Source: Gilvimarinus xylanilyticus
GTDB taxonomy: Bacteria > Pseudomonadota > Gammaproteobacteria > Pseudomonadales > Cellvibrionaceae
Direction of reading: 5' to 3'
Length of the DNA: 64,000 bases
NCBI RefSeq assembly: GCF_024195295.1
Contig: NZ_JAMFTH010000001.1
Location: 1 to 64,000 of the forward strand
Shown here: positions 1 to 64,000 of the stretch, piece after piece
Numbering within the stretch: position 1 is the first letter of the stretch
Layout of the letters: each line of letters opens with the position of its first letter
Notes under the pieces: generated by a model
What the model saw: only the letters and a program-made list of their open reading frames with translations
What the model was told of the DNA's origin: nothing
Database searches by the model: none
Position numbers and translations under genes: made by a program

Positions 1-77
1 TCTGCGTTCTGCGTTCTGCGTTCTGCGTTCTGCGTTCTGCGTTCTGCGTTCTGCGTTCTGCGTTCTGCGTTCTGCGT
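1..77. repeat. Heptanucleotide tandem repeat (TCTGCGT x 11)
   Basis: Eleven uninterrupted copies of TCTGCGT run from the window edge, so the true array may be longer to the left. It ends about 45 bp before the otsB reading frame. Seven is not a multiple of three, so copy-number change would shift a frame if translated, but no coding frame is evident here. It could be a polymorphic array or spacing element upstream of the trehalose operon; no function can be read from it. Confidence 0.95.
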
Positions 78-153
78 CACTTACCCCATTCCCCCAGTAC
101 CAGCCCCTTGCTATAGTCTTTACATGGTTATTCTGAAAAAGGTTTCGCACGAC

Positions 154-924
154 ATGCACATTACTCGTTCCGAAGACGTCGCTTTGTTTCTCGACTTTGA
201 TGGCACTTTAGTGGATTTCGCTTCTACCCCTGAGGGCGTGTACGTATCGGAGCAGCTGCGTCGGGTCTTATCCGACTTGGCTGTGCAACTTAATGGTGCT
301 TTGGCGCTGGTGTCTGGGCGTTCGATTGATTCTCTTTCGGGGTTGGTAGATCTACCCCTGGCTATGGCAGGGAGTCATGGTGCCGAATGGTGCCTCGCTA
401 AGGGAACGGTTGAAGAGCGTGATCTTGAAAGTGAAGCCTTCGCTGATATCAAGGCCAAGTTACTTAAATACGCGGCAAAAGACGACTTGATTGCAGAAGA
501 TAAAGGACATGCTGTGGCCCTGCATTATCGCGGGAAAGAGCATTTGCGCGAGACTCTGGATTATTTTATCGATGTCGAATTAGGTTTGGATGCGCGCACT
601 GACGTGCGGGTTATCAAGGGTAACTGTGTTCGCGAAATTCAGCCCACAGGGGTTGATAAGGGTGTGGCGATTGCACACTTTATGGGCATGGAACCTTTTA
701 AGGGGCGTCAGCCCGTCTATATTGGAGATGATACAACGGATGAAGATGGATTCGCCTGGGTAAACCACAATGGTGGTGTTTCCATAAAGGTTGGAGAGGG
801 GAATACCTGTGCGGGCGTGCGCCTAGCCGACACTGGCGAGGTTTTTGCATTTTTGCAGGGACAACTGGATAAGTTGAGGCAATTAAATGATAGAACGCAA
901 TCTCGAGCTGGCTCTAATCGGTAA
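154..924 (+). CDS. otsB: Trehalose-6-phosphate phosphatase OtsB
   Basis: Dephosphorylates trehalose 6-phosphate to trehalose, the second step of the OtsA/OtsB route, in the cytoplasm. The N-terminal HAD motif DFDGT and the late acidic motif GDDTTDEDGF are both intact, and the length (256 residues) is normal for the family. An upstream in-frame ATG at 124 would add ten residues, but a TATAGT -10-like box at 112-117 lies too close to it and it has no ribosome site. The ATG at 154 has AAAAAGG upstream, so it is preferred with moderate certainty. The 3' end overlaps the GH15 gene by 38 bp, indicating one transcript. Confidence 0.93.
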   Translation: MHITRSEDVALFLDFDGTLVDFASTPEGVYVSEQLRRVLSDLAVQLNGALALVSGRSIDSLSGLVDLPLAMAGSHGAEWCLAKGTVEERDLESEAFADIKAKLLKYAAKDDLIAEDKGHAVALHYRGKEHLRETLDYFIDVELGLDARTDVRVIKGNCVREIQPTGVDKGVAIAHFMGMEPFKGRQPVYIGDDTTDEDGFAWVNHNGGVSIKVGEGNTCAGVRLADTGEVFAFLQGQLDKLRQLNDRTQSRAGSNR

Positions 925-2683
925 CTGTTCCATTGGAGCCTTGGTCGATAAGAAAGCTGAAATAGTATGGAGTTGTTTACCCAGATTTGATGCAGAGCCG
1001 GTGTTCTGCTCACTTCTGAAAACGGATAACCCCGATTCGCTTACCGGCACTTTTGCTATAGATCTGGCTGATTTTAGCCATAGCGAGCAATCCTACGAGA
1101 AAAACACCGCTATTCTCACCACCAAACTCTATGATGATCACGGTAATGGGGTGATCGTTACCGATTTTATTCCCCGTTTTATGCAATATGGCCGAACCTA
1201 TCGGCCGGTGATGCTCAATCGCAAACTGGAACCTATTGGCTCGCCTAAAATCCGAGTGCGATTGCGACCTGCGTGCAAAGACGGTACTCAAGGTTTCCGT
1301 AAGGTGCAGGGCAGCAATCATATCCGCTATATCGGTTGTGACATGGCCTATCGCATGACTACCGGTATGTCGGTGACGGCGATTGTCGACGAAACCTGGT
1401 TTATTCTCGATACCGAGCACTATATGGTTTTTGCCGATGATGCGTCTATTACCGAGCCTGTCAAACAATTGTGCGAGCGGTTTCTGGTGGAAACCGAATC
1501 CTACTGGCTCGAGTGGTCGCGCTATTTGGCAATTCCTTTCGAATGGCAAGATGCCGTTATCCGCGCGGCAATAACACTCAAACTAAGTGCCTACGAGGAT
1601 ACCGGGGCGATCATTGCGGCTATGACCACATCGGTACCCGAGGCGCGCGATACCGAGCGCAATTGGGATTATCGCTTTTGCTGGCTGCGTGACAGTTACT
1701 TTACGGTGCACGCCTTAAATCGCTTAGGCGCGACGCGCACCATGGAGCAATATTTACACTATCTTGTAAATATTGTCGCGCAAATGGACGAAGAATACCT
1801 TCAGCCAGTGTTCTGCATTAATGGTACCAAGCAAATGCCGGAGCGCATCGCCCACGATTTATCCGGGTATCGAGGCATGGGACCGGTTCGGATTGGCAAC
1901 CAAGCTGCCGAGCAGATTCAGCACGACGTATACGGCGCGATTGTCCTATCTGCGACTCAAATGTTTTTTGACGAGCGCATTCGTCGTCCCGGCAATGTCG
2001 AACTGTTTAAATTGTTAGAGAAGATGGGTGAGAAGGCGCTGGCCTTTTACAACCAGCCCGATGCGGGCTTGTGGGAGTTGCGCGGTTCTAAGCATGTACA
2101 TACCTTCTCGAGCATGATGTGCTGGGCTGCCACGAGTCGCTTGGCCAAAATTGCCGCTAAGCTGGGCGAGGATGAAAAAGCCTCTTACTGGTCCGATGCC
2201 ACCCAAAAAATTCGCGATGCCATCGAAGAGCGTGGGTTCAACCGTGATCTGAATGCTTACACTGCCACATGGGACGGCGACACCATGGATGCCAGTTTGC
2301 TGCTCGCCTGCGAGCTGGGGTATATCGGTGGCAAGGACTCACGATTTGTAGGAACCATTAAAGAGATCGAAAACAGACTCATGCCCGAGGGCAGCAAATA
2401 CCTGTTCCGCTATGTGGTTGAAGATGATTTTGGTACGCCCGAAAACGCTTTTACCATTTGTTCATTCTGGTACATCGACGCTTTGGCGGCATCGGGTCGA
2501 ACCGATGAGGCCAGAGAGCTGTTTGAAGATTTGCTGGATAAGCGCAATCACCTGGGCCTGATGTCGGAAGACTTGGACCCGGCAACAGGTGAATTATGGG
2601 GGAATTTCCCGCAGACATATTCCATGGTCGGAATTATCAATAGCGCACGAATACTGAGTAAAAAGTGGGAGCATGAACTATGA
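887..2683 (+). CDS. Glycoside hydrolase family 15 protein (glucoamylase/trehalase-like)
   Basis: A 598-residue cytoplasmic enzyme with no signal peptide. The N-terminus (GNCSIGALVD) and the (alpha/alpha)6-barrel blocks ERNWDYRFCWLRDSYF, GLWELRG and SEDLDPATGELWGNFPQTYS match GH15. The Glu in GLWELRG and the Glu early in the SEDLD block are the likely general acid and base. GH15 members include glucoamylases, glucodextranases and trehalases. Its place inside an otsB-otsA operon, overlapping both neighbours (38 bp with otsB, ATGA with otsA), makes trehalose or a short alpha-glucan the likely substrate, but sequence alone does not decide. Confidence 0.88.
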   Translation: MIERNLELALIGNCSIGALVDKKAEIVWSCLPRFDAEPVFCSLLKTDNPDSLTGTFAIDLADFSHSEQSYEKNTAILTTKLYDDHGNGVIVTDFIPRFMQYGRTYRPVMLNRKLEPIGSPKIRVRLRPACKDGTQGFRKVQGSNHIRYIGCDMAYRMTTGMSVTAIVDETWFILDTEHYMVFADDASITEPVKQLCERFLVETESYWLEWSRYLAIPFEWQDAVIRAAITLKLSAYEDTGAIIAAMTTSVPEARDTERNWDYRFCWLRDSYFTVHALNRLGATRTMEQYLHYLVNIVAQMDEEYLQPVFCINGTKQMPERIAHDLSGYRGMGPVRIGNQAAEQIQHDVYGAIVLSATQMFFDERIRRPGNVELFKLLEKMGEKALAFYNQPDAGLWELRGSKHVHTFSSMMCWAATSRLAKIAAKLGEDEKASYWSDATQKIRDAIEERGFNRDLNAYTATWDGDTMDASLLLACELGYIGGKDSRFVGTIKEIENRLMPEGSKYLFRYVVEDDFGTPENAFTICSFWYIDALAASGRTDEARELFEDLLDKRNHLGLMSEDLDPATGELWGNFPQTYSMVGIINSARILSKKWEHEL

Positions 2684-4083
2684 GTCGTTTGATTGTGGTG
2701 TCCAACCGTGTCGCCAAAACTGACGGTGCCACCAAGGGCTCTGAAGGCGGCTTAGCTGTAGGTGTAATGGCCGCCATGGAAAAGGCTGGCGGTGTTTGGT
2801 TCGGCTGGAGCGGTAAAGTCGAGAACAAAAACGAACCCGCTAAACACGAAGTGCGCGGTAACATTGAGTATGTCACGGTTAACCTGCGCCAGTCCGAGTA
2901 CAACCAGTACTACAAAGGTTACGCCAACAGTGTTCTCTGGCCTTTGTTTCATCAGCGCCCAGAGTTAATGCGTTATAGCGACGCCGATTTGAGCGGTTAC
3001 TTGCAGGCGAACAACAAGTTCGCCAATGAGCTGCTAAAAATCATCCAGCCCGACGATACGATTTGGATTCACGATTACCATCTTATTCCCCTGGGTAAAA
3101 TGCTGCGTGATGCGGGAATAAAAAACTCCATCGGTTTTTTTCTGCATACGCCATTTCCTTCGCTGGATTTGCTCCGCACTGTGCCGGGGTATCAGAAGAT
3201 ATTAAAGGGTCTGTTGCATTATGACTTGGTGGGTTTTCAAACCCAGGCCGACCACATGGGATTTTGCATGGGGGTTGCTCAGGGGCTTGGGGGCGAAATT
3301 CTCAAAAATGATCGGTTGCGCTTTGAGGATCGCCACTGCACCGCTCGGGTTTACCCTATTAGCGTGGAGACCTCTGCTCTGCCGGAGGCAGCCACAGCGG
3401 GCGAAGCCTCGGATGAATACAAACGGTTATACAATAGTCTTGCCGACAGGAAGCTGATAATCGGTGTCGATCGATTGGATTACTCCAAGGGTTTAGTACA
3501 GCGCTTTCAGGCCTATGACAAGTTATTGGGTCATTATAAGGAGTTCATTCGTAAGGCGGTGTACTTACAAATTTCCCCCACGTCGCGCGGAGATGTACAG
3601 GCCTATGGCGACTTAGCCAAGCGCATTGATCGCGAAGCTGGGCATATTATTGGCACCTACGCCGATTTTGACTGGATGCCTCTGCGCTACCTCAACCGAG
3701 GGTTTCGCCGTCGAACTATTCTTGCCATGTACAGACTGGCCAACGTCGGTTTAGTGACGCCATTAAAAGATGGTATGAACCTGGTGGCTAAGGAGTATGT
3801 CGCGGCGCAGAACCCGGAAAACCCTGGCGTACTGGTTTTATCTGAGCTGGCAGGGGCGGCCGACGAGTTTGATTCGGCAGTCATTGTTAACCCCTATGAC
3901 GTCAGTGGAATCACCGGTGGCTTGGCCCAAGCGCTTAATATGCCTTTGGACGAGCGTATCGATCGCTGGCGTAAAATGATGGACGTATTGGAGCAGCACG
4001 ATATTCACGCTTGGCAAAAAAGCTTTTTGGAGGACTTACATTCGCTCACCCATCCCCAAATTGCGCAGGCGGTTAATCAATAG
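2680..4083 (+). CDS. otsA: Trehalose-6-phosphate synthase OtsA (GT20)
   Basis: Joins glucose from UDP-glucose to glucose 6-phosphate to give trehalose 6-phosphate. The GT20 landmarks are present: SNRV near the N-terminus, the GG loop (EGGLAVGV), HDYHL, the phosphate-binding GVDRLDYSKGL stretch with Arg and Lys, and DGMNLVAKEY. The length (467 residues) is that of bacterial OtsA. Its ATG overlaps the stop of the GH15 gene in an ATGA junction, so it is translationally coupled as last gene of the trehalose operon. The pathway usually serves osmotic or desiccation tolerance. Confidence 0.96.
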   Translation: MSRLIVVSNRVAKTDGATKGSEGGLAVGVMAAMEKAGGVWFGWSGKVENKNEPAKHEVRGNIEYVTVNLRQSEYNQYYKGYANSVLWPLFHQRPELMRYSDADLSGYLQANNKFANELLKIIQPDDTIWIHDYHLIPLGKMLRDAGIKNSIGFFLHTPFPSLDLLRTVPGYQKILKGLLHYDLVGFQTQADHMGFCMGVAQGLGGEILKNDRLRFEDRHCTARVYPISVETSALPEAATAGEASDEYKRLYNSLADRKLIIGVDRLDYSKGLVQRFQAYDKLLGHYKEFIRKAVYLQISPTSRGDVQAYGDLAKRIDREAGHIIGTYADFDWMPLRYLNRGFRRRTILAMYRLANVGLVTPLKDGMNLVAKEYVAAQNPENPGVLVLSELAGAADEFDSAVIVNPYDVSGITGGLAQALNMPLDERIDRWRKMMDVLEQHDIHAWQKSFLEDLHSLTHPQIAQAVNQ

Positions 4084-4148
4084 CTCGTCTCGGATGTGCT
4101 GGGAGTTGGAAGGCGAAAATATGCTCCCGGATCTGGCGCACCGGCACG

Positions 4149-4676
4149 CTACTGTTTTACCGGGCGCTTGTTGAGCTTACGCTGCAGGGTGCGTCGATGC
4201 ATGCCCAATGCCCGTGCCGTTGCGGAAATATTGCCCTGGTGAGCGCACAGTACTTTTTGGATATGCTCCCAAGCCAATCGGTCGACAGAGTGCGGTTGGC
4301 TGGCAATAGGGATAGGTTCAGATTCACTTTCGCCAAAAGCCGCCAGCACTTCATCGGCATCGGCGGGTTTGCACAAGTAATTGTGGGCACCGGCCTTAAT
4401 CGCCTGAACCGCAGTGGCAATGCTGGAGTAGCCTGTTAGCACCACAATTCTCATATCGCTTTGGCGCGCTAGAAGCTCTCTGACCACATCCAATCCCGAC
4501 TCGCTGCCAATTTTTAAATCAACGACGGCATAAGTGAAAATGTGTTGTTCAAGTGATTGCAGGGCGGCAAAGCTGTTGGCGGCGAGGGAGACTTGATAGC
4601 CGCGCCGCGTTAGTGAGCGTTTAAGAATTTCCCCGAAAGTCTGGTCGTCGTCAACGATCAATAGATTAAGATCCAT
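4149..4676 (-). CDS. regA: Response regulator, RegA/PrrA/ActR type
   Basis: Redox response regulator of 175 residues. The receiver domain has the acidic cluster (IVDDD), phospho-acceptor Asp53 (VVDLK) and the Thr/Lys switch positions (LTGYSS, CKPAD). The C-terminus is a Fis-type helix-turn-helix with ISATARALGMHRRTLQRKL, the hallmark of RegA. The frame extends 15 codons upstream to 4721, but the Met at 4676 gives the standard MDLNLLIVDDD start. It overlaps the end of the regB gene by 11 bp, so the pair is co-translated. RegA controls energy and redox genes in other proteobacteria. Confidence 0.93.
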   Translation of the reverse strand: MDLNLLIVDDDQTFGEILKRSLTRRGYQVSLAANSFAALQSLEQHIFTYAVVDLKIGSESGLDVVRELLARQSDMRIVVLTGYSSIATAVQAIKAGAHNYLCKPADADEVLAAFGESESEPIPIASQPHSVDRLAWEHIQKVLCAHQGNISATARALGMHRRTLQRKLNKRPVKQ

Positions 4677-5943
4677 TACCGGGCTCCAGAGGTAGACGAA
4701 TAATAGTGATGGTGCCCGCACCTGGGGTCGATTGCTGTATCACCTCGCCGCCGTAGCGTTGAATGCTGGCGTGGGTTAGAAAAAGGCCAATACCTAAACC
4801 GTCGGCTTTGGTGGTAAACGGGCGCTTTCCCAGTGCCGCATTGGCGGCCTCTGTCAGACCCTCTCCCTGATCGGCAACCTTCCATACAAGCCTATGCTCG
4901 TCCGCTTTAACCTCAATGGTAATGTCGTGAGCGCAGGCTTCGGCGGCGTTGTTGAGTACATTAATTAAGGACTGTTCAATCGTCGGGTGAAAACGAACCC
5001 ATTGCCCCTCCAGGGAGTCTGCGAGGTTGACATGGGCGTGGGCATCGGGGCGCAGTAATAACCAGCGATCAATTAGCTGATGGCAATAATCCCTGGCGGC
5101 GGTTAAAGGAGGGTGGGTTAGCTGCTCTATATCTGCGCGCTGGCGCAAGCGCTGTAAAATCTCCCCACATTCATTTATCTGGCGGCGCAGCAGGCTAAGG
5201 TCGTCGCCAATTAACGGGGTGATACGGTTGTCGCGGCTCAGGTCGCTCAGCAGCACCTTGATGGTCGACAGAGGGGTGCCGAGTTCATGGGCGGTCCCCG
5301 CCGCCTGAGTGGCGACCGCTAACAATTGTTCATCGCGTAAATCCTCTTCCCGTCGGGCATTAAGGCTATCTTGCTGGCGCCGCACCGCCGTGGCCATTTT
5401 GACCACAAAGTAGCTGATGAGCAGTGCGCTTAGGGCAAAATTGAGCCACATGCCGATAAGGTGAGAGTTAACCTCGGCCGCGTGGTGGTGACCACCGTTG
5501 GGTGGAGCCAGTTGCTGCAGCGGTATATGCCAAATGAGCAGGGTGCCATAGAGTGCTATGGCTGTCAGACTGAGCGCCCAGGCGTAAATGCCGGGCAATA
5601 CCGCCGCCGCGATGCAAACGGGGACTAGTACATAAGAGAGAAACGGATTTGAGGCGCCGCCGGTAAAATAGGCTAAAGCGGCAACGGCCAGAATATCCAC
5701 GAACAATTGGGCGGTAATTTCAACACTGGCCACTGGGTGTCGAACATATAGGCGGGCAAGCGATAGAAGGTTGACCGCCGTTAGCATTAAAATGACACTC
5801 ACAATCGGTGCGAGAGGCAGTTCAATAAATCGATTGGCCCCGATTGTGGCGATGGTTAGGGCGGCGATAAGCAGGCTGCGAATTAATATCAGTTGACGCA
5901 GATGGCCGGAGGGGGCTTGCAAGGGGGTAATTCGGGCAGTCAT
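4666..5943 (-). CDS. regB: Redox sensor histidine kinase, RegB/PrrB type
   Basis: Membrane histidine kinase of 425 residues with about six N-terminal membrane segments, then dimerisation and ATPase domains. Three RegB signatures are present: GGASNPF at 95-101 (the quinone-sensing GGxxNPF motif), phospho-acceptor His219 in AHELGTPLSTIK, and Cys259 forty residues later, matching the spacing of His225 and the redox-active Cys265 of Rhodobacter RegB. The ATPase G-box GLGIGLFL is intact. A TATAAT box lies only 6 nt before the start codon (5950-5955, minus strand), so transcripts could be nearly leaderless. Confidence 0.93.
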   Translation of the reverse strand: MTARITPLQAPSGHLRQLILIRSLLIAALTIATIGANRFIELPLAPIVSVILMLTAVNLLSLARLYVRHPVASVEITAQLFVDILAVAALAYFTGGASNPFLSYVLVPVCIAAAVLPGIYAWALSLTAIALYGTLLIWHIPLQQLAPPNGGHHHAAEVNSHLIGMWLNFALSALLISYFVVKMATAVRRQQDSLNARREEDLRDEQLLAVATQAAGTAHELGTPLSTIKVLLSDLSRDNRITPLIGDDLSLLRRQINECGEILQRLRQRADIEQLTHPPLTAARDYCHQLIDRWLLLRPDAHAHVNLADSLEGQWVRFHPTIEQSLINVLNNAAEACAHDITIEVKADEHRLVWKVADQGEGLTEAANAALGKRPFTTKADGLGIGLFLTHASIQRYGGEVIQQSTPGAGTITIIRLPLEPGNGS

Positions 5944-5993
5944 GGCCCCATTATACGCCCATTAATCTTTGTCGCCTGCGGCAAAGCGTCGCA

Positions 5994-6449
5994 CTACAGC
6001 AATTGGTGAGCATGGATTTGGCCACTGAGAATACCGTCGTTGGTTAACCAGAGAGTGCTAAGACTGTGTGTTTTAAACCATTCGCGCACTTGTTTTAAGG
6101 GGGTACTATCCTCTAGGTGCTCCGTCTCTCGCTGCATAATTTGGTGTACGGTGCAGTATACGTGGGCGCGACGCGTCCATTGGGTCAGTTCATCCAGATT
6201 CTCTACATCCTGGCCTGTGGCGCGGCGAAAGTTGTCGTTAATCATTTGCGCCCGGTAGGTCTCGTCCAGTTGCATCAGGCGATGAATGTCCGCACTTCCC
6301 ACGCTGCCTACCAGCTGATGGTCAGAGGCGATTACCGGGACGCGGGCGAGCTCATGGCGCTTGAGGAAGTGGTCCAGGCGCTGGATGGCCCAGCCCTCGT
6401 AAGCCGACAGAACTTCAGTAGTCATTAAGTCTTTGGCGGTTTGCGGCAT
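5994..6449 (-). CDS. CBS-domain protein
   Basis: A 151-residue cytoplasmic protein built mainly of a CBS pair. The first CBS begins MPQTAKDLMTTEVLSAYEG and the second lies around YCTVHQIMQRETEHLEDSTPL. CBS pairs usually bind adenosyl ligands and regulate a partner, which cannot be named here. The frame runs back to 6518, but the Met at 6449 is preceded by a strong AAAGGAG site with good spacing. It lies upstream of regB on the same strand, about 50 bp away, and may share its transcript. Confidence 0.85.
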   Translation of the reverse strand: MPQTAKDLMTTEVLSAYEGWAIQRLDHFLKRHELARVPVIASDHQLVGSVGSADIHRLMQLDETYRAQMINDNFRRATGQDVENLDELTQWTRRAHVYCTVHQIMQRETEHLEDSTPLKQVREWFKTHSLSTLWLTNDGILSGQIHAHQLL

Positions 6450-6613
6450 GGGCGCTCCTTTATTTAGGAGTGAGTGTACACCAACCTCTTGCGGCCTGTC
6501 CTGCGGATCGTTTTGCACCCGCGCCCTGTGCTGTACAGTGCAGGGTAACCGGGTTTGATGCGACGGCGTGTTTCACAGGGGTGGGCAGGCTTGCGCTTCT
6601 AAAGAAGAAATAT

Positions 6614-6642
6614 TTGACAAGGCGTGAATCTATTCGGATAAT
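6614..6642 (+). promoter_or_regulatory. Sigma70-type promoter of the araBDA operon
   Basis: A consensus -35 box TTGACA at 6614-6619, a 17-bp spacer and GATAAT at 6637-6642 form a near-ideal promoter about 55 bp before the araB start. The candidate arabinose operator starts at the last base of the -10 box, an arrangement typical of repression. Confidence 0.8.
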
Positions 6643-6654
6643 ATTATAATACAA
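6642..6654 (-). promoter_or_regulatory. Candidate arabinose-regulon operator at araB
   Basis: On the minus strand this reads TTGTATTATAATA, identical in 13 of 13 bases to a site between the two divergent arabinanase genes at 31820. It sits immediately after the araB -10 box. With flanks it approximates the 16-bp palindrome TTGTATTATAATACAA (14/16). AT-rich sequence lowers the specificity of the match. Confidence 0.55.
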
Positions 6655-6700
6655 AATAAAAAGTGCTCCTCCTCTGGGAGTACCAAAAGGGTTTTGTCTT

Positions 6701-8368
6701 ATGGTTTCGTATGCCTTGGGCCTGGATTATGGGTCCGACTCAGTTCGAGCGTTGCTCGTAAATACCGCGACCGGTGAAGAAGTGGCCTCCAGCGTGGTTA
6801 ACTACCCCCGTTGGGCCAAGGGTCTTTACTGCGAGCCCGCTGCCGACCAGTTTCGTCAGCATCCGCTGGACTATCTGGAGAGCCTCGAACAAGCGCTCGC
6901 CAGTCTCTGGCAAGAGGCGCCCGAGGGCGCTGCCCAATCGGTCGTCGGCATTAGTTTTGATACTACAGGTTCCACTCCTGTAGCCGTGGATAGTGACGGC
7001 GTGGCACTCGCGCTTAAGCCCGAGTTTGCCGAAAACCCCAACGCCATGTTCGTGCTGTGGAAAGATCACACCGCCGTGAAAGAGGCGGCCGAGTTTACCG
7101 CCGCTGCCAACCGCAGCGAGCCCAACTACCTTAAGTATGAAGGTGGCATCTACTCGTCTGAGTGGTACTGGTCCAAAGCGCTGCACGTTATGCGCGCCGA
7201 CAGCGCGGTAAAAGAGGCCGTGCATATGTGGGTAGAGCACTGCGATTGGATGACAGCCGTTTTAACCGGCACTACCCATCCCGATGCCTTTCGTATGAGC
7301 CGCTGCGCCGCGGGGCACAAAGTGATGTGGCATGAAAGTTGGGGCGGGTTCCCGGCCAATGAATTCTTTGCCGGTGTCGACCCGATCCTCGATGGTCTGG
7401 TGGAGTGTCTGCCGACAGAAACCTTTACCGCCGACCAGAAAGTGGGCGAGCTGACCGATGAGTGGGCGCAAAAGCTGGGCTTGCCAGCCGGTATTCCGGT
7501 GGGTTTCTCGGCCTTTGATTGTCACATGGGTGCGGTTGCCGCCAATGTTCAGCCCGGTGTGTTAACCAAGGTCATGGGTACCTCCACCTGCGATATCACC
7601 ATTGCCAGCGCCGACGCTATTGGCGATACCTGCGTGCGCGGTATCTGCGGCCAGGTGGACGGCTCTGTGATTCCCGGCATGATTGGCCTCGAGGCAGGAC
7701 AATCGGCCTTTGGTGATCTTTACGCCTGGTTTAAAAAGCTGATCAACGGCCCAGCGGTTGCCATTATCGAGCAATCCGATGTCCTTGATGACGCTAGCAA
7801 ACAGAAGCTGTTGGCTGAACTAGACGACAAGGCGCTGATTGAATTGTCCGCTGCCGCACAAGCTATTCCCGCCGGCAAAAGCGGTGTAACCGCCCTGGAC
7901 TGGGTGAATGGCCGTCGCACGCCAGATGCCGATCAGACCGTCGCCGGCGCTATTTCAGGCCTTAAAATGGGCAGCGGGGCGGCCGAAGTGTTCCGCGCTC
8001 TGGTTGAGGCCACCGCTTTTGGTGCCCGTGCGATTATCGAGCGCTTTCGCGAAGAAGGCGTGGCGGTAGAGAGTGTGGTGGCCATTGGCGGCATCTCGAA
8101 AAAATCCGATTTTGTGATGCAAACTTGTGCAGACGTCTGGAATTGCCCTATCGACGTACTGGACAGTGATCAGAGCTGTGCCCTGGGCGCGGCTATCTTC
8201 GCGGCGACCGTGGGCGGTGCTCACACCGATGTGGCCAGTGCGCAAAAAGCCATGGGTTCGCAGGTGTGTAAAACCTATCAACCCAATAGTGACGCTGCAT
8301 TGGTATACGATAAGTTGTACCGTCAGTATGAGACGCTGGGGCAGTTTGCCGAAGGAGACAAGTCATGA
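6701..8368 (+). CDS. araB: L-ribulokinase AraB
   Basis: Phosphorylates L-ribulose to L-ribulose 5-phosphate with ATP, the second step of arabinose catabolism. The 555-residue FGGY-kinase fold opens with LGLDYGSDSVRALLV and contains the phosphate motif MGTSTCDIT and the C-terminal AIGGISKKSDFVMQ block, as in AraB. AAGGG lies about 10 bp before the ATG. It is the first gene of araB-araD-araA, with an ATGA overlap to araD, and is driven by the promoter at 6614-6642. Confidence 0.96.
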   Translation: MVSYALGLDYGSDSVRALLVNTATGEEVASSVVNYPRWAKGLYCEPAADQFRQHPLDYLESLEQALASLWQEAPEGAAQSVVGISFDTTGSTPVAVDSDGVALALKPEFAENPNAMFVLWKDHTAVKEAAEFTAAANRSEPNYLKYEGGIYSSEWYWSKALHVMRADSAVKEAVHMWVEHCDWMTAVLTGTTHPDAFRMSRCAAGHKVMWHESWGGFPANEFFAGVDPILDGLVECLPTETFTADQKVGELTDEWAQKLGLPAGIPVGFSAFDCHMGAVAANVQPGVLTKVMGTSTCDITIASADAIGDTCVRGICGQVDGSVIPGMIGLEAGQSAFGDLYAWFKKLINGPAVAIIEQSDVLDDASKQKLLAELDDKALIELSAAAQAIPAGKSGVTALDWVNGRRTPDADQTVAGAISGLKMGSGAAEVFRALVEATAFGARAIIERFREEGVAVESVVAIGGISKKSDFVMQTCADVWNCPIDVLDSDQSCALGAAIFAATVGGAHTDVASAQKAMGSQVCKTYQPNSDAALVYDKLYRQYETLGQFAEGDKS

Positions 8369-9057
8369 GCTACACCGAGTTAAAACGCGAAGTCTACGAA
8401 GCTAACATGCAGCTGCACCACCGCAACCTGGTGGTGTACACCTGGGGTAATGTATCCCAGATCGATCGCGATAAAGGCGTGGTGGCGATCAAGCCCAGTG
8501 GCGTGGCTTACGAAGATTTGAAAGTCGAAGACATTGTTGTGGTCGACTTGGAAAACACCGTAGTTGAGGGAAAAATGCGTCCTTCCTCGGACACTAAAAC
8601 CCACACTCACTTGTATCGACACTTCGACAATATCGGTGGTGTGACGCATACCCACTCTACCTATGCGACCGCCTGGGCGCAGGCGCAGGAACCTATTCCG
8701 TGCCTGGGAACCACCCACGCGGATTACGCCTATGGCGATATTCCCTGTACCGCCGTGATGAGTGACGCGCAAATTGAGCGCGACTACGAAGAGGAAACCG
8801 GCGTACAGATTACCGACTGCTTTACCGGTAAAAACCCGGTGGAAACGCCCATGGTGATTATTGCCGGGCACGCCCCTTTTACCTGGGGTAAAGATGCGGC
8901 GCAGTCGGTTTATCACGCGGTAATTTTAGAAGAAATCGCCAAAATGGCCTATTTGACGCGCACCCTCAAGCAAAGTGTGCAGCCTCTCAAGCAGGGCATT
9001 ATGGATAAACACTATTTACGTAAACACGGCAAAAACGCTTACTACGGCCAAAACTGA
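8365..9057 (+). CDS. araD: L-ribulose-5-phosphate 4-epimerase AraD
   Basis: Converts L-ribulose 5-phosphate to D-xylulose 5-phosphate, feeding the pentose phosphate pathway. At 230 residues it has the class II aldolase fold, with the Zn-binding [13 protein letters not shown] segment and further residues in [10 protein letters not shown]. It could also be UlaF or SgbE, which use the same substrate, but its place between araB and araA settles the role. The start overlaps the araB stop by 4 bp. Confidence 0.95.
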
Positions 9058-9082
9058 GCCGGTCTTAAGCAGTGAGGTAGTT

Positions 9083-10585
9083 ATGAAAATTTATGGTGAT
9101 AAGAAAGTTTGGTTTGTGACCGGCTCGCAGCATTTGTATGGGCCGGCCATGTTGAAAGAGGTGGCCGACAACAGCGCGAAAATCGCCGCTGGTTTAACTG
9201 CCGCTGATAGCATTTCAGCAGAAATTGAATCGAAAGGTGTGGTGACCACGCCAGAGGAAATTCTGGACGTATGTCAGGCCGCTAACAGCGATAAAAACTG
9301 TGTCGGTCTGATTCTGTGGATGCACACTTTCTCGCCCGCCAAAATGTGGATTGCCGGTCTGTCTGCGCTGAACAAGCCTTACATGCACCTGCACACCCAG
9401 TTCGGTGCCGAACTGCCTTGGGGTGAGATCGACATGCACTATATGAACCTCAACCAAAGTGCCCACGGTGACCGCGAGTTCGGTTACATTGGCACCCGTC
9501 TGCGCCAGGAGCGCAAAGTGGTTGTGGGGCACTGGGAGCGCGAGAGCGTGCAACAGCAAATCGATAACTGGGTTCGTGCCGCTATGGGCTGGAACGAAGC
9601 GAAAAACTTGCGCATTGCCCGCTTTGGCGACAACATGCGTCAGGTGGCCGTGACCGAGGGTGATAAGGTCTCTGCGCAAATCCAGTTTGGTTACGAAGTT
9701 CACGCTTACGGGCTGGGCGACCTGGCGAAAGTGTGCGACGCGGTTACCGACGAGGAAATCGCCGCGCAACTGGAGCTGTACAAAGCCGACTACGAAATTG
9801 CCGATGAAATCTTCAGCGATGCACATCAGTTGGAAATGTTGCAAAACGAAGCGCGCCTGGAATTGGGTATGGAGCGCTTTATGGAAGAGAAGGGCTGTAA
9901 GGCCTTTACCAACTGCTTCGAAAACCTGACCGGTTTGTCGGGCCTGCCCGGGCTTGCCACTCAGCGCCTGATGAGCAAAGGCTACGGCTATGGCGGTGAA
10001 GGCGATTGGAAAACCGCAGCCATGGGCCGCATTGTGAAGGTGATGAGCAAAGGCCGCGAAGGCGGTACTTCGTTTATGGAAGATTACACCTACCACTTCG
10101 GCGCTAAAGACCAGGTGTTGGGTGCGCACATGTTGGAAATCTGTCCCTCTATCGCAGGTGACAAGCCAAAAGTTGTGGTTGAGCGTCATACCATCGGTAT
10201 CAAAAAAGACATCGCACGTTTGTTGTTCACCGGCGCCACTGGTCCCGCATTGAACATTTCAACCATCGATATGGGTACACGTTTCCGTATTATCGTGAAC
10301 GAAGTGGACACTGTTGAGCCACCGGCCGATCTGCCGCACCTGCCAGTTGCCAAGGCGCTGTGGGAGCCCAAGCCGAGCCTGGAAGTGGCCGGTGCTGCCT
10401 GGATTCACGCCGGTGGTGCGCACCACAGTGTGTACACCCAGGGCATTACCACCGAGCAGGTGCTGGACTTCGCCGAAATGGCTAACGTGGAAACCGTGGT
10501 TATTGACGAAAACACCACGGTGCGCGAGTTCAAGCAAGAGCTTCGCTTTAACTCGGTGTTTTACCACCTGAATCAAGGTATTTAA
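9083..10585 (+). CDS. araA: L-arabinose isomerase AraA
   Basis: Isomerises L-arabinose to L-ribulose, the entry step. From the ATG at 9083 the product is 500 residues, the same length as E. coli AraA, and starts [20 protein letters not shown] as in the family. A longer frame from 8975 overlaps araD and is an artefact. GAGG lies 9 bp upstream of the chosen ATG. Family blocks such as MEDYTYHFG and [12 protein letters not shown], with the metal-binding Glu and His, are present. Confidence 0.97.
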
Positions 10586-10600
10586 CACCGCGTCATCCAC

Positions 10601-10622
10601 AAAGGACGCTACGGCGTCCTTT
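10601..10622 (+). terminator. Hairpin between araA and the symporter gene
   Basis: Perfect 9-bp arms AAAGGACGC and GCGTCCTTT enclose a TACG loop. The right arm ends in TTT followed by GTTGTC, so the U-tract is weak. It may partially terminate or protect the 3' end of araBDA while allowing read-through to the downstream symporter and GH43 genes. Confidence 0.6.
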
Positions 10623-10674
10623 GTTGTCTCTGGGCACCTGTGTGTCCGTAAAATAACAAGAGTCAGCGATAATA

Positions 10675-12048
10675 ATGAAGACTGAAAAGTTATCCGTCGT
10701 CGAAAAAGTAGGCTTTGGTGCCGGCGATATGTCCGTGAATGTAATGATCGCGGCCATGTTCTACTTTATGCAGTATTTTTATACTGATATTTTCGGCTTA
10801 AAGCCCGCTCACGTGGGTACGTTGTTCCTTGCCGCCCGCTTCCTTGACGCTCTCAGCGATCCGCTGATGGGCATGTTGACCGATAAGTTTAAAAGCCGTT
10901 GGGGTCGTTTTCGTCAGTACTTTTTGTACCTCTCAATTCCCTATGGCTTCGCCGTCTTTTTGCTGTTTACCACACCGGACTTTAGCTACAACGCTAAACT
11001 GGTATGGGCCTATGTAACCTATCTCTTTGCCACCTTAATGTTTACCGGTGTGGCTATACCCTACATTTCGTACATCGGTGTTCTAACCAGTGATCCGCAA
11101 GAACGGTTATCCGCCAATGGCTATCGCATGTTCTTTGCAAAAATTGCCAATGTTGTGATTGTAGCCTCAGTACCAGCATTAGCCGCCATGTGGGGTGATG
11201 GCAACGCCGCCAAGGGTTATCAGTTGGCGATGGGCTTTATGTCCTTAATTGGTGTGGGCTTGCTACTGTTTTGTTTTTCTACCACCCGCGAGCGTGTTGA
11301 GCATGTGGTGGATAAAAAGCCACTGGGCGAGCAATTAAAATTGCTGCTCCAGAACGATCAATGGTTGGTCCTCGCGGCCTGCTGCATGCTGGGGACTCTG
11401 GGTTATGCCATGCGCGGTGGGGTGGCCTTTTACTACACCATTTATTACTTGGGTGGCAGTGAAAGTATGGCGGCAACCTTTACCAGTGCTGGTATTGCCG
11501 CGTCTATTGCGTCCATGGTGGCTTCTACCTGGATTACCAAGCGCTACTGTAAGGTCAAACTGTTCCGCTACTCGCAAATTCTCGTGGGTGTGCTAAGCCT
11601 GCTGATGTACTTTGCCGTATCCCCCGGCGATATTGCCCTGGCGTTTGTGCTCTATGTGATTCTGTCTTTTGTCGTGGATTTGCATGCGCCAATTTTCTGG
11701 TCTGCTATTGCCGAGGCGGTGGACTATGGCCAAGCCAAAACCGGCAAGCGAGTGTCAGGCTTGGCATTTGGCGGTATCTCTTTCTGTCAAAAGGCGGGCG
11801 CCGGTTTGGCGGGCTTTATCACCGGCCTGTTGTTGACCTTTTTCGGTTACCAGGCAGGAGAGCAGCAGACTGAGTTTGCCCTTACCGGTATCGCCCTTAT
11901 GTTGACAATTATTCCCGGTGCCTTTCACACCTTGCTGGGCTTTGTGCTTTACAAGTACAAAATTACTGATCGCTTTTACAACGAGATGGTGGAGCGCGGC
12001 GAGATTGAATCGGAAGCGCCCGAATACACCATTGAAGAGACAACCTAA
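10675..12048 (+). CDS. GPH-family (glycoside-pentoside-hexuronide) sodium/sugar symporter
   Basis: An inner-membrane carrier of 457 residues with about twelve hydrophobic segments. The start EKVGFGAGDMSVNVM, the loop LSDPLMGMLTDKFKSRWGRFRQY and the central VDYGQAKTGKRVSGLAFGG region are characteristic of the GPH family (MelB, XynB/YicJ types). It lies 90 bp after araA and 17 bp before a cytosolic GH43, so arabinose or short arabino-oligosaccharides are the likely cargo. The coupling ion is inferred from the family. Confidence 0.9.
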   Translation: MKTEKLSVVEKVGFGAGDMSVNVMIAAMFYFMQYFYTDIFGLKPAHVGTLFLAARFLDALSDPLMGMLTDKFKSRWGRFRQYFLYLSIPYGFAVFLLFTTPDFSYNAKLVWAYVTYLFATLMFTGVAIPYISYIGVLTSDPQERLSANGYRMFFAKIANVVIVASVPALAAMWGDGNAAKGYQLAMGFMSLIGVGLLLFCFSTTRERVEHVVDKKPLGEQLKLLLQNDQWLVLAACCMLGTLGYAMRGGVAFYYTIYYLGGSESMAATFTSAGIAASIASMVASTWITKRYCKVKLFRYSQILVGVLSLLMYFAVSPGDIALAFVLYVILSFVVDLHAPIFWSAIAEAVDYGQAKTGKRVSGLAFGGISFCQKAGAGLAGFITGLLLTFFGYQAGEQQTEFALTGIALMLTIIPGAFHTLLGFVLYKYKITDRFYNEMVERGEIESEAPEYTIEETT

Positions 12049-12065
12049 CAGTTTCGGAGAGAATA

Positions 12066-13013
12066 GTGACTGTATTAAAACCGTTAATTGAACAGCGGGC
12101 AGACCCGCACATTTACAAGCACACCGATGGCTATTATTACTTTACCGCCAGTGTGCCAGCCTACGATGGTGTCGAGTTGCGTCGCGCCAAAACCATTGCC
12201 GAGCTGGCTACCGCCGAGCCGGTTATGGTTTGGAAGAAGCCCGACACAGGCCCGTACAGCGATCTGATTTGGGCACCCGAGATTCACTTCAACCAGGGTG
12301 CCTGGTATGTGTATTTCGCTGCAGCGCCGTCGCGCGAAATTAAAAACGATTTGTTTCAGCACCGGATGTATGCAATTTCTTGCAAAGACGACAATCCGGT
12401 AGCGGGGCAGTGGACGTTTGAAGGTCAGGTTGACTCGGGTATTGATACCTTTTGCCTAGATGCCACCACTTTTACTCACAACGACGTGCTTTACTATGTT
12501 TGGGCACAAAAGGAAGAGGGCATTCGCGGTAACTCCAACCTCTACATTGCCCCCATGAAAACGCCTACCGAAATCGAAGGCGAGCCGGTGCGCTTGACCA
12601 TTCCCGAATACGATTGGGAAATTATCGGTTTTTGGGTCAACGAAGGGCCGTCTATTGTGAAGCACGGTGGTAAGATCTTTATGACTTACTCGGCCAGTGC
12701 TACCGACGAAAACTACGCGATGGGTTTGCTGTGGGCTGATGAAGATGCCGACTTGCTGGATCCCGCGAGCTGGACCAAGTCCAAAGAGCCGGTGCTGCGC
12801 TCCAGCCCCGACTACAATATCTTTGGCCCCGGCCACAACAGCTTTACCAAAGCCGAGGACGGCGAGACTGATTTGCTGGTTTACCATGCCCGCACCTACA
12901 CCGAAATTGAGGGTGACCCACTGTGGGATCCCAACCGTCACACTTTTGTGAAAAAGCTTAAGTGGGGTGAAGATGGTATGCCGATCTTTGGCGACGCGGC
13001 ATTGGATGATTAA
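12066..13013 (+). CDS. Cytoplasmic GH43 exo-arabinofuranosidase-like enzyme
   Basis: A 315-residue GH43 beta-propeller without a signal peptide, so probably cytosolic. The GH43 triad is visible as Asp in RADPHIY, Asp in CLDATTF and Glu in VNEGPS. The sequence most resembles exo-1,5-alpha-L-arabinofuranosidases of GH43 subfamily 26. The start is GTG at 12066 with GGAGA five bases upstream. It follows the symporter by 17 bp, suggesting it hydrolyses imported arabino-oligosaccharides. A paralogue with a signal peptide is encoded at 31895. Confidence 0.88.
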   Translation: MTVLKPLIEQRADPHIYKHTDGYYYFTASVPAYDGVELRRAKTIAELATAEPVMVWKKPDTGPYSDLIWAPEIHFNQGAWYVYFAAAPSREIKNDLFQHRMYAISCKDDNPVAGQWTFEGQVDSGIDTFCLDATTFTHNDVLYYVWAQKEEGIRGNSNLYIAPMKTPTEIEGEPVRLTIPEYDWEIIGFWVNEGPSIVKHGGKIFMTYSASATDENYAMGLLWADEDADLLDPASWTKSKEPVLRSSPDYNIFGPGHNSFTKAEDGETDLLVYHARTYTEIEGDPLWDPNRHTFVKKLKWGEDGMPIFGDAALDD

Positions 13014-13043
13014 TCTGGTGCAGATCCACTGAACCAAACCTTC

Positions 13044-13068
13044 AGGCTCGCTTTGCGGGCCTTTTTTT
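13044..13068 (+). terminator. Rho-independent terminator after the cytosolic GH43 gene
   Basis: An 8-bp stem AGGCTCGC / GCGGGCCT (one G-T pair) with loop TTT is followed by seven T. It closes the araBDA-symporter-GH43 unit just before the GH127 gene. Confidence 0.85.
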
Positions 13069-13093
13069 AATCGGTATAAACAGGTCCAGAACC

Positions 13094-15466
13094 ATGATAA
13101 AAAAACTTGTCCTCTGTGCCAGCCTGGCGACCCTGAGTATCGGCGCCCAGGCGGTAGATTACTTTGCCATTGATCAAGTGCGTGTAAACGACGGCCCTTT
13201 TGCCCACGCGCAGAATAAAAATCTTGAGTATGTGATGACCATGTCGCCGGACCGGCTGCTGGCGCCTTATTTGCGCGAAGCGAGTTTAACGCCTAAAACG
13301 GCCAGCTACGGTAACTGGGAAAATACCGGTCTTGATGGCCATATCGGCGGCCATTATGTGACTTCGCTCAGCCTCGCCTATGCCGCTACCGGTCGCGACG
13401 ATGTAAAGCAGCGCCTGCAATATGTACTGGATGAGCTGGAGCGGGCACAGAATGCCAATGGCAATGGTTACTTGGGAGGCGTGCCCGATAGCGATAAGCT
13501 TTGGCAGGAAATCGCCAAGGGCGATATCCGTGCGGACTTGTTTGCCTTAAACGGTTACTGGGTGCCCTGGTACAACCTGCACAAGATTTTTGCCGGGCTA
13601 CGCGATGCCTACCTGTATACCGGTAGTGAGCAGGCCAAGCGGATGATGATCAAATGGGCCGACTGGGTGGATGATCTGGTAGCCGATTTATCCGACGCGC
13701 AAATTGAGCAAATGCTTACCACTGAATACGGCGGTATGAATGAAACCTTCGCTGATGTGTATGAGATTACCGGCGACAAAAAGTATTTGACTCTGGCGAA
13801 GCAATTTTCCCACAAGAAAATTCTTAATCCCCTAGAGCAAAAGCGCGATGAGCTGACCGGCCTGCACGCCAATACGCAAATCCCTAAAATTGTCGGCTTT
13901 GAGCGCGTGGCGCAGGAAAGTGGTAACGATTCCTGGCACCAGGCGGCGGAGTATTTTTGGGAAACGGTGGTGAATGAGCGCAGTGTCGCCATTGGCGGTA
14001 ACAGCGTGCGTGAACACTTCCACGACAAAGATGACTTTGACCCCATGATCGAAGAGATTGAGGGGCCAGAAACCTGCAATACCTACAACATGCTTAAATT
14101 AACCAAGTTGTTGTACGGCCGCGATACCTCGCTCGATTACGTGAGCTACTACGAGCGCGCACTTTACAATCACATCTTGTCGTCTCAGCATCCCGATACT
14201 GGTGGGCTGGTGTACTTTACGCCTATGCGCCCTAACCATTACCGCAAGTACTCAGAAACGCATCAAGGAATGTGGTGCTGTGTGGGGTCGGGGATTGAAA
14301 ACCACTTTAAGTACGGCGAGTTTATTTACGCTCACGAAGACGATGATTTACTGGTAAATCTATACATCCCCTCGACTCTTAATTGGGAAGACAAAGGGGT
14401 CGTGTTAACACAAAGCACGCAATTTCCGGATCGCTCCACGACCCGTCTCACCTTCGAAAAGGCCGGAGATGTGACCTTAAAACTGCGTTACCCACAATGG
14501 GCCACGGCGAATGCTGAGGTCACTGTTAACGATAAAGAAATCGCGGTTGACGCCTCAGCGGGCCAATACATCGAGCTTGATCGGGATTGGCAAAAGGGCG
14601 ATGTGGTAGAGCTTAAGCTGCCCATGAAAACCCATTTGGAAGCTCTGCCCGATGGTTCTGACTATTATGCGGTGATGTACGGGCCGATCGTGCTGTCTGC
14701 GAAAACTTCGCCGTTTAAAGATGAGGTACTGAACTACTACTCCGATGCCAGCCGCATGGGGCACATTGCCGATGGCGAGCGCTGCCCAATTGAGCAGGCG
14801 CCAATGCTGGTGGCCAAGGACACTAACTTTGCCGATCGGATTACCCGTGTCTCAGACGACGAGCTGCGCTTTAAGGCCTCTGAGTTGATTCAGCCTGAGT
14901 CCTACCAAAACGTAGAGTTGATTCCGTTTTTCCGCGTGCACGAGTCGCGCTATATGCTCTACTGGCCCTACAGTACCCCGGAGAATATTAACGCTTTACG
15001 CGAGAAGCGCGCCGCTGAAGAGGCCGCTAACTTAGCCTTAGAAGCGGTGACCGTGGATAAAGTCGCACCGGGTGAGCAGCAGCCGGAATCCGATCACTTC
15101 TTTAAAGGGAGTGAAAGTGAAGCCGGGGTTAACTTTGGCCGTCACTGGCGCCACGCCCACGACTGGTTCAGCTACCAGATGAATGACCCGGACGGTCAAG
15201 CCAGAATCTTGCAGATCACCTACTTTGGGGGTGATGTGGGGCGACATTTCTTTATCGAGTTTAACGGTAAGACCTTGGCCGAGGTGACCTTAGGCGGTGA
15301 GCATGGAGCAGAGTTTTATACCGTGGAGTATCCGATTCCAGAGCAGATGCTGGCACTGGGTTCAGAGGGCAAGCATGAGTTGAAGTTCGTCGCGGCTGAA
15401 AACTCCGTTGCTGGCGGTATTTATGGGGTTCGATTGTTGTCAGAAATGCCTGACAGCACCGATTAA
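13094..15466 (+). CDS. Exported GH127/GH146 beta-L-arabinofuranosidase
   Basis: A 790-residue enzyme of the former DUF1680 group with signal peptide MIKKLVLCASLATLSIGAQA. The core starts with VRVNDGPFAHAQNKNLEY and GLDGHIGGHYVTSLSLAYAA. Zn-site residues equivalent to Glu338, Cys340, Cys417 and Cys418 of HypBA1 appear as Glu326, Cys328 (ETCNTYNML), Cys395 and Cys396 (WCCVGSG); one cysteine is the nucleophile in this family. The family releases beta-linked L-arabinofuranose found on hydroxyproline-rich glycoproteins and RG-II, a linkage GH43 and GH51 enzymes do not cut. Overall pattern favours GH146 over GH127, not proven. Confidence 0.9.
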   Translation: MIKKLVLCASLATLSIGAQAVDYFAIDQVRVNDGPFAHAQNKNLEYVMTMSPDRLLAPYLREASLTPKTASYGNWENTGLDGHIGGHYVTSLSLAYAATGRDDVKQRLQYVLDELERAQNANGNGYLGGVPDSDKLWQEIAKGDIRADLFALNGYWVPWYNLHKIFAGLRDAYLYTGSEQAKRMMIKWADWVDDLVADLSDAQIEQMLTTEYGGMNETFADVYEITGDKKYLTLAKQFSHKKILNPLEQKRDELTGLHANTQIPKIVGFERVAQESGNDSWHQAAEYFWETVVNERSVAIGGNSVREHFHDKDDFDPMIEEIEGPETCNTYNMLKLTKLLYGRDTSLDYVSYYERALYNHILSSQHPDTGGLVYFTPMRPNHYRKYSETHQGMWCCVGSGIENHFKYGEFIYAHEDDDLLVNLYIPSTLNWEDKGVVLTQSTQFPDRSTTRLTFEKAGDVTLKLRYPQWATANAEVTVNDKEIAVDASAGQYIELDRDWQKGDVVELKLPMKTHLEALPDGSDYYAVMYGPIVLSAKTSPFKDEVLNYYSDASRMGHIADGERCPIEQAPMLVAKDTNFADRITRVSDDELRFKASELIQPESYQNVELIPFFRVHESRYMLYWPYSTPENINALREKRAAEEAANLALEAVTVDKVAPGEQQPESDHFFKGSESEAGVNFGRHWRHAHDWFSYQMNDPDGQARILQITYFGGDVGRHFFIEFNGKTLAEVTLGGEHGAEFYTVEYPIPEQMLALGSEGKHELKFVAAENSVAGGIYGVRLLSEMPDSTD

Positions 15467-15475
15467 CCCCAAGCT

Positions 15476-15515
15476 GCCAACCGCCCGTTTCAGCGGGTGG
15501 TTGGCCGTTCTTTTA
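15476..15515 (+). terminator. Terminator after the GH127/GH146 gene
   Basis: Twelve-base arms GCCAACCGCCCG and CGGGTGGTTGGC (one G-T pair) enclose a 6-base loop and are followed by CGTTCTTTTAT. The stem is strong and the U-tract moderate. Confidence 0.7.
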
Positions 15516-15588
15516 TCTGCATTAACTGGCTATTATTCAGCCACTGCTGTATCCTTCGCGCCCCTTTGCGCTAATTCAGAATCCCCCT

Positions 15589-17004
15589 ATGATCTTTGCC
15601 GAACTTGGCCTTTCCCCCGAAATTCAACAAGCCGTTGCCGAACAGGGCTATGACACCCCGACGCCCATTCAGGCCCAGGCGATTCCCGCCGTATTAAAAG
15701 GTCAGGATGTGATGGCCGCCGCCCAGACGGGTACCGGTAAAACCGCCGGGTTTACCTTGCCTATGCTCGAGCGCTTGTGCCAGAGCGCGGGTGGAAACCG
15801 CCCGCCGGGCAATCAGGTGCGGGCCCTGGTGTTGACTCCAACGCGCGAACTGGCGGCGCAGGTGGGGGACAACGTGGCTCAGTACAGCCGCTATGTGCCG
15901 ATTAAGTCCACGGTGGTGTTTGGTGGGGTAAAGATTAACCCGCAAATGATGCGTTTGCGCGGTGGTGTCGATATTCTGGTGGCCACCCCGGGCCGTTTGC
16001 TGGATTTGTATCAGCAGGGTGCGGTTAAGTTTGATGCGCTGGAGATTCTGGTGCTGGATGAAGCCGATCGTATGCTGGATATGGGCTTTATTCACGACAT
16101 CCGCAAAATCATGGCGCTGATGCCTAGCAAGCGGCAAAACCTGATGTTCTCGGCTACCTTCAGCCCCGAGATTCGCCAGCTGGCCAAGACCATTGTGCGC
16201 GACCCGGTGGAGATTACGGTTAACCCCCCCAACAGCACCGCGACCCGCGTAAAGCAGTGGATCTATCCGGTAGACAAAAAAGAAAAAACCAGTTTGTTGA
16301 TTGAACTGATTAAAATCAACAACTGGCACCAGGTATTGGTGTTTTCCCGCACCAAGCACGGTGCTAACAAATTGGTGAAGCAACTGGATGCCGCTGGTTT
16401 AAAGGCTGCAGCGATTCACGGCAATAAAAGTCAGGGGGCCCGCACCCGCGCGCTGGCCGATTTTAAAGCCAATAAAGTGCGTATTCTGGTGGCCACGGAT
16501 ATTGCCGCACGCGGCGTGGATATTGACCAGCTGCCCCAGGTGGTGAACTTTGATTTACCGCAGGTTGCGGAAGATTATGTACACAGAATTGGTCGCACCG
16601 GTCGCGCCGGCGCCGAAGGCGCTGCTGTGTCACTGGTAAGTGCTGACGAGTTCGATATGCTCAGTGAAATTGAGCGGTTGATTAAAACCATCTTGCCGCG
16701 TGAGTTTATCGTCGGTTTCGAGCCGCAGCATGCGTTGCCCGAATCCAGCTTGGAGAAACGTGGCGCGCGCAATAATCGCTCACGCAGTGGTAACCCGCGC
16801 AATAAAAAACCATCTGGCAATAAGCCTAAAAAACCATCACAAGGACGCAACAGGAGCGCGGACTCGAATAAGCCAGAGACCAAAAGCGGTGATGGTAAAC
16901 CTGCGGCCAAAAAAAGCTTTTGGCAAAAAAAGAAAGCAGGCAATGGTGGCGGAAAAGTAAAGCCTTTTGCTCGTCAAGGTGGGGAAGGAAAGAATAACCA
17001 GTGA
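15589..17004 (+). CDS. rhlE: DEAD-box RNA helicase RhlE
   Basis: ATP-dependent RNA helicase of 471 residues. Visible motifs are the Q motif ([11 protein letters not shown]), AQTGTGKT (I), PTRELAAQ (Ia), [13 protein letters not shown] (II), FSATFS (III), [15 protein letters not shown] (V) and [12 protein letters not shown] (VI). The start [16 protein letters not shown] is RhlE-like. The tail after about residue 385 is basic and low-complexity (Lys/Arg/Asn/Gly), as in RhlE proteins that contact ribosomal RNA. It is a single-gene unit between two sugar-enzyme genes, with no evident link to them. Confidence 0.95.
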
Positions 17005-17030
17005 ACGCTGAATAAAAATACCAGGAGAAC

Positions 17031-17077
17031 GGGTGATGGGGAATGGGTAACGTAAGCTCGCTCGTTCCCCGTCACCC
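17031..17077. repeat. Long inverted repeat between rhlE and the xylanase gene
   Basis: Arms GGGTGATGGGGAA and TTCCCCGTCACCC (13 bp, one G-T position) flank a 21-base loop. It lies between the 3' ends of two convergent genes and could act as a bidirectional terminator, although no T-tract follows on either strand. Confidence 0.6.
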
Positions 17078-17103
17078 ATTCACCACATTATTCCGTTTAC
17101 CTC

Positions 17104-18168
17104 TTAATTACAGCTGCCACTAAAGCAGTCATCGGTGTGGCCAAAGCCAATCACTCCACTGCAGTGCATGGTTTCGGAATAAGAACCACCGCCGCATTCA
17201 CCATTGGCGTAAGTCGACGTGTTGTACTCCATATCTTCCGCCTGGCGGTTTTCGCCGTTAACTGTGACATAATCAAGAATCACATCACGACCCGAGGCGT
17301 CGTTATCGTATTCGACATTCACATCGCCGTAGGCGCTGCCATTATAAGTATAGTTTTGGAAGCTGGTGCTTAAGGTCCAATCGGCTACGGTCGCTCCACC
17401 GACGCGCAAATTAATGTGTTCACTGCCACTTACGCCCCGCGCTCTGACGGTGATGCTTTCACCTCCACCGCCATTGTTTCCGCCGCCACTTGAACCCAAG
17501 GTGATATTGGAATTACCGCTGCTCTGATAGCCTTCGGTAGCCATCACCATATAATCGTGATTACCCAGATTTAAGCCGTGGCTGGCCCAGGCGTCGAAGT
17601 GATTGCCTGTAGTGATGGTGCCACCAGTGCGTTTTTGCTGGCGAACACTCCAGTATTGATAAAAAGTCGCTGTCCCCTGAATAGAGGGTTGATTGACTCT
17701 TTGGGTGCGATAAATATCGTAGGTGCCACCATCGGAGTACACGGTGCCATAGTAGGTGCCGCTTTCGCCGGGACGATAGGTACCCCAGTTATCGACAATG
17801 TAATACTCAACCAGAGGGCTCGTAGTCCAGCCATAGAGGGTAAGGTAGCCATTGCCCGAAGGATTAAAGGTGCCGGAGTAGTTGACGGTACGGCGTCCGC
17901 CGGGGTTCCAGCCTTTACCGCCTACCCAGTTGCCTGTGTTGCTCCACTGTGATGAGTAGTTGCCGCCGGAACCAAGCGTCATTGATACTGTGCCTGGTGC
18001 GTCAGTCCAAAACGAATAGTAGTAACCATTGTGCGTGCCGGTTTGATTACTGGTTAGCGTCTGTGCTTGAGCGCCGCTGGTAAAACATAGCGCTGTCGTG
18101 GCTGCGACGAGCGTAGCGAGCTTTTTAGCCTGTGCAAAGGTTTTTGTTGATGCTCTCATTATTGTCAT
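17104..18168 (-). CDS. Secreted GH11 endo-1,4-beta-xylanase with C-terminal carbohydrate-binding domain
   Basis: A 354-residue secreted enzyme. The start at 18168 follows GGAG at 8 bp; a longer frame to 18198 lacks such a site. The signal peptide runs to about residue 36 (SGAQAQ). The GH11 jelly roll covers about 40-220, with catalytic Glu121 (PLVEYYIVD) and Glu212 ([10 protein letters not shown]). A Gly/Asn/Ser linker leads to a Cys-containing module ([20 protein letters not shown] onward) resembling calcium-dependent CBM60/CBM36 domains of Cellvibrio-type xylanases. It cuts xylan backbones, complementing the arabinan enzymes. It stands alone on the minus strand. Confidence 0.93.
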
Positions 18169-18522
18169 GGTTATTCTCCAGATAGGTGCCTTAACCAATA
18201 CCGCTTATAGAGGCAAGGCGTGGGCTTTATCTGCGATACATCGAGCAGAGCTGATAACACTTAACCGACTACTTATAAGATTTATCTGATTAAGTGGCTT
18301 GCACCTTAGGTGGGAATACCAATGTTGTCAATGAGACTATATGCTTTTGGTCGAAATAACCATATGACACCGCTGTCAATGCAGGGCAGATCACATTTGC
18401 GGGCGGACGTTTCAGATGGATAATGCTAGACACGTGACAGTGTAATCGGTTGCAATTAGGTTCGACTCGAATACACTGGCCGTCACGACAATAAAAAAAT
18501 TCACGACAAGGAACGATATAGC
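18169..18522. other. Divergent intergenic region, xylanase / CPBP protease
   Basis: About 350 bp separate the divergent GH11 and CPBP genes. The minus strand carries two TTGACA hexamers near 18330 and 18375, but their -10 partners are poor. AAGGAA precedes the CPBP start. No convincing operator, RNA gene or small ORF was found. Confidence 0.5.
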
Positions 18523-19461
18523 ATGGATAAGTTTGCCTCAACGCCACCCGATCAAACCCGCTTACCGATTAGTGTTCGCGCCTTTTTTGCTTTCTATTTT
18601 TTCTTCATTATTCTATGGCTGCCCGTTTTGATGCTTGCGGAATGGACACTGGACCAGTGGCAGCTAACAGAATCGGCAGATGAAATAGTGTCAAGTATAG
18701 GCTTCTATCTCGCCATGCTGGGGGCACTGTTATATACCCCAGGTTCAGCAAAGGTTGTTTGGCGTAAAGCGTATGACTGGCCGTCTAAGTGCGTTTGGCC
18801 CGGTGCGCTTATTCTCACCTTGCTTTGTGTGGCGATTACGCCGATTACCGTGTATTTGGTGTGGACGCCTATGAGTTATATCGCGCCCGATTTTTTTTAC
18901 TGGTGGCTCACGTTTGATACGGATTTTTTGGGAGTAAATGAACAAGGAAAAGTCGGCTGGGTGGCTTTATGCGCTATGTTTGTTGCCGTTGTTATTTTGG
19001 CTCCGCTGTTTGAGGAATGGGTGTTTCGCGGCGTTATTTTGCATCGTTGGTGTGGGAAATATGGCGTGGTTAAGGCAGCGGTTTTTTCCTCGCTTTTATT
19101 TGCCGTATTGCACATCCATCTGGATATTGTCGGTGCCTTTTTCTTTGCGCTGATCATGAGCTTTTTGTACCTAAAAACCCACACCCTCTGGGTTCCGGTT
19201 GTTTGTCACAGCATCAACAACGGCATCGCCTTTGTATGGAGCTATACCGACTACCGCTTGTATGGTATCTACGACTATACGCCTGAGATGTTTCGTGCCG
19301 AGGCGGTGCAAGTGCTCTACGCGATTCCTTTACTGATTTTATTGGCAGTGGCTTACCGGCGGTGGCCGCTGCCGCCGGGAACTCTGGGGTTCCCACGTAT
19401 TATTGTGGCCACGCCCACTACTGACGAACCGGCGCGTCAGAATGAACTGGCTAAATCCTAG
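18523..19461 (+). CDS. CPBP-family intramembrane metalloprotease
   Basis: A 312-residue membrane protein with about eight hydrophobic segments. The Abi/CAAX-protease motifs are present: EEWVFRGVILHRW (paired Glu and Arg), FAVLHIHLD and the late HSINNGIAF, which supply metal and catalytic residues in Rce1-like proteases. Bacterial members range from peptide maturation to self-immunity, and no substrate can be inferred. The stop overlaps the convergent LysR gene by 4 bp. Confidence 0.88.
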   Translation: MDKFASTPPDQTRLPISVRAFFAFYFFFIILWLPVLMLAEWTLDQWQLTESADEIVSSIGFYLAMLGALLYTPGSAKVVWRKAYDWPSKCVWPGALILTLLCVAITPITVYLVWTPMSYIAPDFFYWWLTFDTDFLGVNEQGKVGWVALCAMFVAVVILAPLFEEWVFRGVILHRWCGKYGVVKAAVFSSLLFAVLHIHLDIVGAFFFALIMSFLYLKTHTLWVPVVCHSINNGIAFVWSYTDYRLYGIYDYTPEMFRAEAVQVLYAIPLLILLAVAYRRWPLPPGTLGFPRIIVATPTTDEPARQNELAKS

Positions 19462-20354
19462 CATTCCCAGCTAGGCGGCTGAGCAAAAAAATTCGCGGCA
19501 AAGTCGATAAACGCCCGCACTTTACTGGCGAGGAATTTGCGGTGGGCGTAAACCGCGTAAAGCCCCAAGGGCTCGGGTTCGTGTGCGGGTAAAATTATTT
19601 TTAGCTGCTTGTTCGCGATGGCCGGGCCGGCAATAAACGTGGGTTGAATAATAATGCCGGCTCCGGCAATGGCGGCCTGAAGTAACACATCGCCATTGTT
19701 GCAGGTAAAGCCCGTTGTGGTGGTAGCCGCCACATTGAGGGCCTGGTGAACCTCATTGTCGCTGTTATCCATATAGCTGTAGCGCAAATAGCGATGCCCC
19801 TTTAAATCGTCCAAGGTTTTGGGGGTGCCTTGTTGCTTAAGATACAGGGGCGCTGCGCAGGTGACGATGCGAATAGGCGCGAGCGGTTTGGCGATTAAGG
19901 ATGAGCTTTTCAATTTGCCGATACGCAGCGCGATATCGAAGCCTTCTTCAACAATATCGACCTTGCTGTCGTCCAGGCGAAGGTCAATCCCCACCGCCGG
20001 ATGCTCGCGCTGAAAAGCCTGTAACAGCCCCGGCAGGTGACTGGTGCCGAATGACACCGGCGCGGATATTCGCAGAACCCCCCGGGCACTGCGCCGGTAA
20101 TCGCCCAGCTGATTTTCCAACTCGTCCAGCTCTTCCAATAGCTGCATTGCCCGCGCTTGGTAACGGCTGCCCGCTTCGGTGGGGTGGACCCGCCGGGTGG
20201 TGCGATTGAGCAGTCGCAGCCCCAAGTGCTCTTCCAGCTGAGAGACGTATTTGCTGACCAGCTGCGGCGACATCGATAGCCTATCGGCGGCTTTAGTAAA
20301 GCTGCCTTCAGCGACAACGGCGACAAAGGTTCGCATGGCATCCAGTCGGTCCAA
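19458..20354 (-). CDS. LysR-family transcriptional regulator
   Basis: A 298-residue LTTR with an N-terminal winged helix (MDRLDAMRTFVAVVAEGSFTK, then RTTRRVHPTEAG) and a C-terminal periplasmic-binding-like effector domain. It is divergent from the DoxX gene, with a perfect inverted repeat between them, so it probably controls the doxX-GST-dioxygenase genes and itself. The layout resembles the YhaJ/YqjF/YqjG neighbourhood of enterobacteria, which responds to aromatic or quinone compounds. The inducer is unknown. Confidence 0.9.
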   Translation of the reverse strand: MDRLDAMRTFVAVVAEGSFTKAADRLSMSPQLVSKYVSQLEEHLGLRLLNRTTRRVHPTEAGSRYQARAMQLLEELDELENQLGDYRRSARGVLRISAPVSFGTSHLPGLLQAFQREHPAVGIDLRLDDSKVDIVEEGFDIALRIGKLKSSSLIAKPLAPIRIVTCAAPLYLKQQGTPKTLDDLKGHRYLRYSYMDNSDNEVHQALNVAATTTTGFTCNNGDVLLQAAIAGAGIIIQPTFIAGPAIANKQLKIILPAHEPEPLGLYAVYAHRKFLASKVRAFIDFAANFFAQPPSWEC

Positions 20355-20380
20355 AGGGAAACTCCTTAAACGTAAAACTC

Positions 20381-20405
20381 AATTATCAATGATTTGTTGA
20401 TAATT
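20381..20405. promoter_or_regulatory. Candidate LysR operator, perfect 9-bp inverted repeat
   Basis: AATTATCAA and TTGATAATT are perfect inverted arms separated by 7 bp, in the gap between the divergent LysR and DoxX genes. Size, symmetry and position fit an LTTR recognition site; the T-N11-A core is contained in it. Confidence 0.75.
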
Positions 20406-20503
20406 AAGCAATGCTGGCCTGCTTACTCTGTAATTTGTTGCGTATTACAGTGACCCCAAGCTGACGAGACAGCTCAATTAATCACTGTATGAGGATAGAT
20501 ACG

Positions 20504-20983
20504 ATGAAAAAGGCAAATCTTGAAATACTCTTAGCGTCCCACGCCGGTTTTGGAGCCTTAGCGCTGCGAGTGCCTGTGGGCATTATTCTGGCCGCCCATG
20601 GGGCACAAAAGTTATTCGGTTGGTTCGGCGGTTACGGATTAGAGGGCACAGGACAGTGGATGGCAAGCATTGGACTAAGCCCCGGTTATCTGATGGCCGC
20701 GCTGGCCGGTAGCGCCGAGTTTTTTGGTGGCCTGGCCCTGGTGCTTGGTTTATTGACTCGACCCGCTGCCCTGGTATCGGCATTTACCATGCTGGTGGCT
20801 ATCGTCACGGTGCACTTGGGTAATGGCCTGTTTATGAGCAACAACGGCTATGAGTTTGCGCTTAGTCTGCTTGCAGCGACTACCGCATCGGTGTTCTTAG
20901 GGGGCGGGCGCCTTGCCTTGGATGGGGCGCTGTTAGCGCAGCTGCGTAAGCCTGCGGCCTCAAAGCTTGCCGCGCTGGTATAG
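20504..20983 (+). CDS. DoxX-family membrane protein
   Basis: A 159-residue inner-membrane protein with four hydrophobic segments and the DoxX hallmarks LRVPVGIILAAHGAQKLFGWFGG and SAEFFGGLALVLGLLTRPAA. An in-frame ATG exists at 20489, but the Met at 20504 is preceded by GAGGATA at suitable distance. DoxX proteins are tied to oxidative stress and quinone or thiol handling, in line with the downstream glutathionyl-hydroquinone reductase. Probable first gene of a LysR-controlled operon. Confidence 0.88.
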   Translation: MKKANLEILLASHAGFGALALRVPVGIILAAHGAQKLFGWFGGYGLEGTGQWMASIGLSPGYLMAALAGSAEFFGGLALVLGLLTRPAALVSAFTMLVAIVTVHLGNGLFMSNNGYEFALSLLAATTASVFLGGGRLALDGALLAQLRKPAASKLAALV

Positions 20984-21017
20984 CCAGTAGATGTCATAGT
21001 TTACAGGAGAACGGATT

Positions 21018-21965
21018 ATGTTGATAAACGGACAGTGGGCGCAAGATTGGCAGCCGGTACAGGCTAAAGACGACGAGGGCCGCTTTATTCGCCAGACATC
21101 CACCTTTCGCCATTGGGTTACCCCGGATGGTCGCGCGGGGCCGACGGGAGATCCAGGCTTTAAGGCCGAGGCCGGGCGTTACCACCTGTATGTAGCTTAT
21201 ATTTGCCCCTGGGCCTCGCGCACGCTGATGGCTCTGCAGTTAAAGGGTTTGGCCGAGTTGATCTCGGTGTCAGTGGTTAATCCGCGGTTAACGTCCGAGG
21301 GGTGGCGCTTCGGGGGCTTTCCCGGTGCAGACGAGGATCCACATTGGGGCGCCAAATATATGCACCAAATTTACACCCATGCTGATAGCCGATTCACGGG
21401 GCGAGCTACCGTCCCCGTTTTATGGGATAAAAAAATGCAGACCATTGTAAATAATGAGTCGGCGGATATTCTACGCATGCTAAATACGGCCTTTTGTTCG
21501 CTCACCGATACCGGTCCGGATCTCTACCCGCCCGCATTGGCTGGTGACATTGATGCGCTTAACCAGCGTCTTTATGCGGGACTTAACAATGGTGTTTACC
21601 AGGCGGGATTTGCCAGTAGTCAACAGGCCTATAACGAGGCCTACCAGCAGGTGTTTGCGACACTAGACGAATTGGAAAACCGTTTAAGCGATGGGCGCCA
21701 TTACCTATTTGGTGGCGCTATAACTGAAGCGGATATTCGCCTGTTCGTAACCCTAGTTCGGTTCGATGCGGCCTATCATGGCTTGTTTAAATGCAACCGT
21801 AATACTCTGGCATCAATGCCGGGGTTGCACGCCTATATGCACCGTATTTGGCAGCTGCCGGGAGTGGCCGCCACGGTTCATTTGGACCATATCAAGGCGG
21901 GTTATTATTCGGTGAAATCGCTCAATCCCTCGGGCATCGTTCCTTTAGGCCCGGAGGTATTTTAA
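21018..21965 (+). CDS. Glutathionyl-hydroquinone reductase (xi-class GST, YqjG/ECM4 type)
   Basis: A 315-residue glutathione transferase of the xi class. The thioredoxin-like active site is YICPWASRTLM with the catalytic Cys of the CPWA motif. The conserved N-terminus (GRFIRQTSTFRHWVTPDG) is intact. Such enzymes reduce glutathionyl-hydroquinones to hydroquinones using glutathione. AGGAG lies 8-9 bp upstream of the ATG. The stop overlaps the next gene by one base (TAATG), showing tight coupling with the dioxygenase. Confidence 0.92.
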   Translation: MLINGQWAQDWQPVQAKDDEGRFIRQTSTFRHWVTPDGRAGPTGDPGFKAEAGRYHLYVAYICPWASRTLMALQLKGLAELISVSVVNPRLTSEGWRFGGFPGADEDPHWGAKYMHQIYTHADSRFTGRATVPVLWDKKMQTIVNNESADILRMLNTAFCSLTDTGPDLYPPALAGDIDALNQRLYAGLNNGVYQAGFASSQQAYNEAYQQVFATLDELENRLSDGRHYLFGGAITEADIRLFVTLVRFDAAYHGLFKCNRNTLASMPGLHAYMHRIWQLPGVAATVHLDHIKAGYYSVKSLNPSGIVPLGPEVF

Positions 21966-22768
21966 TGGCCAAACAGCCCCATGTTGCGTTTATCTCTCAC
22001 GGCGGTGGGCCTCTGCCGTTGCTCGGAGACGTAGCTCACGCGCAGCTGGTCACCTATCTGCAAAAGCTGTCGCGCGAGCTACCCAAACCCCGCGCGATTT
22101 TGGTGATTAGCGCCCACTGGGAGGCGCCGGTTTTTACCGTTAGTAGCGGCGCCTTGCCCGGTTTGGCGTATGACTATTATGGTTTTCCCGCCGCGGCTTA
22201 CCAGATTCGGTATCCCTGCGCGGGGGAGCCATCGCTGGCGCATCAAGTCGCCGATGCGCTGCAGGCCTTTGGACTTGAGGTGGCGCTCGATGATGAGCGC
22301 CGCCTGGATCACGGCGTGTTTGTACCGCTCAAAATCATGTACCCGAATGCAAACATCCCGGTGGTTCAGTTATCGCTTAAGCAGGGATTGGATACCGCTG
22401 CGCACCTTGCACTGGGAGAGGCTTTGCAGGGGCTCAATTATGACGGGTTATTAGTCTTGGGTTCGGGCTTTAGCTTTCATAATATGCGCGAATTTTTCAA
22501 TTCAGATCCGGAGGCGGAGCAGAAAAACCGGGCGTTTGCAGATTGGTTAAAACAGGTGTGCACTAACACTCAGTTAACCGCGCGCGAGCGTCAAGAACAG
22601 TGGCTGCAGTGGCAACAAGCGCCCCAGGCCCGTTTTTGTCATCCGCGCGAAGAACACTTGCTGCCGCTGTTATCCTGTACGGCGCTGGCCGGTCGCGCGG
22701 CGGACCGTTATAGTGAGGTTAGCATTCTCAATAAAACGGCTGCCATGCTGGAGTGGCACGTGCCCTAA
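21965..22768 (+). CDS. DODA-type extradiol aromatic ring-opening dioxygenase
   Basis: A 267-residue member of the LigB superfamily, similar to YgiD/4,5-DOPA dioxygenases. Metal-binding His motifs are visible: ISHGGGPL near the N-terminus, ISAHWEAP, and RRLDHGVFVPLK. It would cleave a catechol ring with O2 and Fe(II) or Zn. The ATG at 21965 has GGAGG upstream. Its place after a hydroquinone reductase suggests disposal of catechols or quinones, for example from lignocellulose; the substrate is inferred. Confidence 0.88.
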   Translation: MAKQPHVAFISHGGGPLPLLGDVAHAQLVTYLQKLSRELPKPRAILVISAHWEAPVFTVSSGALPGLAYDYYGFPAAAYQIRYPCAGEPSLAHQVADALQAFGLEVALDDERRLDHGVFVPLKIMYPNANIPVVQLSLKQGLDTAAHLALGEALQGLNYDGLLVLGSGFSFHNMREFFNSDPEAEQKNRAFADWLKQVCTNTQLTARERQEQWLQWQQAPQARFCHPREEHLLPLLSCTALAGRAADRYSEVSILNKTAAMLEWHVP

Positions 22769-22781
22769 ACAAGGAGTGGTA

Positions 22782-23630
22782 GTGAAATATTGGGTGGAAG
22801 CTTTACTGGGAGGTCTGTTGCTAATCGGCGTAGGCTATGCCTGCTATGTGACTTATTGGCAGGCGCCAGCTGATACGGCGGTTGCAAATGCTGCGACTCA
22901 AGTCGCGCATCGACCTGCGAGCAAGATGGCCACTCGCTCGTTGACCTCTAGCAATTCTCTGCCGGCGAATACTTCCGAGTCCTCATCGTCTCGAGCGAGT
23001 CGCGCGAGCTTAGATAAATGGTTTTTGCTACTGCAAGAATACGCAGAAGAAAACCCCGATTGGCTTGCCCGAGTAGAGGCCTATGAGCGCAGTCGGGGAC
23101 GATTTTCCGATGCTGAGTACGACGCTTACGCGCACTACGATCCTCCCACCCTCGAAGCCATGCTAGAAGGGGGCGACATGCTGGCCGGCCAGGTGTTGGC
23201 CAAACGTGCAAAGAGTGCCGGGCGCCAAGATGTTGCCCGTCATTATTGGCATGCGGCCGCGGTGCTCGGCTCGGAACGCGCCTTGCGGGCGATGTCTTCG
23301 ATACACTTTGAGAGTTATCAGCAAGCGCGTCATCGCGATGATGTCGATATCGCTCACCAGAACAAACTGGACTACTTTATAATGCAAAATATTCTGGCAC
23401 GGCGCGGTGATAACACCCCTTTGCCTGAACAGGTTGTGCAAGAGCTGGATCTTACCTTAACAGCTAGCGAGCATAAATTGGTGCAAGAGCGCGCGCAGAA
23501 TTATTACCAGTTGTTATTAAGTCAGCGCGCCGCGCGAGGATTGGGCGAGTTTGACCCGCCCCAGGACTTTACTCCCCCTCCGCTTAAAGGTTGGGCGCCG
23601 TTACCTTCCAGTCGGGAAAACAACCGATGA
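22782..23630 (+). CDS. Membrane-anchored protein of unknown function
   Basis: A 282-residue protein not recognised. A single hydrophobic segment follows the start ([20 protein letters not shown]), then a Ser/Ala-rich linker and a mostly helical soluble part, about 100-250, whose pattern ([33 protein letters not shown]) resembles Sel1/TPR-like helical pairs. The start is GTG at 22782 with AAGGAG at 5 bp; the longer frame lacks one. It overlaps the next gene by ATGA, so it is translated together with yaiI-like DUF188. Confidence 0.7.
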
Positions 23631-24073
23631 AAATATGGGTCGATGCCGACGCCTGCCCCGTAGTAATTCGCGAGATTATATTTCGCGCCTCTCAACGCAC
23701 TAAAGTGCCGGTTACGTTGGTTGCCAATCAGTTTATGAAAACGCCTCCCTCGCCTTTTATTACCTCTGTCCAGGTATCGGCGGGTTTTGATGTTGCCGAT
23801 AATGAGATTGTGCAGCGCTGCGCGGCGGGCGATTTAGTCATTACCAGCGATATTCCCCTGGCGGCCGAGGTGATAGAAAAGGGCGCCCAGGCGCTTAGCC
23901 CGCGCGGGGAGTTGTTTACCGCTGCCAATATTAAACCGCGTTTAAATATGCGCGATTTTCTGGAAACTATGCGATCCAGTGGCATCCAAACTTCGGGCCC
24001 GCCACCACTCAGTCAGGGGGATCGGCAGCAGTTTGCCAACCACCTGGACCGCTGGTTGAGTAAATCCCGGTAA
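23627..24073 (+). CDS. UPF0178/DUF188 family protein (YaiI/YqxD-like)
   Basis: A 148-residue protein beginning [17 protein letters not shown], with [23 protein letters not shown], typical of the YaiI family. The fold resembles PIN-like nucleases, and the Asp residues (DADACP, TSDIPLA) could bind metal, but the biological role is not established. The Met at 23627 overlaps the preceding stop in ATGA. The longer frame from 23591 is not needed. Confidence 0.9.
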
Positions 24074-24141
24074 ACATTATTCGTGTTTTCCGGAAGGCTT
24101 GCTATGCTTTTAAAACCCCAATTATTAAAGGCGTTACCGTG

Positions 24142-24669
24142 ATGATGCAACCGGATTCCAACACCCGCTACGGCACCGTTAGCCGTTTATTTCACTGGTC
24201 AATGGCGCTGTTAATTTTATGGCAGTTTGTCGGCGTATTGGCGCGGGTACTGGCCGAGGACTCAGCGGTGGAAAAGTTTTTCTGGTCTACCCACAAACCC
24301 CTGGGGGTGGTTTTGCTGGTATTGGCCCTGGTGCGCCTTATCTGGACGCTAGCGAATTTGCGGCGTCGCCCGCGCGAATTAAATTGGGCATCGGCCCTCG
24401 GGCATATGGGGCTTTATGGTTTGCTGGTGGCTATCCCGGCACTGGGGTTGTTGCGTCAGTATGGCTCGGGGCGCACCTTTGATGTTTGGGGGTTACCCTT
24501 ATTTACAGGTTTTGAGGGGCGCATCGACTGGATGGTAGAGCCCGGTAATTTACTGCACGGCAATTTCGGTTGGATTTTACTGGCGGCCGTGGCGGGGCAT
24601 ATATTTATGGTGTTTTGGCATCGTCGCGGTGACAAGGGCCAGAATGTATTGCCGCGAATGTGGGGGTGA
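24142..24669 (+). CDS. Cytochrome b561 family protein
   Basis: A 175-residue, four-helix inner-membrane di-heme cytochrome. Heme-ligand His residues lie in LFHWSMALLILW, HKPLGVVLLVLALVRL, LGHMGLYGLLVAIP and VAGHIFMVFWHR. The family moves electrons from quinol or superoxide to membrane acceptors. GTG at 24139, ATG at 24142 and ATG at 24145 are all possible starts. It stands alone, following the DUF188 gene by about 70 bp. Confidence 0.9.
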   Translation: MMQPDSNTRYGTVSRLFHWSMALLILWQFVGVLARVLAEDSAVEKFFWSTHKPLGVVLLVLALVRLIWTLANLRRRPRELNWASALGHMGLYGLLVAIPALGLLRQYGSGRTFDVWGLPLFTGFEGRIDWMVEPGNLLHGNFGWILLAAVAGHIFMVFWHRRGDKGQNVLPRMWG

Positions 24670-24702
24670 GGCCATTGGCGTTTTTGGGCTGCCCGAGAAA
24701 AC

Positions 24703-24731
24703 TTGACTCTGAATGCATGGGGTATTATATA
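24703..24731 (+). promoter_or_regulatory. Promoter upstream of the ExoP-like domain gene
   Basis: TTGACT at 24703-24708 and TATATA at 24726-24731 are spaced by 17 bp, followed by an 80-nt leader before the start at 24812. No operator was identified with confidence. Confidence 0.6.
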
Positions 24732-24811
24732 TAAAGTTCGGTTTTATATTTGATGTAGGTAAAGAGCAGTACACATCGACCTAAAGAAAGATAATAACGA
24801 GGTTAATCAAC

Positions 24812-25435
24812 ATGTTACGTTTTTTTCTCACTCTGGTACTGACGGCCTATGGTGCATTTTGTGTCGCTCAGGATAGCCCCAACCCCAACTTTGTGTACTT
24901 TACCCAGGGAAAAACACCGGGTAATTGGCAGTGGATTCTCTCAGACCCGGGTAACTGGTGGATGCCCATAGATGACTCGGGGGGTAGCAGTGCCAATGGC
25001 AAAATCACCCTCAGCAACGCCGGGGATGAGGACTTCCCCGGTGCCGTCAAGCTCAAGTGGAAGCGCTCTGATGATTGGGGGGCGGCGACTATTAGCGGCG
25101 GACAGGTGGATCTGGCAAAGTTTGAACAGGCCGCTGAAATTGCTATTGCTATGCGCGTAATGTCCAAAGTGCCTTCGGTGGTGAATGTGAAAATGGCCTG
25201 TGGTGAGGGGTGTGAGGCCGAGGTGAATGTGGCCGAGAACTTAAAGCAAATGCCCCGGGGGCAGTGGATGGCTTTGCCCCTCGCACTGGACTGTTTTACG
25301 GCCAATGGCCTGGATTTAAGCAAACTAAACTGGCCGTTTGCCATAGGTACCTCGGGCCAGTTAGAGCTGGATATCGTCGAGATTAGTCTGGCGCCTCTCG
25401 CCGAGGGCGATGAAGGGTGTGTACCGAACGCTTAG
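24812..25435 (+). CDS. Secreted protein with free-standing ExoP-type galactose-binding-like domain
   Basis: A 207-residue exported protein with signal peptide ending near CVAQ. The mature part resembles the C-terminal beta-sandwich (ExoP_C type) normally fused to GH3 exo-beta-glucanases: KLKWKRSDDWGAATISGG, VKMACGEGCEAEVNVAENL and LSKLNWPFAIGTSGQLELD follow that pattern. No catalytic GH3 domain is present in or next to it. It may bind glycans or act as an accessory protein. It has its own promoter and terminator and precedes a CE2 esterase gene. The family assignment is from memory of the pattern. Confidence 0.65.
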   Translation: MLRFFLTLVLTAYGAFCVAQDSPNPNFVYFTQGKTPGNWQWILSDPGNWWMPIDDSGGSSANGKITLSNAGDEDFPGAVKLKWKRSDDWGAATISGGQVDLAKFEQAAEIAIAMRVMSKVPSVVNVKMACGEGCEAEVNVAENLKQMPRGQWMALPLALDCFTANGLDLSKLNWPFAIGTSGQLELDIVEISLAPLAEGDEGCVPNA

Positions 25436-25460
25436 TACACCCTAAAGTGTATTTTCCGAA

Positions 25461-25491
25461 AAGCTTTGGCAGGCTCTGCCAAAGCTTTTTT
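25461..25491 (+). terminator. Strong rho-independent terminator
   Basis: A perfect 12-bp stem AAGCTTTGGCAG / CTGCCAAAGCTT with loop GCT runs into a short T-tract. It isolates the ExoP-like gene from the esterase gene 47 bp later. Confidence 0.92.
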
Positions 25492-25537
25492 AATATTGAT
25501 GGGTAGTGGCGGCGTTGCGGCGCCGATGGGGGAACCG

Positions 25538-26584
25538 ATGAAAAAACAACTAATGGCCATTGCTGTGCTCAGTACTTTACCGGTACTGTCGTCCTATACG
25601 CTAGCCAATAGTCTGAGCAATAGTGACCAGCTGCGTTTGCAGGGACGGTTTTGGCCCGTCGCCTCAAGTGCGCTCGCGTTTACTTGGCCGGGCTCGGCCT
25701 TTGAATACCGTTTTAGCGGTACGCAAAGCAGTGTCAATTTACAGGTAAGTGAACGCATGCGGTTTTGGCTTGAGTTGGATGGCGAGGGGCGCGAGCTATG
25801 GGTAGAACCCGGGCAGAAGCACTATCAATTGGCTAAAGGGTTGCCCTTGGGGGAGCATCAGATTCGCGTGACGCGCTTGGCCGAATCCTTCACTGGCGTC
25901 GCGCAACTACAAGGCTTGCCCGATACCGATGGCCAGCTGCTTGCTGCGCCTGCAGCGCCGGAGCGTAAACTGCTGGTTATTGGCGATTCCATTACCGCCG
26001 GCTATGGCGTTGAAGGCGAGAGCAAAGACTGCTCTTATTCGCAGCAAACCAGTAATCCGCTTAAAGCCTACGCGGGGCTGAGCGCCTCCGAATTAAACGC
26101 CGATATTCACACCATCGCCTGGTCGGGTATAGGTGTATGGCGAAGTTATGGTGAAGAAGAGCCAAAGTCACCCACCATTGCCGAACGCCGTAAACTGATA
26201 TTGGGCGATGACTTTGACACACCGTGGAATAGTGCCAATTATCAGCCCAACGCGGTTCTGATTAATATCGGTACCAACGATTTCTGGCAGGGCAGTGCGC
26301 CCGGCTACCCCCAGGCAATGGGCGAGATGCTGAGCGATGTGCGCAGCGATTACCCTGATACGCCTGTGTATTTTATTCTAAGCCCCATGCTTGGAGGGGA
26401 GGCTCGCGTTAAGCAAGCCGATGATTTAACGGGTCTTGCAGAAGACGAGGATGTGGATGTGTTGGACTTAGGTCGTATACAACCCGAGGATGGTTACGGC
26501 TGTGACTGGCATCCCAACGAGATTACTAACACTCGCATGGCTGATAAACTTGTGGATCGGTTGCGTACGGATTTGGGCTGGTAA
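25538..26584 (+). CDS. Secreted SGNH esterase, carbohydrate esterase family 2 (acetyl xylan esterase-like)
   Basis: A 348-residue exported enzyme with signal peptide MKKQLMAIAVLSTLPVLSSY. A jelly-roll N-domain (about 30-145) precedes an SGNH hydrolase domain, the CE2 arrangement. Catalytic Ser is in IGDSITAGYG, the GTND block in LINIGTNDF, and the Asp-x-His pair in CDWHPNE. CE2 enzymes remove acetyl groups from xylan or mannan, which helps xylanases such as the GH11 at 17104. The frame extends to 25466, but the Met at 25538 has GGGGAA nearby and gives a clean signal sequence. Confidence 0.88.
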   Translation: MKKQLMAIAVLSTLPVLSSYTLANSLSNSDQLRLQGRFWPVASSALAFTWPGSAFEYRFSGTQSSVNLQVSERMRFWLELDGEGRELWVEPGQKHYQLAKGLPLGEHQIRVTRLAESFTGVAQLQGLPDTDGQLLAAPAAPERKLLVIGDSITAGYGVEGESKDCSYSQQTSNPLKAYAGLSASELNADIHTIAWSGIGVWRSYGEEEPKSPTIAERRKLILGDDFDTPWNSANYQPNAVLINIGTNDFWQGSAPGYPQAMGEMLSDVRSDYPDTPVYFILSPMLGGEARVKQADDLTGLAEDEDVDVLDLGRIQPEDGYGCDWHPNEITNTRMADKLVDRLRTDLGW

Positions 26585-26611
26585 ACATTTGTCGATATTA
26601 AGGAGTGTGCA

Positions 26612-26992
26612 ATGCTTGAAGTTACTTTAGACAGCGAGCATGTGCTTGCGGTACTGGAACCTCAGGGAGCACTGAGCGAAGCTGACTTTATATCCGCAGC
26701 GCGCATTATTGATCCTTTCATTGCTGAGCATGGCAAGCTAAATGGTATTGTTATATATACCGAGCACTTTCCCGGTTGGAACTCGCTTGCGGCATTGCTT
26801 TCACATTTACATTTTGTGCAAGATCACCACACAAAAATCAAGCGCGTGGCCCTAGTGACCCAGTCGCCGGTAGGTAAACTGCTGGAAACGTTTGCGCAAC
26901 ACTTTGTGGCGGCCGAGATTCACTGCTTTGGATATGCCGATTTAGCAGCGGCCAAAATCTGGGTATCGGCTCCGGGTCAAAATACGCATTAA
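26612..26992 (+). CDS. SpoIIAA-like STAS-fold protein
   Basis: A 126-residue cytoplasmic protein. The pattern LAVLEPQGALSEADF, GIVIYTEHFPGW, RVALVTQSPVG and ADLAAAKIWV matches the SpoIIAA-like family (PF11964). These have a STAS-type fold without the phosphorylated Ser of true anti-anti-sigma factors, and function is not well defined. AAGGAG lies 8 bp upstream. The neighbours give no clear clue. Confidence 0.8.
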   Translation: MLEVTLDSEHVLAVLEPQGALSEADFISAARIIDPFIAEHGKLNGIVIYTEHFPGWNSLAALLSHLHFVQDHHTKIKRVALVTQSPVGKLLETFAQHFVAAEIHCFGYADLAAAKIWVSAPGQNTH

Positions 26993-27024
26993 ATCATGGC
27001 ATTAACACTTTCGCGAGGTAGACA

Positions 27025-27279
27025 GTGGATAAACAGTTGGAAACAGAAATCGAAGCGGCGGCGTTTCGTCGTTTGCTTGAGCATTTAGACGAGCGCAAAG
27101 ATGTTCAGAATATCGATTTAATGGAGCTGGCGGGTTTTTGCCGCAACTGTCTGGGTAAGTGGTATCAGCAGGCCGCTGCCGAACGCGGCGTTGAATTAGA
27201 TAAGGAGCAGGCGAGGGAAGTGATTTATAAAATGCCCTACGCCGAATGGAAAGAAAAATATCAGACGCCGCGCGACTGA
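27025..27279 (+). CDS. DUF1244 family small protein
   Basis: An 84-residue conserved protein (DUF1244) with a GTG start and GAGG upstream. FCRNCLGKWYQQAA and YKMPYAEWKEKYQ are the family signatures; the CxxC-like Cys pair may bind metal. Function is unknown. Its TGA overlaps the ATG of the pectate lyase gene by one base (TGATG), so the two are translationally coupled, an odd pairing of a widely conserved small protein with a secreted lyase. Confidence 0.88.
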   Translation: MDKQLETEIEAAAFRRLLEHLDERKDVQNIDLMELAGFCRNCLGKWYQQAAAERGVELDKEQAREVIYKMPYAEWKEKYQTPRD

Positions 27280-28412
27280 TGTTAAAGGTTACTGCACTTA
27301 TCGCGGCGCTGGCGCTCAGTTTCAATGCCAGCGCCGCCGAACCGGTATCGCTGGAGGGTTTTAGCGATGCGATTCATCACTGGTATAACCGCACCGACAA
27401 GCTCGATGCTCCGCTGCACCTGCAAAGCGATACCCGCGCAATTGCCGATAATATTCTTCTTTACCAGCGCAATAATGGCGGTTGGCCCGAGAATACTCAT
27501 CCGCAGCGGGTGTTAAGCGAGGCGGAAAAAGCCGAAATATTGGCCGCCAAAAACCAAAGCGACGCCAGTTTTGATAACCGCAATATCTATCCGCAAATCA
27601 CTTATCTGTCCCACGCTTTCCAGCGTAGTGGCGATACCCAATACCGCACAGCGGCGCTGGCAGGGTTAGACTTTGTTCTGAGTGCGCAATACCACAATGG
27701 CGGTTGGCCGCATTCGCCGGACCGGCCGGATCGCGCCTATGGCGATTACATTACCTTTGCCGACGAGGTAATGCCGGGTGTGCTTAGCTTTTTACGCCAG
27801 GTGCAAAGCGGAGAGTTTCCCTTTGATTATATTCCGGCGCACAAGCGCACAGAGGCCACGCAGGCGATTGCCAAAGGCGATCGGTTGATTCTTCAGCTGC
27901 AGGTAAAGGTCGATGGTGCGCCCAGCATCTGGGCGGGACAATACCACGAGCAAACCCTGCAACCAGTGGCGGCGCGCAGTTACGAATTACCGGCGCTGCA
28001 AACCTGGGAAAGTGTTGCGGTGGTGGAGTATTTAATGTCGATTCCCAAGCCCTCCTCCGAGGTTGTCAGCGCGGTCGATCACGCGGTCAGCTGGTTTCGC
28101 GACAATAAAATCCCCGGCGTGCGGGTTGAAGAGTTTGCCATAGAGCCTGAGAGGTTTGAGTATCACACCGCCCGCATTGACAGACGCCTGGTGAAAGATG
28201 CATCGGCCCCAGGCCTGTGGGCCAGGTTTTACGATTTAACAACCAGCGAGCCGTTTTTCACCAATCGCGATGGTTCGCGGGTCGAAGCCTTGCAAGATGT
28301 AGCGCTGGAGCGTCGCAGTGGTTATCACTGGTACGGCACCTGGCCTTCGAGACTTCTTACCACTGATTACCCGCGCTGGAAAGCAACCAAGGTAAACGCT
28401 GGCGGGCCTTAA
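27279..28412 (+). CDS. Secreted pectate lyase, PL10 family
   Basis: A 377-residue exported lyase with signal peptide MLKVTALIAALALSFNASA. It is built on an (alpha/alpha) toroid with family 10 marks: RNNGGWPEN, SAQYHNGGWPHSPD, IWAGQYHEQTL and RSYELPALQTWESVAVVEYL. It cleaves polygalacturonate by calcium-dependent beta-elimination, exposing the pectin backbone that carries arabinan side chains degraded by the enzymes at 30.7-39.4 kb. The Met at 27279 is chosen; the longer frame from 27246 lies inside DUF1244. Confidence 0.9.
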   Translation: MLKVTALIAALALSFNASAAEPVSLEGFSDAIHHWYNRTDKLDAPLHLQSDTRAIADNILLYQRNNGGWPENTHPQRVLSEAEKAEILAAKNQSDASFDNRNIYPQITYLSHAFQRSGDTQYRTAALAGLDFVLSAQYHNGGWPHSPDRPDRAYGDYITFADEVMPGVLSFLRQVQSGEFPFDYIPAHKRTEATQAIAKGDRLILQLQVKVDGAPSIWAGQYHEQTLQPVAARSYELPALQTWESVAVVEYLMSIPKPSSEVVSAVDHAVSWFRDNKIPGVRVEEFAIEPERFEYHTARIDRRLVKDASAPGLWARFYDLTTSEPFFTNRDGSRVEALQDVALERRSGYHWYGTWPSRLLTTDYPRWKATKVNAGGP

Positions 28413-28477
28413 CGAATATTTAATAAACACAGAGGCCTTCCAGTTTTAAAGTCTGGCACACTATTACCGATAACTAA
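28413..28477. other. Short spacer between PL10 gene and MITE-like element
   Basis: A 65-bp AT-rich gap with no clear hairpin terminator. The following element begins with GGAGCC at 28478. Confidence 0.5.
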
Positions 28478-28837
28478 GGAGCCTCTGATTAAGTCCCCAG
28501 TGGTTTCTGGCTTACAGAGCTTTTCGAGATCAAGGCGGCGAACTAAAAGCGGGCTGACTGCCCGGTGAGGTGAGCCAACACAGAGATCGGAAAGCTCTGA
28601 AAGCCCCGAAGGGCGCGGCCAAAACGTCCATCCGCTGTGTTGCCTATACGGATGTAGGTAAGGGCCGTGAGCAGGACGCGGAAGGCTTGCACTTCTTGCC
28701 AAGGACTATGGCCATTGCCTGCGAAGCGCGCCAAGGGCAATGGATTGCCCGAATGCCGGAAAGGCAGGAGCATTTTCGGCGAAGGAGTGAACGTTCTGAC
28801 TCGCGCAGAGACCGCTGGGGACTTGATCAGAGGCTCC
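28478..28837. mobile_element. MITE-like non-autonomous element, 360 bp
   Basis: Terminal inverted repeats of 26 bp match in 24 positions: the left end begins GGAGCCTCTGATTAAGTCCC and the right end, read on the minus strand, begins GGAGCCTCTGATCAAGTCCC. The interior has no convincing ORF or transposase. No clear target-site duplication was found (TAA on the left, ATA on the right). A lone 21-bp copy of the right end occurs at 39420-39440. It sits about 30 bp before the chemoreceptor start and so replaces or alters its upstream region. Confidence 0.8.
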
Positions 28838-28868
28838 ATATAACGCTTAATTCGGAGTGCCAATACCT

Positions 28869-30497
28869 GTGTTACGTCAATTCTCTATTGCTCAACGCCT
28901 ACTGGCGGCCGCTGTTTTGGTGCTTTGCGTGGTGCTGGGGCTTATCGGTCTGTTCTCGGTGAGTTACCACAAAAGCTTGCTGGAGGCGCGCCAAGTCAAA
29001 ACTCAGCACCTAATTGAGGCCGCTATGGGGGTTTTGGAGCACTATCAGAGGTTGGAGCGCTCTGGCGAGCTGACCCGCGATCAGGCCCAATCTCGCGCTA
29101 TCGCGGCCATAGACGGCTTGCGTTACGGTAGCAATGATTATTTCTGGATTCAGAATCGCCAGGTGGAAATGGTTCACCACCCGTTCAGTCAACAGTTAAA
29201 TGGCACCAGTATCGCCGATTTAGCCGATCCCAATGGGGTGCGTCTGTTCAGCGAAATGGAGCGCCAAGTGACCCGTCAGGGTGAGGGGTTTGTCAATTAC
29301 GCCTGGCCTAAGCCAGGTTTTGATGAGCCCGTTCCTAAGGTCTCTTATGTCAAAGCTTTTGCTCCCTGGGGGTGGGTCTTGGGGTCGGGTATTTACATTG
29401 ACGATGTCGAGCAAGTTTTCTGGCAAACCATGCGGCTGCCGCTTAGCTTGGCGGTGCTGGGGGTATTGGTACTAGCGGCGTTCATTTATTTGATTGCTCG
29501 CAGTATTACCCTGCCCATGCGCGGTGCGGTGGCGGCGCTTGAGGATATCGCCAGCGGTGATGGGGATCTGACTCATCGTTTGAACGCTACCGGACGCGAT
29601 GAGTTGGCGAGTCTGGGCGCTGCCTTTAATCAGTTTTGCGATAAGCTCAGCGGCGTCATCGCCAATGTGCACAGGCTGGTCGAGCAAAATCGGGATGTAG
29701 TCGCCACGGTTAAAGGTACCATGGGGCAGGCCAATGGCGTTTATCAGAAACAAAAAACCGAGCTGGACACCGTGGCGACCGCTATCGAGCAAATGAGTGT
29801 CACCTCGCAAGAGGTCGCTCAACGCATCGGCGATGCCGCCGCTGCCGCGCAAAGCTCCAGCGAGCAGTCCGCCAGCGGTCAGCAAACGGCGGTACAGACG
29901 CGTCAGTCAATGGACGCTTTGGCCACAGATATCGCCGGCACTCAGGCGGCAATCGCGCGCCTGGACGAGGAGTCCGGCCGTATTCGAACGGTTTTGGATG
30001 TGATTCGCGCGGTGGCAGAGCAAACCAACTTGTTGGCGTTAAACGCGGCTATTGAGGCGGCGCGCGCAGGCGAGCAGGGGCGCGGCTTTGCCGTGGTGGC
30101 CGATGAGGTGCGCACCCTGGCCAGTCGCGCCCAGGATTCCGCGGATGAAATTCAAACCATGATAGACGCTCTGTTGGAGAGCACCTCAGCCGCCGTCCAG
30201 TCGATGCAGGCCAGCCACGATCGCTCTGAAGCCTTGGGTGAGCGTGTGCGTTCGGTCGAGCAGATACTGCAAGAGATCAACAGCGCGGCAGGTACGATTA
30301 CCGACATGACACATCACGTTGCCTCGGCCGCCGAAGAGCAATCGCAAACCACCCATTCCGTGGCGCAAAGCCTGTCCCACCTAAACCGTTATGGCGATGA
30401 AGTGGTTAACAGTTTGGATCGCACCGAGGTGAATACCCGCATTCTCGCCGACACCAGTGCCGAGCTGGAGGCAGTGATGAAGCAGTTTAGAGTTTAG
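28869..30497 (+). CDS. Methyl-accepting chemotaxis protein with Cache sensor
   Basis: A chemoreceptor of about 542 residues: a cytosolic N-tail and membrane segment ([20 protein letters not shown]), a periplasmic single-Cache domain ([34 protein letters not shown]), a second membrane segment near 190, HAMP, then the signalling domain with the hairpin tip [20 protein letters not shown]. The ligand is unknown; single-Cache receptors often sense organic acids. The start is GTG at 28869 (GGAG about 12 bp upstream) or GTG at 28857. The MITE-like element ends only 31 bp before the start, so expression may depend on it. Confidence 0.9.
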
Positions 30498-30550
30498 AAG
30501 TGATGGAGGGCGGGGAATGGTTACCGGATGACGAGGAACGTATAATGTTT

Positions 30551-30578
30551 GTATCCCGTATCCCGTATCCCGTATCCC
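30551..30578. repeat. Heptanucleotide tandem repeat (GTATCCC x 4)
   Basis: Four perfect copies of GTATCCC in the gap between the chemoreceptor and the minus-strand arabinanase terminator. It has the same unit length as the array at the left edge of the window but a different sequence. Confidence 0.9.
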
Positions 30579-30582
30579 GGCC

Positions 30583-30607
30583 AAAAAAAAGGGGAGCAAA
30601 GCTCCCC
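30583..30607 (-). terminator. Terminator of the endo-arabinanase gene
   Basis: On the minus strand GGGGAGC-TTT-GCTCCCC is followed by eight T. It lies about 70 bp past the stop of the GH43 gene. On the plus strand the hairpin has no T-tract. Confidence 0.88.
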
Positions 30608-30675
30608 GAAGTTAGACAAGTTTGTTGCGTAACATCATGCAACTCCAGGGCTTGTCTGTCCCCGGAGAACGCTCG

Positions 30676-31725
30676 CTACTCGATAGATTCCACCAAAACG
30701 CTCTGGTAGCTATCGAGCTCGGCTGGGTCCACTTGGGGCCAGCCGTTTTGCCATCGGATAGGCAAAATCTTTAATTTCTGCAGGCCGTTGTCGGCCGCTT
30801 CATAGGCGTGGAAGACTAAGTAGTCTTCACCCTCGAAGGTGTAGGCGCTGTTGTGCCCCAGCCCCGGCCAATCCTCGTTCCCTTTTAAGATTACCGTGGC
30901 GCCGCCCTGGGACAGGTCGCGACCGTCTTTATCCAGATAAGGACCCGTGACCGACTCGCTGCGGCCTACGGCCAAGTGGTAGGTGCTCTCGGCGCCGCGG
31001 CAGCATTTTCCTAAGGAAATAAATTGATAGTAGTAATCGCCGTGCTGGAAGATAAACGGCGCTTCCAGTTCGGTAGGGCCTGCCTCGTGGGCGGGCACAT
31101 CGGCGGGGCGGGTGCCAGCGGCAATGCTGTACCATTGTTCGGGCTCGGCCGGGCCGGACCAATCCTCGTTTAACTTAAACATCTTGTGGCCGCTCCAGAA
31201 GGAGCCAAACGCCATCCAGCCGGTGCCGTCTTCGTCTTCAATAACGGCGGGGTCAATGGCGTTCCAGTTATCGCGGTTGGGTACTGACTGCACTACAATG
31301 CCTTGATCTTCCCAGCCGTAATCGGGCGAGTTGGGGTCAAGGGTTTCGGTGATGGTTAAACCGATGGCCGACGTATTTTTACCAAAAGCGGATACCGAAT
31401 AGTACAAATGGTATTGGCCGTCTTTTTCCACCACATCCGGCGCCCACAGATGGCCGCCAAACTCCGCCGCTACGTCTTTGGCCCAAGTGGGCTCGGTGGC
31501 AAAAGCGCGGCCTTGATGCTCCCAGTGCACTCGGTCTTTGGAGCGATAAATGGTAATCCCGGGGCCGGTGCTAAACAGATAGTAGTAGCCGTCTTCGGTG
31601 GCCATTACCGGGTCGTGAATGCTTACTTGCTGGCCCAGGCGGTCAAATTCGGGCTTGGCGTTAGTGCAGCTGGCGGTTAGCAGGGCGCTGAAAATCAGGC
31701 CGGTAGTCAGTTTAAGTTTGCTCAT
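30676..31725 (-). CDS. GH43 endo-1,5-alpha-L-arabinanase-like lipoprotein
   Basis: A 349-residue five-bladed beta-propeller. The N-terminus MSKLKLTTGLIFSALLTASC has a lipobox, so the enzyme is probably membrane-anchored. The triad is Asp in IHDPVM, Asp in AIDPAV and Glu in ELEAPFI. The C-terminal LKILPIRWQNGWPQVDP block is typical of endo-arabinanases (GH43_5 type, as in Cellvibrio Arb43A). It would cut the arabinan backbone into oligomers at the cell surface or periplasm. It is divergent from the exo-acting GH43 at 31895, with a shared regulatory region. Confidence 0.9.
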   Translation of the reverse strand: MSKLKLTTGLIFSALLTASCTNAKPEFDRLGQQVSIHDPVMATEDGYYYLFSTGPGITIYRSKDRVHWEHQGRAFATEPTWAKDVAAEFGGHLWAPDVVEKDGQYHLYYSVSAFGKNTSAIGLTITETLDPNSPDYGWEDQGIVVQSVPNRDNWNAIDPAVIEDEDGTGWMAFGSFWSGHKMFKLNEDWSGPAEPEQWYSIAAGTRPADVPAHEAGPTELEAPFIFQHGDYYYQFISLGKCCRGAESTYHLAVGRSESVTGPYLDKDGRDLSQGGATVILKGNEDWPGLGHNSAYTFEGEDYLVFHAYEAADNGLQKLKILPIRWQNGWPQVDPAELDSYQSVLVESIE

Positions 31726-31819
31726 CAGACACTCTTATGTTCTATCGTTGTTTACGCTTCTTTGCAGTGTGTGGCTCTGCCTTGTGGGTAATTTGATCCC
31801 TGCGCGCTTGTACCAATTA

Positions 31820-31832
31820 TTGTATTATAATA
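31820..31832 (+). promoter_or_regulatory. Candidate arabinose-regulon operator between divergent arabinanase genes
   Basis: TTGTATTATAATA lies in the 169-bp divergent region and is identical to the minus-strand site at the araB promoter. Extended to 16 bp it matches the palindrome TTGTATTATAATACAA at 14 positions. It is placed to affect both genes. Confidence 0.55.
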
Positions 31833-31894
31833 ATATTCAATTGCAAGCGGGTTACAACCCGTCACCCAATAATAGTTGCTAACAAGGGATCTCT

Positions 31895-32902
31895 ATGGCT
31901 TTGCATACGCCACTGAAAATATTGCTGTGCGTCTTATTCCTGCTGGGGGCCACTTTTGCGGGGGGCGAGCCTAGCTATAATAATCCTATTGTCGAGCAGC
32001 GCGCCGACCCCTGGGTACACCGCCACAGCGACGGCTACTACTATTTTATCGGCACCGTGCCGGAATTTAACCGTTTGGTATTGCGCCGCGCCAAAACCAT
32101 TAATGGCTTGTCTCAGGCCGATGAAAAAACCATTTGGCAGCCTACCGAGCAAAGCAGCATTGGTATTAATATCTGGGCACCGGAGCTTCACTATATCGAT
32201 GAGCAGTGGATAATTTATTTTGCCGGTGCGCCGGTGGAAGAGCCCTGGAGGATTCGCATGCACGCCCTAACCACCAGCGATGCCAATCCGTTACAGGCCG
32301 AGTGGAGTAAACCCATTCCCATGCACACCCCTTGGGATGATTTCTCGCTGGATGCCACCAGCTTTGCGCACAATGGCAAGCGCTACTTAATTTGGGCGCA
32401 GAAAGACCGCGAACAAAAATACAACTCGGCCCTGTACATGGCTGAGTTGGAAACCCCGGTAAAAATTAAAGAGCCCGTCATTATGCTCACCGAGCCCACC
32501 CTGGATTGGGAAGTGGTGGGTTATAAAGTGAATGAAGGCGCGGCGGTGATTAAGAAGAACGGCCGTATTTTCGTCACTTATTCAGCCAGCGCCACCGATC
32601 ACAATTACGCTATGGGCCTGTTGTGGGCCGATGAAAATGCCGATTTAATGGACCCGGAGTCTTGGCACAAACTGTCCGAGCCGGTGTTTTATAGCAACGA
32701 AGCGCTCAAGCGTTATGGCCCTGGCCACAATGGCTTTACCGTTGCTGAGGATGGTAAGACGGATGTCTTGATTTACCACGCTCGTGATTACAAAGAACTA
32801 AAAGGCACGCCCTTAACAGATCCAAACCGCGATGCCCGCGCACGTGCCATTAAGTGGGACGAGCAGGGGTTTCCGGTATTTGGCCAATCCAATAACGACT
32901 AA
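31895..32902 (+). CDS. Exported GH43 exo-arabinofuranosidase-like enzyme
   Basis: A 335-residue GH43 with signal peptide ending near the Ala/Gly-rich LLGATFAGG. The triad is visible as Asp in RADPWVH, Asp in SLDATSF and Glu in VNEGAAV. It is a paralogue of the cytosolic enzyme at 12066: they share EQRADP, the DGYYYF block, LRRAKTI and the SASATD-NYAMGLLWADE-AD stretch. Subfamily 26-type exo-1,5-alpha-L-arabinofuranosidase is most likely. It releases arabinose from oligomers made by the divergent endo-arabinanase. A mutarotase gene follows by 20 bp. Confidence 0.88.
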   Translation: MALHTPLKILLCVLFLLGATFAGGEPSYNNPIVEQRADPWVHRHSDGYYYFIGTVPEFNRLVLRRAKTINGLSQADEKTIWQPTEQSSIGINIWAPELHYIDEQWIIYFAGAPVEEPWRIRMHALTTSDANPLQAEWSKPIPMHTPWDDFSLDATSFAHNGKRYLIWAQKDREQKYNSALYMAELETPVKIKEPVIMLTEPTLDWEVVGYKVNEGAAVIKKNGRIFVTYSASATDHNYAMGLLWADENADLMDPESWHKLSEPVFYSNEALKRYGPGHNGFTVAEDGKTDVLIYHARDYKELKGTPLTDPNRDARARAIKWDEQGFPVFGQSNND

Positions 32903-32922
32903 CCTAAAAAGGAAGAGACATT

Positions 32923-33987
32923 ATGTTTGATATCAGTGTAGATGATTTTGGCGCCCTCCCCGACGGCCGTGAAGCCCAGCTGTACACCCTGACCAACGAG
33001 CAGGGCATGAGCGTAAAAATTACCAACTACGGCGGTATTATCACCGAGCTGTGGGCGCCGGATAAAAACGGCACCTCCGCCGATGTGGTATTGGGCTTTG
33101 ATAAATTAGAAGATTACTTAGACGGATCGCCTTACTTTGGCGCTCTGATTGGCCGGGTTGGCAACCGCATTGACGGCGGTAAATTTACCCTCGACGGTAA
33201 GATTTATCAGCTGGCTAAAAATGAAAATGACACCAGCCACTTACATGGCGGTAATGTGGGTTTTGATAAAGTCTTGTGGGACGCCGAAACCGAAGTGACC
33301 GAAGACGGTGCCGAGCTGCATTTAGAATACGTGAGCGCCGACGGTGAAGAGGGCTACCCAGGTGAGCTGACCGTTAATGTCACCTACCGCTTAACCGCCG
33401 ATAACGAGCTTTACACCGACTACAAAGCCACGACCACCAAGGCAACCCCGGTTAATTTGACCCAGCACAGCTACTTTAATTTGGCGGGCAAAGGCAGTGT
33501 TGAAGATCAGCTAATGATGATCAACGCCGACAAGTACACGCCGATCAATGATGTTCTTATTCCGACCGGAAAGCTGGCTGATGTCGCTGGCACCCCCTTT
33601 GATCTTGGCGAACCTAAAGCCATTGGCGCTGAGGTAAACGCAGACCACCCGCAGTTGAAAATTGCCGGCGGTTACGATCATAACTATGTCTTGAACAAAC
33701 CCCAAGAAGGCGAAATGTCTCTCGCCGCTGAAGTTGTTGACCCGCAGTCTGGCCGGGTTTTACAAGTGCACACCACTGAGCCTGGCATTCAGTTTTACTC
33801 GGGTAACTTCCTGGATGGCACTTTAACCGGTAAGGGTGGCGAAGTGTACGAGAAGCACGCAGGCTTCTGCCTGGAGCCCCAACATTTCCCCGACTCTCCT
33901 AACCAGAGCAATTTTAAAAGCATTATTTTGCAACCGGGCGATGTTTATTCATCGACCATGACCTTTAGCTTTTCGGTGTCTAAGTAA
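32923..33987 (+). CDS. Aldose 1-epimerase (mutarotase)
   Basis: A 354-residue GalM-like protein without a signal peptide, so cytosolic. Active-site elements are His in TSHLHGG, His in LTQHSYFNLAG, Asp in GGYDHNYVL and the catalytic Glu in CLEPQHFPDSPN. It interconverts sugar anomers so released arabinose (or galactose) can enter isomerase reactions promptly. AGGAAG precedes the ATG, and the gene follows the GH43 closely, giving an operon running to GH97 and beyond. Confidence 0.92.
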   Translation: MFDISVDDFGALPDGREAQLYTLTNEQGMSVKITNYGGIITELWAPDKNGTSADVVLGFDKLEDYLDGSPYFGALIGRVGNRIDGGKFTLDGKIYQLAKNENDTSHLHGGNVGFDKVLWDAETEVTEDGAELHLEYVSADGEEGYPGELTVNVTYRLTADNELYTDYKATTTKATPVNLTQHSYFNLAGKGSVEDQLMMINADKYTPINDVLIPTGKLADVAGTPFDLGEPKAIGAEVNADHPQLKIAGGYDHNYVLNKPQEGEMSLAAEVVDPQSGRVLQVHTTEPGIQFYSGNFLDGTLTGKGGEVYEKHAGFCLEPQHFPDSPNQSNFKSIILQPGDVYSSTMTFSFSVSK

Positions 33988-33995
33988 CAAAAAAA

Positions 33996-34012
33996 GGGGG
34001 GGGAATCCCCCC
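33996..34012. repeat. G-run/C-run hairpin between mutarotase and GH97 genes
   Basis: Eight G, AAT and six C form a strong stem in a 50-bp gap, preceded by A7 and not followed by T. On the plus strand it could act as an mRNA-processing or attenuating hairpin rather than a terminator. Confidence 0.6.
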
Positions 34013-34037
34013 TCGCTAATAATAAAAAGGAGAGCAC

Positions 34038-35948
34038 ATGAGATTCCACTACCTTGCCTTATTGGCGTTAGCCGGTTGCGGCGGAGAACCAGAACACCGC
34101 CTCACCAGCCCCGACGGAGATTTGGTGTTAACCCTGAACGAAGGTGAGCGAGGCCGTATTGAATACGCCTTAAGCCATAACAACCGTACAGTGTTGGAGC
34201 CTTCGCCCCTGGGGTTGGTGTTAAACGATGCCCGGTTTGATACCAATTTAGCCCTTGCCGATGCCGGGGATGTAAACGAAGTAACTGATAGCTACACCAT
34301 GGCCCATGGCAAGCAGCGCAACATTAGCTACGATGCCAACGAGCAGGTATTTACCGTTAGAAACGCCGAGGGTGATTTGCTTGAGGTGGCATTTCGCTTG
34401 TCCGACGACGGTCTGGCATTCCAGTACCGAATTCCCAACGACACTGGTAAAAGCCGCAGTCTTAACCGCGAGTTGACTGGTTTTGATTTTTCCTCCGACA
34501 GCAAAGCATGGTTGCAGCCAGTGGCGGTGGCACAGACTGGTTTTGCCAACACCAATCCTTCTTACGAAGAGCATTACCAGATGAATATTCCGGCTGGCAC
34601 CGCCAGCCCCACCGAGGCGGGCTGGGTATTCCCATCGCTATTCCATACCGGTAACGACTGGGTGTTGATTACCGAGGCGGGAATGGACGGACGCTTTAAC
34701 GCCTCGCGCTTGGCGCAACAATCTCCAGAGGGTGAATATCGTATTGGCAAACCCATGGAGGCCGAGGTGGTGACCAACGGCGCTTTGATGGCCAATGCCG
34801 AAAGTGCGTTCTCTTCGCCCTGGCGTATTGTCACCGTGGGTGATTTGGCTACCGTAACAGAATCCACCTTGGGTACCGATTTGGCCGCCCCCGCCGTTGC
34901 CGAAATGGATTGGGTAACGCCCGGTTTGTCCGCCTGGAGTTGGGCGCTATTAAAAGACGAGTCGGTCAACGTCAAAACCACTCGCGAGTTTATCGATTAC
35001 GCCGCGCAAATGAATTGGCCGTATGTGCTGATTGACGTGAACTGGGATCAGAACTTTGGCTGGGAAAAGCTCGCCGAGCTGGTGGAGTACGCTAAGCCCA
35101 AAGGTGTGGGCTTACTTGTGTGGTACAACTCCTCCGGCGACTGGAATGTCACCGAGTACACGCCCAAAAGCAAACTGTTTGAGCGCGAGTCGCGCCTGCA
35201 ACAGTTTGCCCGTTTGCAAGAGATTGGTATTAAGGGTGTAAAAATTGATTTCTTTCCCGGTGATGGTCAGTCGGTCATGCAGTATTACAACGACTTGGTC
35301 AGCGATGCGGCGGCGCACCAGTTGATGGTGAACTATCACGGTTCCTCTTTGCCGCGCGGTTTGCACCGCACCTATCCCAATATGATGACCATGGAGTCGG
35401 TCAATGGGTTTGAGATGATTACCTTTACCCAGGAAACGGCAGATAAAGCGCCCAGCCATATGGCCATGCTGCCCTTTACCCGCAATGTGTTTGACCCCAT
35501 GGATTTCACTCCGACCACCTTCGATGAAATTCCCAATATCGAAAGACGCACCAGCAATGGCTTTGAGTTGGCGCTGCCGGTGTTGTTTACCAGTGGTATT
35601 CAGCATATCGCGGAAACGCCACAGGGCATGGCCAAGGTGCCGGAATACATTCGCGAATACCTGCGCGACATTCCAACGTTGTGGGATGAAACCCGACTGC
35701 TCAGCGGTATGCCCGGCGAGCACGCGGTGATTGCCAGAAGACGCGGCAGCGATTGGTTTATTGCCGGTATTAACGGTACCGATAGCGAAAAAAGTCTGAA
35801 CCTTGATTTGTCGTTTATCGATAAAGCCAGTGGCCAGTTAATTACCGACGGCGACACAGATCGCTCTTTCCGTCAAAGCGAGGTCGTGAACCAAGATGAT
35901 TTCGCGATTACGCTGCGCCCGCGCGGTGGGTTTGTCATTAATTTCTAA
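34038..35948 (+). CDS. GH97 glycoside hydrolase (alpha-galactosidase or beta-L-arabinopyranosidase type)
   Basis: A 636-residue GH97 with a short lipoprotein-like N-terminus (LALLALAGC). A beta-sandwich N-domain leads to the (beta/alpha)8 barrel; Asp in GVKIDFF sits where retaining GH97 enzymes have their nucleophile, so it resembles the retaining branch rather than inverting SusB-like alpha-glucosidases. That branch contains alpha-galactosidases and beta-L-arabinopyranosidases. Surrounded by arabinan genes, the latter (or removal of galactose caps) is plausible; sequence alone does not decide. Confidence 0.82.
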   Translation: MRFHYLALLALAGCGGEPEHRLTSPDGDLVLTLNEGERGRIEYALSHNNRTVLEPSPLGLVLNDARFDTNLALADAGDVNEVTDSYTMAHGKQRNISYDANEQVFTVRNAEGDLLEVAFRLSDDGLAFQYRIPNDTGKSRSLNRELTGFDFSSDSKAWLQPVAVAQTGFANTNPSYEEHYQMNIPAGTASPTEAGWVFPSLFHTGNDWVLITEAGMDGRFNASRLAQQSPEGEYRIGKPMEAEVVTNGALMANAESAFSSPWRIVTVGDLATVTESTLGTDLAAPAVAEMDWVTPGLSAWSWALLKDESVNVKTTREFIDYAAQMNWPYVLIDVNWDQNFGWEKLAELVEYAKPKGVGLLVWYNSSGDWNVTEYTPKSKLFERESRLQQFARLQEIGIKGVKIDFFPGDGQSVMQYYNDLVSDAAAHQLMVNYHGSSLPRGLHRTYPNMMTMESVNGFEMITFTQETADKAPSHMAMLPFTRNVFDPMDFTPTTFDEIPNIERRTSNGFELALPVLFTSGIQHIAETPQGMAKVPEYIREYLRDIPTLWDETRLLSGMPGEHAVIARRRGSDWFIAGINGTDSEKSLNLDLSFIDKASGQLITDGDTDRSFRQSEVVNQDDFAITLRPRGGFVINF

Positions 35949-35974
35949 ATATTAATATCAACAATGAGGTAGTT

Positions 35975-37762
35975 ATGAAAAATTGGAAAAAACTTACCGG
36001 CGTGTGCGCCCTGGCAGCGGCTGTGGCTGCTTGCGCGCAAACCGATAAAGTGACCACCAGCGAGCAAGAGCAGACTCTGCCCGAGGGTTACTTTACCAAC
36101 CCGCTGTTTGCCAATGGTGCCGACCCCTGGTTGGAATATTGGGACGGCAACTACTACCTCACTACCACTACCTGGACCTCGCAGTTGGTGATGCGCAAAT
36201 CGCCCACCTTGGCCGGTTTGTCTGAAGCGGCGCCGATCAATGTATGGTCCGATACCGATCCGGCGCGCAGCTGGAATTTTTGGGCGTTTGAATTTCACCG
36301 TTTAAATGGCCCCAACGGCTGGCGCTGGTATTTGATGTATACCTCGGGCGTCGAAGGTACTCTGGATTACCAGCACCTGTCAGTCCTGGAAAGCGCCGGT
36401 GACGACCCCATGGGCCCTTACGAGTACAAAGGCCACTTTATGCCCGATGAGTGGAACATCGACGGTACCTACTTAGAGCACGATGGCAAACTTTACCTGT
36501 TGTACTCTCAGTGGCAGGGCGATGAACAGCTCAACCTGATCACCGAAATGGAAAACCCCTGGACCCTGAAAGAGGGATCACCCAAAGTTGTGATTACGCG
36601 CCCCACATTGGAGTGGGAAATCAGCGGGCGCAAGGTGACCGAGGGTGCAGAGATCCTGAAACACAAAGATCGCACTTTCCTGATTTACTCGGCGAGCTAC
36701 TGCGATACCCCCGATTACAAACTGGGCATGAAAGAGTTGATTGGCGACGATCCGCTTAACCCCGATCACTGGAAACAGTATGACGAGCCTGTGTTCCAGC
36801 GCGGTAACGGCGTATTCGGCCCCGGCCACAACGGCTTCTTTGTCTCGCCCGATGGCACCCAGGACTGGATTGTTTACCACGGTAACTCCAAAGAAGAGTA
36901 TGGCTGTGGTTCGACCCGCTCGGTGCGCGCACAGGAGTTTACCTGGACCGAAGAAGGGCTGCCCGATTTCGGCGTTCCCATCCCCGAAGGCGAGCCTGTG
37001 AAAATGCCTTCGGGTGAAAATGGCCCCATTAAAGTATCGGTACAGGGTGTGCAGCAGCAGTTGGTCAATCGCGACGGTCAGTGCCTGACCACCAGCGGTG
37101 GTAAAACCTCATTGGCCGCTTGCACAGGTGCCAATGCCAACTGGGTGTTGGACTCAACGGCCGATGGCGCCTACCGTCTGGCGCACGTCGAAACCGGTAC
37201 TTTTATCGATCAGAACCAAGAGTCTAGTGCCTGGGTGAACACCGATACCCAGCGCTGGAGCGTCACCACTGATGAAAATGGCTGGTTGAACATCACCAAC
37301 CGCGAAACCGGTGCGACTCTGGGTGGCGATAACAGCCAATGGCGCTTGGCGCCCCAGGGCGATGTGGCCGTAATGAGTGTTCAGAGCGGTAAAGCCCTGG
37401 CTGTGGATGGCGACAACGCCGTGCAGGATGCCTGGACCGGTGTTGACGCCCAACAGTGGCAGCTCAGTCACACCGAAGAGGGTTTTTATCAACTGCATCC
37501 GGCGCAAAACGCCGAACAGTGCCTGACCCTTGAGGGCAACCCCATTGTGCCCGGCGCCAATGCCGCACTGGGTAGCTGCGACGAGGTATGGTCTGAGTGG
37601 GTGGTCGAGCCACTGGGCGACGGCTCGGTACAGCTGCGCAACCGCCACAGCAGCCTGGCACTGAATGTGGACAGCTGCGGGTTGGCCAACGGAGCTAACC
37701 TGGCGCAGGCGCCCTGGCTGGATACTGATTGTCAGAAATTCCAGTTGCGCGAAAGTCGCTAA
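35975..37762 (+). CDS. GH43 lipoprotein with C-terminal ricin-type (CBM13-like) repeats
   Basis: A 595-residue protein with lipobox (AAAVAACAQ). The GH43 propeller spans about 35-340, with Asp in GADPWLEY, Asp in NIDGTYLEH and Glu in VTEGAEI. The remainder carries Gln-x-Trp-type beta-trefoil repeats (QQLVNRDGQCLTTSGGKT, QWRLAP, EQCLTLEGNP, SEWVVEP), suggesting carbohydrate binding. Likely an alpha-L-arabinofuranosidase tethered to polysaccharide; exact linkage unknown. GAGG precedes the ATG, and the gene follows GH97 by 26 bp. Confidence 0.85.
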   Translation: MKNWKKLTGVCALAAAVAACAQTDKVTTSEQEQTLPEGYFTNPLFANGADPWLEYWDGNYYLTTTTWTSQLVMRKSPTLAGLSEAAPINVWSDTDPARSWNFWAFEFHRLNGPNGWRWYLMYTSGVEGTLDYQHLSVLESAGDDPMGPYEYKGHFMPDEWNIDGTYLEHDGKLYLLYSQWQGDEQLNLITEMENPWTLKEGSPKVVITRPTLEWEISGRKVTEGAEILKHKDRTFLIYSASYCDTPDYKLGMKELIGDDPLNPDHWKQYDEPVFQRGNGVFGPGHNGFFVSPDGTQDWIVYHGNSKEEYGCGSTRSVRAQEFTWTEEGLPDFGVPIPEGEPVKMPSGENGPIKVSVQGVQQQLVNRDGQCLTTSGGKTSLAACTGANANWVLDSTADGAYRLAHVETGTFIDQNQESSAWVNTDTQRWSVTTDENGWLNITNRETGATLGGDNSQWRLAPQGDVAVMSVQSGKALAVDGDNAVQDAWTGVDAQQWQLSHTEEGFYQLHPAQNAEQCLTLEGNPIVPGANAALGSCDEVWSEWVVEPLGDGSVQLRNRHSSLALNVDSCGLANGANLAQAPWLDTDCQKFQLRESR

Positions 37763-37771
37763 GAAATGCAA

Positions 37772-37798
37772 AGCCCGCACATTGTTGCGGGCTTTTTT
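37772..37798 (+). terminator. Terminator of the GH43-mutarotase-GH97-GH43 unit
   Basis: AGCCCGCA and TGCGGGCT form a perfect 8-bp stem with loop CATTGT, followed by a T-tract. It separates this operon from the GH51 gene, which carries its own candidate operator. Confidence 0.9.
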
Positions 37799-37809
37799 GT
37801 ATGATGGGT

Positions 37810-37822
37810 TTGTCATATAATA
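37810..37822 (+). promoter_or_regulatory. Candidate arabinose-regulon operator before GH51
   Basis: TTGTCATATAATA matches TTGTATTATAATA in 11 of 13 bases and lies 60 bp before the GH51 start. The same segment offers a TATAAT -10 hexamer (37816-37821), so operator and promoter may overlap. Confidence 0.45.
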
Positions 37823-37881
37823 GTCATTATTACTATTAGGCCCTTGCGGTCGAGAGCTCATAATAAAACCAAGGAGTCACC

Positions 37882-39414
37882 ATGAAATTAAAACGCCTGT
37901 TAGCGGTTAGCGTCCTGCTGGCCAGTCAACCATTACTCGCTAAAGATCATAAGGTTGAGATCGAATTTGACGCCGATAAAACCGGCCCCCTGATTCACAA
38001 AGACATCTACGGCCAGTTTGCCGAGCACTTGGGGCGCGGCATCTACGAAGGCGTTTGGGTGGGCGAAGATTCCGATATCCCCAATACCCGAGGCTTTCGC
38101 AACGATGTTTTAAACGCGTTGCGCGACATTAAAGTGCCTTTGGTGCGCTGGCCCGGCGGTTGTTTTGCCGATGAATATCACTGGCGTGAAGGTATAGGCC
38201 CTCGCGATGAACGCCCGGTAAAAGTAAACACCCACTGGGGCGGAGTGGAAGAACCCAACACTTTTGGTACCCACGAGTTTTTTGAGTTCGTCGAACTGTT
38301 AGGCGCCGATGCCTATGTTAACGGCAACCTGGGCAGCGGCAGCGTACAGGAAATGGCCGAGTGGATGGAATACATGACCGGCGAGAAAGGCTCTACCCTT
38401 GCCGAAGAGCGTCGCAAAAACGGCCGCGAAGAACCCTTTGAAATTGCCTACTTTGGTGTGGGCAATGAGGCTTGGGGGTGCGGCGGCAATATGCGCCCTG
38501 AGTATTACGCCGACTTGTATCGTCAGTACTCCACTTTCTTAAAAGCCCCCAGCGGCAAAATGCCCAAGCTGGTGGCCAGTGGTGGTCACAGTGAAGACAC
38601 AAGCTGGACCGATGTGCTGAGCAAAAACATCGAACAGAAAATTGATGGTATTAGCTATCACTACTACACCCTGCCCAATAGCGATTGGGATAACAAAGGT
38701 CGCGCCATTCAGTTCAGTGAAGACGAGTGGTTTAATACCATGGCGCGTACCTACAAAATTGATGATTACATCAGTGCCAACTTAGCCAAGCTGGAAGAGA
38801 ACGACCCAGACGGAGATATTAAATTCTACGTGGACGAGTGGGGCACTTGGTATGACCCAGAGCCAGAACGCGACCCGGGCTTTTTGTACCAGCAGAACAC
38901 CCTGCGTGATGCGGTGGTGGCGGCGGTGAATTTTAATATTTTCCACGACCACGCCGAGCGCGTCACCATGACCAATATCGCGCAAATGGTAAACGTGCTG
39001 CAGGCCATGATTCTCACCGATAAAGAGAAAATGGTTTTAACGCCCACTTACCATACCTACGGCATGTACAAAGTGTTCCAAAACGCCACGTCTATTCCGT
39101 TTGAAATTGACTCGCCCAAGTACCAAAAGGGCGATAAAAGTGTACCGGCGGTCACCGCATCGGTCGCCCGTGGTGAAAACGGAAAACTGTACCTGGCGCT
39201 GGTGAATATGGACCCTGAAAATGGTGCCGAGGTATCGCTGGATATCGATGGCGTCAAGGCCGAACGGGCGGTAGGGCAAATACTGACCGCCGAGGCGATG
39301 GACGCACGCAATACTTTCGACAACCCCGAAGCCTTGGAGCCAGTGGCGTTTGCAAGTGATCTGGATGAGCTGGAAATTCCGGCAAAATCTGTGGTGGTGG
39401 TTGAGCTGCAATAA
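37882..39414 (+). CDS. Exported GH51 alpha-L-arabinofuranosidase
   Basis: A 510-residue retaining enzyme with signal peptide MKLKRLLAVSVLLASQPLLA. IYGQFAEHLGRGIYEGVW and LVRWPGGCFADEYHW are GH51 marks; the acid/base Glu is in GVGNEAWGCG and the nucleophile Glu in YVDEWGTWYD. GH51 enzymes remove alpha-1,2, -1,3 and -1,5 arabinofuranose and are often cytosolic, so export is notable. AAGGAG lies 7 bp upstream. It is the last gene of the arabinan cluster, and a solo MITE end follows 5 bp after the stop. Confidence 0.95.
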   Translation: MKLKRLLAVSVLLASQPLLAKDHKVEIEFDADKTGPLIHKDIYGQFAEHLGRGIYEGVWVGEDSDIPNTRGFRNDVLNALRDIKVPLVRWPGGCFADEYHWREGIGPRDERPVKVNTHWGGVEEPNTFGTHEFFEFVELLGADAYVNGNLGSGSVQEMAEWMEYMTGEKGSTLAEERRKNGREEPFEIAYFGVGNEAWGCGGNMRPEYYADLYRQYSTFLKAPSGKMPKLVASGGHSEDTSWTDVLSKNIEQKIDGISYHYYTLPNSDWDNKGRAIQFSEDEWFNTMARTYKIDDYISANLAKLEENDPDGDIKFYVDEWGTWYDPEPERDPGFLYQQNTLRDAVVAAVNFNIFHDHAERVTMTNIAQMVNVLQAMILTDKEKMVLTPTYHTYGMYKVFQNATSIPFEIDSPKYQKGDKSVPAVTASVARGENGKLYLALVNMDPENGAEVSLDIDGVKAERAVGQILTAEAMDARNTFDNPEALEPVAFASDLDELEIPAKSVVVVELQ

Positions 39415-39419
39415 GCAAA

Positions 39420-39440
39420 GGAGCCTCTGATCAAGTCCCC
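39420..39440. repeat. Solo terminal repeat of the MITE-like element
   Basis: These 21 bp are identical to the outer end of the right terminal repeat of the 360-bp element at 28478-28837 (read on the minus strand of that copy). No partner end is found nearby, so it is a remnant or a half-site adopted between the GH51 and PTP-like genes. Confidence 0.8.
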
Positions 39441-39458
39441 CAAGTTATTATCCGCTAT

Positions 39459-39484
39459 AAAAAAGGGGCCGCAATAGCGGCCCC
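39459..39484 (-). terminator. Terminator of the TonB receptor / PTP-like operon
   Basis: GGGGCCGC and GCGGCCCC form a perfect 8-bp stem. On the minus strand it is followed by six T, so it ends transcription coming from the PTP-like gene; the hairpin could also help the convergent GH51 transcript. Confidence 0.88.
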
Positions 39485-39508
39485 TCCCAACCAAAACGTA
39501 TCGGCTTA

Positions 39509-40642
39509 TCAAGATTTATCGGTTAGATAAAGCGACTTAAGGCGGGCAAGATCACTTGGGGAGACGTCCAGTTCCTTCTGGATATAAGCCATGGTTGAGC
39601 CGTGATTTTTTTCCAATTCATCGAACATTGCTTCAATAAACATGGGCTTAGAACCCATAAACACATTGCGCACTTCTTCGGGCATTTGCATAAAGCCTGA
39701 ATGGGGAGCGTCTTGCTCTTGCGCCTTATCAATCTCTTCCTGGCTGTGGAAGGCTACCTTTTCTGTCAGCGCATAGTCAGTAATAACGGTATCGCGTGGA
39801 ACGCCCAGTGCGGTTAGTACCAGCGCGGCCGCCATGCCGGCGCGATCTTTACCAGCCGAACAGTTAAAGGCCAAAGGCGCATTGCCCGCCACCAGCTCGG
39901 CAAACATTTGCTTGTATTGCTCTTTGTATGAGTAGGGGCCTTTGCGGTAGAAGCCGGCGAACATTTGTTCGGCATCTTCCTTGGTGCGGATAGAGGCAAT
40001 ATTCAGGGCGCCATCGCCAGACATCATTTCGCGCATGGAGTAATCGCGAGTCAGGTACTCGGCGCCATGGGTGAATGATTGCCATTGGGTGGGCTCGTGC
40101 TGGCGTTCTTCATTAGAGCGGAAGTCGCAGATTACCCGAATGCCCAAATCGTCCAAGTAGTCATAATCCGCATCGGTTAAACCATTCATGGTGCCGCTGC
40201 GGTACAGCTTGCCCCATTGTGTGTACTGGCCGTCTTCGGTTTGGTAGCCGCCCAGATCGCGGAAGTTATGCCCGCCCTGCAGGGGCAGCAAACGCTCGGC
40301 TACCCAGCGACCTTCGCCATTGTTGGGCGCCACATAGTAGTAATGGCGGGTGTCAAAATCGTCGTTAATGCGATAGCTGTTGCCGCTGATGTCGTCGGCA
40401 ATTTTAACCATGTTTTGGATGTCGGGGCTGCTGGCCTGGTAAATGTCGACAGGTACCTGAGCGCCCTCAAAACCCCAGAACAGCAGTTGTGAGTCGGGGA
40501 CAAATACACTGTCTTCGTTCACTAGCGACAGCGAGTTAAGGGTTCCGCCAGCCACTTGCTGTGTGTCTTGGTGGCTGCAGGCACTGAGTAAACTGGCGGA
40601 TAAGCAGGCCGCCAGAAAAGTTTTGCCGGTAGTCATTTTCAT
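39509..40642 (-). CDS. PTP-like tyrosine/lipid phosphatase lipoprotein
   Basis: A 377-residue lipoprotein (lipobox SLLSACSHQ) with a protein-tyrosine-phosphatase-like domain of the PF13350 type. HNFRDLGGYQTEDGQ and VICDFRSNEER are family marks; the P-loop reads NCSAGKDRAG, keeping Cys-x5-Arg but with Asn where His is usual. It could act on phosphosugars, inositol phosphates, lipids or proteins in the periplasm; the substrate is unknown. Its start is 32 bp behind the TonB receptor stop, so both form one operon. Confidence 0.87.
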   Translation of the reverse strand: MKMTTGKTFLAACLSASLLSACSHQDTQQVAGGTLNSLSLVNEDSVFVPDSQLLFWGFEGAQVPVDIYQASSPDIQNMVKIADDISGNSYRINDDFDTRHYYYVAPNNGEGRWVAERLLPLQGGHNFRDLGGYQTEDGQYTQWGKLYRSGTMNGLTDADYDYLDDLGIRVICDFRSNEERQHEPTQWQSFTHGAEYLTRDYSMREMMSGDGALNIASIRTKEDAEQMFAGFYRKGPYSYKEQYKQMFAELVAGNAPLAFNCSAGKDRAGMAAALVLTALGVPRDTVITDYALTEKVAFHSQEEIDKAQEQDAPHSGFMQMPEEVRNVFMGSKPMFIEAMFDELEKNHGSTMAYIQKELDVSPSDLARLKSLYLTDKS

Positions 40643-40673
40643 CGTTATTTCCTCGTATTGTCTCTAGTGTTGA

Positions 40674-43280
40674 TTAAAAGCTGGCGCGTACGCCAAACAA
40701 GTAGCGTTTACCAAAACCTTCAATTTCAACCGGGCGGCTTTCGTTACCCTGGTAGCGAATGCCGGTTTCGTCGGTTAAGTTATTGACGTCGGCGTACAAA
40801 CCAATTGCTTCGGTAATCTGGTAGCGAATGGATAGATCCAGGCGCTCGGTGTCTTGCCAGTAGTAGTCGCCGTCAGCATCGGGCGAAATATCGTCCAGCC
40901 AGGCGTCGCGCCACTGCCAGTTCAAACGCACAGACCAGCCGAAGTTTTCGTAATAGACCGATGAGTTAATGATCTGGTCAGAGGTTCCGGGGAAGGCGGT
41001 GGTGCGCCCATCGGGGGTGGTGAATTCGCCGTCCAAAAAGGCGACGTTGGCCTGCATACCAAAGCCGTCAAAAGGTTCTGGCAGGAATGACCACTGCTGT
41101 TGATAGGCAAGCTCTACCCCGGCGAGTTTGCCGTCGTCACCGTTTAAGGTGGTTTGGTATTCGTAGTCAGAGCGATCAATGCCGTCGCTGTTGTAGCGGT
41201 CGTCGCCGACGGTGGTGACAGAGTCGAACAGCACGTTATCTACATCGCGATAGAAGGCACCGATAGACGCGACTGCGGCATCGGCAAAGTACCATTCCAG
41301 CGAGGTGTCGACGCCCTTGGCAAATTCGTTTTCCACCTCTGGGTTACCGCCCGATACCGTGGCACCGGCGTCGCTAATGCTGGCTCCGGCGCGCATCTGG
41401 TTAAACGTGGGGCGACTGCTACCGGTAACCAGAGCCAGGCGATATTTTAAATCGTCGGTGACTTCAAAGTTCCAGTGAATACTGGGGTACACCTGCAGCT
41501 CGTCGCTGTCCAGCGTAATGGGTGTTGTGCTGGTGCCGTCGTTTAGAAAACCTTCACTGGTTAAGTCGGTTTGCTCGATGCGGACGCCCACTAAAATTTG
41601 ATGCCTGTCCCAGGTCCAGGTGTTCATCAGGTAGGCGCTGGCGATTTTTTCGTTTACCTGATAGCTGGAGTCGGGGCTGATAAATTCATCCGGGTTAACC
41701 AATCCCGCATCGGTCAGCGCCGCGAGCGCAGAGTCCAACTCATTGCGCAAGCCGGCATTATCAACGTAAGTAATATCAACGCCGCGATCAAAATCTGTGT
41801 CCCAGCTTTCATCGGTCACATACTGGTTGGGATTCCAGTCAAAGCCGATCGCTTGTGCCATAGGGCCCACGGCGACAAACGCCGAGCTGCTACCAGGGGA
41901 TGTCGCCTCGCGATCATCGTACTGCACGCCAAACTTTAATTCAGAGTCCGCCGAGCCCATAGTCCAAGCGCGGGTAAAATCCAGCTTGGCGGTGTAAGCG
42001 TCGGTTTCCGAATTAATTAAATAGTTCACCAGGCCATCAAAGCCAAAGCCGGTTTGGTTTAGGCTGCTGCTTGCCTCGCCCATCACCGGCATGCCTTGCT
42101 CATTAAATTCGGTGCTATACAACTGCACTTGCGGGAAACCGCGATCTGTGTGGTCGTAAGTCAGTGAGGCAAATTCCAACGGATCGGTTTGGTTGCGCAG
42201 GATAATAGGCAGCTCGACATTGGACTCTGTCTGGGTATAGTTTAAGCGCCAATTAATTTCCCACTCGCCGGCAAAGTGATCGCCACCTAAGGTGTTGGTG
42301 AACGTGGAGTTTTCATAGTTGCCGTCTTGCAGCCAGCCTTCAATCGGAACACCGATCAGCTCGCCCGCGTCAGGGCCGCGATTGCCGGCAATGGCGTCTT
42401 CCAATGACAGCACATACATATTGCGCTGCTCGTGATCGAGAAACTCGGTGTACAGGGATGACAACACAAAATGGTGCGCCTCGCTGGGGGCGTACTCAAA
42501 TTTAGCCATGGCCGAATTGGTTTCGCGCTCCAGTTTGTAAGAGCGAAAATCAAAAAACGTCGGTGCGTCGTTTTCGTCGTAACCAATTTCGTTGTTGTCG
42601 GTCACTTGCTCCATCGAGAAAGTCGACAGAGCCACCACGGCGCCAAAGGTATCGCCGCCCCAGGCCAAACGACCGGCATAGCGTTCCTGGTCGCCATCGC
42701 CCAGCTCCATGGGGCCGTAGCCCACATCGATATCGGCGCTAAAGCCGTCGCTCTCTAAAGGGGAGTAGGTATGAATGTCCACGCGCCCTGCGAGAGCCTC
42801 GGATGACATGGCGGGCGTCAGGGTTTTGCTGACCTCCACCGAGTCCATCACCGCTGCGGGTACCGAGTCAAAGCGGAACACGCGCTCTTCGGCGCCGATC
42901 ACATTGATGCCGTCAAAAGAAACGGTGGTCCAGCGAGCCGGTGCGCCGCGTACCTGAATGTAGCGGGGTTGGCCCTGGTCACGCTGTACCGCTACGGCGG
43001 GCAGGCGTGCCAGTGCGGCGGCGGCGGTATGGTCGGGAAAGCGGCCGATATCATCGGCGGCAATGGCGCTTACCACGTTTACCGCATCGCGTTGTAAGGC
43101 GATGGATTGCGCTTGGGAGTCGGCAATGGGACTTGCCGATACCAGTACTTCTTCCATCACCGGTGCCACGATTGTCTGTGGCTGTTGTTCGTCCCCCTCG
43201 GCGGCCATGGCGCCGTTGCACACCGCTGCGCACAAGGCGGCCAGGGCGCACTTTTTAAATAATGGTTGAGTTGCGAGCAT
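40674..43280 (-). CDS. TonB-dependent outer-membrane receptor
   Basis: An 868-residue receptor with a signal peptide (ending AMA), a TonB-box-like EEVLVSASP, a plug domain (VNVVSAIAADDIGRFPDHTA, IQVRGAPARWTTVSFDGI) and a 22-strand barrel ending in an aromatic residue (VRASF). It imports a ligand using TonB energy. The ligand is unknown; coupling to a PTP-like lipoprotein hints at a phosphorylated compound, and the BlaI gene is divergent. Close to the arabinan cluster, but no clear copy of the arabinose operator lies before it. Confidence 0.9.
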   Translation of the reverse strand: MLATQPLFKKCALAALCAAVCNGAMAAEGDEQQPQTIVAPVMEEVLVSASPIADSQAQSIALQRDAVNVVSAIAADDIGRFPDHTAAAALARLPAVAVQRDQGQPRYIQVRGAPARWTTVSFDGINVIGAEERVFRFDSVPAAVMDSVEVSKTLTPAMSSEALAGRVDIHTYSPLESDGFSADIDVGYGPMELGDGDQERYAGRLAWGGDTFGAVVALSTFSMEQVTDNNEIGYDENDAPTFFDFRSYKLERETNSAMAKFEYAPSEAHHFVLSSLYTEFLDHEQRNMYVLSLEDAIAGNRGPDAGELIGVPIEGWLQDGNYENSTFTNTLGGDHFAGEWEINWRLNYTQTESNVELPIILRNQTDPLEFASLTYDHTDRGFPQVQLYSTEFNEQGMPVMGEASSSLNQTGFGFDGLVNYLINSETDAYTAKLDFTRAWTMGSADSELKFGVQYDDREATSPGSSSAFVAVGPMAQAIGFDWNPNQYVTDESWDTDFDRGVDITYVDNAGLRNELDSALAALTDAGLVNPDEFISPDSSYQVNEKIASAYLMNTWTWDRHQILVGVRIEQTDLTSEGFLNDGTSTTPITLDSDELQVYPSIHWNFEVTDDLKYRLALVTGSSRPTFNQMRAGASISDAGATVSGGNPEVENEFAKGVDTSLEWYFADAAVASIGAFYRDVDNVLFDSVTTVGDDRYNSDGIDRSDYEYQTTLNGDDGKLAGVELAYQQQWSFLPEPFDGFGMQANVAFLDGEFTTPDGRTTAFPGTSDQIINSSVYYENFGWSVRLNWQWRDAWLDDISPDADGDYYWQDTERLDLSIRYQITEAIGLYADVNNLTDETGIRYQGNESRPVEIEGFGKRYLFGVRASF

Positions 43281-43346
43281 TACACGTCCTCAAAAGTTTG
43301 TTTTTTTGACGGCGCATACGCTAAGGCAGGAATGTGACAGATGTGT

Positions 43347-43361
43347 TACTACGGTGTAGTA
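43347..43361. promoter_or_regulatory. Perfect 15-bp palindrome, candidate BlaI operator
   Basis: TACTAC-GGT-GTAGTA lies between the divergent TonB receptor and blaI-like genes. BlaI/MecI repressors bind dyads with TACA/TGTA-type half-sites, and the symmetry here is similar. A minus-strand TACAAT (43372-43377) just upstream could be a receptor -10 box, placing the dyad at its transcription start. Confidence 0.6.
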
Positions 43362-43467
43362 GGTGTGCTATATTGTAAATAAGTTGCTATTTTGTATTCT
43401 TAGTGTGACTTTGTCATAAAACTGTTATTAAAACTGATTAAGATCGCGCAGCCGTATTGGAGGACAT

Positions 43468-43848
43468 GTGAGAAAAAAGGCGTTGCCAGAACTATCAAAA
43501 ACGGAATTTACGGTTTTAAATGTGTTGTGGAAAAAGAACCCGCTGTCGGTGCGTGAAATTCACGACCGCCTGAACAACGGCTGGGCTTATACCACCACTA
43601 AAACCACGTTGGATCGCATGGCGGGTAAAGGCATTTTAACGCGCGAGTCGGCGCACGGTGTTTTTATCTATGCACCATTGGTGGGGCGTGCTGCGGGATT
43701 AGTTCAGTGGGTAAAGTTTATTGCCGACAATGTGTTTGATTTAGAACCCGCCGAGGTGGTGAATTTATTCGCCAAACGAAAAACCTATTCCGACGAAGAG
43801 ATAAAAGAGCTGCGCGATTTGTTGTCGCGCGATGACGAGCGCCACTGA
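43468..43848 (+). CDS. BlaI/MecI/CopY-family transcriptional repressor
   Basis: A 126-residue winged-helix repressor. LSKTEFTVLNVLWKKNPLSVREIHDRL and WAYTTTKTTLDRMAGKGILTRE are the family core. It starts at GTG with GGAGG upstream; the overlapping ATG at 43466 hits a stop at once. BlaI proteins are cleaved or released when a partner M56 protease is activated. Here that partner is the next gene, 17 bp away, so they form a regulatory pair. The controlled gene is probably itself and perhaps the divergent TonB receptor. Confidence 0.92.
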   Translation: MRKKALPELSKTEFTVLNVLWKKNPLSVREIHDRLNNGWAYTTTKTTLDRMAGKGILTRESAHGVFIYAPLVGRAAGLVQWVKFIADNVFDLEPAEVVNLFAKRKTYSDEEIKELRDLLSRDDERH

Positions 43849-43865
43849 CTTTCTGAGAGTGAACA

Positions 43866-45320
43866 GTGACAGAACCCACTAGCTTTGTTTTTTACAGCTC
43901 CAGCCTGGTTTTGCTGGATTGGGCGCAGCGGTTTTTGCTGTTGTCCGTAGCGGGGTTTGTGGTGGTTTACGCCTTGACTAAGTGGTTAAAGCCCTACAAC
44001 ACTGGGCCAGTGTGGGCAGTTTTTTTAGGTTGGTTGTTTCTTACATCGTCACCGCTGGTGCCGGGTGTGCCGCAAAGCTGGATGGAGTGGACGGGGCTGT
44101 CCGCGTTTATTCTCGACGACCCCTGCGTGATGCTGCCAGTGGATCGCGTTGATTCTCTGATTACTCAGAGCCTTCCTTTTGTCACCAATACAGAGTTACT
44201 CGTCATTGCCTGGGGGGTAATAGCCTCGGGATTATTGCTTCGAATTATTTATAAAAGATTGAGCTTTGTTCGGATCATTAAAAAAGCAAGCCCGGTGAAT
44301 GATATTTTCTGGCTTAACTATGTGGAAACTCTGCGCTCGGATTATGGGATTTCCCGTCCGGTTAGCATTTGTCACTCGCAATCTTACGCAGCGCCTTTTA
44401 CCGTTGGTTATCTGCGCCCTGCAATCTTTTTGCCGTCTGACATAGTGGCTGATTTAGATCGGAATACTGTTAAAGTTATTATTGCTCATGAAATGGCGCA
44501 TATCGCACGCGGCGATGATTTTAGTGTAACGATACAGCATGTATTTAACGCGCTGTTTTTTTTCAATCCTGTTGTTCGTATCGCACAGCGTAACCTGAAC
44601 GATGCCCGCGAACTTGATTGCGACTGTCTGGCGGTGGCGCGGGGAAAAATTGCACCGCGCGATTACGGTTTGGCGATGGTGCGTGTGCTGGAATATTTTA
44701 AGGGTAGTTTAACGCCGGGGCTGCCGGTGGCGGGCTTTCTTAATAAAGACATCAAAAGCCGTATTCACGGTTTAATGGACACTCGGGCGCAGCAGCGCGG
44801 TTGGCTCATGGCTTCGATACTGTCGTTAGTGGGGTTGTTGCTGGTCAGTTCGGTATTGGCTGCCAGTAAGCCGGCGCCTCGCTTGTTGCCACAGGCTCAA
44901 GCTCAGGCGTTGCTCAAACCTTTGCGCCCGGTGCATCCAATGCCTGGCGCGAACATGACCGATCATTTGCATCTGGGGTCGCCGCTGGGCTGTTTGATTC
45001 CCGAGCGCGATCATTATCACACGGGTATAGACCTGACGCCTCAGGGGCCGGGCACGGCGGTTTTTTCGGTCGCGCCAGGCGTTGTCAGCAAAGTGCTCAC
45101 TCCGGCGGGCGATTACGGTCAGCTGGTTAAGGTTGAGCATGCCAATGATATTCACGCAACCTATGTACGCCTTGATCGGGTTGATGTAAAAGTGGGGCAG
45201 CCTGTGGGGCGCGGTCACAAGCTGGGCGAAAGTGGCGCCAGCCCAGCCACCAATCATGTTCACTTCGAGTTGACTCGAGGCCAGGATATTATCAACCCCG
45301 AGCTTATCCTGCCTCACTGA
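43866..45320 (+). CDS. BlaR1-like M56 protease fused to an M23 (LytM-type) domain
   Basis: A 484-residue membrane protein. The N-terminal part has about three to four membrane segments and the M56 motif HEMAH at 208-212, with a third-ligand candidate in NDARELDCD (about 245-253). A further membrane segment (about 313-332) is followed by an M23 domain: H385-x3-D389 in HYHTGID, and H464-x-H466 in NHVHFEL. In BlaR1/MecR1 this place is held by a penicillin-binding sensor. The M23 domain should face the periplasm and may sense or cut peptidoglycan. It is coupled with the BlaI gene upstream. Confidence 0.9.
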   Translation: MTEPTSFVFYSSSLVLLDWAQRFLLLSVAGFVVVYALTKWLKPYNTGPVWAVFLGWLFLTSSPLVPGVPQSWMEWTGLSAFILDDPCVMLPVDRVDSLITQSLPFVTNTELLVIAWGVIASGLLLRIIYKRLSFVRIIKKASPVNDIFWLNYVETLRSDYGISRPVSICHSQSYAAPFTVGYLRPAIFLPSDIVADLDRNTVKVIIAHEMAHIARGDDFSVTIQHVFNALFFFNPVVRIAQRNLNDARELDCDCLAVARGKIAPRDYGLAMVRVLEYFKGSLTPGLPVAGFLNKDIKSRIHGLMDTRAQQRGWLMASILSLVGLLLVSSVLAASKPAPRLLPQAQAQALLKPLRPVHPMPGANMTDHLHLGSPLGCLIPERDHYHTGIDLTPQGPGTAVFSVAPGVVSKVLTPAGDYGQLVKVEHANDIHATYVRLDRVDVKVGQPVGRGHKLGESGASPATNHVHFELTRGQDIINPELILPH

Positions 45321-45393
45321 TTTATTTTGCCGTCAACGTTTGGCTAATGGTTGTTAGCCCATTAAGCTGTGGTTACTTTATAAAGGAGGTGCC

Positions 45394-46497
45394 ATGCGCT
45401 TAATGATTCTGGGATTTACAATCGCTGTGTCGCTTTTGGCCGGCTGTGTTCAGCACAGCTCCGAGCGGCAAACGACCGCGCCAACTAAAGAAGGCTCTGC
45501 AATGGTGGCAAGTGCCATCATTAATCGCGCTGCCGACTACCCGCAAAGCCACGCCTCTACCATTGCGCAAACCAGCAATGGAGATTTGGTGGCGGCCTGG
45601 TTTGCTGGTCTGCACGAACGTCACCCGCAGGTGAAAATTTATTTTTCCCGCTATCAGCAGGGCAAATGGCTAGCTGCCAAGGCGGTGGCGACCGGCCAGC
45701 AGGCCGATGGCTCCTGGCTACCTACCTGGAACCCGGTGCTGTTTCAGCCCCCCGAAGGCGATTTGCACTTGTTTTACAAAGTGGGGCCCAATCCCCGCGA
45801 GTGGTGGGGCCTAGTGATTTCCTCGGCAGATGGCGGCCAAACCTGGAGCGAGCCTAAGCGCTTGCCCAAAGGGATTCTTGGCCCCATTAAAAACAAGCCT
45901 GTAGTCACCGGTATGGGGGCCTGGCTGTCGCCATCGAGCACCGAGGGGCCAGAGGGCTGGCGGCTGCATTTTGAAATCAGTAAAGATCAGGGCGAGAGCT
46001 GGAGCAAGACTGCCCCTGTAGATCCGGGGCCGGGTATCGATGCAATTCAGCCCAGTGTTTTGTTTTACCCCGATGGCCGCTTGCAGGCTTTGGCGCGCAC
46101 TAAACAGGGCGTCATCGGCAGCAGCTGGTCGGTGGATCGCGGTAAAACCTGGTCGCCGATAGCGGCCATCGAGCTGCCAAACCCCAGCGCGGGAACCGAT
46201 GCCGTCACTCTCGCGGATGGTCGCCAGTTGCTGGTTTATAACCACGCCGCTCACAACCCTGCGACTCCCGGTAAGGGACCTCGCTATCCGCTGGCGTTGG
46301 CCACATCCCGAGACGGTGTACGCTGGCAGCGGGTGCTGACCCTGGAAGATCAGCCGCTAAAAGAGGGCTATGGCTACCCGGCGATTATTCAGGCCTCGGA
46401 TGGTCTGGTGCATGTGACTTACACGGTGGGTCGTGAGCGTATTAAGCACGTGGTGGTCGATCCGGCCAAGTTGAGCACAGCAAGGGTTAACCCTTAA
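45394..46497 (+). CDS. Sialidase-fold (BNR-type) lipoprotein, substrate unknown
   Basis: A 367-residue lipoprotein (lipobox VSLLAGC) with a six-bladed beta-propeller. Asp-box-like repeats occur (SSADGGQTWSEP, ISKDQGESWSK, SVDRGKTWSP). The pattern SHASTIAQTSNGDLVAAWFAG, WNPVLFQPPEGDLHLFYKVGP and GTDAVTLADGRQLLVYNHA fits a group often labelled exo-alpha-sialidase, but true sialic-acid catabolism genes are absent nearby, so a plant or algal sugar is more likely. GGAGG precedes the ATG. It follows the M56-M23 gene by 73 bp and may share its transcript. Confidence 0.78.
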   Translation: MRLMILGFTIAVSLLAGCVQHSSERQTTAPTKEGSAMVASAIINRAADYPQSHASTIAQTSNGDLVAAWFAGLHERHPQVKIYFSRYQQGKWLAAKAVATGQQADGSWLPTWNPVLFQPPEGDLHLFYKVGPNPREWWGLVISSADGGQTWSEPKRLPKGILGPIKNKPVVTGMGAWLSPSSTEGPEGWRLHFEISKDQGESWSKTAPVDPGPGIDAIQPSVLFYPDGRLQALARTKQGVIGSSWSVDRGKTWSPIAAIELPNPSAGTDAVTLADGRQLLVYNHAAHNPATPGKGPRYPLALATSRDGVRWQRVLTLEDQPLKEGYGYPAIIQASDGLVHVTYTVGRERIKHVVVDPAKLSTARVNP

Positions 46498-46508
46498 CGC
46501 CTGCATGT

Positions 46509-47804
46509 TTATTTAAAAACACAGGTATTTCGGCCCGAGTGTTTGGCTTGGTAAAGGGCAGCATCTGCGCGCTGAAATGTCTCAGTAAAGCTTTCGCGGG
46601 CTCGGGCGCAGGTAATACCAATACTAATGGTTAGGCCATCGCTCACACCATCGAACTCAGTTTGCGAGATCAGTTGCCGCAACTTTTCCGCCAGGGCCTG
46701 GGCGTCTTGTTCCTCGGTTTGCGGGCAGATCAGCATAAATTCCTCACCACCCCAGCGACAAAAAGTGTCCTGGGCGCGAATGTTGTGCAAAATTAACGTA
46801 CACAGGGCTTTCAGTGTTTCGTCGCCCTGTTGATGGCCCAGGTTATCGTTGAGTTGTTTAAAGTGATCCAAATCAATCAGCATAAGCGCCAACTTGGCAA
46901 AGCTTTCGCCGCTGGGGTAAAGCCGATCTAACTCTGGCGCTATCCCGTGGCGATTGAGTACGCCGGTTAGCTGGTCGCGCATGGACAGTTGTTTGTATTT
47001 CTCCGATTTATCGTGCAGCGACTGGCTGTAACTTTGCAGCGATTCCAGGCGTTCTTCATCACGCGCGACACGGCGTTTTAGCCCCCAGTATTGGCGCAGG
47101 GCTATTGCCACCAGCGCTACCACCCACAGCCCCAGTAATAACTGATACCAGTTCGCCCGGCTGAGCAAGGGGCCGGTAAACTCAATGCGATTTACGGTAA
47201 ACGTGTGTGCTCCTAGTTCTGAGGGGTAGGCTAAATCAATGCCAAACATAATCGCTTGCTCAAAGCCGGGCATGGTGTATTCCAGCGGCACATTGTTATC
47301 GTGTTTTCACCAATCAGCCACGGTAAACAGTGCCAGTGGTGCGCGCCAGGGCGGCTGGTATTGGTCCACCGAGACAATTACGTTGTTAAACTTGTTGCTT
47401 TCGTAGTCGTTGGGTTGGGAGAAACCCGGCTCAAAGTTGCGGATATAAAAACGGATTTTTCCGGTAGGGCCCTGGTATTTCACATCGAGTTCAATATGGG
47501 TATAGGGCGTCAGGTCTATGCCTTGCTCGCGGCCGTCGCCCAGAGGAATATGCATGCCACATATTTTCCAGGCTTCGCTGGGGCGCATAACGCAGCGAAA
47601 CTGCCCCGGGGTCTCTGTCCAGCTGACAGTGGATTTTCCTCCTCGTTCGGCATCGGCGAATAATAACTCGCGACCCAACTCGGGATTGGGCCAAATTTGC
47701 AGGTGACGCTCTGGCAGCCACTCGTACATTAGTACTAACAATGCCGTAAAAAGTGCGGCCATCAATGTTAGGCGATAGCCAACGTGTTTCCCTACTCTGT
47801 ACAT
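46509..47804 (-). pseudogene. GGDEF diguanylate cyclase interrupted by in-frame TGA
   Basis: One continuous frame of 432 codons with a single internal stop (TGA, 47307-47309) directly after a Trp codon (TVADW). Upstream: a membrane segment and a periplasmic carbohydrate-binding-like domain (SWTETPGQFRCVM, ELDVKYQGPTGKIRFYIRNF). Downstream in the same frame: end of that domain, a membrane segment (LLLGLWVVALVAIAL), a coiled stretch and a complete GGDEF domain with motif GGEEF and an RxxD inhibitory site five residues before it. A Trp-Trp pair (TGG to TGA) is the likely ancestral state. The second part could still be made from GTG at 47291. Sequencing error cannot be excluded. Confidence 0.8.
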
Positions 47805-48105
47805 AGATAACCAATATTATTGCTGTTTTTCTATTAACCCGGCCATTATGATTGTCGGGTTAATAGCGGTGCAGGATGCGCCCCGACGCCGCCGAAGGCG
47901 AGCCCTGTAAAATTAAGGGGTGTCGCAACTTCCGTCGATTTCACAGGGCGACCATTAAAATGCTCAGGTCTAGCATTTCAATCTCCACGTTAATAAGCGT
48001 ATAGGCGATTGCCCTCGGGGTAAAGCCCGTGGGTGTGGTGACACTGAGGCGGCAACTGGCCTAAAATCTTAGCGCACCGGTAACCCAGTCCCCAAAGGAG
48101 TGCCT
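47805..48105. other. Non-coding gap with inverted repeats
   Basis: About 300 bp without a convincing ORF between divergent genes. It holds a perfect 11-bp inverted repeat, CTATTAACCCG / CGGGTTAATAG (47831-47841 and 47856-47866), and a longer-range pair GCCCTGT / ACAGGGC (47902-47908 and 47943-47949). These could belong to a structured RNA, an operator or a decayed element; nothing recognisable. Confidence 0.5.
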
Positions 48106-48732
48106 ATGTACGATGGCGAAAGAATCAACAGTATTACCCATTTGGTGGGCGCAGTTCTGGCGCTGGTGGGGTTTGGTGCGTTACTGACGATTAGTATTCA
48201 GCAGTGGGATGCCGCGCTGATCGTCAGCTTTGTGATTTTCGGTGTGACCCTGGTTTTGCTCTACACCATGTCCACCCTGTACCACAGTTTCCGCTCGCCC
48301 AAGGTCAAAGCGGTATTTCGCCAATTAGATCATGTGTGTATTTACCTGCTGATTGCCGGCACCTATACCCCGTTTATGTTGGTGACTATTGGCGGCACGA
48401 CGGGGTTGATTATGCTGGTTGTTATCTGGTCGTTGGCGTTGGTGGGTTTGCTGTTGGATATCTTGCCCAAAAAGCGCATTAAATGGCTGCAGATTTTAAT
48501 TTATCTGGTTATGGGCTGGGTGTGTGTGGTGGTCTATCGCGACCTGGCGGCCAACTTTGATCCGGTGGGGCTTCTGTGGCTTTGGCTGGGCGGGGTTGCC
48601 TATACCGTGGGGGTGATTTTTTACGTGTTGGATGGCATGCGCAAGCTGCGCCACGCCCACGGTATTTGGCATATGTTTGTGTTAGCGGGTTCTTTCTGTC
48701 ATTTCGTTTCTATTGTCGCCTATGTGCGCTAG
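48106..48732 (+). CDS. Hemolysin III / PAQR-family membrane protein
   Basis: A 208-residue, seven-helix inner-membrane protein. The PAQR marks are present: ERINSITHLVGAVLAL, TMSTLYHSFRSP, LDHVCIYLLIAGTYTPFM and a late IWHMFVLAGSFCHFVSI; the His/Asp/Ser set likely binds metal. Despite the name, its role is probably lipid or membrane homeostasis. The Met at 48106 has AAAGGAG at 5 bp; an upstream GTG is unlikely. Its 3' end overlaps the convergent PepSY gene by 51 bp. Confidence 0.93.
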   Translation: MYDGERINSITHLVGAVLALVGFGALLTISIQQWDAALIVSFVIFGVTLVLLYTMSTLYHSFRSPKVKAVFRQLDHVCIYLLIAGTYTPFMLVTIGGTTGLIMLVVIWSLALVGLLLDILPKKRIKWLQILIYLVMGWVCVVVYRDLAANFDPVGLLWLWLGGVAYTVGVIFYVLDGMRKLRHAHGIWHMFVLAGSFCHFVSIVAYVR

Positions 48733-50163
48733 GCCGCGCCAAAATAGCAAGACGGCGGTGGCGATAAAACTGAGGTTAATGCCCAAAGGCGCCGCTTTCC
48801 AGGCGTAGGCGCCGAACGCCATTGCATGCAGAATGACCATTGCCAATAGCGTCAGTGCACCGGTTAGTTGCAGCAGCCCTTTGCTGCGGTTGGGGCGATC
48901 GACCCACTGACACAGCAGTGCAGCGATAACCAGCGCGCCCCAAAAAATCCATTTGGAGCTGCCGCCCAGCGCCAGTTGTGCTACTGCCGTTAGGCCCAGC
49001 GCCAGCGGGGTGCCCCACACAATAGCGGTCCAGATATTATTCAGCCCATCGCGCTGGCGCCGCTTGGCCAGCCAGATATTGATACCGCTCACTGAAATAA
49101 CGGCCAGCGCCAAACCGAGCGCGACATAGGCGAGCTTAACCAGCAAACCGCCAAAGTGGCCAAAGTGAATTCGGTACACCGAGAAAATCGCCTGGCGGCC
49201 CGCTTCGCCGTCGCTAAAGCCCACCTTACTTAAATAATTACCGGCGCTGTCAAAGCGATACTGCTCGGCATAAATTAAGCGTTCCGGGTGTTCGGCGCCC
49301 AGCAAAATATACTGGTGCTCGGTGCCTACATCTTCCACGGTAATGTAAAACGGTTCGGCTTCGGGGGCGATCTGCGGCATTTGCGCCAGGGCTTTACCTA
49401 CGGCGGCGGTTTGTAGCGGTTGCTCCAGTTCGGGTTCGGCGCCGTAAATGGCGGGTACCACCTTACTGGTATCGCCATCGTAAAACGCCTGTGCGCCAAT
49501 CAAGACAAATAAGCTGGCGAGGCCAAAAAACGCCCCGGTAACGCCAATCATTAAATGAAAGGGTGCGCCCCAGACGCTAAAGCGGTTGTGCCAGTCGGCC
49601 TGACTCAGGCGGGGGGCCGCTTTGGGGCGCAGGGTAAAGGCATCTTTAAAAATACGCGGGTGGGATAAAAAGCCCGAGATAATCAAGCCGCATAGCATCA
49701 CCCCGAGAATACTCACCACGATCATGCCAAAGCTTTTGGGCAGGTGCAGATAAAGATGTAAATCGATCAGTAGCTGAGTCCAGGGGGTGTCGACTTTATC
49801 CCCCAGACTGCCGTCGGCGTTGACAAAATAGCTGCCGTCGTCGGATGCCACTCGCATATTGGGGCTGGCGGCGGTGGGCAGCATGACAAACATATGGTGG
49901 TGATGTTCGCTGTCCGTCTCGGCTTTATTTTGCTCCGCCATAACCTGCTTTTCTAACAGGTTATAAGCGCTTTGCACTTGTTCGGGAGTCACCTGATGGC
50001 GCTCGGGGGCGTCGGCCTGCTCCCAGTGCTCTAACTCGTGCTCGAACACCAAAAACGAACCCGACAAACACACCAAATACATAAAGGCGCCCACGGCCAG
50101 GCCCAGCCAGGCGTGGCTGGCCAGCGACTGTTTGACGAGGGCAGGGGAGAGTAATTGTTTCAT
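48682..50163 (-). CDS. PepSY-associated transmembrane protein (iron-uptake reductase-like)
   Basis: A 493-residue inner-membrane protein with membrane segments near the N-terminus (HAWLGLAVGAFMYLVCLSGSFLVF), mid-protein and C-terminus, and PepSY domains between (FEHELEHWEQADAPERH, FGMIVVSILGVMLCGLIISGFL). Such proteins accompany TonB siderophore receptors and are thought to help ferric reduction or release. The Met at 50163 is preferred since homologues begin close to KQSLASHAWLGL; the frame can extend to 50190 into the preceding gene. It follows that gene by 4 bp, both facing the receptor divergently. Confidence 0.87.
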   Translation of the reverse strand: MKQLLSPALVKQSLASHAWLGLAVGAFMYLVCLSGSFLVFEHELEHWEQADAPERHQVTPEQVQSAYNLLEKQVMAEQNKAETDSEHHHHMFVMLPTAASPNMRVASDDGSYFVNADGSLGDKVDTPWTQLLIDLHLYLHLPKSFGMIVVSILGVMLCGLIISGFLSHPRIFKDAFTLRPKAAPRLSQADWHNRFSVWGAPFHLMIGVTGAFFGLASLFVLIGAQAFYDGDTSKVVPAIYGAEPELEQPLQTAAVGKALAQMPQIAPEAEPFYITVEDVGTEHQYILLGAEHPERLIYAEQYRFDSAGNYLSKVGFSDGEAGRQAIFSVYRIHFGHFGGLLVKLAYVALGLALAVISVSGINIWLAKRRQRDGLNNIWTAIVWGTPLALGLTAVAQLALGGSSKWIFWGALVIAALLCQWVDRPNRSKGLLQLTGALTLLAMVILHAMAFGAYAWKAAPLGINLSFIATAVLLFWRGLAHIGDNRNEMTERTR

Positions 50164-50167
50164 AGCG

Positions 50168-50707
50168 TTACAACATAATAATGACGCCACTGACCAAGCC
50201 GGCCACCAGCAAAGAGACGGGAGGGCGCAGGGGGCGAGGATCGGCCAGCAGCCAATAGGCGGCAGCGCCCCAGACGACCGGCGAGACTAGAGCTGCCAAC
50301 ACCATGGCGTTTACATTCGACAGTGGCAGCAGTTTGGCGAGGGCAACCAACAGGGCGACACTGACCAAACCCGATAGCAAGACAACCGTGAATACCCGCC
50401 ATAATTGCAGGCCGACCTGGCGTGCATTTGCCCATTGCAATGGGGTGCGGATTTGGGGCTTTACTTTTTGCCGCCGCGAATCCTGGTTGCCTATTGTCAC
50501 TGCCCAGGCGGCCAGCGCCAGGGTGATCAACGTAAAGCTGATGCCAAACTCGGCCCCTTGGGCCCTGGACCAGGCCGCCGCCCCGGCGCCGATCAGCACC
50601 CAGCCGGCCCAAGTGAGTAGCGGTGTGCGCCGCTTAAGGCGCCAGGCGGCAAAGAGTGCGGCTAAACCAATACATGCCAGGGCGCAGCCGAGTAAAGCCA
50701 ATATCAT
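50168..50707 (-). CDS. Small multi-pass membrane protein of the iron locus
   Basis: A 179-residue hydrophobic protein, about five to six predicted membrane segments with a basic loop (SRRQKVKPQIRTP) in the middle. No family recognised; unassigned small membrane proteins are common beside PepSY proteins and TonB receptors. First gene on the minus strand of a divergent pair whose spacer carries a Fur-like box, so iron control is likely. The next gene starts 4 bp after its stop. Confidence 0.75.
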   Translation of the reverse strand: MILALLGCALACIGLAALFAAWRLKRRTPLLTWAGWVLIGAGAAAWSRAQGAEFGISFTLITLALAAWAVTIGNQDSRRQKVKPQIRTPLQWANARQVGLQLWRVFTVVLLSGLVSVALLVALAKLLPLSNVNAMVLAALVSPVVWGAAAYWLLADPRPLRPPVSLLVAGLVSGVIIML

Positions 50708-50832
50708 GGAAGCTCCAGTCAGATGTTAAGCGCGCCAATAGTAGTGAGAAATATTATTAACTGCAACCGCCGGTGGGGGGATCCCACGTATCGCGGAAGC
50801 TGGGGTTGATGCTTTTTGGTAAGCACCTAAAA

Positions 50833-50851
50833 GATAATAATTATTACAATT
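50833..50851. promoter_or_regulatory. Candidate Fur box
   Basis: Begins GATAATAATTATTAC and matches the 19-bp consensus GATAATGATAATCATTATC at 13 positions. It lies between the divergent membrane-protein and TonB-receptor genes, 73 bp before the receptor start. Confidence 0.65.
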
Positions 50852-50923
50852 ATTTACATCCAAGGAAAACAAGATGATAATGAGTCTTTTTAGCGCCAAC
50901 TATATCAGGAGGATAGAAGTTCC

Positions 50924-52903
50924 ATGCAATATCACCACTCGCTTATCACCCGCCTCAGCCCCCTCGCTCTCGCCATCTCATTGGTGCCCGGTTATGCCAT
51001 GGCGCAAACCGATTCTGTTAGCGACTCTGATGAAAAAAGTAAGCCCAAGGAAATAGAAGAGCTGGTAGTGATTGGCGAGCCGGTAGACAGCTTGCTAACC
51101 ACGGCCGATTTGGACCGCAAACAGGCCAATGATCTGGATGATATCTTCTCGGGCGTGCCCACGGTTTTGGTGGGCGGCTCGGTCGGGGCGGCGCAAAAAA
51201 TTTACGTGCGCAACCTGGGCGAAGATACCTTGAACATCTCCGTCGATGGCGCCACCCAGTCCGGGGTGACCTACCACCACACTGGCCGTATTTCGGTCGA
51301 GCCCGAATTGCTTAAACAAGTGCATGTACAAGTGGGGGCGGGCGACGCCACCAGCGGCCCCGGCGCGCTGGGCGGGGCGATTAAATTTGAAACCAAAGAC
51401 CCGGAAGACCTGTTAGGTAATCGCAATTTTGGCGGTATCGTCAAAGCCGGGTATTTTTCTAATACCGAAGGCTACAAAGGCAGCGGCACGGTGTTTGGCC
51501 GGCTGGGCGACACCTTTAGTGCCATGGCCAGCTATGTGACGTCTGATCAGGACGATATGCAAGACCCCAATGGCAACGAACTGCCGGGCACCAACTCGGA
51601 CCAGGATCTGGGTTTTGTCAAATTTGTGGGTGATTTTGGCGGCGGACATAAGGCCAGCATCAGCTACGAAAATCTGGCCGAAGAGGGCGAAAAACTGACC
51701 CGCCCCGAGTGGGGGGAAGGGCCGCGCAATCCGCTGCGCGATTTGGAGTTCGAGCGTGCAACCACCACCGCAAAATACTCCTGGGATAAACCCGACAGTG
51801 ATTTACTGCTGCTGGATGTCAGCCTGTACAACACCGACTTTGAGATCTACCGCCCCTGGGACGATTACGCCAGTGCTGTGGATACCCAGGGTTTTGTGAT
51901 CAGCAACACCAGCCAGGTGGGCGAGCACAACATTGTGTACGGCTCGGATTACCGCGACGATGAAGTGACTGCCGGTGAAAGCGCACTGGGCGGTAACGCC
52001 TTTACCGAAACCAGCGATGTGCTGGGCTTTTTTGTGCAAGACCGCTTCCAGGCGACCGAGGCGCTGTTATTCACCTTTGGCACCCGCTGGGATGACTTTA
52101 ATGCGGTGGACAAAGAAAATAACGAGTTTACCTCTGATGGTTTTAGCCCCAACGTCGGTTTTGCCTATGACCTGACCCGCGACTTGACCTTCAGCGGCGG
52201 TTACGCCGAATCCTTGCGTGGGGTAGAAACCAACGACGGCTTCAAGCTGTTTGGTACCACCAATGATCCGGACTTAAAAGCCGAGCGCGCCAAAAACTTT
52301 GAGCTGGGGCTGGACTACACTCTGGGCAGCTTTTTGCTAAGTGCCGGTTATCACGACACCACCATTGAAGACGCGATTGGTAACGATGTGCCCTGGTCGC
52401 GCCACTACGAAAACCTGGGCGAGCTGGAAACCAATGGCTACTCCCTGGGCGCCACCTACAACGGCGAGCGCTTGTTCTCCAAGTGGACCTATGTCGATAC
52501 CGATGTCGAGCTGGATGGCGAACCTCTTACCCGCTATTCCTATGGTTATTTGGGGACCTCCACCGGTAATACTCTAACCATGGACACTTCTTACCAGGTG
52601 AACTCTACGATTGATGTCGGCTGGATTATGACCCTGGTGCAGGATTTGGATGATATTTATGTTGAGTCTGCCGGTGCCAGTATCAGCAAGCCGGGCTACA
52701 ACGTGCACGATATCTACGCCCACTGGGAGCCCAGCGGCCTGCGCGGTTTTAGTGTGACCCTGACGGTAAAAAATGTGTTTGATGAGGAGTACCTGGACCA
52801 CGGCAGTGTGGAGGACTTTACTCATTTGGACGGCTACACCGGTATCAAGGGCTATCCCGCACCGGGGCAGGATATTCGCTTGAGCATGGCGCTGCGTTTC
52901 TAA
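50924..52903 (+). CDS. TonB-dependent receptor, probable siderophore/metal type
   Basis: A 659-residue receptor with a signal peptide ending AMAQ, a TonB box near EELVVIGEP, a plug with YVRNLGEDTLNISVDGATQ and a barrel ending in the aromatic ALRF. Its size and the nearby PepSY protein and Fur box point to iron-chelate uptake rather than sugar. The ATG at 50924 has AGGAGG 9 bp upstream. An internal frame-shifted ORF at 50874 is not credible. A strong terminator follows. Confidence 0.9.
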   Translation: MQYHHSLITRLSPLALAISLVPGYAMAQTDSVSDSDEKSKPKEIEELVVIGEPVDSLLTTADLDRKQANDLDDIFSGVPTVLVGGSVGAAQKIYVRNLGEDTLNISVDGATQSGVTYHHTGRISVEPELLKQVHVQVGAGDATSGPGALGGAIKFETKDPEDLLGNRNFGGIVKAGYFSNTEGYKGSGTVFGRLGDTFSAMASYVTSDQDDMQDPNGNELPGTNSDQDLGFVKFVGDFGGGHKASISYENLAEEGEKLTRPEWGEGPRNPLRDLEFERATTTAKYSWDKPDSDLLLLDVSLYNTDFEIYRPWDDYASAVDTQGFVISNTSQVGEHNIVYGSDYRDDEVTAGESALGGNAFTETSDVLGFFVQDRFQATEALLFTFGTRWDDFNAVDKENNEFTSDGFSPNVGFAYDLTRDLTFSGGYAESLRGVETNDGFKLFGTTNDPDLKAERAKNFELGLDYTLGSFLLSAGYHDTTIEDAIGNDVPWSRHYENLGELETNGYSLGATYNGERLFSKWTYVDTDVELDGEPLTRYSYGYLGTSTGNTLTMDTSYQVNSTIDVGWIMTLVQDLDDIYVESAGASISKPGYNVHDIYAHWEPSGLRGFSVTLTVKNVFDEEYLDHGSVEDFTHLDGYTGIKGYPAPGQDIRLSMALRF

Positions 52904-52913
52904 CTGGCGGCGC

Positions 52914-52947
52914 AAAGCGCAGTGGTTAAGGCCGCTGCGCTTTTTTT
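52914..52947 (+). terminator. Terminator after the iron TonB receptor
   Basis: AAAGCGCAG and CTGCGCTTT form a 9-bp stem, and a run of seven T starts at the end of the right arm. The convergent S41 gene ends at 52961. Confidence 0.9.
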
Positions 52948-52960
52948 GTGTCTGAAGTTT

Positions 52961-54034
52961 TTACAGCGCCAGCGACCCGCCCTCAAGCCAGCGCTGTACT
53001 CGAAGGATTTGATCCTGTTTGGCATCCTCGTCGCTGAGCGGTAAATAGATATCGGGTAATACGCCATGGGTATCCACCGGGTAGTGGGGTAGGCGCGCGC
53101 TGCGCGAGCTGGCGTACCAAAGTGTCATGCCCGATTCGGGTAAGCGATGACTGACCAGGTTTGAGTAGTCCAGTGCCCCGGCGGTAGGCTGTCCGATTAA
53201 TGTCACTTTAAAGCTTTGCCGGGCGGTCAGTAGAAATTGCTCGCCAGCGCTATAGCAGTGGGGGCCTGTGAGTATGGCCACCCGCGCGGGGCCCGAGGGC
53301 TCGGCGCGGGTGCTGTTTAAACTGTAGGTGCGCGATGCGGTGCTGACGAACGAGCCCCGGCGCGACTCGCCCATGGTTTGAATAACTTTGCGCAAATAAT
53401 CGGCGGCGTCGCCCTCGGAGGGGGGCGCATCGTCGGCGCTAAGCTCGTCTACAAGCCGTTGCAAACCGTCAATATTTTCGTGGGTGGCGCGCCACTGCAC
53501 GCCGATGTTCACCACCTCGCCGTCCAGTATCCAGGGCAACAGGCTGGCGTAACTCCAGTCACTGCCGCCGCCGTTTAATCGTAAGTCAATAATCCAGTGA
53601 GGGCACTGCTCGAGTGTGGCGCGGTTGGTGTCGAGTAATTCTTGCAAAGGCCGCTGGTATTGCGGCTCGAAGCTTTGCAGGCGCAATAGCACACAAGTGT
53701 CTGATAGTTGCTCGAGGCGGGGGCCGAGGTCGCGGTGGTTGTTATCGCTCTCGCTCTCGCCATTGTGAGCGATGCTGACCGGCTGAATACCCAAATGGTG
53801 CTGGCGATAGTGGTGCAAGTGGCGGGTGTAAAGTTCGGCGCACTCGTGCCAGCTGTTTATGCCCCGCAGCGCCGCCATGGTGCGTTGCAGTGACTGCTCA
53901 AAAAACGCCTCGCCCCGGTGCTCGATATGGCTGGGGGCACCGGCGTCGTTGCTGCGAAAATAGTAATCCAGGTAGTTAAGCTCGCGCGCGGCGAGCTTAA
54001 AGCAAAAAGGCGCTTCGGCCAGGGTGGTGTCCAT
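52961..54034 (-). CDS. S41-family (C-terminal-processing-like) peptidase
   Basis: A 357-residue protein with no evident signal peptide. The S41 core is visible: WIIDLRLNGGGSDW, VAILTGPHCYSAGEQFLL with the likely nucleophilic Ser, and IGQPTAGALDYSN. The N-terminal helical part (LNYLDYYFRSNDAGAPSHIEH) is like that of periplasmic S41 enzymes, but there is no PDZ domain. Substrate unknown. It follows glpK by 40 bp on the same strand and may be co-transcribed. Confidence 0.82.
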   Translation of the reverse strand: MDTTLAEAPFCFKLAARELNYLDYYFRSNDAGAPSHIEHRGEAFFEQSLQRTMAALRGINSWHECAELYTRHLHHYRQHHLGIQPVSIAHNGESESDNNHRDLGPRLEQLSDTCVLLRLQSFEPQYQRPLQELLDTNRATLEQCPHWIIDLRLNGGGSDWSYASLLPWILDGEVVNIGVQWRATHENIDGLQRLVDELSADDAPPSEGDAADYLRKVIQTMGESRRGSFVSTASRTYSLNSTRAEPSGPARVAILTGPHCYSAGEQFLLTARQSFKVTLIGQPTAGALDYSNLVSHRLPESGMTLWYASSRSARLPHYPVDTHGVLPDIYLPLSDEDAKQDQILRVQRWLEGGSLAL

Positions 54035-54074
54035 AATGTAAAATCAGCTTCCTGTCTGTGGGGCCCTTTAGAGC

Positions 54075-55556
54075 TTACTCCGCCAGAGTTTTACGCACGG
54101 CGGCTTGCCAGCCTTTTATCATAGTCGCTCGGGTGGTGGCGTCAATGTGGGGGCTGGCCTGGCGCTCTTGCGTCCAGTGTTTGGCAATATCCTGTAAGCT
54201 TGCGAACAGGCCCAGTTGCAAAGCGGCGAGCTGGGCAGCACCCAGGGCGGTGGTTTCAATCATACGGGGGCGCTCTACGGTGGTGTCGGTAATATCCGCC
54301 AGCGTCTGCAGCAACCAGTTGTTGGCGATCATTCCGCCGTCTACCCGCAGTGCACGCGTGCTGTGCCCGGCGTCCTTTTCCATGGCTTCCAGCAAATCGC
54401 GGGTTTGATAGCACACGGCCTCCAGTGCGGCGCGGGCGATTTCGGCGCGCCCGCTATCGCGGCTTAATCCGCAGATGGTGGCGCGGGCATCGGGTTCCCA
54501 GTGGGGCGCGCCCAGGCCCGTAAATGCGGGCACTAAATAAACCCCGTGGTTGCCGTCCAAGCTGGCCGCCAGGGCCTCAGTCTCGGCCGCTTCGCGGATT
54601 ATGCCCAGCTTATCGCGCAGCCACTGTACCGCTGCGCCCGCGATAAATATGGAGCCTTCCAGCGCATAGTGTGGTTCGCCGTTTATGCGATAGGCCAGGG
54701 TGGTCAGCAGCCGGTTGGACGATGCCTTGGGGGTGTCGCCTGTGTGCATCAGAGCAAAACAGCCGGTGCCGTAAGTGCTTTTAATCATGCCCGGGGCAAA
54801 GCAGGCCTGTCCTATCATGGCCGCGTGCTGGTCTCCGGCGACACCGGTAATCGGAATTTGCCGCCCCTCCAAACCTTCGGTCGCGGTACCAAAGTCGGCG
54901 GCGCAGTCCAGCACTTCGGGCAGAAGGCTCGCGGGAATATTGAACAGCTTTAACAGCTCTTCGTCCCATTGTTGGGTGTGAATATTAAACAGGGCTGTGC
55001 GGCTGGCATTGGTGGCATCGGTCACGTGCCTTTGGCCGTTGGTAAATTTCCAAATCAGCCATGAGTCGATGGTGCCAAACGCCAGCTCGCCGCGCCCAGC
55101 GCGCTCGCGGGCGCCTTCGACCTTGTCCAAAATCCAGGCGAGCTTGGTGGCGGAAAAGTAAGGATCGAGCAACAGACCGGTGCGCTCGCGCAGCAGGGGC
55201 TCCTGGCCTTCGTTGCGCAAGCGACGGCAGGTGTCGGCAGTGCGTCTGTCTTGCCAGACAATGGCCGGGTAAATCGGTTCGCCGCTGCTTTTGTCCCACA
55301 CCAGCGTTGTCTCGCGCTGGTTGGTAATGCCAATGCCCACAACATTCTGCCGGGCGGGCAGCTGCGCCAACGCTTGGTTGCAGACATCGGTGGTGACTTG
55401 CCAAATTTCCAACGGGTCGTGTTCAACCCAGCCATCGGCGGGAAAATGTTGGGTAAATTCCTGCTGGGCGCTGGCAAGCATTTCCCCCTGGCGTGAAAAT
55501 AACAGCGCCCGGCTGCTGGTGGTGCCTTGATCAATAGCAAGAATGGCGTCGCTCAA
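54075..55556 (-). CDS. glpK: Glycerol kinase GlpK
   Basis: A 493-residue FGGY kinase that phosphorylates glycerol to sn-glycerol 3-phosphate. Marks include [58 protein letters not shown] and [15 protein letters not shown]. No glpF or glpD is adjacent, so it is separated from the classical glp group. The start is the ATG at 55556, close to a weak AACG-rich leader. Confidence 0.96.
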
Positions 55557-55785
55557 GCGTTACCTCATCCGGTTTGTGAGTGTTGTAATGATTGTAGTGT
55601 ATAAAAAGTGAATGCCAAATGATCTGACAACCAGACTCGGGGCTCGGTGGTGTGATTATTGAGGCGTGGCTATTGAGGCGCGAGAGGGGCGGGAAATTTT
55701 TGTGGTGAGGGGGGCGGTTTGCAGTGCGCCAGCGCACGCGGATGAGAAGCCGGGGCGGATCACAAACCCGCCCCGCTATTGACCG
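55557..55785. other. Spacer between glpK and the SSS symporter gene
   Basis: About 230 bp. Near the symporter stop there is a GC-rich inverted repeat (around 55753-55777) whose arms on the minus strand include CGGGGCGGG and CCGCCCCG; it lacks a T-tract. Further along are two loosely repeated TATTGAGGCG segments. No gene seen. Confidence 0.5.
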
Positions 55786-57417
55786 CTACCAGAAGCGGAC
55801 GTAGATGCCCACGGTAATCGCGATAATCACCACGGTGTGGAAAATATCCCACTTGGTGATACCGGCTTTGATTTCCGCTTTTTGCTCCGGGCTGATAGAG
55901 CCGTAGGTGATACCGGCAATTTGGCTATCGGGCGCGCGCTGAGTAAAGAAGCTAACGCCGATAACAATAGCGCAGGTTGCCAGGAACAGGCCGATGCAGT
56001 AGTACAGCCAGTTAACGGTCACCAGTGACTCTAAAATGCCACCGGCCGGCAGGCTGTCGGAAAAGATCTGCAGTACCAGGCGCGTCATGCCCAGAATAAA
56101 GCCCCCGACCAGACCGATAAAACCTGCGGTGGGGGTGATTCGTTTAGAGAATACACCCAGCAGGAACACCACGGCGACCGCCGGGGCAATCAGCGACTGA
56201 ACCAGTTGCAGATATTCGTAGAGTACATCCGCAACCATCTGCATCACCGGAATCCAGATAACACCCAACGCAACCACCACCAGAGTGGCCATACGGCCCA
56301 CTTTTACCAGGTGTTGCTCGGACGATTCGGGCTTAAAGCGCTTGTAAAAATCGATGGTGAACAGGGTCGCCGACGAATTAAACAGCGATGCCAGCGAGCT
56401 CATCAAGGCGGCAATCAGGCCCCCGATGACAATACCTTTAACACCGGCAGGCAGCAAGGTAGAAACCAGTGTGGCGAACGCTTGGTCCGGCGTATCCATT
56501 TGGATAATGCCTTTTTCGTTCAGGGCGAAGGCGATCATGCCCGGGAACAAAAAGATAAATACTGGCAGCAGCTTCAGATACCCGGCAAAAAAGGTACCGC
56601 GACGCGCCGCCTGAATGCCCTTGGCCGACAGCACACGCTGAACGATGTACTGATCGGTACACCAGTACCAAAAACCAATAATCATCGAGCCGAAAATAAC
56701 GCCGGGCCAGGGGAAGTTCGGGTCAGAGGCGGGGCGGAACAGGCTCATTTTCTCGCCATTAATGCGCTCCAGTTCGGCAAAGCCGCCCAGCGCTTCCAGG
56801 CCGGTGACCAGAATAACCACCGAGCCAATAATCAGCACCGGCGTTTGAATCACCGAGGTCCAGAGAATGGCTTTCATGCCCCCTAGGACGGTGTAAATAC
56901 CGGTAATCAGCACCAGGCCAATCGCCGCCACCCAGAAGAAGTCAAAGCCCCACAGGGTATCAATGCCTAGCACCGTCTGCAGCACCACGCCGCCCGCGTA
57001 TACCGTCACCGACACTTTGGTCAGTACATAGCTGATTAGCGAGATAATAGAGAGGAAGGTGCGGCTAGAGGGACCGTAACGGCGCTCCAGAAACTCGGGC
57101 ATGGTGTAAATTTTACTGGACCAGTAAAAGGGAACGAACATCCAACCCAGCAAAATAATAATAAACGACTGCAGCTCCCAGTGGGCCATGGCCATACCGG
57201 TTTGTGCCCCGGCGCCGGACAGCCCAACCAAGTGCTCCGAGCCGATGTTAGAGGCGAAAATCGATGAACCAATGACCAGCCAGCCGGCGTTGCGCCCGGC
57301 GAGAAAATAGTCCGCGGTATCGTTTTCTTTTTGCCGCATGCAGATACCTACAGTGACGGCGAGTACTAGGAAGAAAGCGCCTAGTACCCAATAGTCTAAA
57401 AGGGCGAATTCAATCAT
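55786..57417 (-). CDS. SSS-family sodium/sugar symporter (SglT-like)
   Basis: A 543-residue inner-membrane carrier with about fourteen hydrophobic segments. IGSSIFASNIGSEHLVGLSGAG, GWMFVPFYWSSKIYTMPEFLERRYG and VYAGGVVLQTVLGID are SGLT-type. The C-terminus ends in a hydrophobic helix. An arabinose-type operator motif lies upstream (57469-57481), so it probably imports arabinose or another pentose, alongside the GPH carrier of the araBDA block. Distance to glpK (230 bp) argues against one operon. Confidence 0.9.
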   Translation of the reverse strand: MIEFALLDYWVLGAFFLVLAVTVGICMRQKENDTADYFLAGRNAGWLVIGSSIFASNIGSEHLVGLSGAGAQTGMAMAHWELQSFIIILLGWMFVPFYWSSKIYTMPEFLERRYGPSSRTFLSIISLISYVLTKVSVTVYAGGVVLQTVLGIDTLWGFDFFWVAAIGLVLITGIYTVLGGMKAILWTSVIQTPVLIIGSVVILVTGLEALGGFAELERINGEKMSLFRPASDPNFPWPGVIFGSMIIGFWYWCTDQYIVQRVLSAKGIQAARRGTFFAGYLKLLPVFIFLFPGMIAFALNEKGIIQMDTPDQAFATLVSTLLPAGVKGIVIGGLIAALMSSLASLFNSSATLFTIDFYKRFKPESSEQHLVKVGRMATLVVVALGVIWIPVMQMVADVLYEYLQLVQSLIAPAVAVVFLLGVFSKRITPTAGFIGLVGGFILGMTRLVLQIFSDSLPAGGILESLVTVNWLYYCIGLFLATCAIVIGVSFFTQRAPDSQIAGITYGSISPEQKAEIKAGITKWDIFHTVVIIAITVGIYVRFW

Positions 57418-57468
57418 TATTTGTATTCCCTGCTATACATAATTATAAGACTTAGCACAGTGTGGACT

Positions 57469-57481
57469 TATTATACTATAA
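57469..57481 (-). promoter_or_regulatory. Candidate arabinose-regulon operator before the SSS symporter
   Basis: Read on the minus strand this is TTATAGTATAATA, 11 of 13 bases like TTGTATTATAATA. It lies inside a perfect 15-bp palindrome, TATTATA-C-TATAATA (57469-57483), about 52 bp before the symporter start. High AT content makes chance resemblance possible. Confidence 0.4.
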
Positions 57482-57606
57482 TAGTTTGTGTGACTATAAG
57501 TCGGCGTGTCGGTGGCGCTGATAAATCGCACGACCGGCGCAATCATAGCAAAGCCGCGCTAAATCGTTAAGTTCTAGGGCTTTTTTTAGGCATTCTTTTT
57601 GTTTTT

Positions 57607-57649
57607 CGCCCTTTTATAGGGCGTTATTAAAGCGGCTATGTCGCTTTAA
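57607..57649. repeat. Two adjacent small inverted repeats
   Basis: CGCCC-TTTTATA-GGGCG (57607-57623) and TTAAAGCG-N7-CGCTTTAA (57627-57649) lie in the 430-bp gap between the divergent symporter and TonB-receptor genes. The second may be a regulator site; function unknown. Confidence 0.6.
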
Positions 57650-57677
57650 AGTAAGATAAATTGTTTTATATTTGTGG

Positions 57678-57706
57678 TTGACAGCAAAAACTTTGAGTAT
57701 TAGCAT
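57678..57706 (+). promoter_or_regulatory. Promoter of the carbohydrate TonB receptor gene
   Basis: TTGACA at 57678-57683, a 17-bp spacer and TAGCAT at 57701-57706 (4/6 of the -10 consensus) lie about 140 bp before the start codon. The candidate operator follows at 57712, the same arrangement as at araB. Confidence 0.6.
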
Positions 57707-57711
57707 TCAAA

Positions 57712-57722
57712 TTGTAATACAA
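57712..57722. promoter_or_regulatory. Candidate arabinose-regulon operator at the TonB receptor promoter
   Basis: TTGTAATACAA is a perfect palindrome around one base. Read on the minus strand, the site with two flanking bases matches TTGTATTATAATA in 11 of 13. It begins 6 bp after the -10 box, over the expected transcription start. Confidence 0.5.
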
Positions 57723-57848
57723 ATAACGGCTCCACGAGGAGTGTAAACCTTATTTTTTCCGGCTGTCGGCCGGGTCCGTGTGTTTTGTATTCATTAATAA
57801 TAATTTGGTGCGCATATGACTACGCGCCATACATAACGGAGAAAAGCT

Positions 57849-60656
57849 ATGTTCAAGCGACGTTTGCTCAGTTCCTCAGTAGCCATGGTTGCTGCTCTGG
57901 GTTCCCTACAGGTTGCCGCACAAGATAACCAAGAAGACATGGATATGCTGCTCGAAGAAGTAGTCGTTACCGGTGTTCGTGCCAGCCTTAACAAAGCCAT
58001 TGATATCAAGCGCGACTCCATGCAGGTGATGGACGCGATTATTGCCGAAGACATCGGCAAGCTGCCCGACAATAACGTTGTAGAATCCCTGCAGCGTGTG
58101 CCTGGTGTTCAGGTAACCGATCGCTCTGAAGGTGAGGTCAACACGGTAACCATTCGCGGTTTAACCGATGTAAGCACAACCGTTAACGGTCGTACTATTT
58201 TTACCGCTTCTGGCCGCTCTATGGCGCTAGCCGACTTACCTTCAACTTTGGTGTCGCGTATTGACGTGATTAAAAACCGTTCGGCGGGGCAGTTTGAAGA
58301 AGGCATTGCCGGTCAAATCGATGTTCACACCTTCCGTCCATTCGACTTTGATGGTTCTAAAGTATCTCTGGCGGCCCGCGCTGTCTACAACGAAGACTCG
58401 GAAGAGACAGATCCAATCCTGAGCGGTTTATTCAGCAACGTATGGGAAACCGGTGTGGGCGATTTCGGTGCCCTAGTTAACTTGTCGTATCAGGAAACCA
58501 ACTTCCGAGGTCAGTCAGTGACACCGGGTGCTCAAGTACCCTTTATGACAGAAGATCCGCTGGAAGGCTTTGTACCGTTGCAGCGTATTTTCCCCGATAC
58601 CGGCTTCTGGACCCCAGGTCTTGACAACGGCCTGCCCGATGAAGCGGGTTCCACCTTGAACATGAATGGCGTTGATCAAGAGTACTATCTGGCTCGCGAC
58701 GCTATGTTCCAGTCTGACTTGCAGGGCGAGCGCGAGCGCACCGCAGCCAATATCTCGCTGCAGTTTGCGCCTAACGATTCGTCTACTTACACCTTCGAGT
58801 CTATGTACACCGGCTACCGCAACGATACTTTCAACTCGCTGCACTTCTCATTTGTTGACTGGTGGGGCGCGCTGGGTGAGCTGGGGCCGATTGAAGACAC
58901 CTTCGAAGTCTACGAAGGCACCAACGTGATTAAAGAGCGTTCGGTCAAGTATCCGTTTACCTTCACCAGTGGCGACTATGCCACCAACGCCACCGACTCC
59001 TTTATGTCGGCCATTCGCGGCGAGTGGGATATTTCCGATAACCTGACTTTGGAATCTGAGCTGGTTTACCAGGACAGTGAGTTTGAAACCGAATTTATCG
59101 CCATGCGCGGTAATGGCGGTGGTCGCTATATTGTAAATGCAAATTACAGCGCCAACCCCTTTATTAACTTTGAAGACAATCCAGATACTGCGGATGTAAA
59201 TGAAGGTGATCTGACCGACCTGACCCACTGGTCTATGGGTGAGCTTTATGACAATGGCGCTCGCCGCGAGGGCGAGGCGGTTACCTTTACCACCGATGGC
59301 GAATACTTGAATGAAGGTGGTTTGTTTCATACCTTTAACTTCGGTTTGCGCTACGACGATCACGATGCGGCAGAATACGGCCGTGATCAGGGTGGTATTA
59401 CCTGTGATGCGGGCAACACCACTGGCGACGCTGCGAATTGTCAGTTTGCCTCTTACATCGACGAAGGCATTTCCTGGGTGAACGACAGCTTCATGGAGGG
59501 TGAATACGATGTGCCGCGCTCTTGGGCGACCCCTAATGGCGAATACCTGCTGGCTAATCGCGCTCAGTTCTTGAACTTGTACGGTTTGGATCCCTCTGAT
59601 CCATTGATGGAGCAGTTCAACATTAACGAAGTAAACACCGCAGTCTACGCAACCGCGCAGTTTGAAACCGAGCTGGCTGGCATGCGCTTTGACGGTGAGA
59701 TCGGTGGCCGCTACGTTAACGTGCAAACCGATACTGAGTTTGTTGACCAGCAAGATCAAACCCGTACCCAGGGCTCTACCGAAACCAGCGAATTTCTGCC
59801 CAGCTTGACAGCGCGCTGGCACTTCACCGAAGGCTTGCTGATGCGTTTCAACTATGGCGAAACCCTGCGTATGCCAGGTTACTTTGATCTGAACCCGACC
59901 ATTACTTACTACGATGACATTACTGACATCGGTTATGGTACCGCCAGTGGCGGTAACGTGGACCTCGAACCCACCATGTCGCAGAACCTGGACTTGTCGC
60001 TCGAGTGGTACTTTGGTGATGCAAGCTCTGTTTATGTGACCGCATTCCAGCGCGATATCGAAGGCTTGGTGGTCGGTTTCCGTAACGTGGTAAACCGCGA
60101 TATCGAGGGCTTCAATACCGATACGTTTGTCTTGTCGCAGCCTGATAATGCCTCTAACGGTAAGTTGTCTGGTATCGAGTTGGGTACCAGCTATTTCCCC
60201 GAGAACCTGCCGGGCTTACTGGATGGTTTTGGTATCCAGGCAGCGCTGACTTTGCTGGATTCCGAGCAGGATATTCCTCTGTTGGATGAAGAGGGTCAGG
60301 TAGAGGGCACTGAAACCACCGATATTATGGGTGTGTCGGATACCTCTTATAACATCACCTTGGTTTATGATCGTGAGGCGTTTGACGCTCGTTTGGCTTA
60401 TGTGTGGCGTTCGGAGTTTTTCAACGCGAACTCCTCCGCGCAGTTTGCCAACCCCATGCCGATTTGGCGCGATGCGCAAAAATCGCTGGACTTCCAGCTT
60501 AACTACGACATTACCGATGACTTCACCGTCTCGTTCAATGCCGTTAACCTGACTGGCGAGCTGACCCACGAAAGCTATGGCAACAGCCCTTACCACCGTA
60601 TGGGTAACTGGAAGATTGCCCGCACCTTCGGTTTGGGTGCTCGCTACTCTTTCTAA
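57849..60656 (+). CDS. Large TonB-dependent receptor, carbohydrate type
   Basis: A 935-residue receptor with signal peptide ending VAAQ. The TonB box region reads EEVVVTGVRASLNKAIDIKR and the plug contains AIIAEDIGKLPDNNVVESLQR and VTIRGLTDVSTTVNGRTIF, which is typical of the large carbohydrate receptors of Cellvibrio, Xanthomonas and Caulobacter. The barrel ends LGARYSF. Arabinan oligomers are the inferred cargo because the promoter carries the same motif as the arabinose genes. GGAG lies 10 bp before the ATG. A structured 3' region follows. Confidence 0.92.
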   Translation: MFKRRLLSSSVAMVAALGSLQVAAQDNQEDMDMLLEEVVVTGVRASLNKAIDIKRDSMQVMDAIIAEDIGKLPDNNVVESLQRVPGVQVTDRSEGEVNTVTIRGLTDVSTTVNGRTIFTASGRSMALADLPSTLVSRIDVIKNRSAGQFEEGIAGQIDVHTFRPFDFDGSKVSLAARAVYNEDSEETDPILSGLFSNVWETGVGDFGALVNLSYQETNFRGQSVTPGAQVPFMTEDPLEGFVPLQRIFPDTGFWTPGLDNGLPDEAGSTLNMNGVDQEYYLARDAMFQSDLQGERERTAANISLQFAPNDSSTYTFESMYTGYRNDTFNSLHFSFVDWWGALGELGPIEDTFEVYEGTNVIKERSVKYPFTFTSGDYATNATDSFMSAIRGEWDISDNLTLESELVYQDSEFETEFIAMRGNGGGRYIVNANYSANPFINFEDNPDTADVNEGDLTDLTHWSMGELYDNGARREGEAVTFTTDGEYLNEGGLFHTFNFGLRYDDHDAAEYGRDQGGITCDAGNTTGDAANCQFASYIDEGISWVNDSFMEGEYDVPRSWATPNGEYLLANRAQFLNLYGLDPSDPLMEQFNINEVNTAVYATAQFETELAGMRFDGEIGGRYVNVQTDTEFVDQQDQTRTQGSTETSEFLPSLTARWHFTEGLLMRFNYGETLRMPGYFDLNPTITYYDDITDIGYGTASGGNVDLEPTMSQNLDLSLEWYFGDASSVYVTAFQRDIEGLVVGFRNVVNRDIEGFNTDTFVLSQPDNASNGKLSGIELGTSYFPENLPGLLDGFGIQAALTLLDSEQDIPLLDEEGQVEGTETTDIMGVSDTSYNITLVYDREAFDARLAYVWRSEFFNANSSAQFANPMPIWRDAQKSLDFQLNYDITDDFTVSFNAVNLTGELTHESYGNSPYHRMGNWKIARTFGLGARYSF

Positions 60657-60688
60657 TTCCACTAATGGGCTAGTGGATGCAGAAGTGA

Positions 60689-60756
60689 GCCCCTTCGGGG
60701 GTCCAACCGGCTAACGCCGGAAGCGCCTTCGGGCGCACAGGCAGAGCAATCTGCCT
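60689..60756 (+). ncRNA. Tandem small hairpins after the TonB receptor gene (structured 3' region)
   Basis: Four consecutive stem-loops: GCCCC-TTCG-GGGGT, CCGG-CTAACG-CCGG, GCGCC-TTCG-GGCGC and AGGCAGA-GCAA-TCTGCCT. Two have UUCG and one a GNRA (GCAA) loop, both unusually stable. No T-tract follows here; a proper terminator comes at 60835. The segment could be a stabilised 3' UTR, a small RNA or a repetitive extragenic element. Classification as RNA is tentative. Confidence 0.45.
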
Positions 60757-60834
60757 ATGTATTACTTCACTCTGTGCTCTGTATTAGCGTGCGGTCGGCA
60801 CGGGGTGTTGCGATACATGGTCTCTTCTTGTTTT

Positions 60835-60860
60835 GCCCCCTTTTTTAAGGGGGCTTTTTT
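60835..60860 (+). terminator. Terminator downstream of the TonB receptor
   Basis: GCCCCC and GGGGGC form a 6-bp stem around TTTTTTAA, followed by six T. It ends the transcript of the receptor and its hairpin array. Confidence 0.85.
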
Positions 60861-61026
60861 GTATCTGGCGTTCGTGTCTGGCTCTTTTGACCCGCCGTTA
60901 CCCTCCTCAATCATCCATTTCATACCTCGATAGAGTCTGTTATTTGATTCCAGATCGCCCGGAACTGGCTCTTTATCGGACATTTTCACTTGAATCTGGG
61001 CGCAAGAGTCGATACTTTTAGCCAAC

Positions 61027-61037
61027 TTGTAATATTG
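61027..61037 (+). promoter_or_regulatory. Weak operator-like motif before the GntR gene
   Basis: TTGTAATATTG shares the first eight bases with TTGTAATACAA at the receptor promoter (8 of 11 overall) and ends 11 bp before the GntR start. It may reflect autoregulation. Confidence 0.3.
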
Positions 61038-61048
61038 AGTGACAGTTA

Positions 61049-61768
61049 ATGGCCGTATTAGAGCGAAACAATAATTTATCTCAGCGCATGACTCAGCAAC
61101 TGGGTCGGGCGATTGTCTGCGGGGACTATCAGCAGGGCGAAAGCCTGCCGACCGAAGCCGAATTGTGTGAAGAGTTTGGGGTAAGCCGCACCGCCGTGCG
61201 TGAGGCGGTAAAAATGCTATCCGCCAAGGGGTTGATCTCAAGCCGTCCGCGTCAGGGTATCCGCATTATGTCGGAAGAGGAGTGGAATATTTTCGACTCC
61301 GATCTGCTTAAGTGGTCCCTAGAAGGTAACCCCTCCATGAAAGTGCTGAAAGAGTTTCTGCAGATGCGCATCGCCATTGAGCCCGAAGCGGCGGCCCTGG
61401 CGGCGCGTTTTGCCCGCCCCGAGCGGAAGCAGGCCATTGGCGATGCTCTGGAGCGTATGCGGGTGGCTCAAGATAACTCGGAAAACGAGCTTGAGGCAGA
61501 TATCGATTTCCACATCAGCATTCTCTACGCCAGCGAGAACCGCTTTTACATCCGTATGCGGGATTTCACTCGCACCGCACTTAACGTGAGTATTCGCCAC
61601 ACCAACGTGATTAAGGCGAACCCCGACGGGGTGATTGAAGACCACGCCAAGGTGTACCACGCGATTTGCAGCGGCAATGCCGAGCGCGCCAAAAACGCCA
61701 TGTTTTTGCTGATCGATGAGGCTTTGGGCTTTATTGAGCAAGAGCTGGACAAGGCTGGGCAGTCTTAA
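61049..61768 (+). CDS. GntR-family regulator, FadR/FCD subfamily
   Basis: A 239-residue repressor. The winged helix covers 1-75 (GESLPTEAELCEEFGVSRTAVREAVKML, GLISSRPRQGIRI) and the FCD effector domain follows, with ADIDFHISI and metal-binding-type His positions (DHAKVYHAI). FCD regulators often respond to sugar acids or sugars, and bind short dyads such as TnGTnnnACnA, a form that fits TTGTAATACAA. It follows the TonB receptor by 390 bp in the same direction, so it is the leading candidate for the arabinose regulon regulator. Confidence 0.9.
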   Translation: MAVLERNNNLSQRMTQQLGRAIVCGDYQQGESLPTEAELCEEFGVSRTAVREAVKMLSAKGLISSRPRQGIRIMSEEEWNIFDSDLLKWSLEGNPSMKVLKEFLQMRIAIEPEAAALAARFARPERKQAIGDALERMRVAQDNSENELEADIDFHISILYASENRFYIRMRDFTRTALNVSIRHTNVIKANPDGVIEDHAKVYHAICSGNAERAKNAMFLLIDEALGFIEQELDKAGQS

Positions 61769-61795
61769 AGCATACAAAGCCTCTCTATATACCCT

Positions 61796-61830
61796 ATAAT
61801 GCCGGATGAATTTACATTCCCCGGCATTAT
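61796..61830. repeat. Perfect 10-bp inverted repeat upstream of rnr
   Basis: ATAATGCCGG and CCGGCATTAT flank a 15-base loop ending 12 bp before the rnr start codon. It may end the GntR transcript, act as a leader hairpin for rnr, or be a protein-binding site. A TATAAT hexamer overlaps its left arm (61795-61800). Confidence 0.75.
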
Positions 61831-61842
61831 GGAGCCTATCTT

Positions 61843-64000
61843 TTGAGTAAACGCCAAGGTCCACCTTCCGACCCGTTTGCCGACCGCGAAGCGCAAAAAT
61901 ACGAAAACCCCATTCCCAGCCGCGAGCTGATTCTGGAGCTGCTGGATCGCCAGCCCGGTCCCTGCACCCATCCGCAAGTTGCCCAGTTACTCGAGTTGAG
62001 CGATGAAGACGATATTGAAGCTTTGCGCCGACGTTTAATCGCCATGGCCCGCGATGGCCAGCTGGTGAGTAACCGCCGCGGTGCTTTTGCGCCTATTGAT
62101 TTGACCGAACTGGTGCGTGCCCGGGTTCAGGGCCACCGCGACGGCTTTGGTTTTGCCATTCCGGTGGAGGGCGGTGACGACATTTACCTGCACAACCGCC
62201 AGATGCGCAAAGTCTTTGACGGCGATGAAGTGCTGGTGCGCCTGCAGGGCGAAAATTACCGGGGTAAAGAAGAGGGCGCCATTGTCGAGGTATTGGCGCG
62301 CAACACTAAAACCCTGGCGGGGCGCTTTATTAAAGAAGATGGGGTACAGTTTTTAAGCCCCGAAAACGCCAAAATCACCCAGGACATCATGGTCGCTCAG
62401 GGTGATGAGCTGGGTGCCAATACCGGGCAGATTGTGGTGGTGGAAATCACCCGTCAACCGGAAAAACAGCGCCCCCCGCAGGGCCGCGTGATTCAGGTGC
62501 TGGGGGATCATATGGCCCCTGGAATGGAAATTGAGCTGGCGATTGAATCCCACGGCATTCCCAATCAGTGGAGCCACGCGGCGCTCAGCGAAGCCGAAGC
62601 TTTGCCCTCCGAAGTGGACGAGGCCCACAAAACTGGCCGGGTGGATCTGCGCGATCTGCCCTTTGTGACCATTGACGGTGAAGACGCCCGCGATTTTGAC
62701 GATGCGGTCTTGTGTCAGCGCAAAAAAAGCGGCGGCTGGCGACTGTTTGTGGCCATTGCCGATGTCTCGCACTATGTGCGCCCCGGCACCGGTTTAAACG
62801 AAGACGCAGTGCGCCGGGCTACCAGCGTTTATTTTCCCGATCATGTGGTGCCCATGCTGCCGGAGAAAATCTCCAACGGCCTGTGCTCGCTGAACCCCCA
62901 TGTAGACCGGCTGGTTATGGTGTGCGAGATGACCGTCTCGGCCGCCGGGCAGGTCAGTGGTTACAAATTCTACGAGGGGATTATTCACTCCCACGCGCGC
63001 TTAACCTACAACCAGGTGGGGGCGGCTTTGGCTGGCGATGAAGCGGTGCGCGAAGAGCTGGCCGATCGCTTAAACGAGCTGGAAAACCTGAACGAGCTAT
63101 ACAAAAGCCTGCGCGAGGCGCGCACCGAGCGCGGCGCGATTGACTTTGAAACCGTCGAGACGCGTATTGTCTTTAACGATGAGCGCAAAATTGACGAGAT
63201 TGTGCCTGTGCGGCGCAATGATGCCCACAAAATTATCGAAGAGTGCATGCTGTGCGCCAATGTATCGGCAGCGCGCTTTTTGGAAAAGCACAAAATCACC
63301 TCGCTGTACCGGGTTCACCAGGGGCCTACCGCCGAAAAACTGGAAAATCTGCGCGAATTTCTCGCAGAGTTAGGTCTGGGCCTGGGCGGTGGGGACGAGC
63401 CCACCTCGGCGGATTATCAGGTGCTGATGGAGGCAATCAGCAATCGCGGCGACGCCAATATGATTCAAACCGTGATGTTGCGCAGCTTGCGCCAGGCGGT
63501 TTATCAAGTGGAAAACGACGGTCACTTTGGACTGGGTTACGATGCCTACACCCATTTTACCTCGCCCATTCGCCGCTATCCGGATTTGATTGTGCATCGC
63601 GCGATTCGCTCGGTGGTGCGCTCCGACCAGCCCTCGTCTCATGTGGAGCGGGTAGAGGGTGTGGCGCCGATTCCGCAGGATAAAATTTACCCCTACAGTG
63701 TGGCCGACATGATTTCTCTGGGCGAGCATTCGTCCATGGCCGAGCGCCGCGCCGATGAAGCCTCTCGCGATGTTGTCAGTTGGCTTAAGTGTGAGTACCT
63801 GCAGGATAAAGTGGGCGACGTTTTCGACGGTGTGGTCAGCTCGGTGACCGGCTTTGGTTTGTTTGTCGAGCTGGTGGATATTTATGTGGATGGCCTGGTG
63901 CATATCACCGCCTTGCCGCAGGACTACTACCGCTTTGATCCGGCCAAGCACCGCTTAGTGGGTGATCGCACCCGGCAGGTGTTCGGTCTGGGCGACGAGC
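61843..64000 (+). CDS. rnr: Ribonuclease R (3' end beyond window)
   Basis: A processive 3'-5' exoribonuclease, visible to about residue 719. The frame opens at TTG (61843) with GGAG 8 bp upstream and reads SKRQGPPSDPFADREAQKYE, then the winged helix, cold-shock domains (RVQGHRDGFGFAIPV), the RNB core with DARDFDDAV and RRYPDLIVHRAI, and the start of an S1 domain (GFGLFVELVDIYVDGLVHI). The rare TTG start and a leader hairpin suggest limited translation. It degrades structured RNA and tmRNA-tagged messages. The C-terminus lies outside the window. Confidence 0.95.
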   Translation, partial: MSKRQGPPSDPFADREAQKYENPIPSRELILELLDRQPGPCTHPQVAQLLELSDEDDIEALRRRLIAMARDGQLVSNRRGAFAPIDLTELVRARVQGHRDGFGFAIPVEGGDDIYLHNRQMRKVFDGDEVLVRLQGENYRGKEEGAIVEVLARNTKTLAGRFIKEDGVQFLSPENAKITQDIMVAQGDELGANTGQIVVVEITRQPEKQRPPQGRVIQVLGDHMAPGMEIELAIESHGIPNQWSHAALSEAEALPSEVDEAHKTGRVDLRDLPFVTIDGEDARDFDDAVLCQRKKSGGWRLFVAIADVSHYVRPGTGLNEDAVRRATSVYFPDHVVPMLPEKISNGLCSLNPHVDRLVMVCEMTVSAAGQVSGYKFYEGIIHSHARLTYNQVGAALAGDEAVREELADRLNELENLNELYKSLREARTERGAIDFETVETRIVFNDERKIDEIVPVRRNDAHKIIEECMLCANVSAARFLEKHKITSLYRVHQGPTAEKLENLREFLAELGLGLGGGDEPTSADYQVLMEAISNRGDANMIQTVMLRSLRQAVYQVENDGHFGLGYDAYTHFTSPIRRYPDLIVHRAIRSVVRSDQPSSHVERVEGVAPIPQDKIYPYSVADMISLGEHSSMAERRADEASRDVVSWLKCEYLQDKVGDVFDGVVSSVTGFGLFVELVDIYVDGLVHITALPQDYYRFDPAKHRLVGDRTRQVFGLGDE

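What the first reader, a model, noticed from the sequence alone, without database searches (positions are those of the whole stretch)
6642..61037. Shared AT-rich operator defining an arabinose/arabinan regulon
TTGTATTATAATA is exact at araB (6642, minus strand) and between divergent arabinanase genes (31820). Copies with 11/13 matches occur before GH51 (37810), the SSS symporter (57469) and the large TonB receptor (57712, minus strand). At araB and the receptor it sits just after a 17-bp-spaced promoter, a repressor position. A weaker copy precedes the FCD-type GntR gene at 61049, the best regulator candidate.
Basis: partly seen in the sequence, partly recalled or inferred. Interest (0 to 1): 0.8.

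Follow-up and report, generated by a model that had tools for sequence, protein, structure and literature searches.

The report
GntR-type repressor's arabinose operator set
A short, nearly symmetric DNA word sits in front of the arabinose and arabinan genes of a bacterium and is very probably the landing site of one repressor encoded nearby; it ties uptake, polymer digestion and sugar breakdown together, and is a well-supported new case of a familiar kind of gene switch.

Summary
The shared operator is real, but the 13-mer is part of a 17-21 bp imperfect palindrome with the GntR/FadR-subfamily layout (TTGT-NNN-ACAA). Among 144 family genomes, orthologs of the 61049 GntR/FCD gene and of this AraB occur in the same 33, and 33 of 33 araB promoters carry the site. 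Symporter, receptor and GH43 sites recur in 5 of 5 Gilvimarinus with the regulator. The GH51 site is weak in this genus (2 of 5), but strong in 11 of 11 of another; 0 of 14 GntR-negative genomes have it. The "weaker copy" before the GntR gene is not supported. The genome has six other places of 13 bits or more, mostly without an arabinose link. In Saccharospirillum, without a close AraB, regulator and operator sit on an apparent oxidative arabinose pathway, suggesting L-arabinose as effector. GntR-type arabinose regulators are already predicted in Shewanella and Halomonas. Binding and effector are untested.

The parts
6639..6659 (.). operator 1, araB promoter, core TTATAATACAA (6644-6654), 30.1 bits
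   Evidence: core conserved in 33 of 33 araB promoters of GntR-positive family genomes
6701..8368 (+). araB, L-ribulokinase
   Evidence: Pfam FGGY; NCBIfam ribulokinase above cut-off
8365..9057 (+). araD, class II aldolase family (L-ribulose-5-phosphate epimerase by context)
   Evidence: Pfam Aldolase_II; exact function inferred from the operon
8975..10585 (+). araA, L-arabinose isomerase (ORF start is mechanical; true start probably further in)
   Evidence: Pfam, NCBIfam equivalog above cut-off
10675..12048 (+). GPH-family sugar:cation symporter (AraT-like)
   Evidence: Pfam MFS_2; NCBIfam gph above cut-off
12066..13013 (+). GH43 enzyme
   Evidence: Pfam
13094..15466 (+). GH127 beta-L-arabinofuranosidase family
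   Evidence: Pfam
30676..31725 (-). GH43 enzyme, divergent from the next run of genes
   Evidence: Pfam
31815..31835 (.). operator 2, near the middle of the 169-bp divergent GH43/GH43 gap, 25.1 bits
   Evidence: 24.3-28.0 bits in 5 of 5 Gilvimarinus with the regulator
31895..32902 (+). GH43 enzyme
   Evidence: Pfam
32923..33987 (+). aldose 1-epimerase family (mutarotase)
   Evidence: Pfam
34038..35948 (+). GH97 enzyme, same run of genes
   Evidence: Pfam
35975..37762 (+). GH43 with ricin-type lectin domains
   Evidence: Pfam
37805..37825 (.). operator 3, before GH51, core TTGTCATATAA, 8.0 bits (weakest)
   Evidence: 2 of 5 Gilvimarinus with the regulator reach 8 bits, 11 of 11 GntR-positive genomes of genus g9 reach 13.6 or more, 0 of 14 GntR-negative reach 8
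37882..39414 (+). GH51-type alpha-L-arabinofuranosidase
   Evidence: Pfam Alpha-L-AF_C
55786..57417 (-). sodium:solute (SSS) symporter, predicted regulon member
   Evidence: Pfam SSF; NCBIfam sss above cut-off
57466..57486 (.). operator 4, before the symporter, core TTATACTATAA, 13.2 bits
   Evidence: same place in 5 of 5 Gilvimarinus with the regulator, 13.2-20.0 bits
57707..57727 (.). operator 5, before the TonB receptor, perfect core palindrome TTGTAATACAA, 18.5 bits
   Evidence: same place in 5 of 5 Gilvimarinus with the regulator, 17.1-18.5 bits
57849..60656 (+). large TonB-dependent receptor
   Evidence: Pfam; NCBIfam TonB-Xanth-Caul above cut-off
61049..61768 (+). GntR family, FCD (FadR-subfamily) regulator: proposed L-arabinose repressor
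   Evidence: Pfam GntR + FCD; in the same 33 of 144 genomes as araB

Best explanation
The window holds an L-arabinose/arabinan regulon of a Gilvimarinus species. A dimer of the FCD-type GntR protein (61049-61768) most likely binds a 17-21 bp palindrome (core TTRTNNTAYAA) that lies on or just behind the -10 element at the araB operon and the receptor, and before the divergent GH43 genes, the symporter and, more weakly, GH51, and keeps RNA polymerase out. When L-arabinose enters the cell the protein probably lets go, and outer-membrane uptake, polymer digestion, inner-membrane uptake and catabolism switch on together. Shown: the sites, their conservation, their place relative to the araB and receptor promoters, and the strict co-occurrence of regulator and araB. 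Inferred: that this protein binds them, that it represses, and that L-arabinose is the inducer.
For: (1) A matrix from other genera's araB promoters gives exactly the five sites. (2) Regulator orthologs (68% identity or more) and AraB (65% or more) occur in the same 33 of 144 family genomes (Fisher 1.6e-30 with the two other AraB genomes counted against; not corrected for relatedness). (3) 33 of 33 of those araB promoters hold the core (32 exact to TTRTMATACAA, 1 with one mismatch; that consensus was read off these promoters); TTGACA exact in 30 of 33, and 29-31 bp before the core in 28 of 33; the two remaining AraB genomes have no place within 2 mismatches of TTGTANTACAA. (4) GH51 promoters, 30 of 58 genomes examined, from three genera: 8 bits or more in 13 of 16 GntR-positive, 0 of 14 GntR-negative. 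(5) Saccharospirillum (2) and Paraglaciecola (1), with no close AraB, still have sites beside the regulator. (6) The core matches the published FadR-subfamily layout TKGT-NNN-ACMA (PMC4494728).
Against: No binding or expression data. Only 2 of 5 Gilvimarinus with the regulator have a GH51 site of 8 bits or more. Of 17 pattern places outside the window 6 score 13 bits or more, mostly in or near genes with no arabinose link. GH43 promoters of GntR-negative genomes also score up to 16.1 bits (4 of 12 reach 12), apparently because a related FCD protein uses a similar site there. The regulator gene has no site in this genus (0 of 5) and one of 12 bits or more within 350 bp in 4 of 33 family genomes. 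FadR-subfamily regulators usually deal with acids (PMC4494728), so a neutral sugar as effector is not the default.
Confidence: 0.86

Rival explanations
1. The operator is real but a different protein binds it, for example the 45%-identical FCD paralog at G000:C9:225328, whose DNA-reading segment is nearly the same.
For: The paralog's helix and wing (ISRSVIREAVKML...SSRPRQGIRV) closely resemble those of the window protein; it sits beside an SDR, an SSS symporter and a lactonase-family gene. Other regulators of the genome were not tested.
Against: G042 has no second match at E 1e-20 yet keeps the araB, GH43, symporter and receptor sites; G044 has two more distant FCD matches (45 and 33%) but neither the ortholog nor AraB, and no site before GH51; the 16.5 kb around the paralog has no site of 12 bits (best 9.5).
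Confidence: 0.08
2. The repeated words are only AT-rich promoter -10 regions or chance matches in AT-rich gaps.
For: The word contains TATAAT-like strings; the 13-mer at 3 mismatches is only mildly enriched (18 against 11.0); in 5 of 33 araB promoters the core lies 23-26 bp behind the start of the -35 box and so covers the -10.
Against: In 28 of 33 araB promoters the core lies 29-31 bp behind the start of the -35 box, past a -10 at 17-bp spacing; the conserved part includes the TACAA arm, which is no known promoter element (recalled); 0 of 300 simulated gap sets reach the observed number.
Confidence: 0.03
3. The regulator works at these sites as an activator, or senses an oxidised product (L-arabinonate) rather than L-arabinose.
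For: FadR-subfamily proteins mostly deal with acids (PMC4494728); a GntR-type AraR2 in Halomonas is predicted to control an L-arabinonate pathway (PMC5507952).
Against: At araB and the receptor the site overlaps or follows the -10, a repressor position; the AraBAD route makes no arabinonate (established pathway knowledge).
Confidence: 0.12

Closest known systems
AraR-II of Shewanella (GntR-type, predicted; PMC2996990, passages seen)
   Same: GntR-type regulator with predicted sites at most operons of an ara locus that includes a TonB receptor, a GPH transporter and a mutarotase; the paper names similar clusters in Saccharophagus degradans and Cellvibrio japonicus
   Different: Its protein and motif were not available here (figures not held), so orthology and motif identity are untested; the Shewanella locus also has an ABC transporter and oxidative-pathway genes
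AraR2 of Halomonas (GntR family, predicted; PMC5507952, passages seen)
   Same: GntR-family regulator tied to L-arabinose-derived substrates in a gammaproteobacterium
   Different: Oxidative L-arabinonate pathway and TRAP transporter; motif in a supplement, not seen
FadR-subfamily (FCD) regulators such as DgoR, ExuR, LldR, PdhR (PMC4494728, passages and sections 5 and 10 read)
   Same: Domain build and palindrome layout TKGT-NNN-ACMA
   Different: The examples named there act on acids; the second base of the half-site is T here
AraR of Bacillus (GntR wHTH with LacI-type sensor; PMC4494728, passages seen)
   Same: Controls arabinose and arabinose-polymer genes; GntR-type DNA-binding domain
   Different: Sensor domain is LacI/GalR-like, not FCD; a different lineage

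Membership tests
GntR superfamily, FadR (FCD) subfamily regulator | N-terminal GntR winged helix-turn-helix | tested here: met
   PF00392, 67 bits over cut-off 27
GntR superfamily, FadR (FCD) subfamily regulator | C-terminal FCD domain | tested here: met
   PF07729, 74 bits over cut-off 24.3; nearest solved chain by sequence 7c7e, 94 bits; no structure was predicted
GntR superfamily, FadR (FCD) subfamily regulator | AT-rich palindromic operator TKGT-N3-ACMA | tested here: met
   TTGTAATACAA at 57712; the other four sites carry A for G (or T for C) in one or both arms
GntR superfamily, FadR (FCD) subfamily regulator | binds the operator and releases it with a small molecule | not testable with these tools
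   needs protein
Shewanella AraR-II ortholog | reciprocal best match with the Shewanella protein and same motif | not tested
   the named protein and motif were not obtained; an even draw of 369 class genomes gave no match at E 1e-75 other than the window's own genome, with at most 7 candidates scored in the genomes listed
Bacillus-type AraR | LacI/GalR-like sensor domain | tested here: not met
   FCD sensor instead

The most novel reading that the evidence does not exclude
This regulator-operator pair stays tied to L-arabinose while the breakdown route changes: in Cellvibrionaceae it controls araBAD, while in two Saccharospirillum genomes, which lack a close AraB, the same regulator (74-78% identical) and operator sit before an AraD1-family gene and, in one of the two, before an L-arabinonate-dehydratase-like gene. 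L-arabinose is the obvious metabolite the two routes share, so the protein would be an FCD regulator that senses a neutral sugar, unlike the acid-related regulators typical of its subfamily. In one genus group that lacks this regulator, a related FCD protein appears to have taken over the arabinan genes with a slightly shifted operator.
Probability: 0.4. Interest if true: 0.55.

Novelty: new member of a known kind. Interest (0 to 1): 0.4.

Why it matters
It names a regulator and operator for arabinose and arabinan use in 33 genomes of one family, assigns a large TonB receptor and an SSS symporter to that regulon in Gilvimarinus, and gives a clean test of whether an FCD-type GntR protein can sense a neutral sugar.

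Tried and rejected
The raw 13-mer as motif: too loose at 3 mismatches; replaced by the palindrome. Autoregulation through the copy near 61030: rejected. Regulon extension outside the window: 22 distinct places match WTTRTNNTAYAAW in the genome, 5 in the window (the tool's backward-read control gave similar totals, 14 and 15 against 14 and 17, and the pattern was shaped on the window's sites, so this count is no evidence by itself). Of the 17 outside, 8 score 8 bits or more and 6 score 13 or more: within the SapC, PALP and DctM genes, 225 bp before an HlyD gene (also inside a small mechanical ORF), about 260 bp before a PFK-family gene, and about 340 bp before a lectin/beta-helix gene. The last is the only plausible extra member, but in two congeners it is weaker and elsewhere (14.0 and 7.6 bits). 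A further 17.2-bit place before a Rieske/cytochrome bc1 operon is probably chance. Places that do not match the pattern were not sought genome-wide.

One search read the araB loci on one strand only and gave wrong starts for the genes on the other strand; it was redone on both strands, and no figure here rests. The two AraB genomes without the regulator (L091, L092) and the five Gilvimarinus were left out of the matrix.

Covariation of DNA-reading residue 39 (Thr/Ser) with an operator base (A/C): concordant in 30 of 33 (Fisher 2.3e-6), but on a tree the residue changes once and the base three times, so it rests on one shared split and is not counted as evidence. Loss of the FadR Arg-35 contact (Ala in 35 of 35 ortholog rows, of which one is a duplicate) fits T instead of G at the second half-site base (PMC4494728), but the 6 related FCD proteins also have Ala although their sites carry A/G there in one arm, so this is weak too. 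An order-wide search around Paraglaciecola for Shewanella-like relatives failed as asked and was dropped; the class-wide sample gave nothing new. No structure was predicted; it would not decide the question.
Full report
What was checked. The window lies in a 3.93-Mb genome of a Gilvimarinus species (family Cellvibrionaceae): the window's GntR protein is 94, 94 and 89% identical to those of G. gilvus, G. algae and G. agarilyticus, whose places agree with genomes that the search tool puts in the window's genus. The genes are as described: araB (ribulokinase), an araD-like gene, araA, a GPH transporter, GH43 and GH127 in one run; two divergent GH43 genes, the right-hand one followed by mutarotase, GH97 and GH43-lectin genes; GH51; an SSS symporter; a large TonB receptor; and a GntR/FCD gene. 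The FGGY kinase at 54075 is glycerol kinase by NCBIfam.

The operator is a palindrome. The five sites share TTRT-NNN-AYAA flanked by A/T; the fullest form is ATATTRTNNTAYAATAT, and the receptor site has the perfect core TTGTAATACAA. This is the layout given for the FadR subfamily of GntR regulators, TKGT-NNN-ACMA (PMC4494728 section 10).

Independent test of the sites. From the 144 genomes of the family that the tool holds I took araB upstream regions. The 33 araB genes with 65% or more identity to the window's all carry the core 41-101 bp before the start (32 exact to TTRTMATACAA, one with one mismatch; a consensus read off these promoters); TTGACA is exact in 30 of 33 and has one mismatch in three; it starts 29-31 bp before the core in 28 of 33 and 23-26 bp before it in five, where the core covers the -10. 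The two more distant araB genes (52-53%) have no place within 2 mismatches of TTGTANTACAA in 300 bp. In the 33 gaps examined (4850 bp, up to 61768) they are the only places of 8 bits or more; 300 simulated gap sets average 0.36, none reaching five. By whole-window simulation 8 bits is expected 0.78 times and 12 bits 0.17-0.25 times, so four sites are secure and the GH51 site is borderline on score alone.

Conservation of the other promoters. Symporter and receptor sites recur at the same places in the five Gilvimarinus genomes with the regulator (window; L048-L050; L187). The GH43 site recurs in those five at 24.3-28.0 bits, and the best GH43 match has a site of 13.1 bits or more in 13 of 13 further GntR-positive genomes (30 of the 43 genomes with a match were examined). 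Three of three Marinimicrobium loci around the regulator hold sites of 12 bits or more. For GH51, 30 of 58 genomes were examined, from three genera: 13 of 16 GntR-positive genomes reach 8 bits (2 of 5 Gilvimarinus; 11 of 11 of genus g9, unnamed), and 0 of 14 GntR-negative ones do (2 Gilvimarinus and 12 of genus g22; best 5.4).

Which protein. On the same 144 genomes, orthologs of the window's GntR (68% identity or more; the next group is at 56% or below) and its AraB occur in exactly the same 33. The two genes lie on one contig within 115 kb in 24 of 33 and within 2.4 kb in four (G025, G026, G034, G132). Outside the family, two Saccharospirillum genomes (order Oceanospirillales) and a Paraglaciecola still have sites beside the regulator: at 12 bits or more, 2, 2 and 3 in about 20.7 kb, against 0.02, 0.02 and 0.58 in simulated sequence (L054-L056). 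The locus of a distant homolog (26%) in Methylorubrum (L057) has none. The three genomes lack a close AraB (none, one 28% match, none). The DNA-reading segment is nearly constant across the aligned orthologs.

A pathway swap. In Saccharospirillum L054 the gene after the regulator is an AraD1-family protein above its NCBIfam cut-off, with a site centred 59 bp upstream and another before the regulator itself; nearby are a dehydratase scoring 826 bits against the L-arabinonate dehydratase model (cut-off 882, so not formally assigned) and an aldehyde dehydrogenase. L055 has the AraD1-type and dehydratase genes too (74 and 84% identical), with sites before both. Regulator and operator thus appear attached to L-arabinose rather than to one breakdown route, which makes L-arabinose the likeliest effector. 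This is inference. For Paraglaciecola the pathway was not worked out.

A related regulator elsewhere. In genus group g22, which has neither AraB nor this regulator, the loci of the best GH43 match carry a shifted word, TTRGTANTAYAAT (12 of 12 examined within one mismatch), and in 6 of 6 further loci fetched an FCD protein about 37-40% identical lies divergent from an AraT-GH43 pair with such a word, within one mismatch, between them. These GH43 promoters score up to 16.1 bits with the matrix (4 of 12 reach 12), so GntR-negative genomes are not clean negatives for GH43; for GH51 only 1 of 12 g22 loci has the shifted word.

Results against. The copy near 61030 is not supported (1.3 bits; no place of 6 bits or more upstream of the gene in 5 of 5 Gilvimarinus). 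Of 17 pattern places outside the window, 8 score 8 bits or more and 6 score 13 or more, mostly without an arabinose link. The co-occurrence statistic ignores relatedness. A paralog in the same genome has a nearly identical DNA-reading segment; G042, which lacks it at E 1e-20, keeps the sites. Other transcription factors were not tested for the same distribution.

How it most likely works. At araB and the receptor the site lies on or just behind the -10 element, so a bound GntR dimer would block transcription; one site near the middle of the GH43 divergon could control both directions. Binding, repression and the inducer are inferred.

Known context. GntR-type arabinose regulators are predicted in Shewanella (AraR-II; PMC2996990, passages seen) and Halomonas (AraR2; PMC5507952, passages seen), and Shewanella-like ara clusters were noted in Saccharophagus and Cellvibrio japonicus. 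My searches of the held papers listed no paper evidently describing this operator or regulator in Gilvimarinus or Cellvibrionaceae; I saw passages of five papers and read two sections of one of them (PMC4494728), no supplements or figures, and RegPrecise was not available. The verdict is a new, well-supported member of a known kind.

Noticed in passing
window 54075-55556: The FGGY kinase beside the SSS symporter is glycerol kinase (NCBIfam glpK, 711 bits over cut-off 590), not a pentose kinase.
   Followed up: partly
G000:C9:225328-225975 (L126:11820-12527): A 45%-identical FCD paralog with a nearly identical DNA-reading segment sits beside SDR, SSS and SMP-30/lactonase-family genes and near a sulfatase and a TonB receptor: perhaps another sugar's oxidative pathway.
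   Followed up: partly
L191-L196 (g22 genomes): A related FCD regulator, about 37-40% identical, lies divergent from AraT-GH43 with a shifted operator word in genomes that lack AraB.
   Followed up: partly
G000:C4:263376 (L112:1497-1517): A 20.3-bit site lies about 340 bp before a ricin-lectin/beta-helix protein; possible extra regulon member, not positionally conserved in two congeners.
   Followed up: partly
window 43468-45320: A penicillinase-repressor-like gene is followed by an M56/M23 peptidase gene, a BlaI/BlaR-like sensor pair, between the arabinan and receptor clusters.
   Followed up: no
G000:C7:328438 (L013:4939): A TTATATTATAA palindrome lies between divergent znuA-like and Fur-family genes; probably a Zur box (recalled motif), a chance match to the arabinose pattern.
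   Followed up: no
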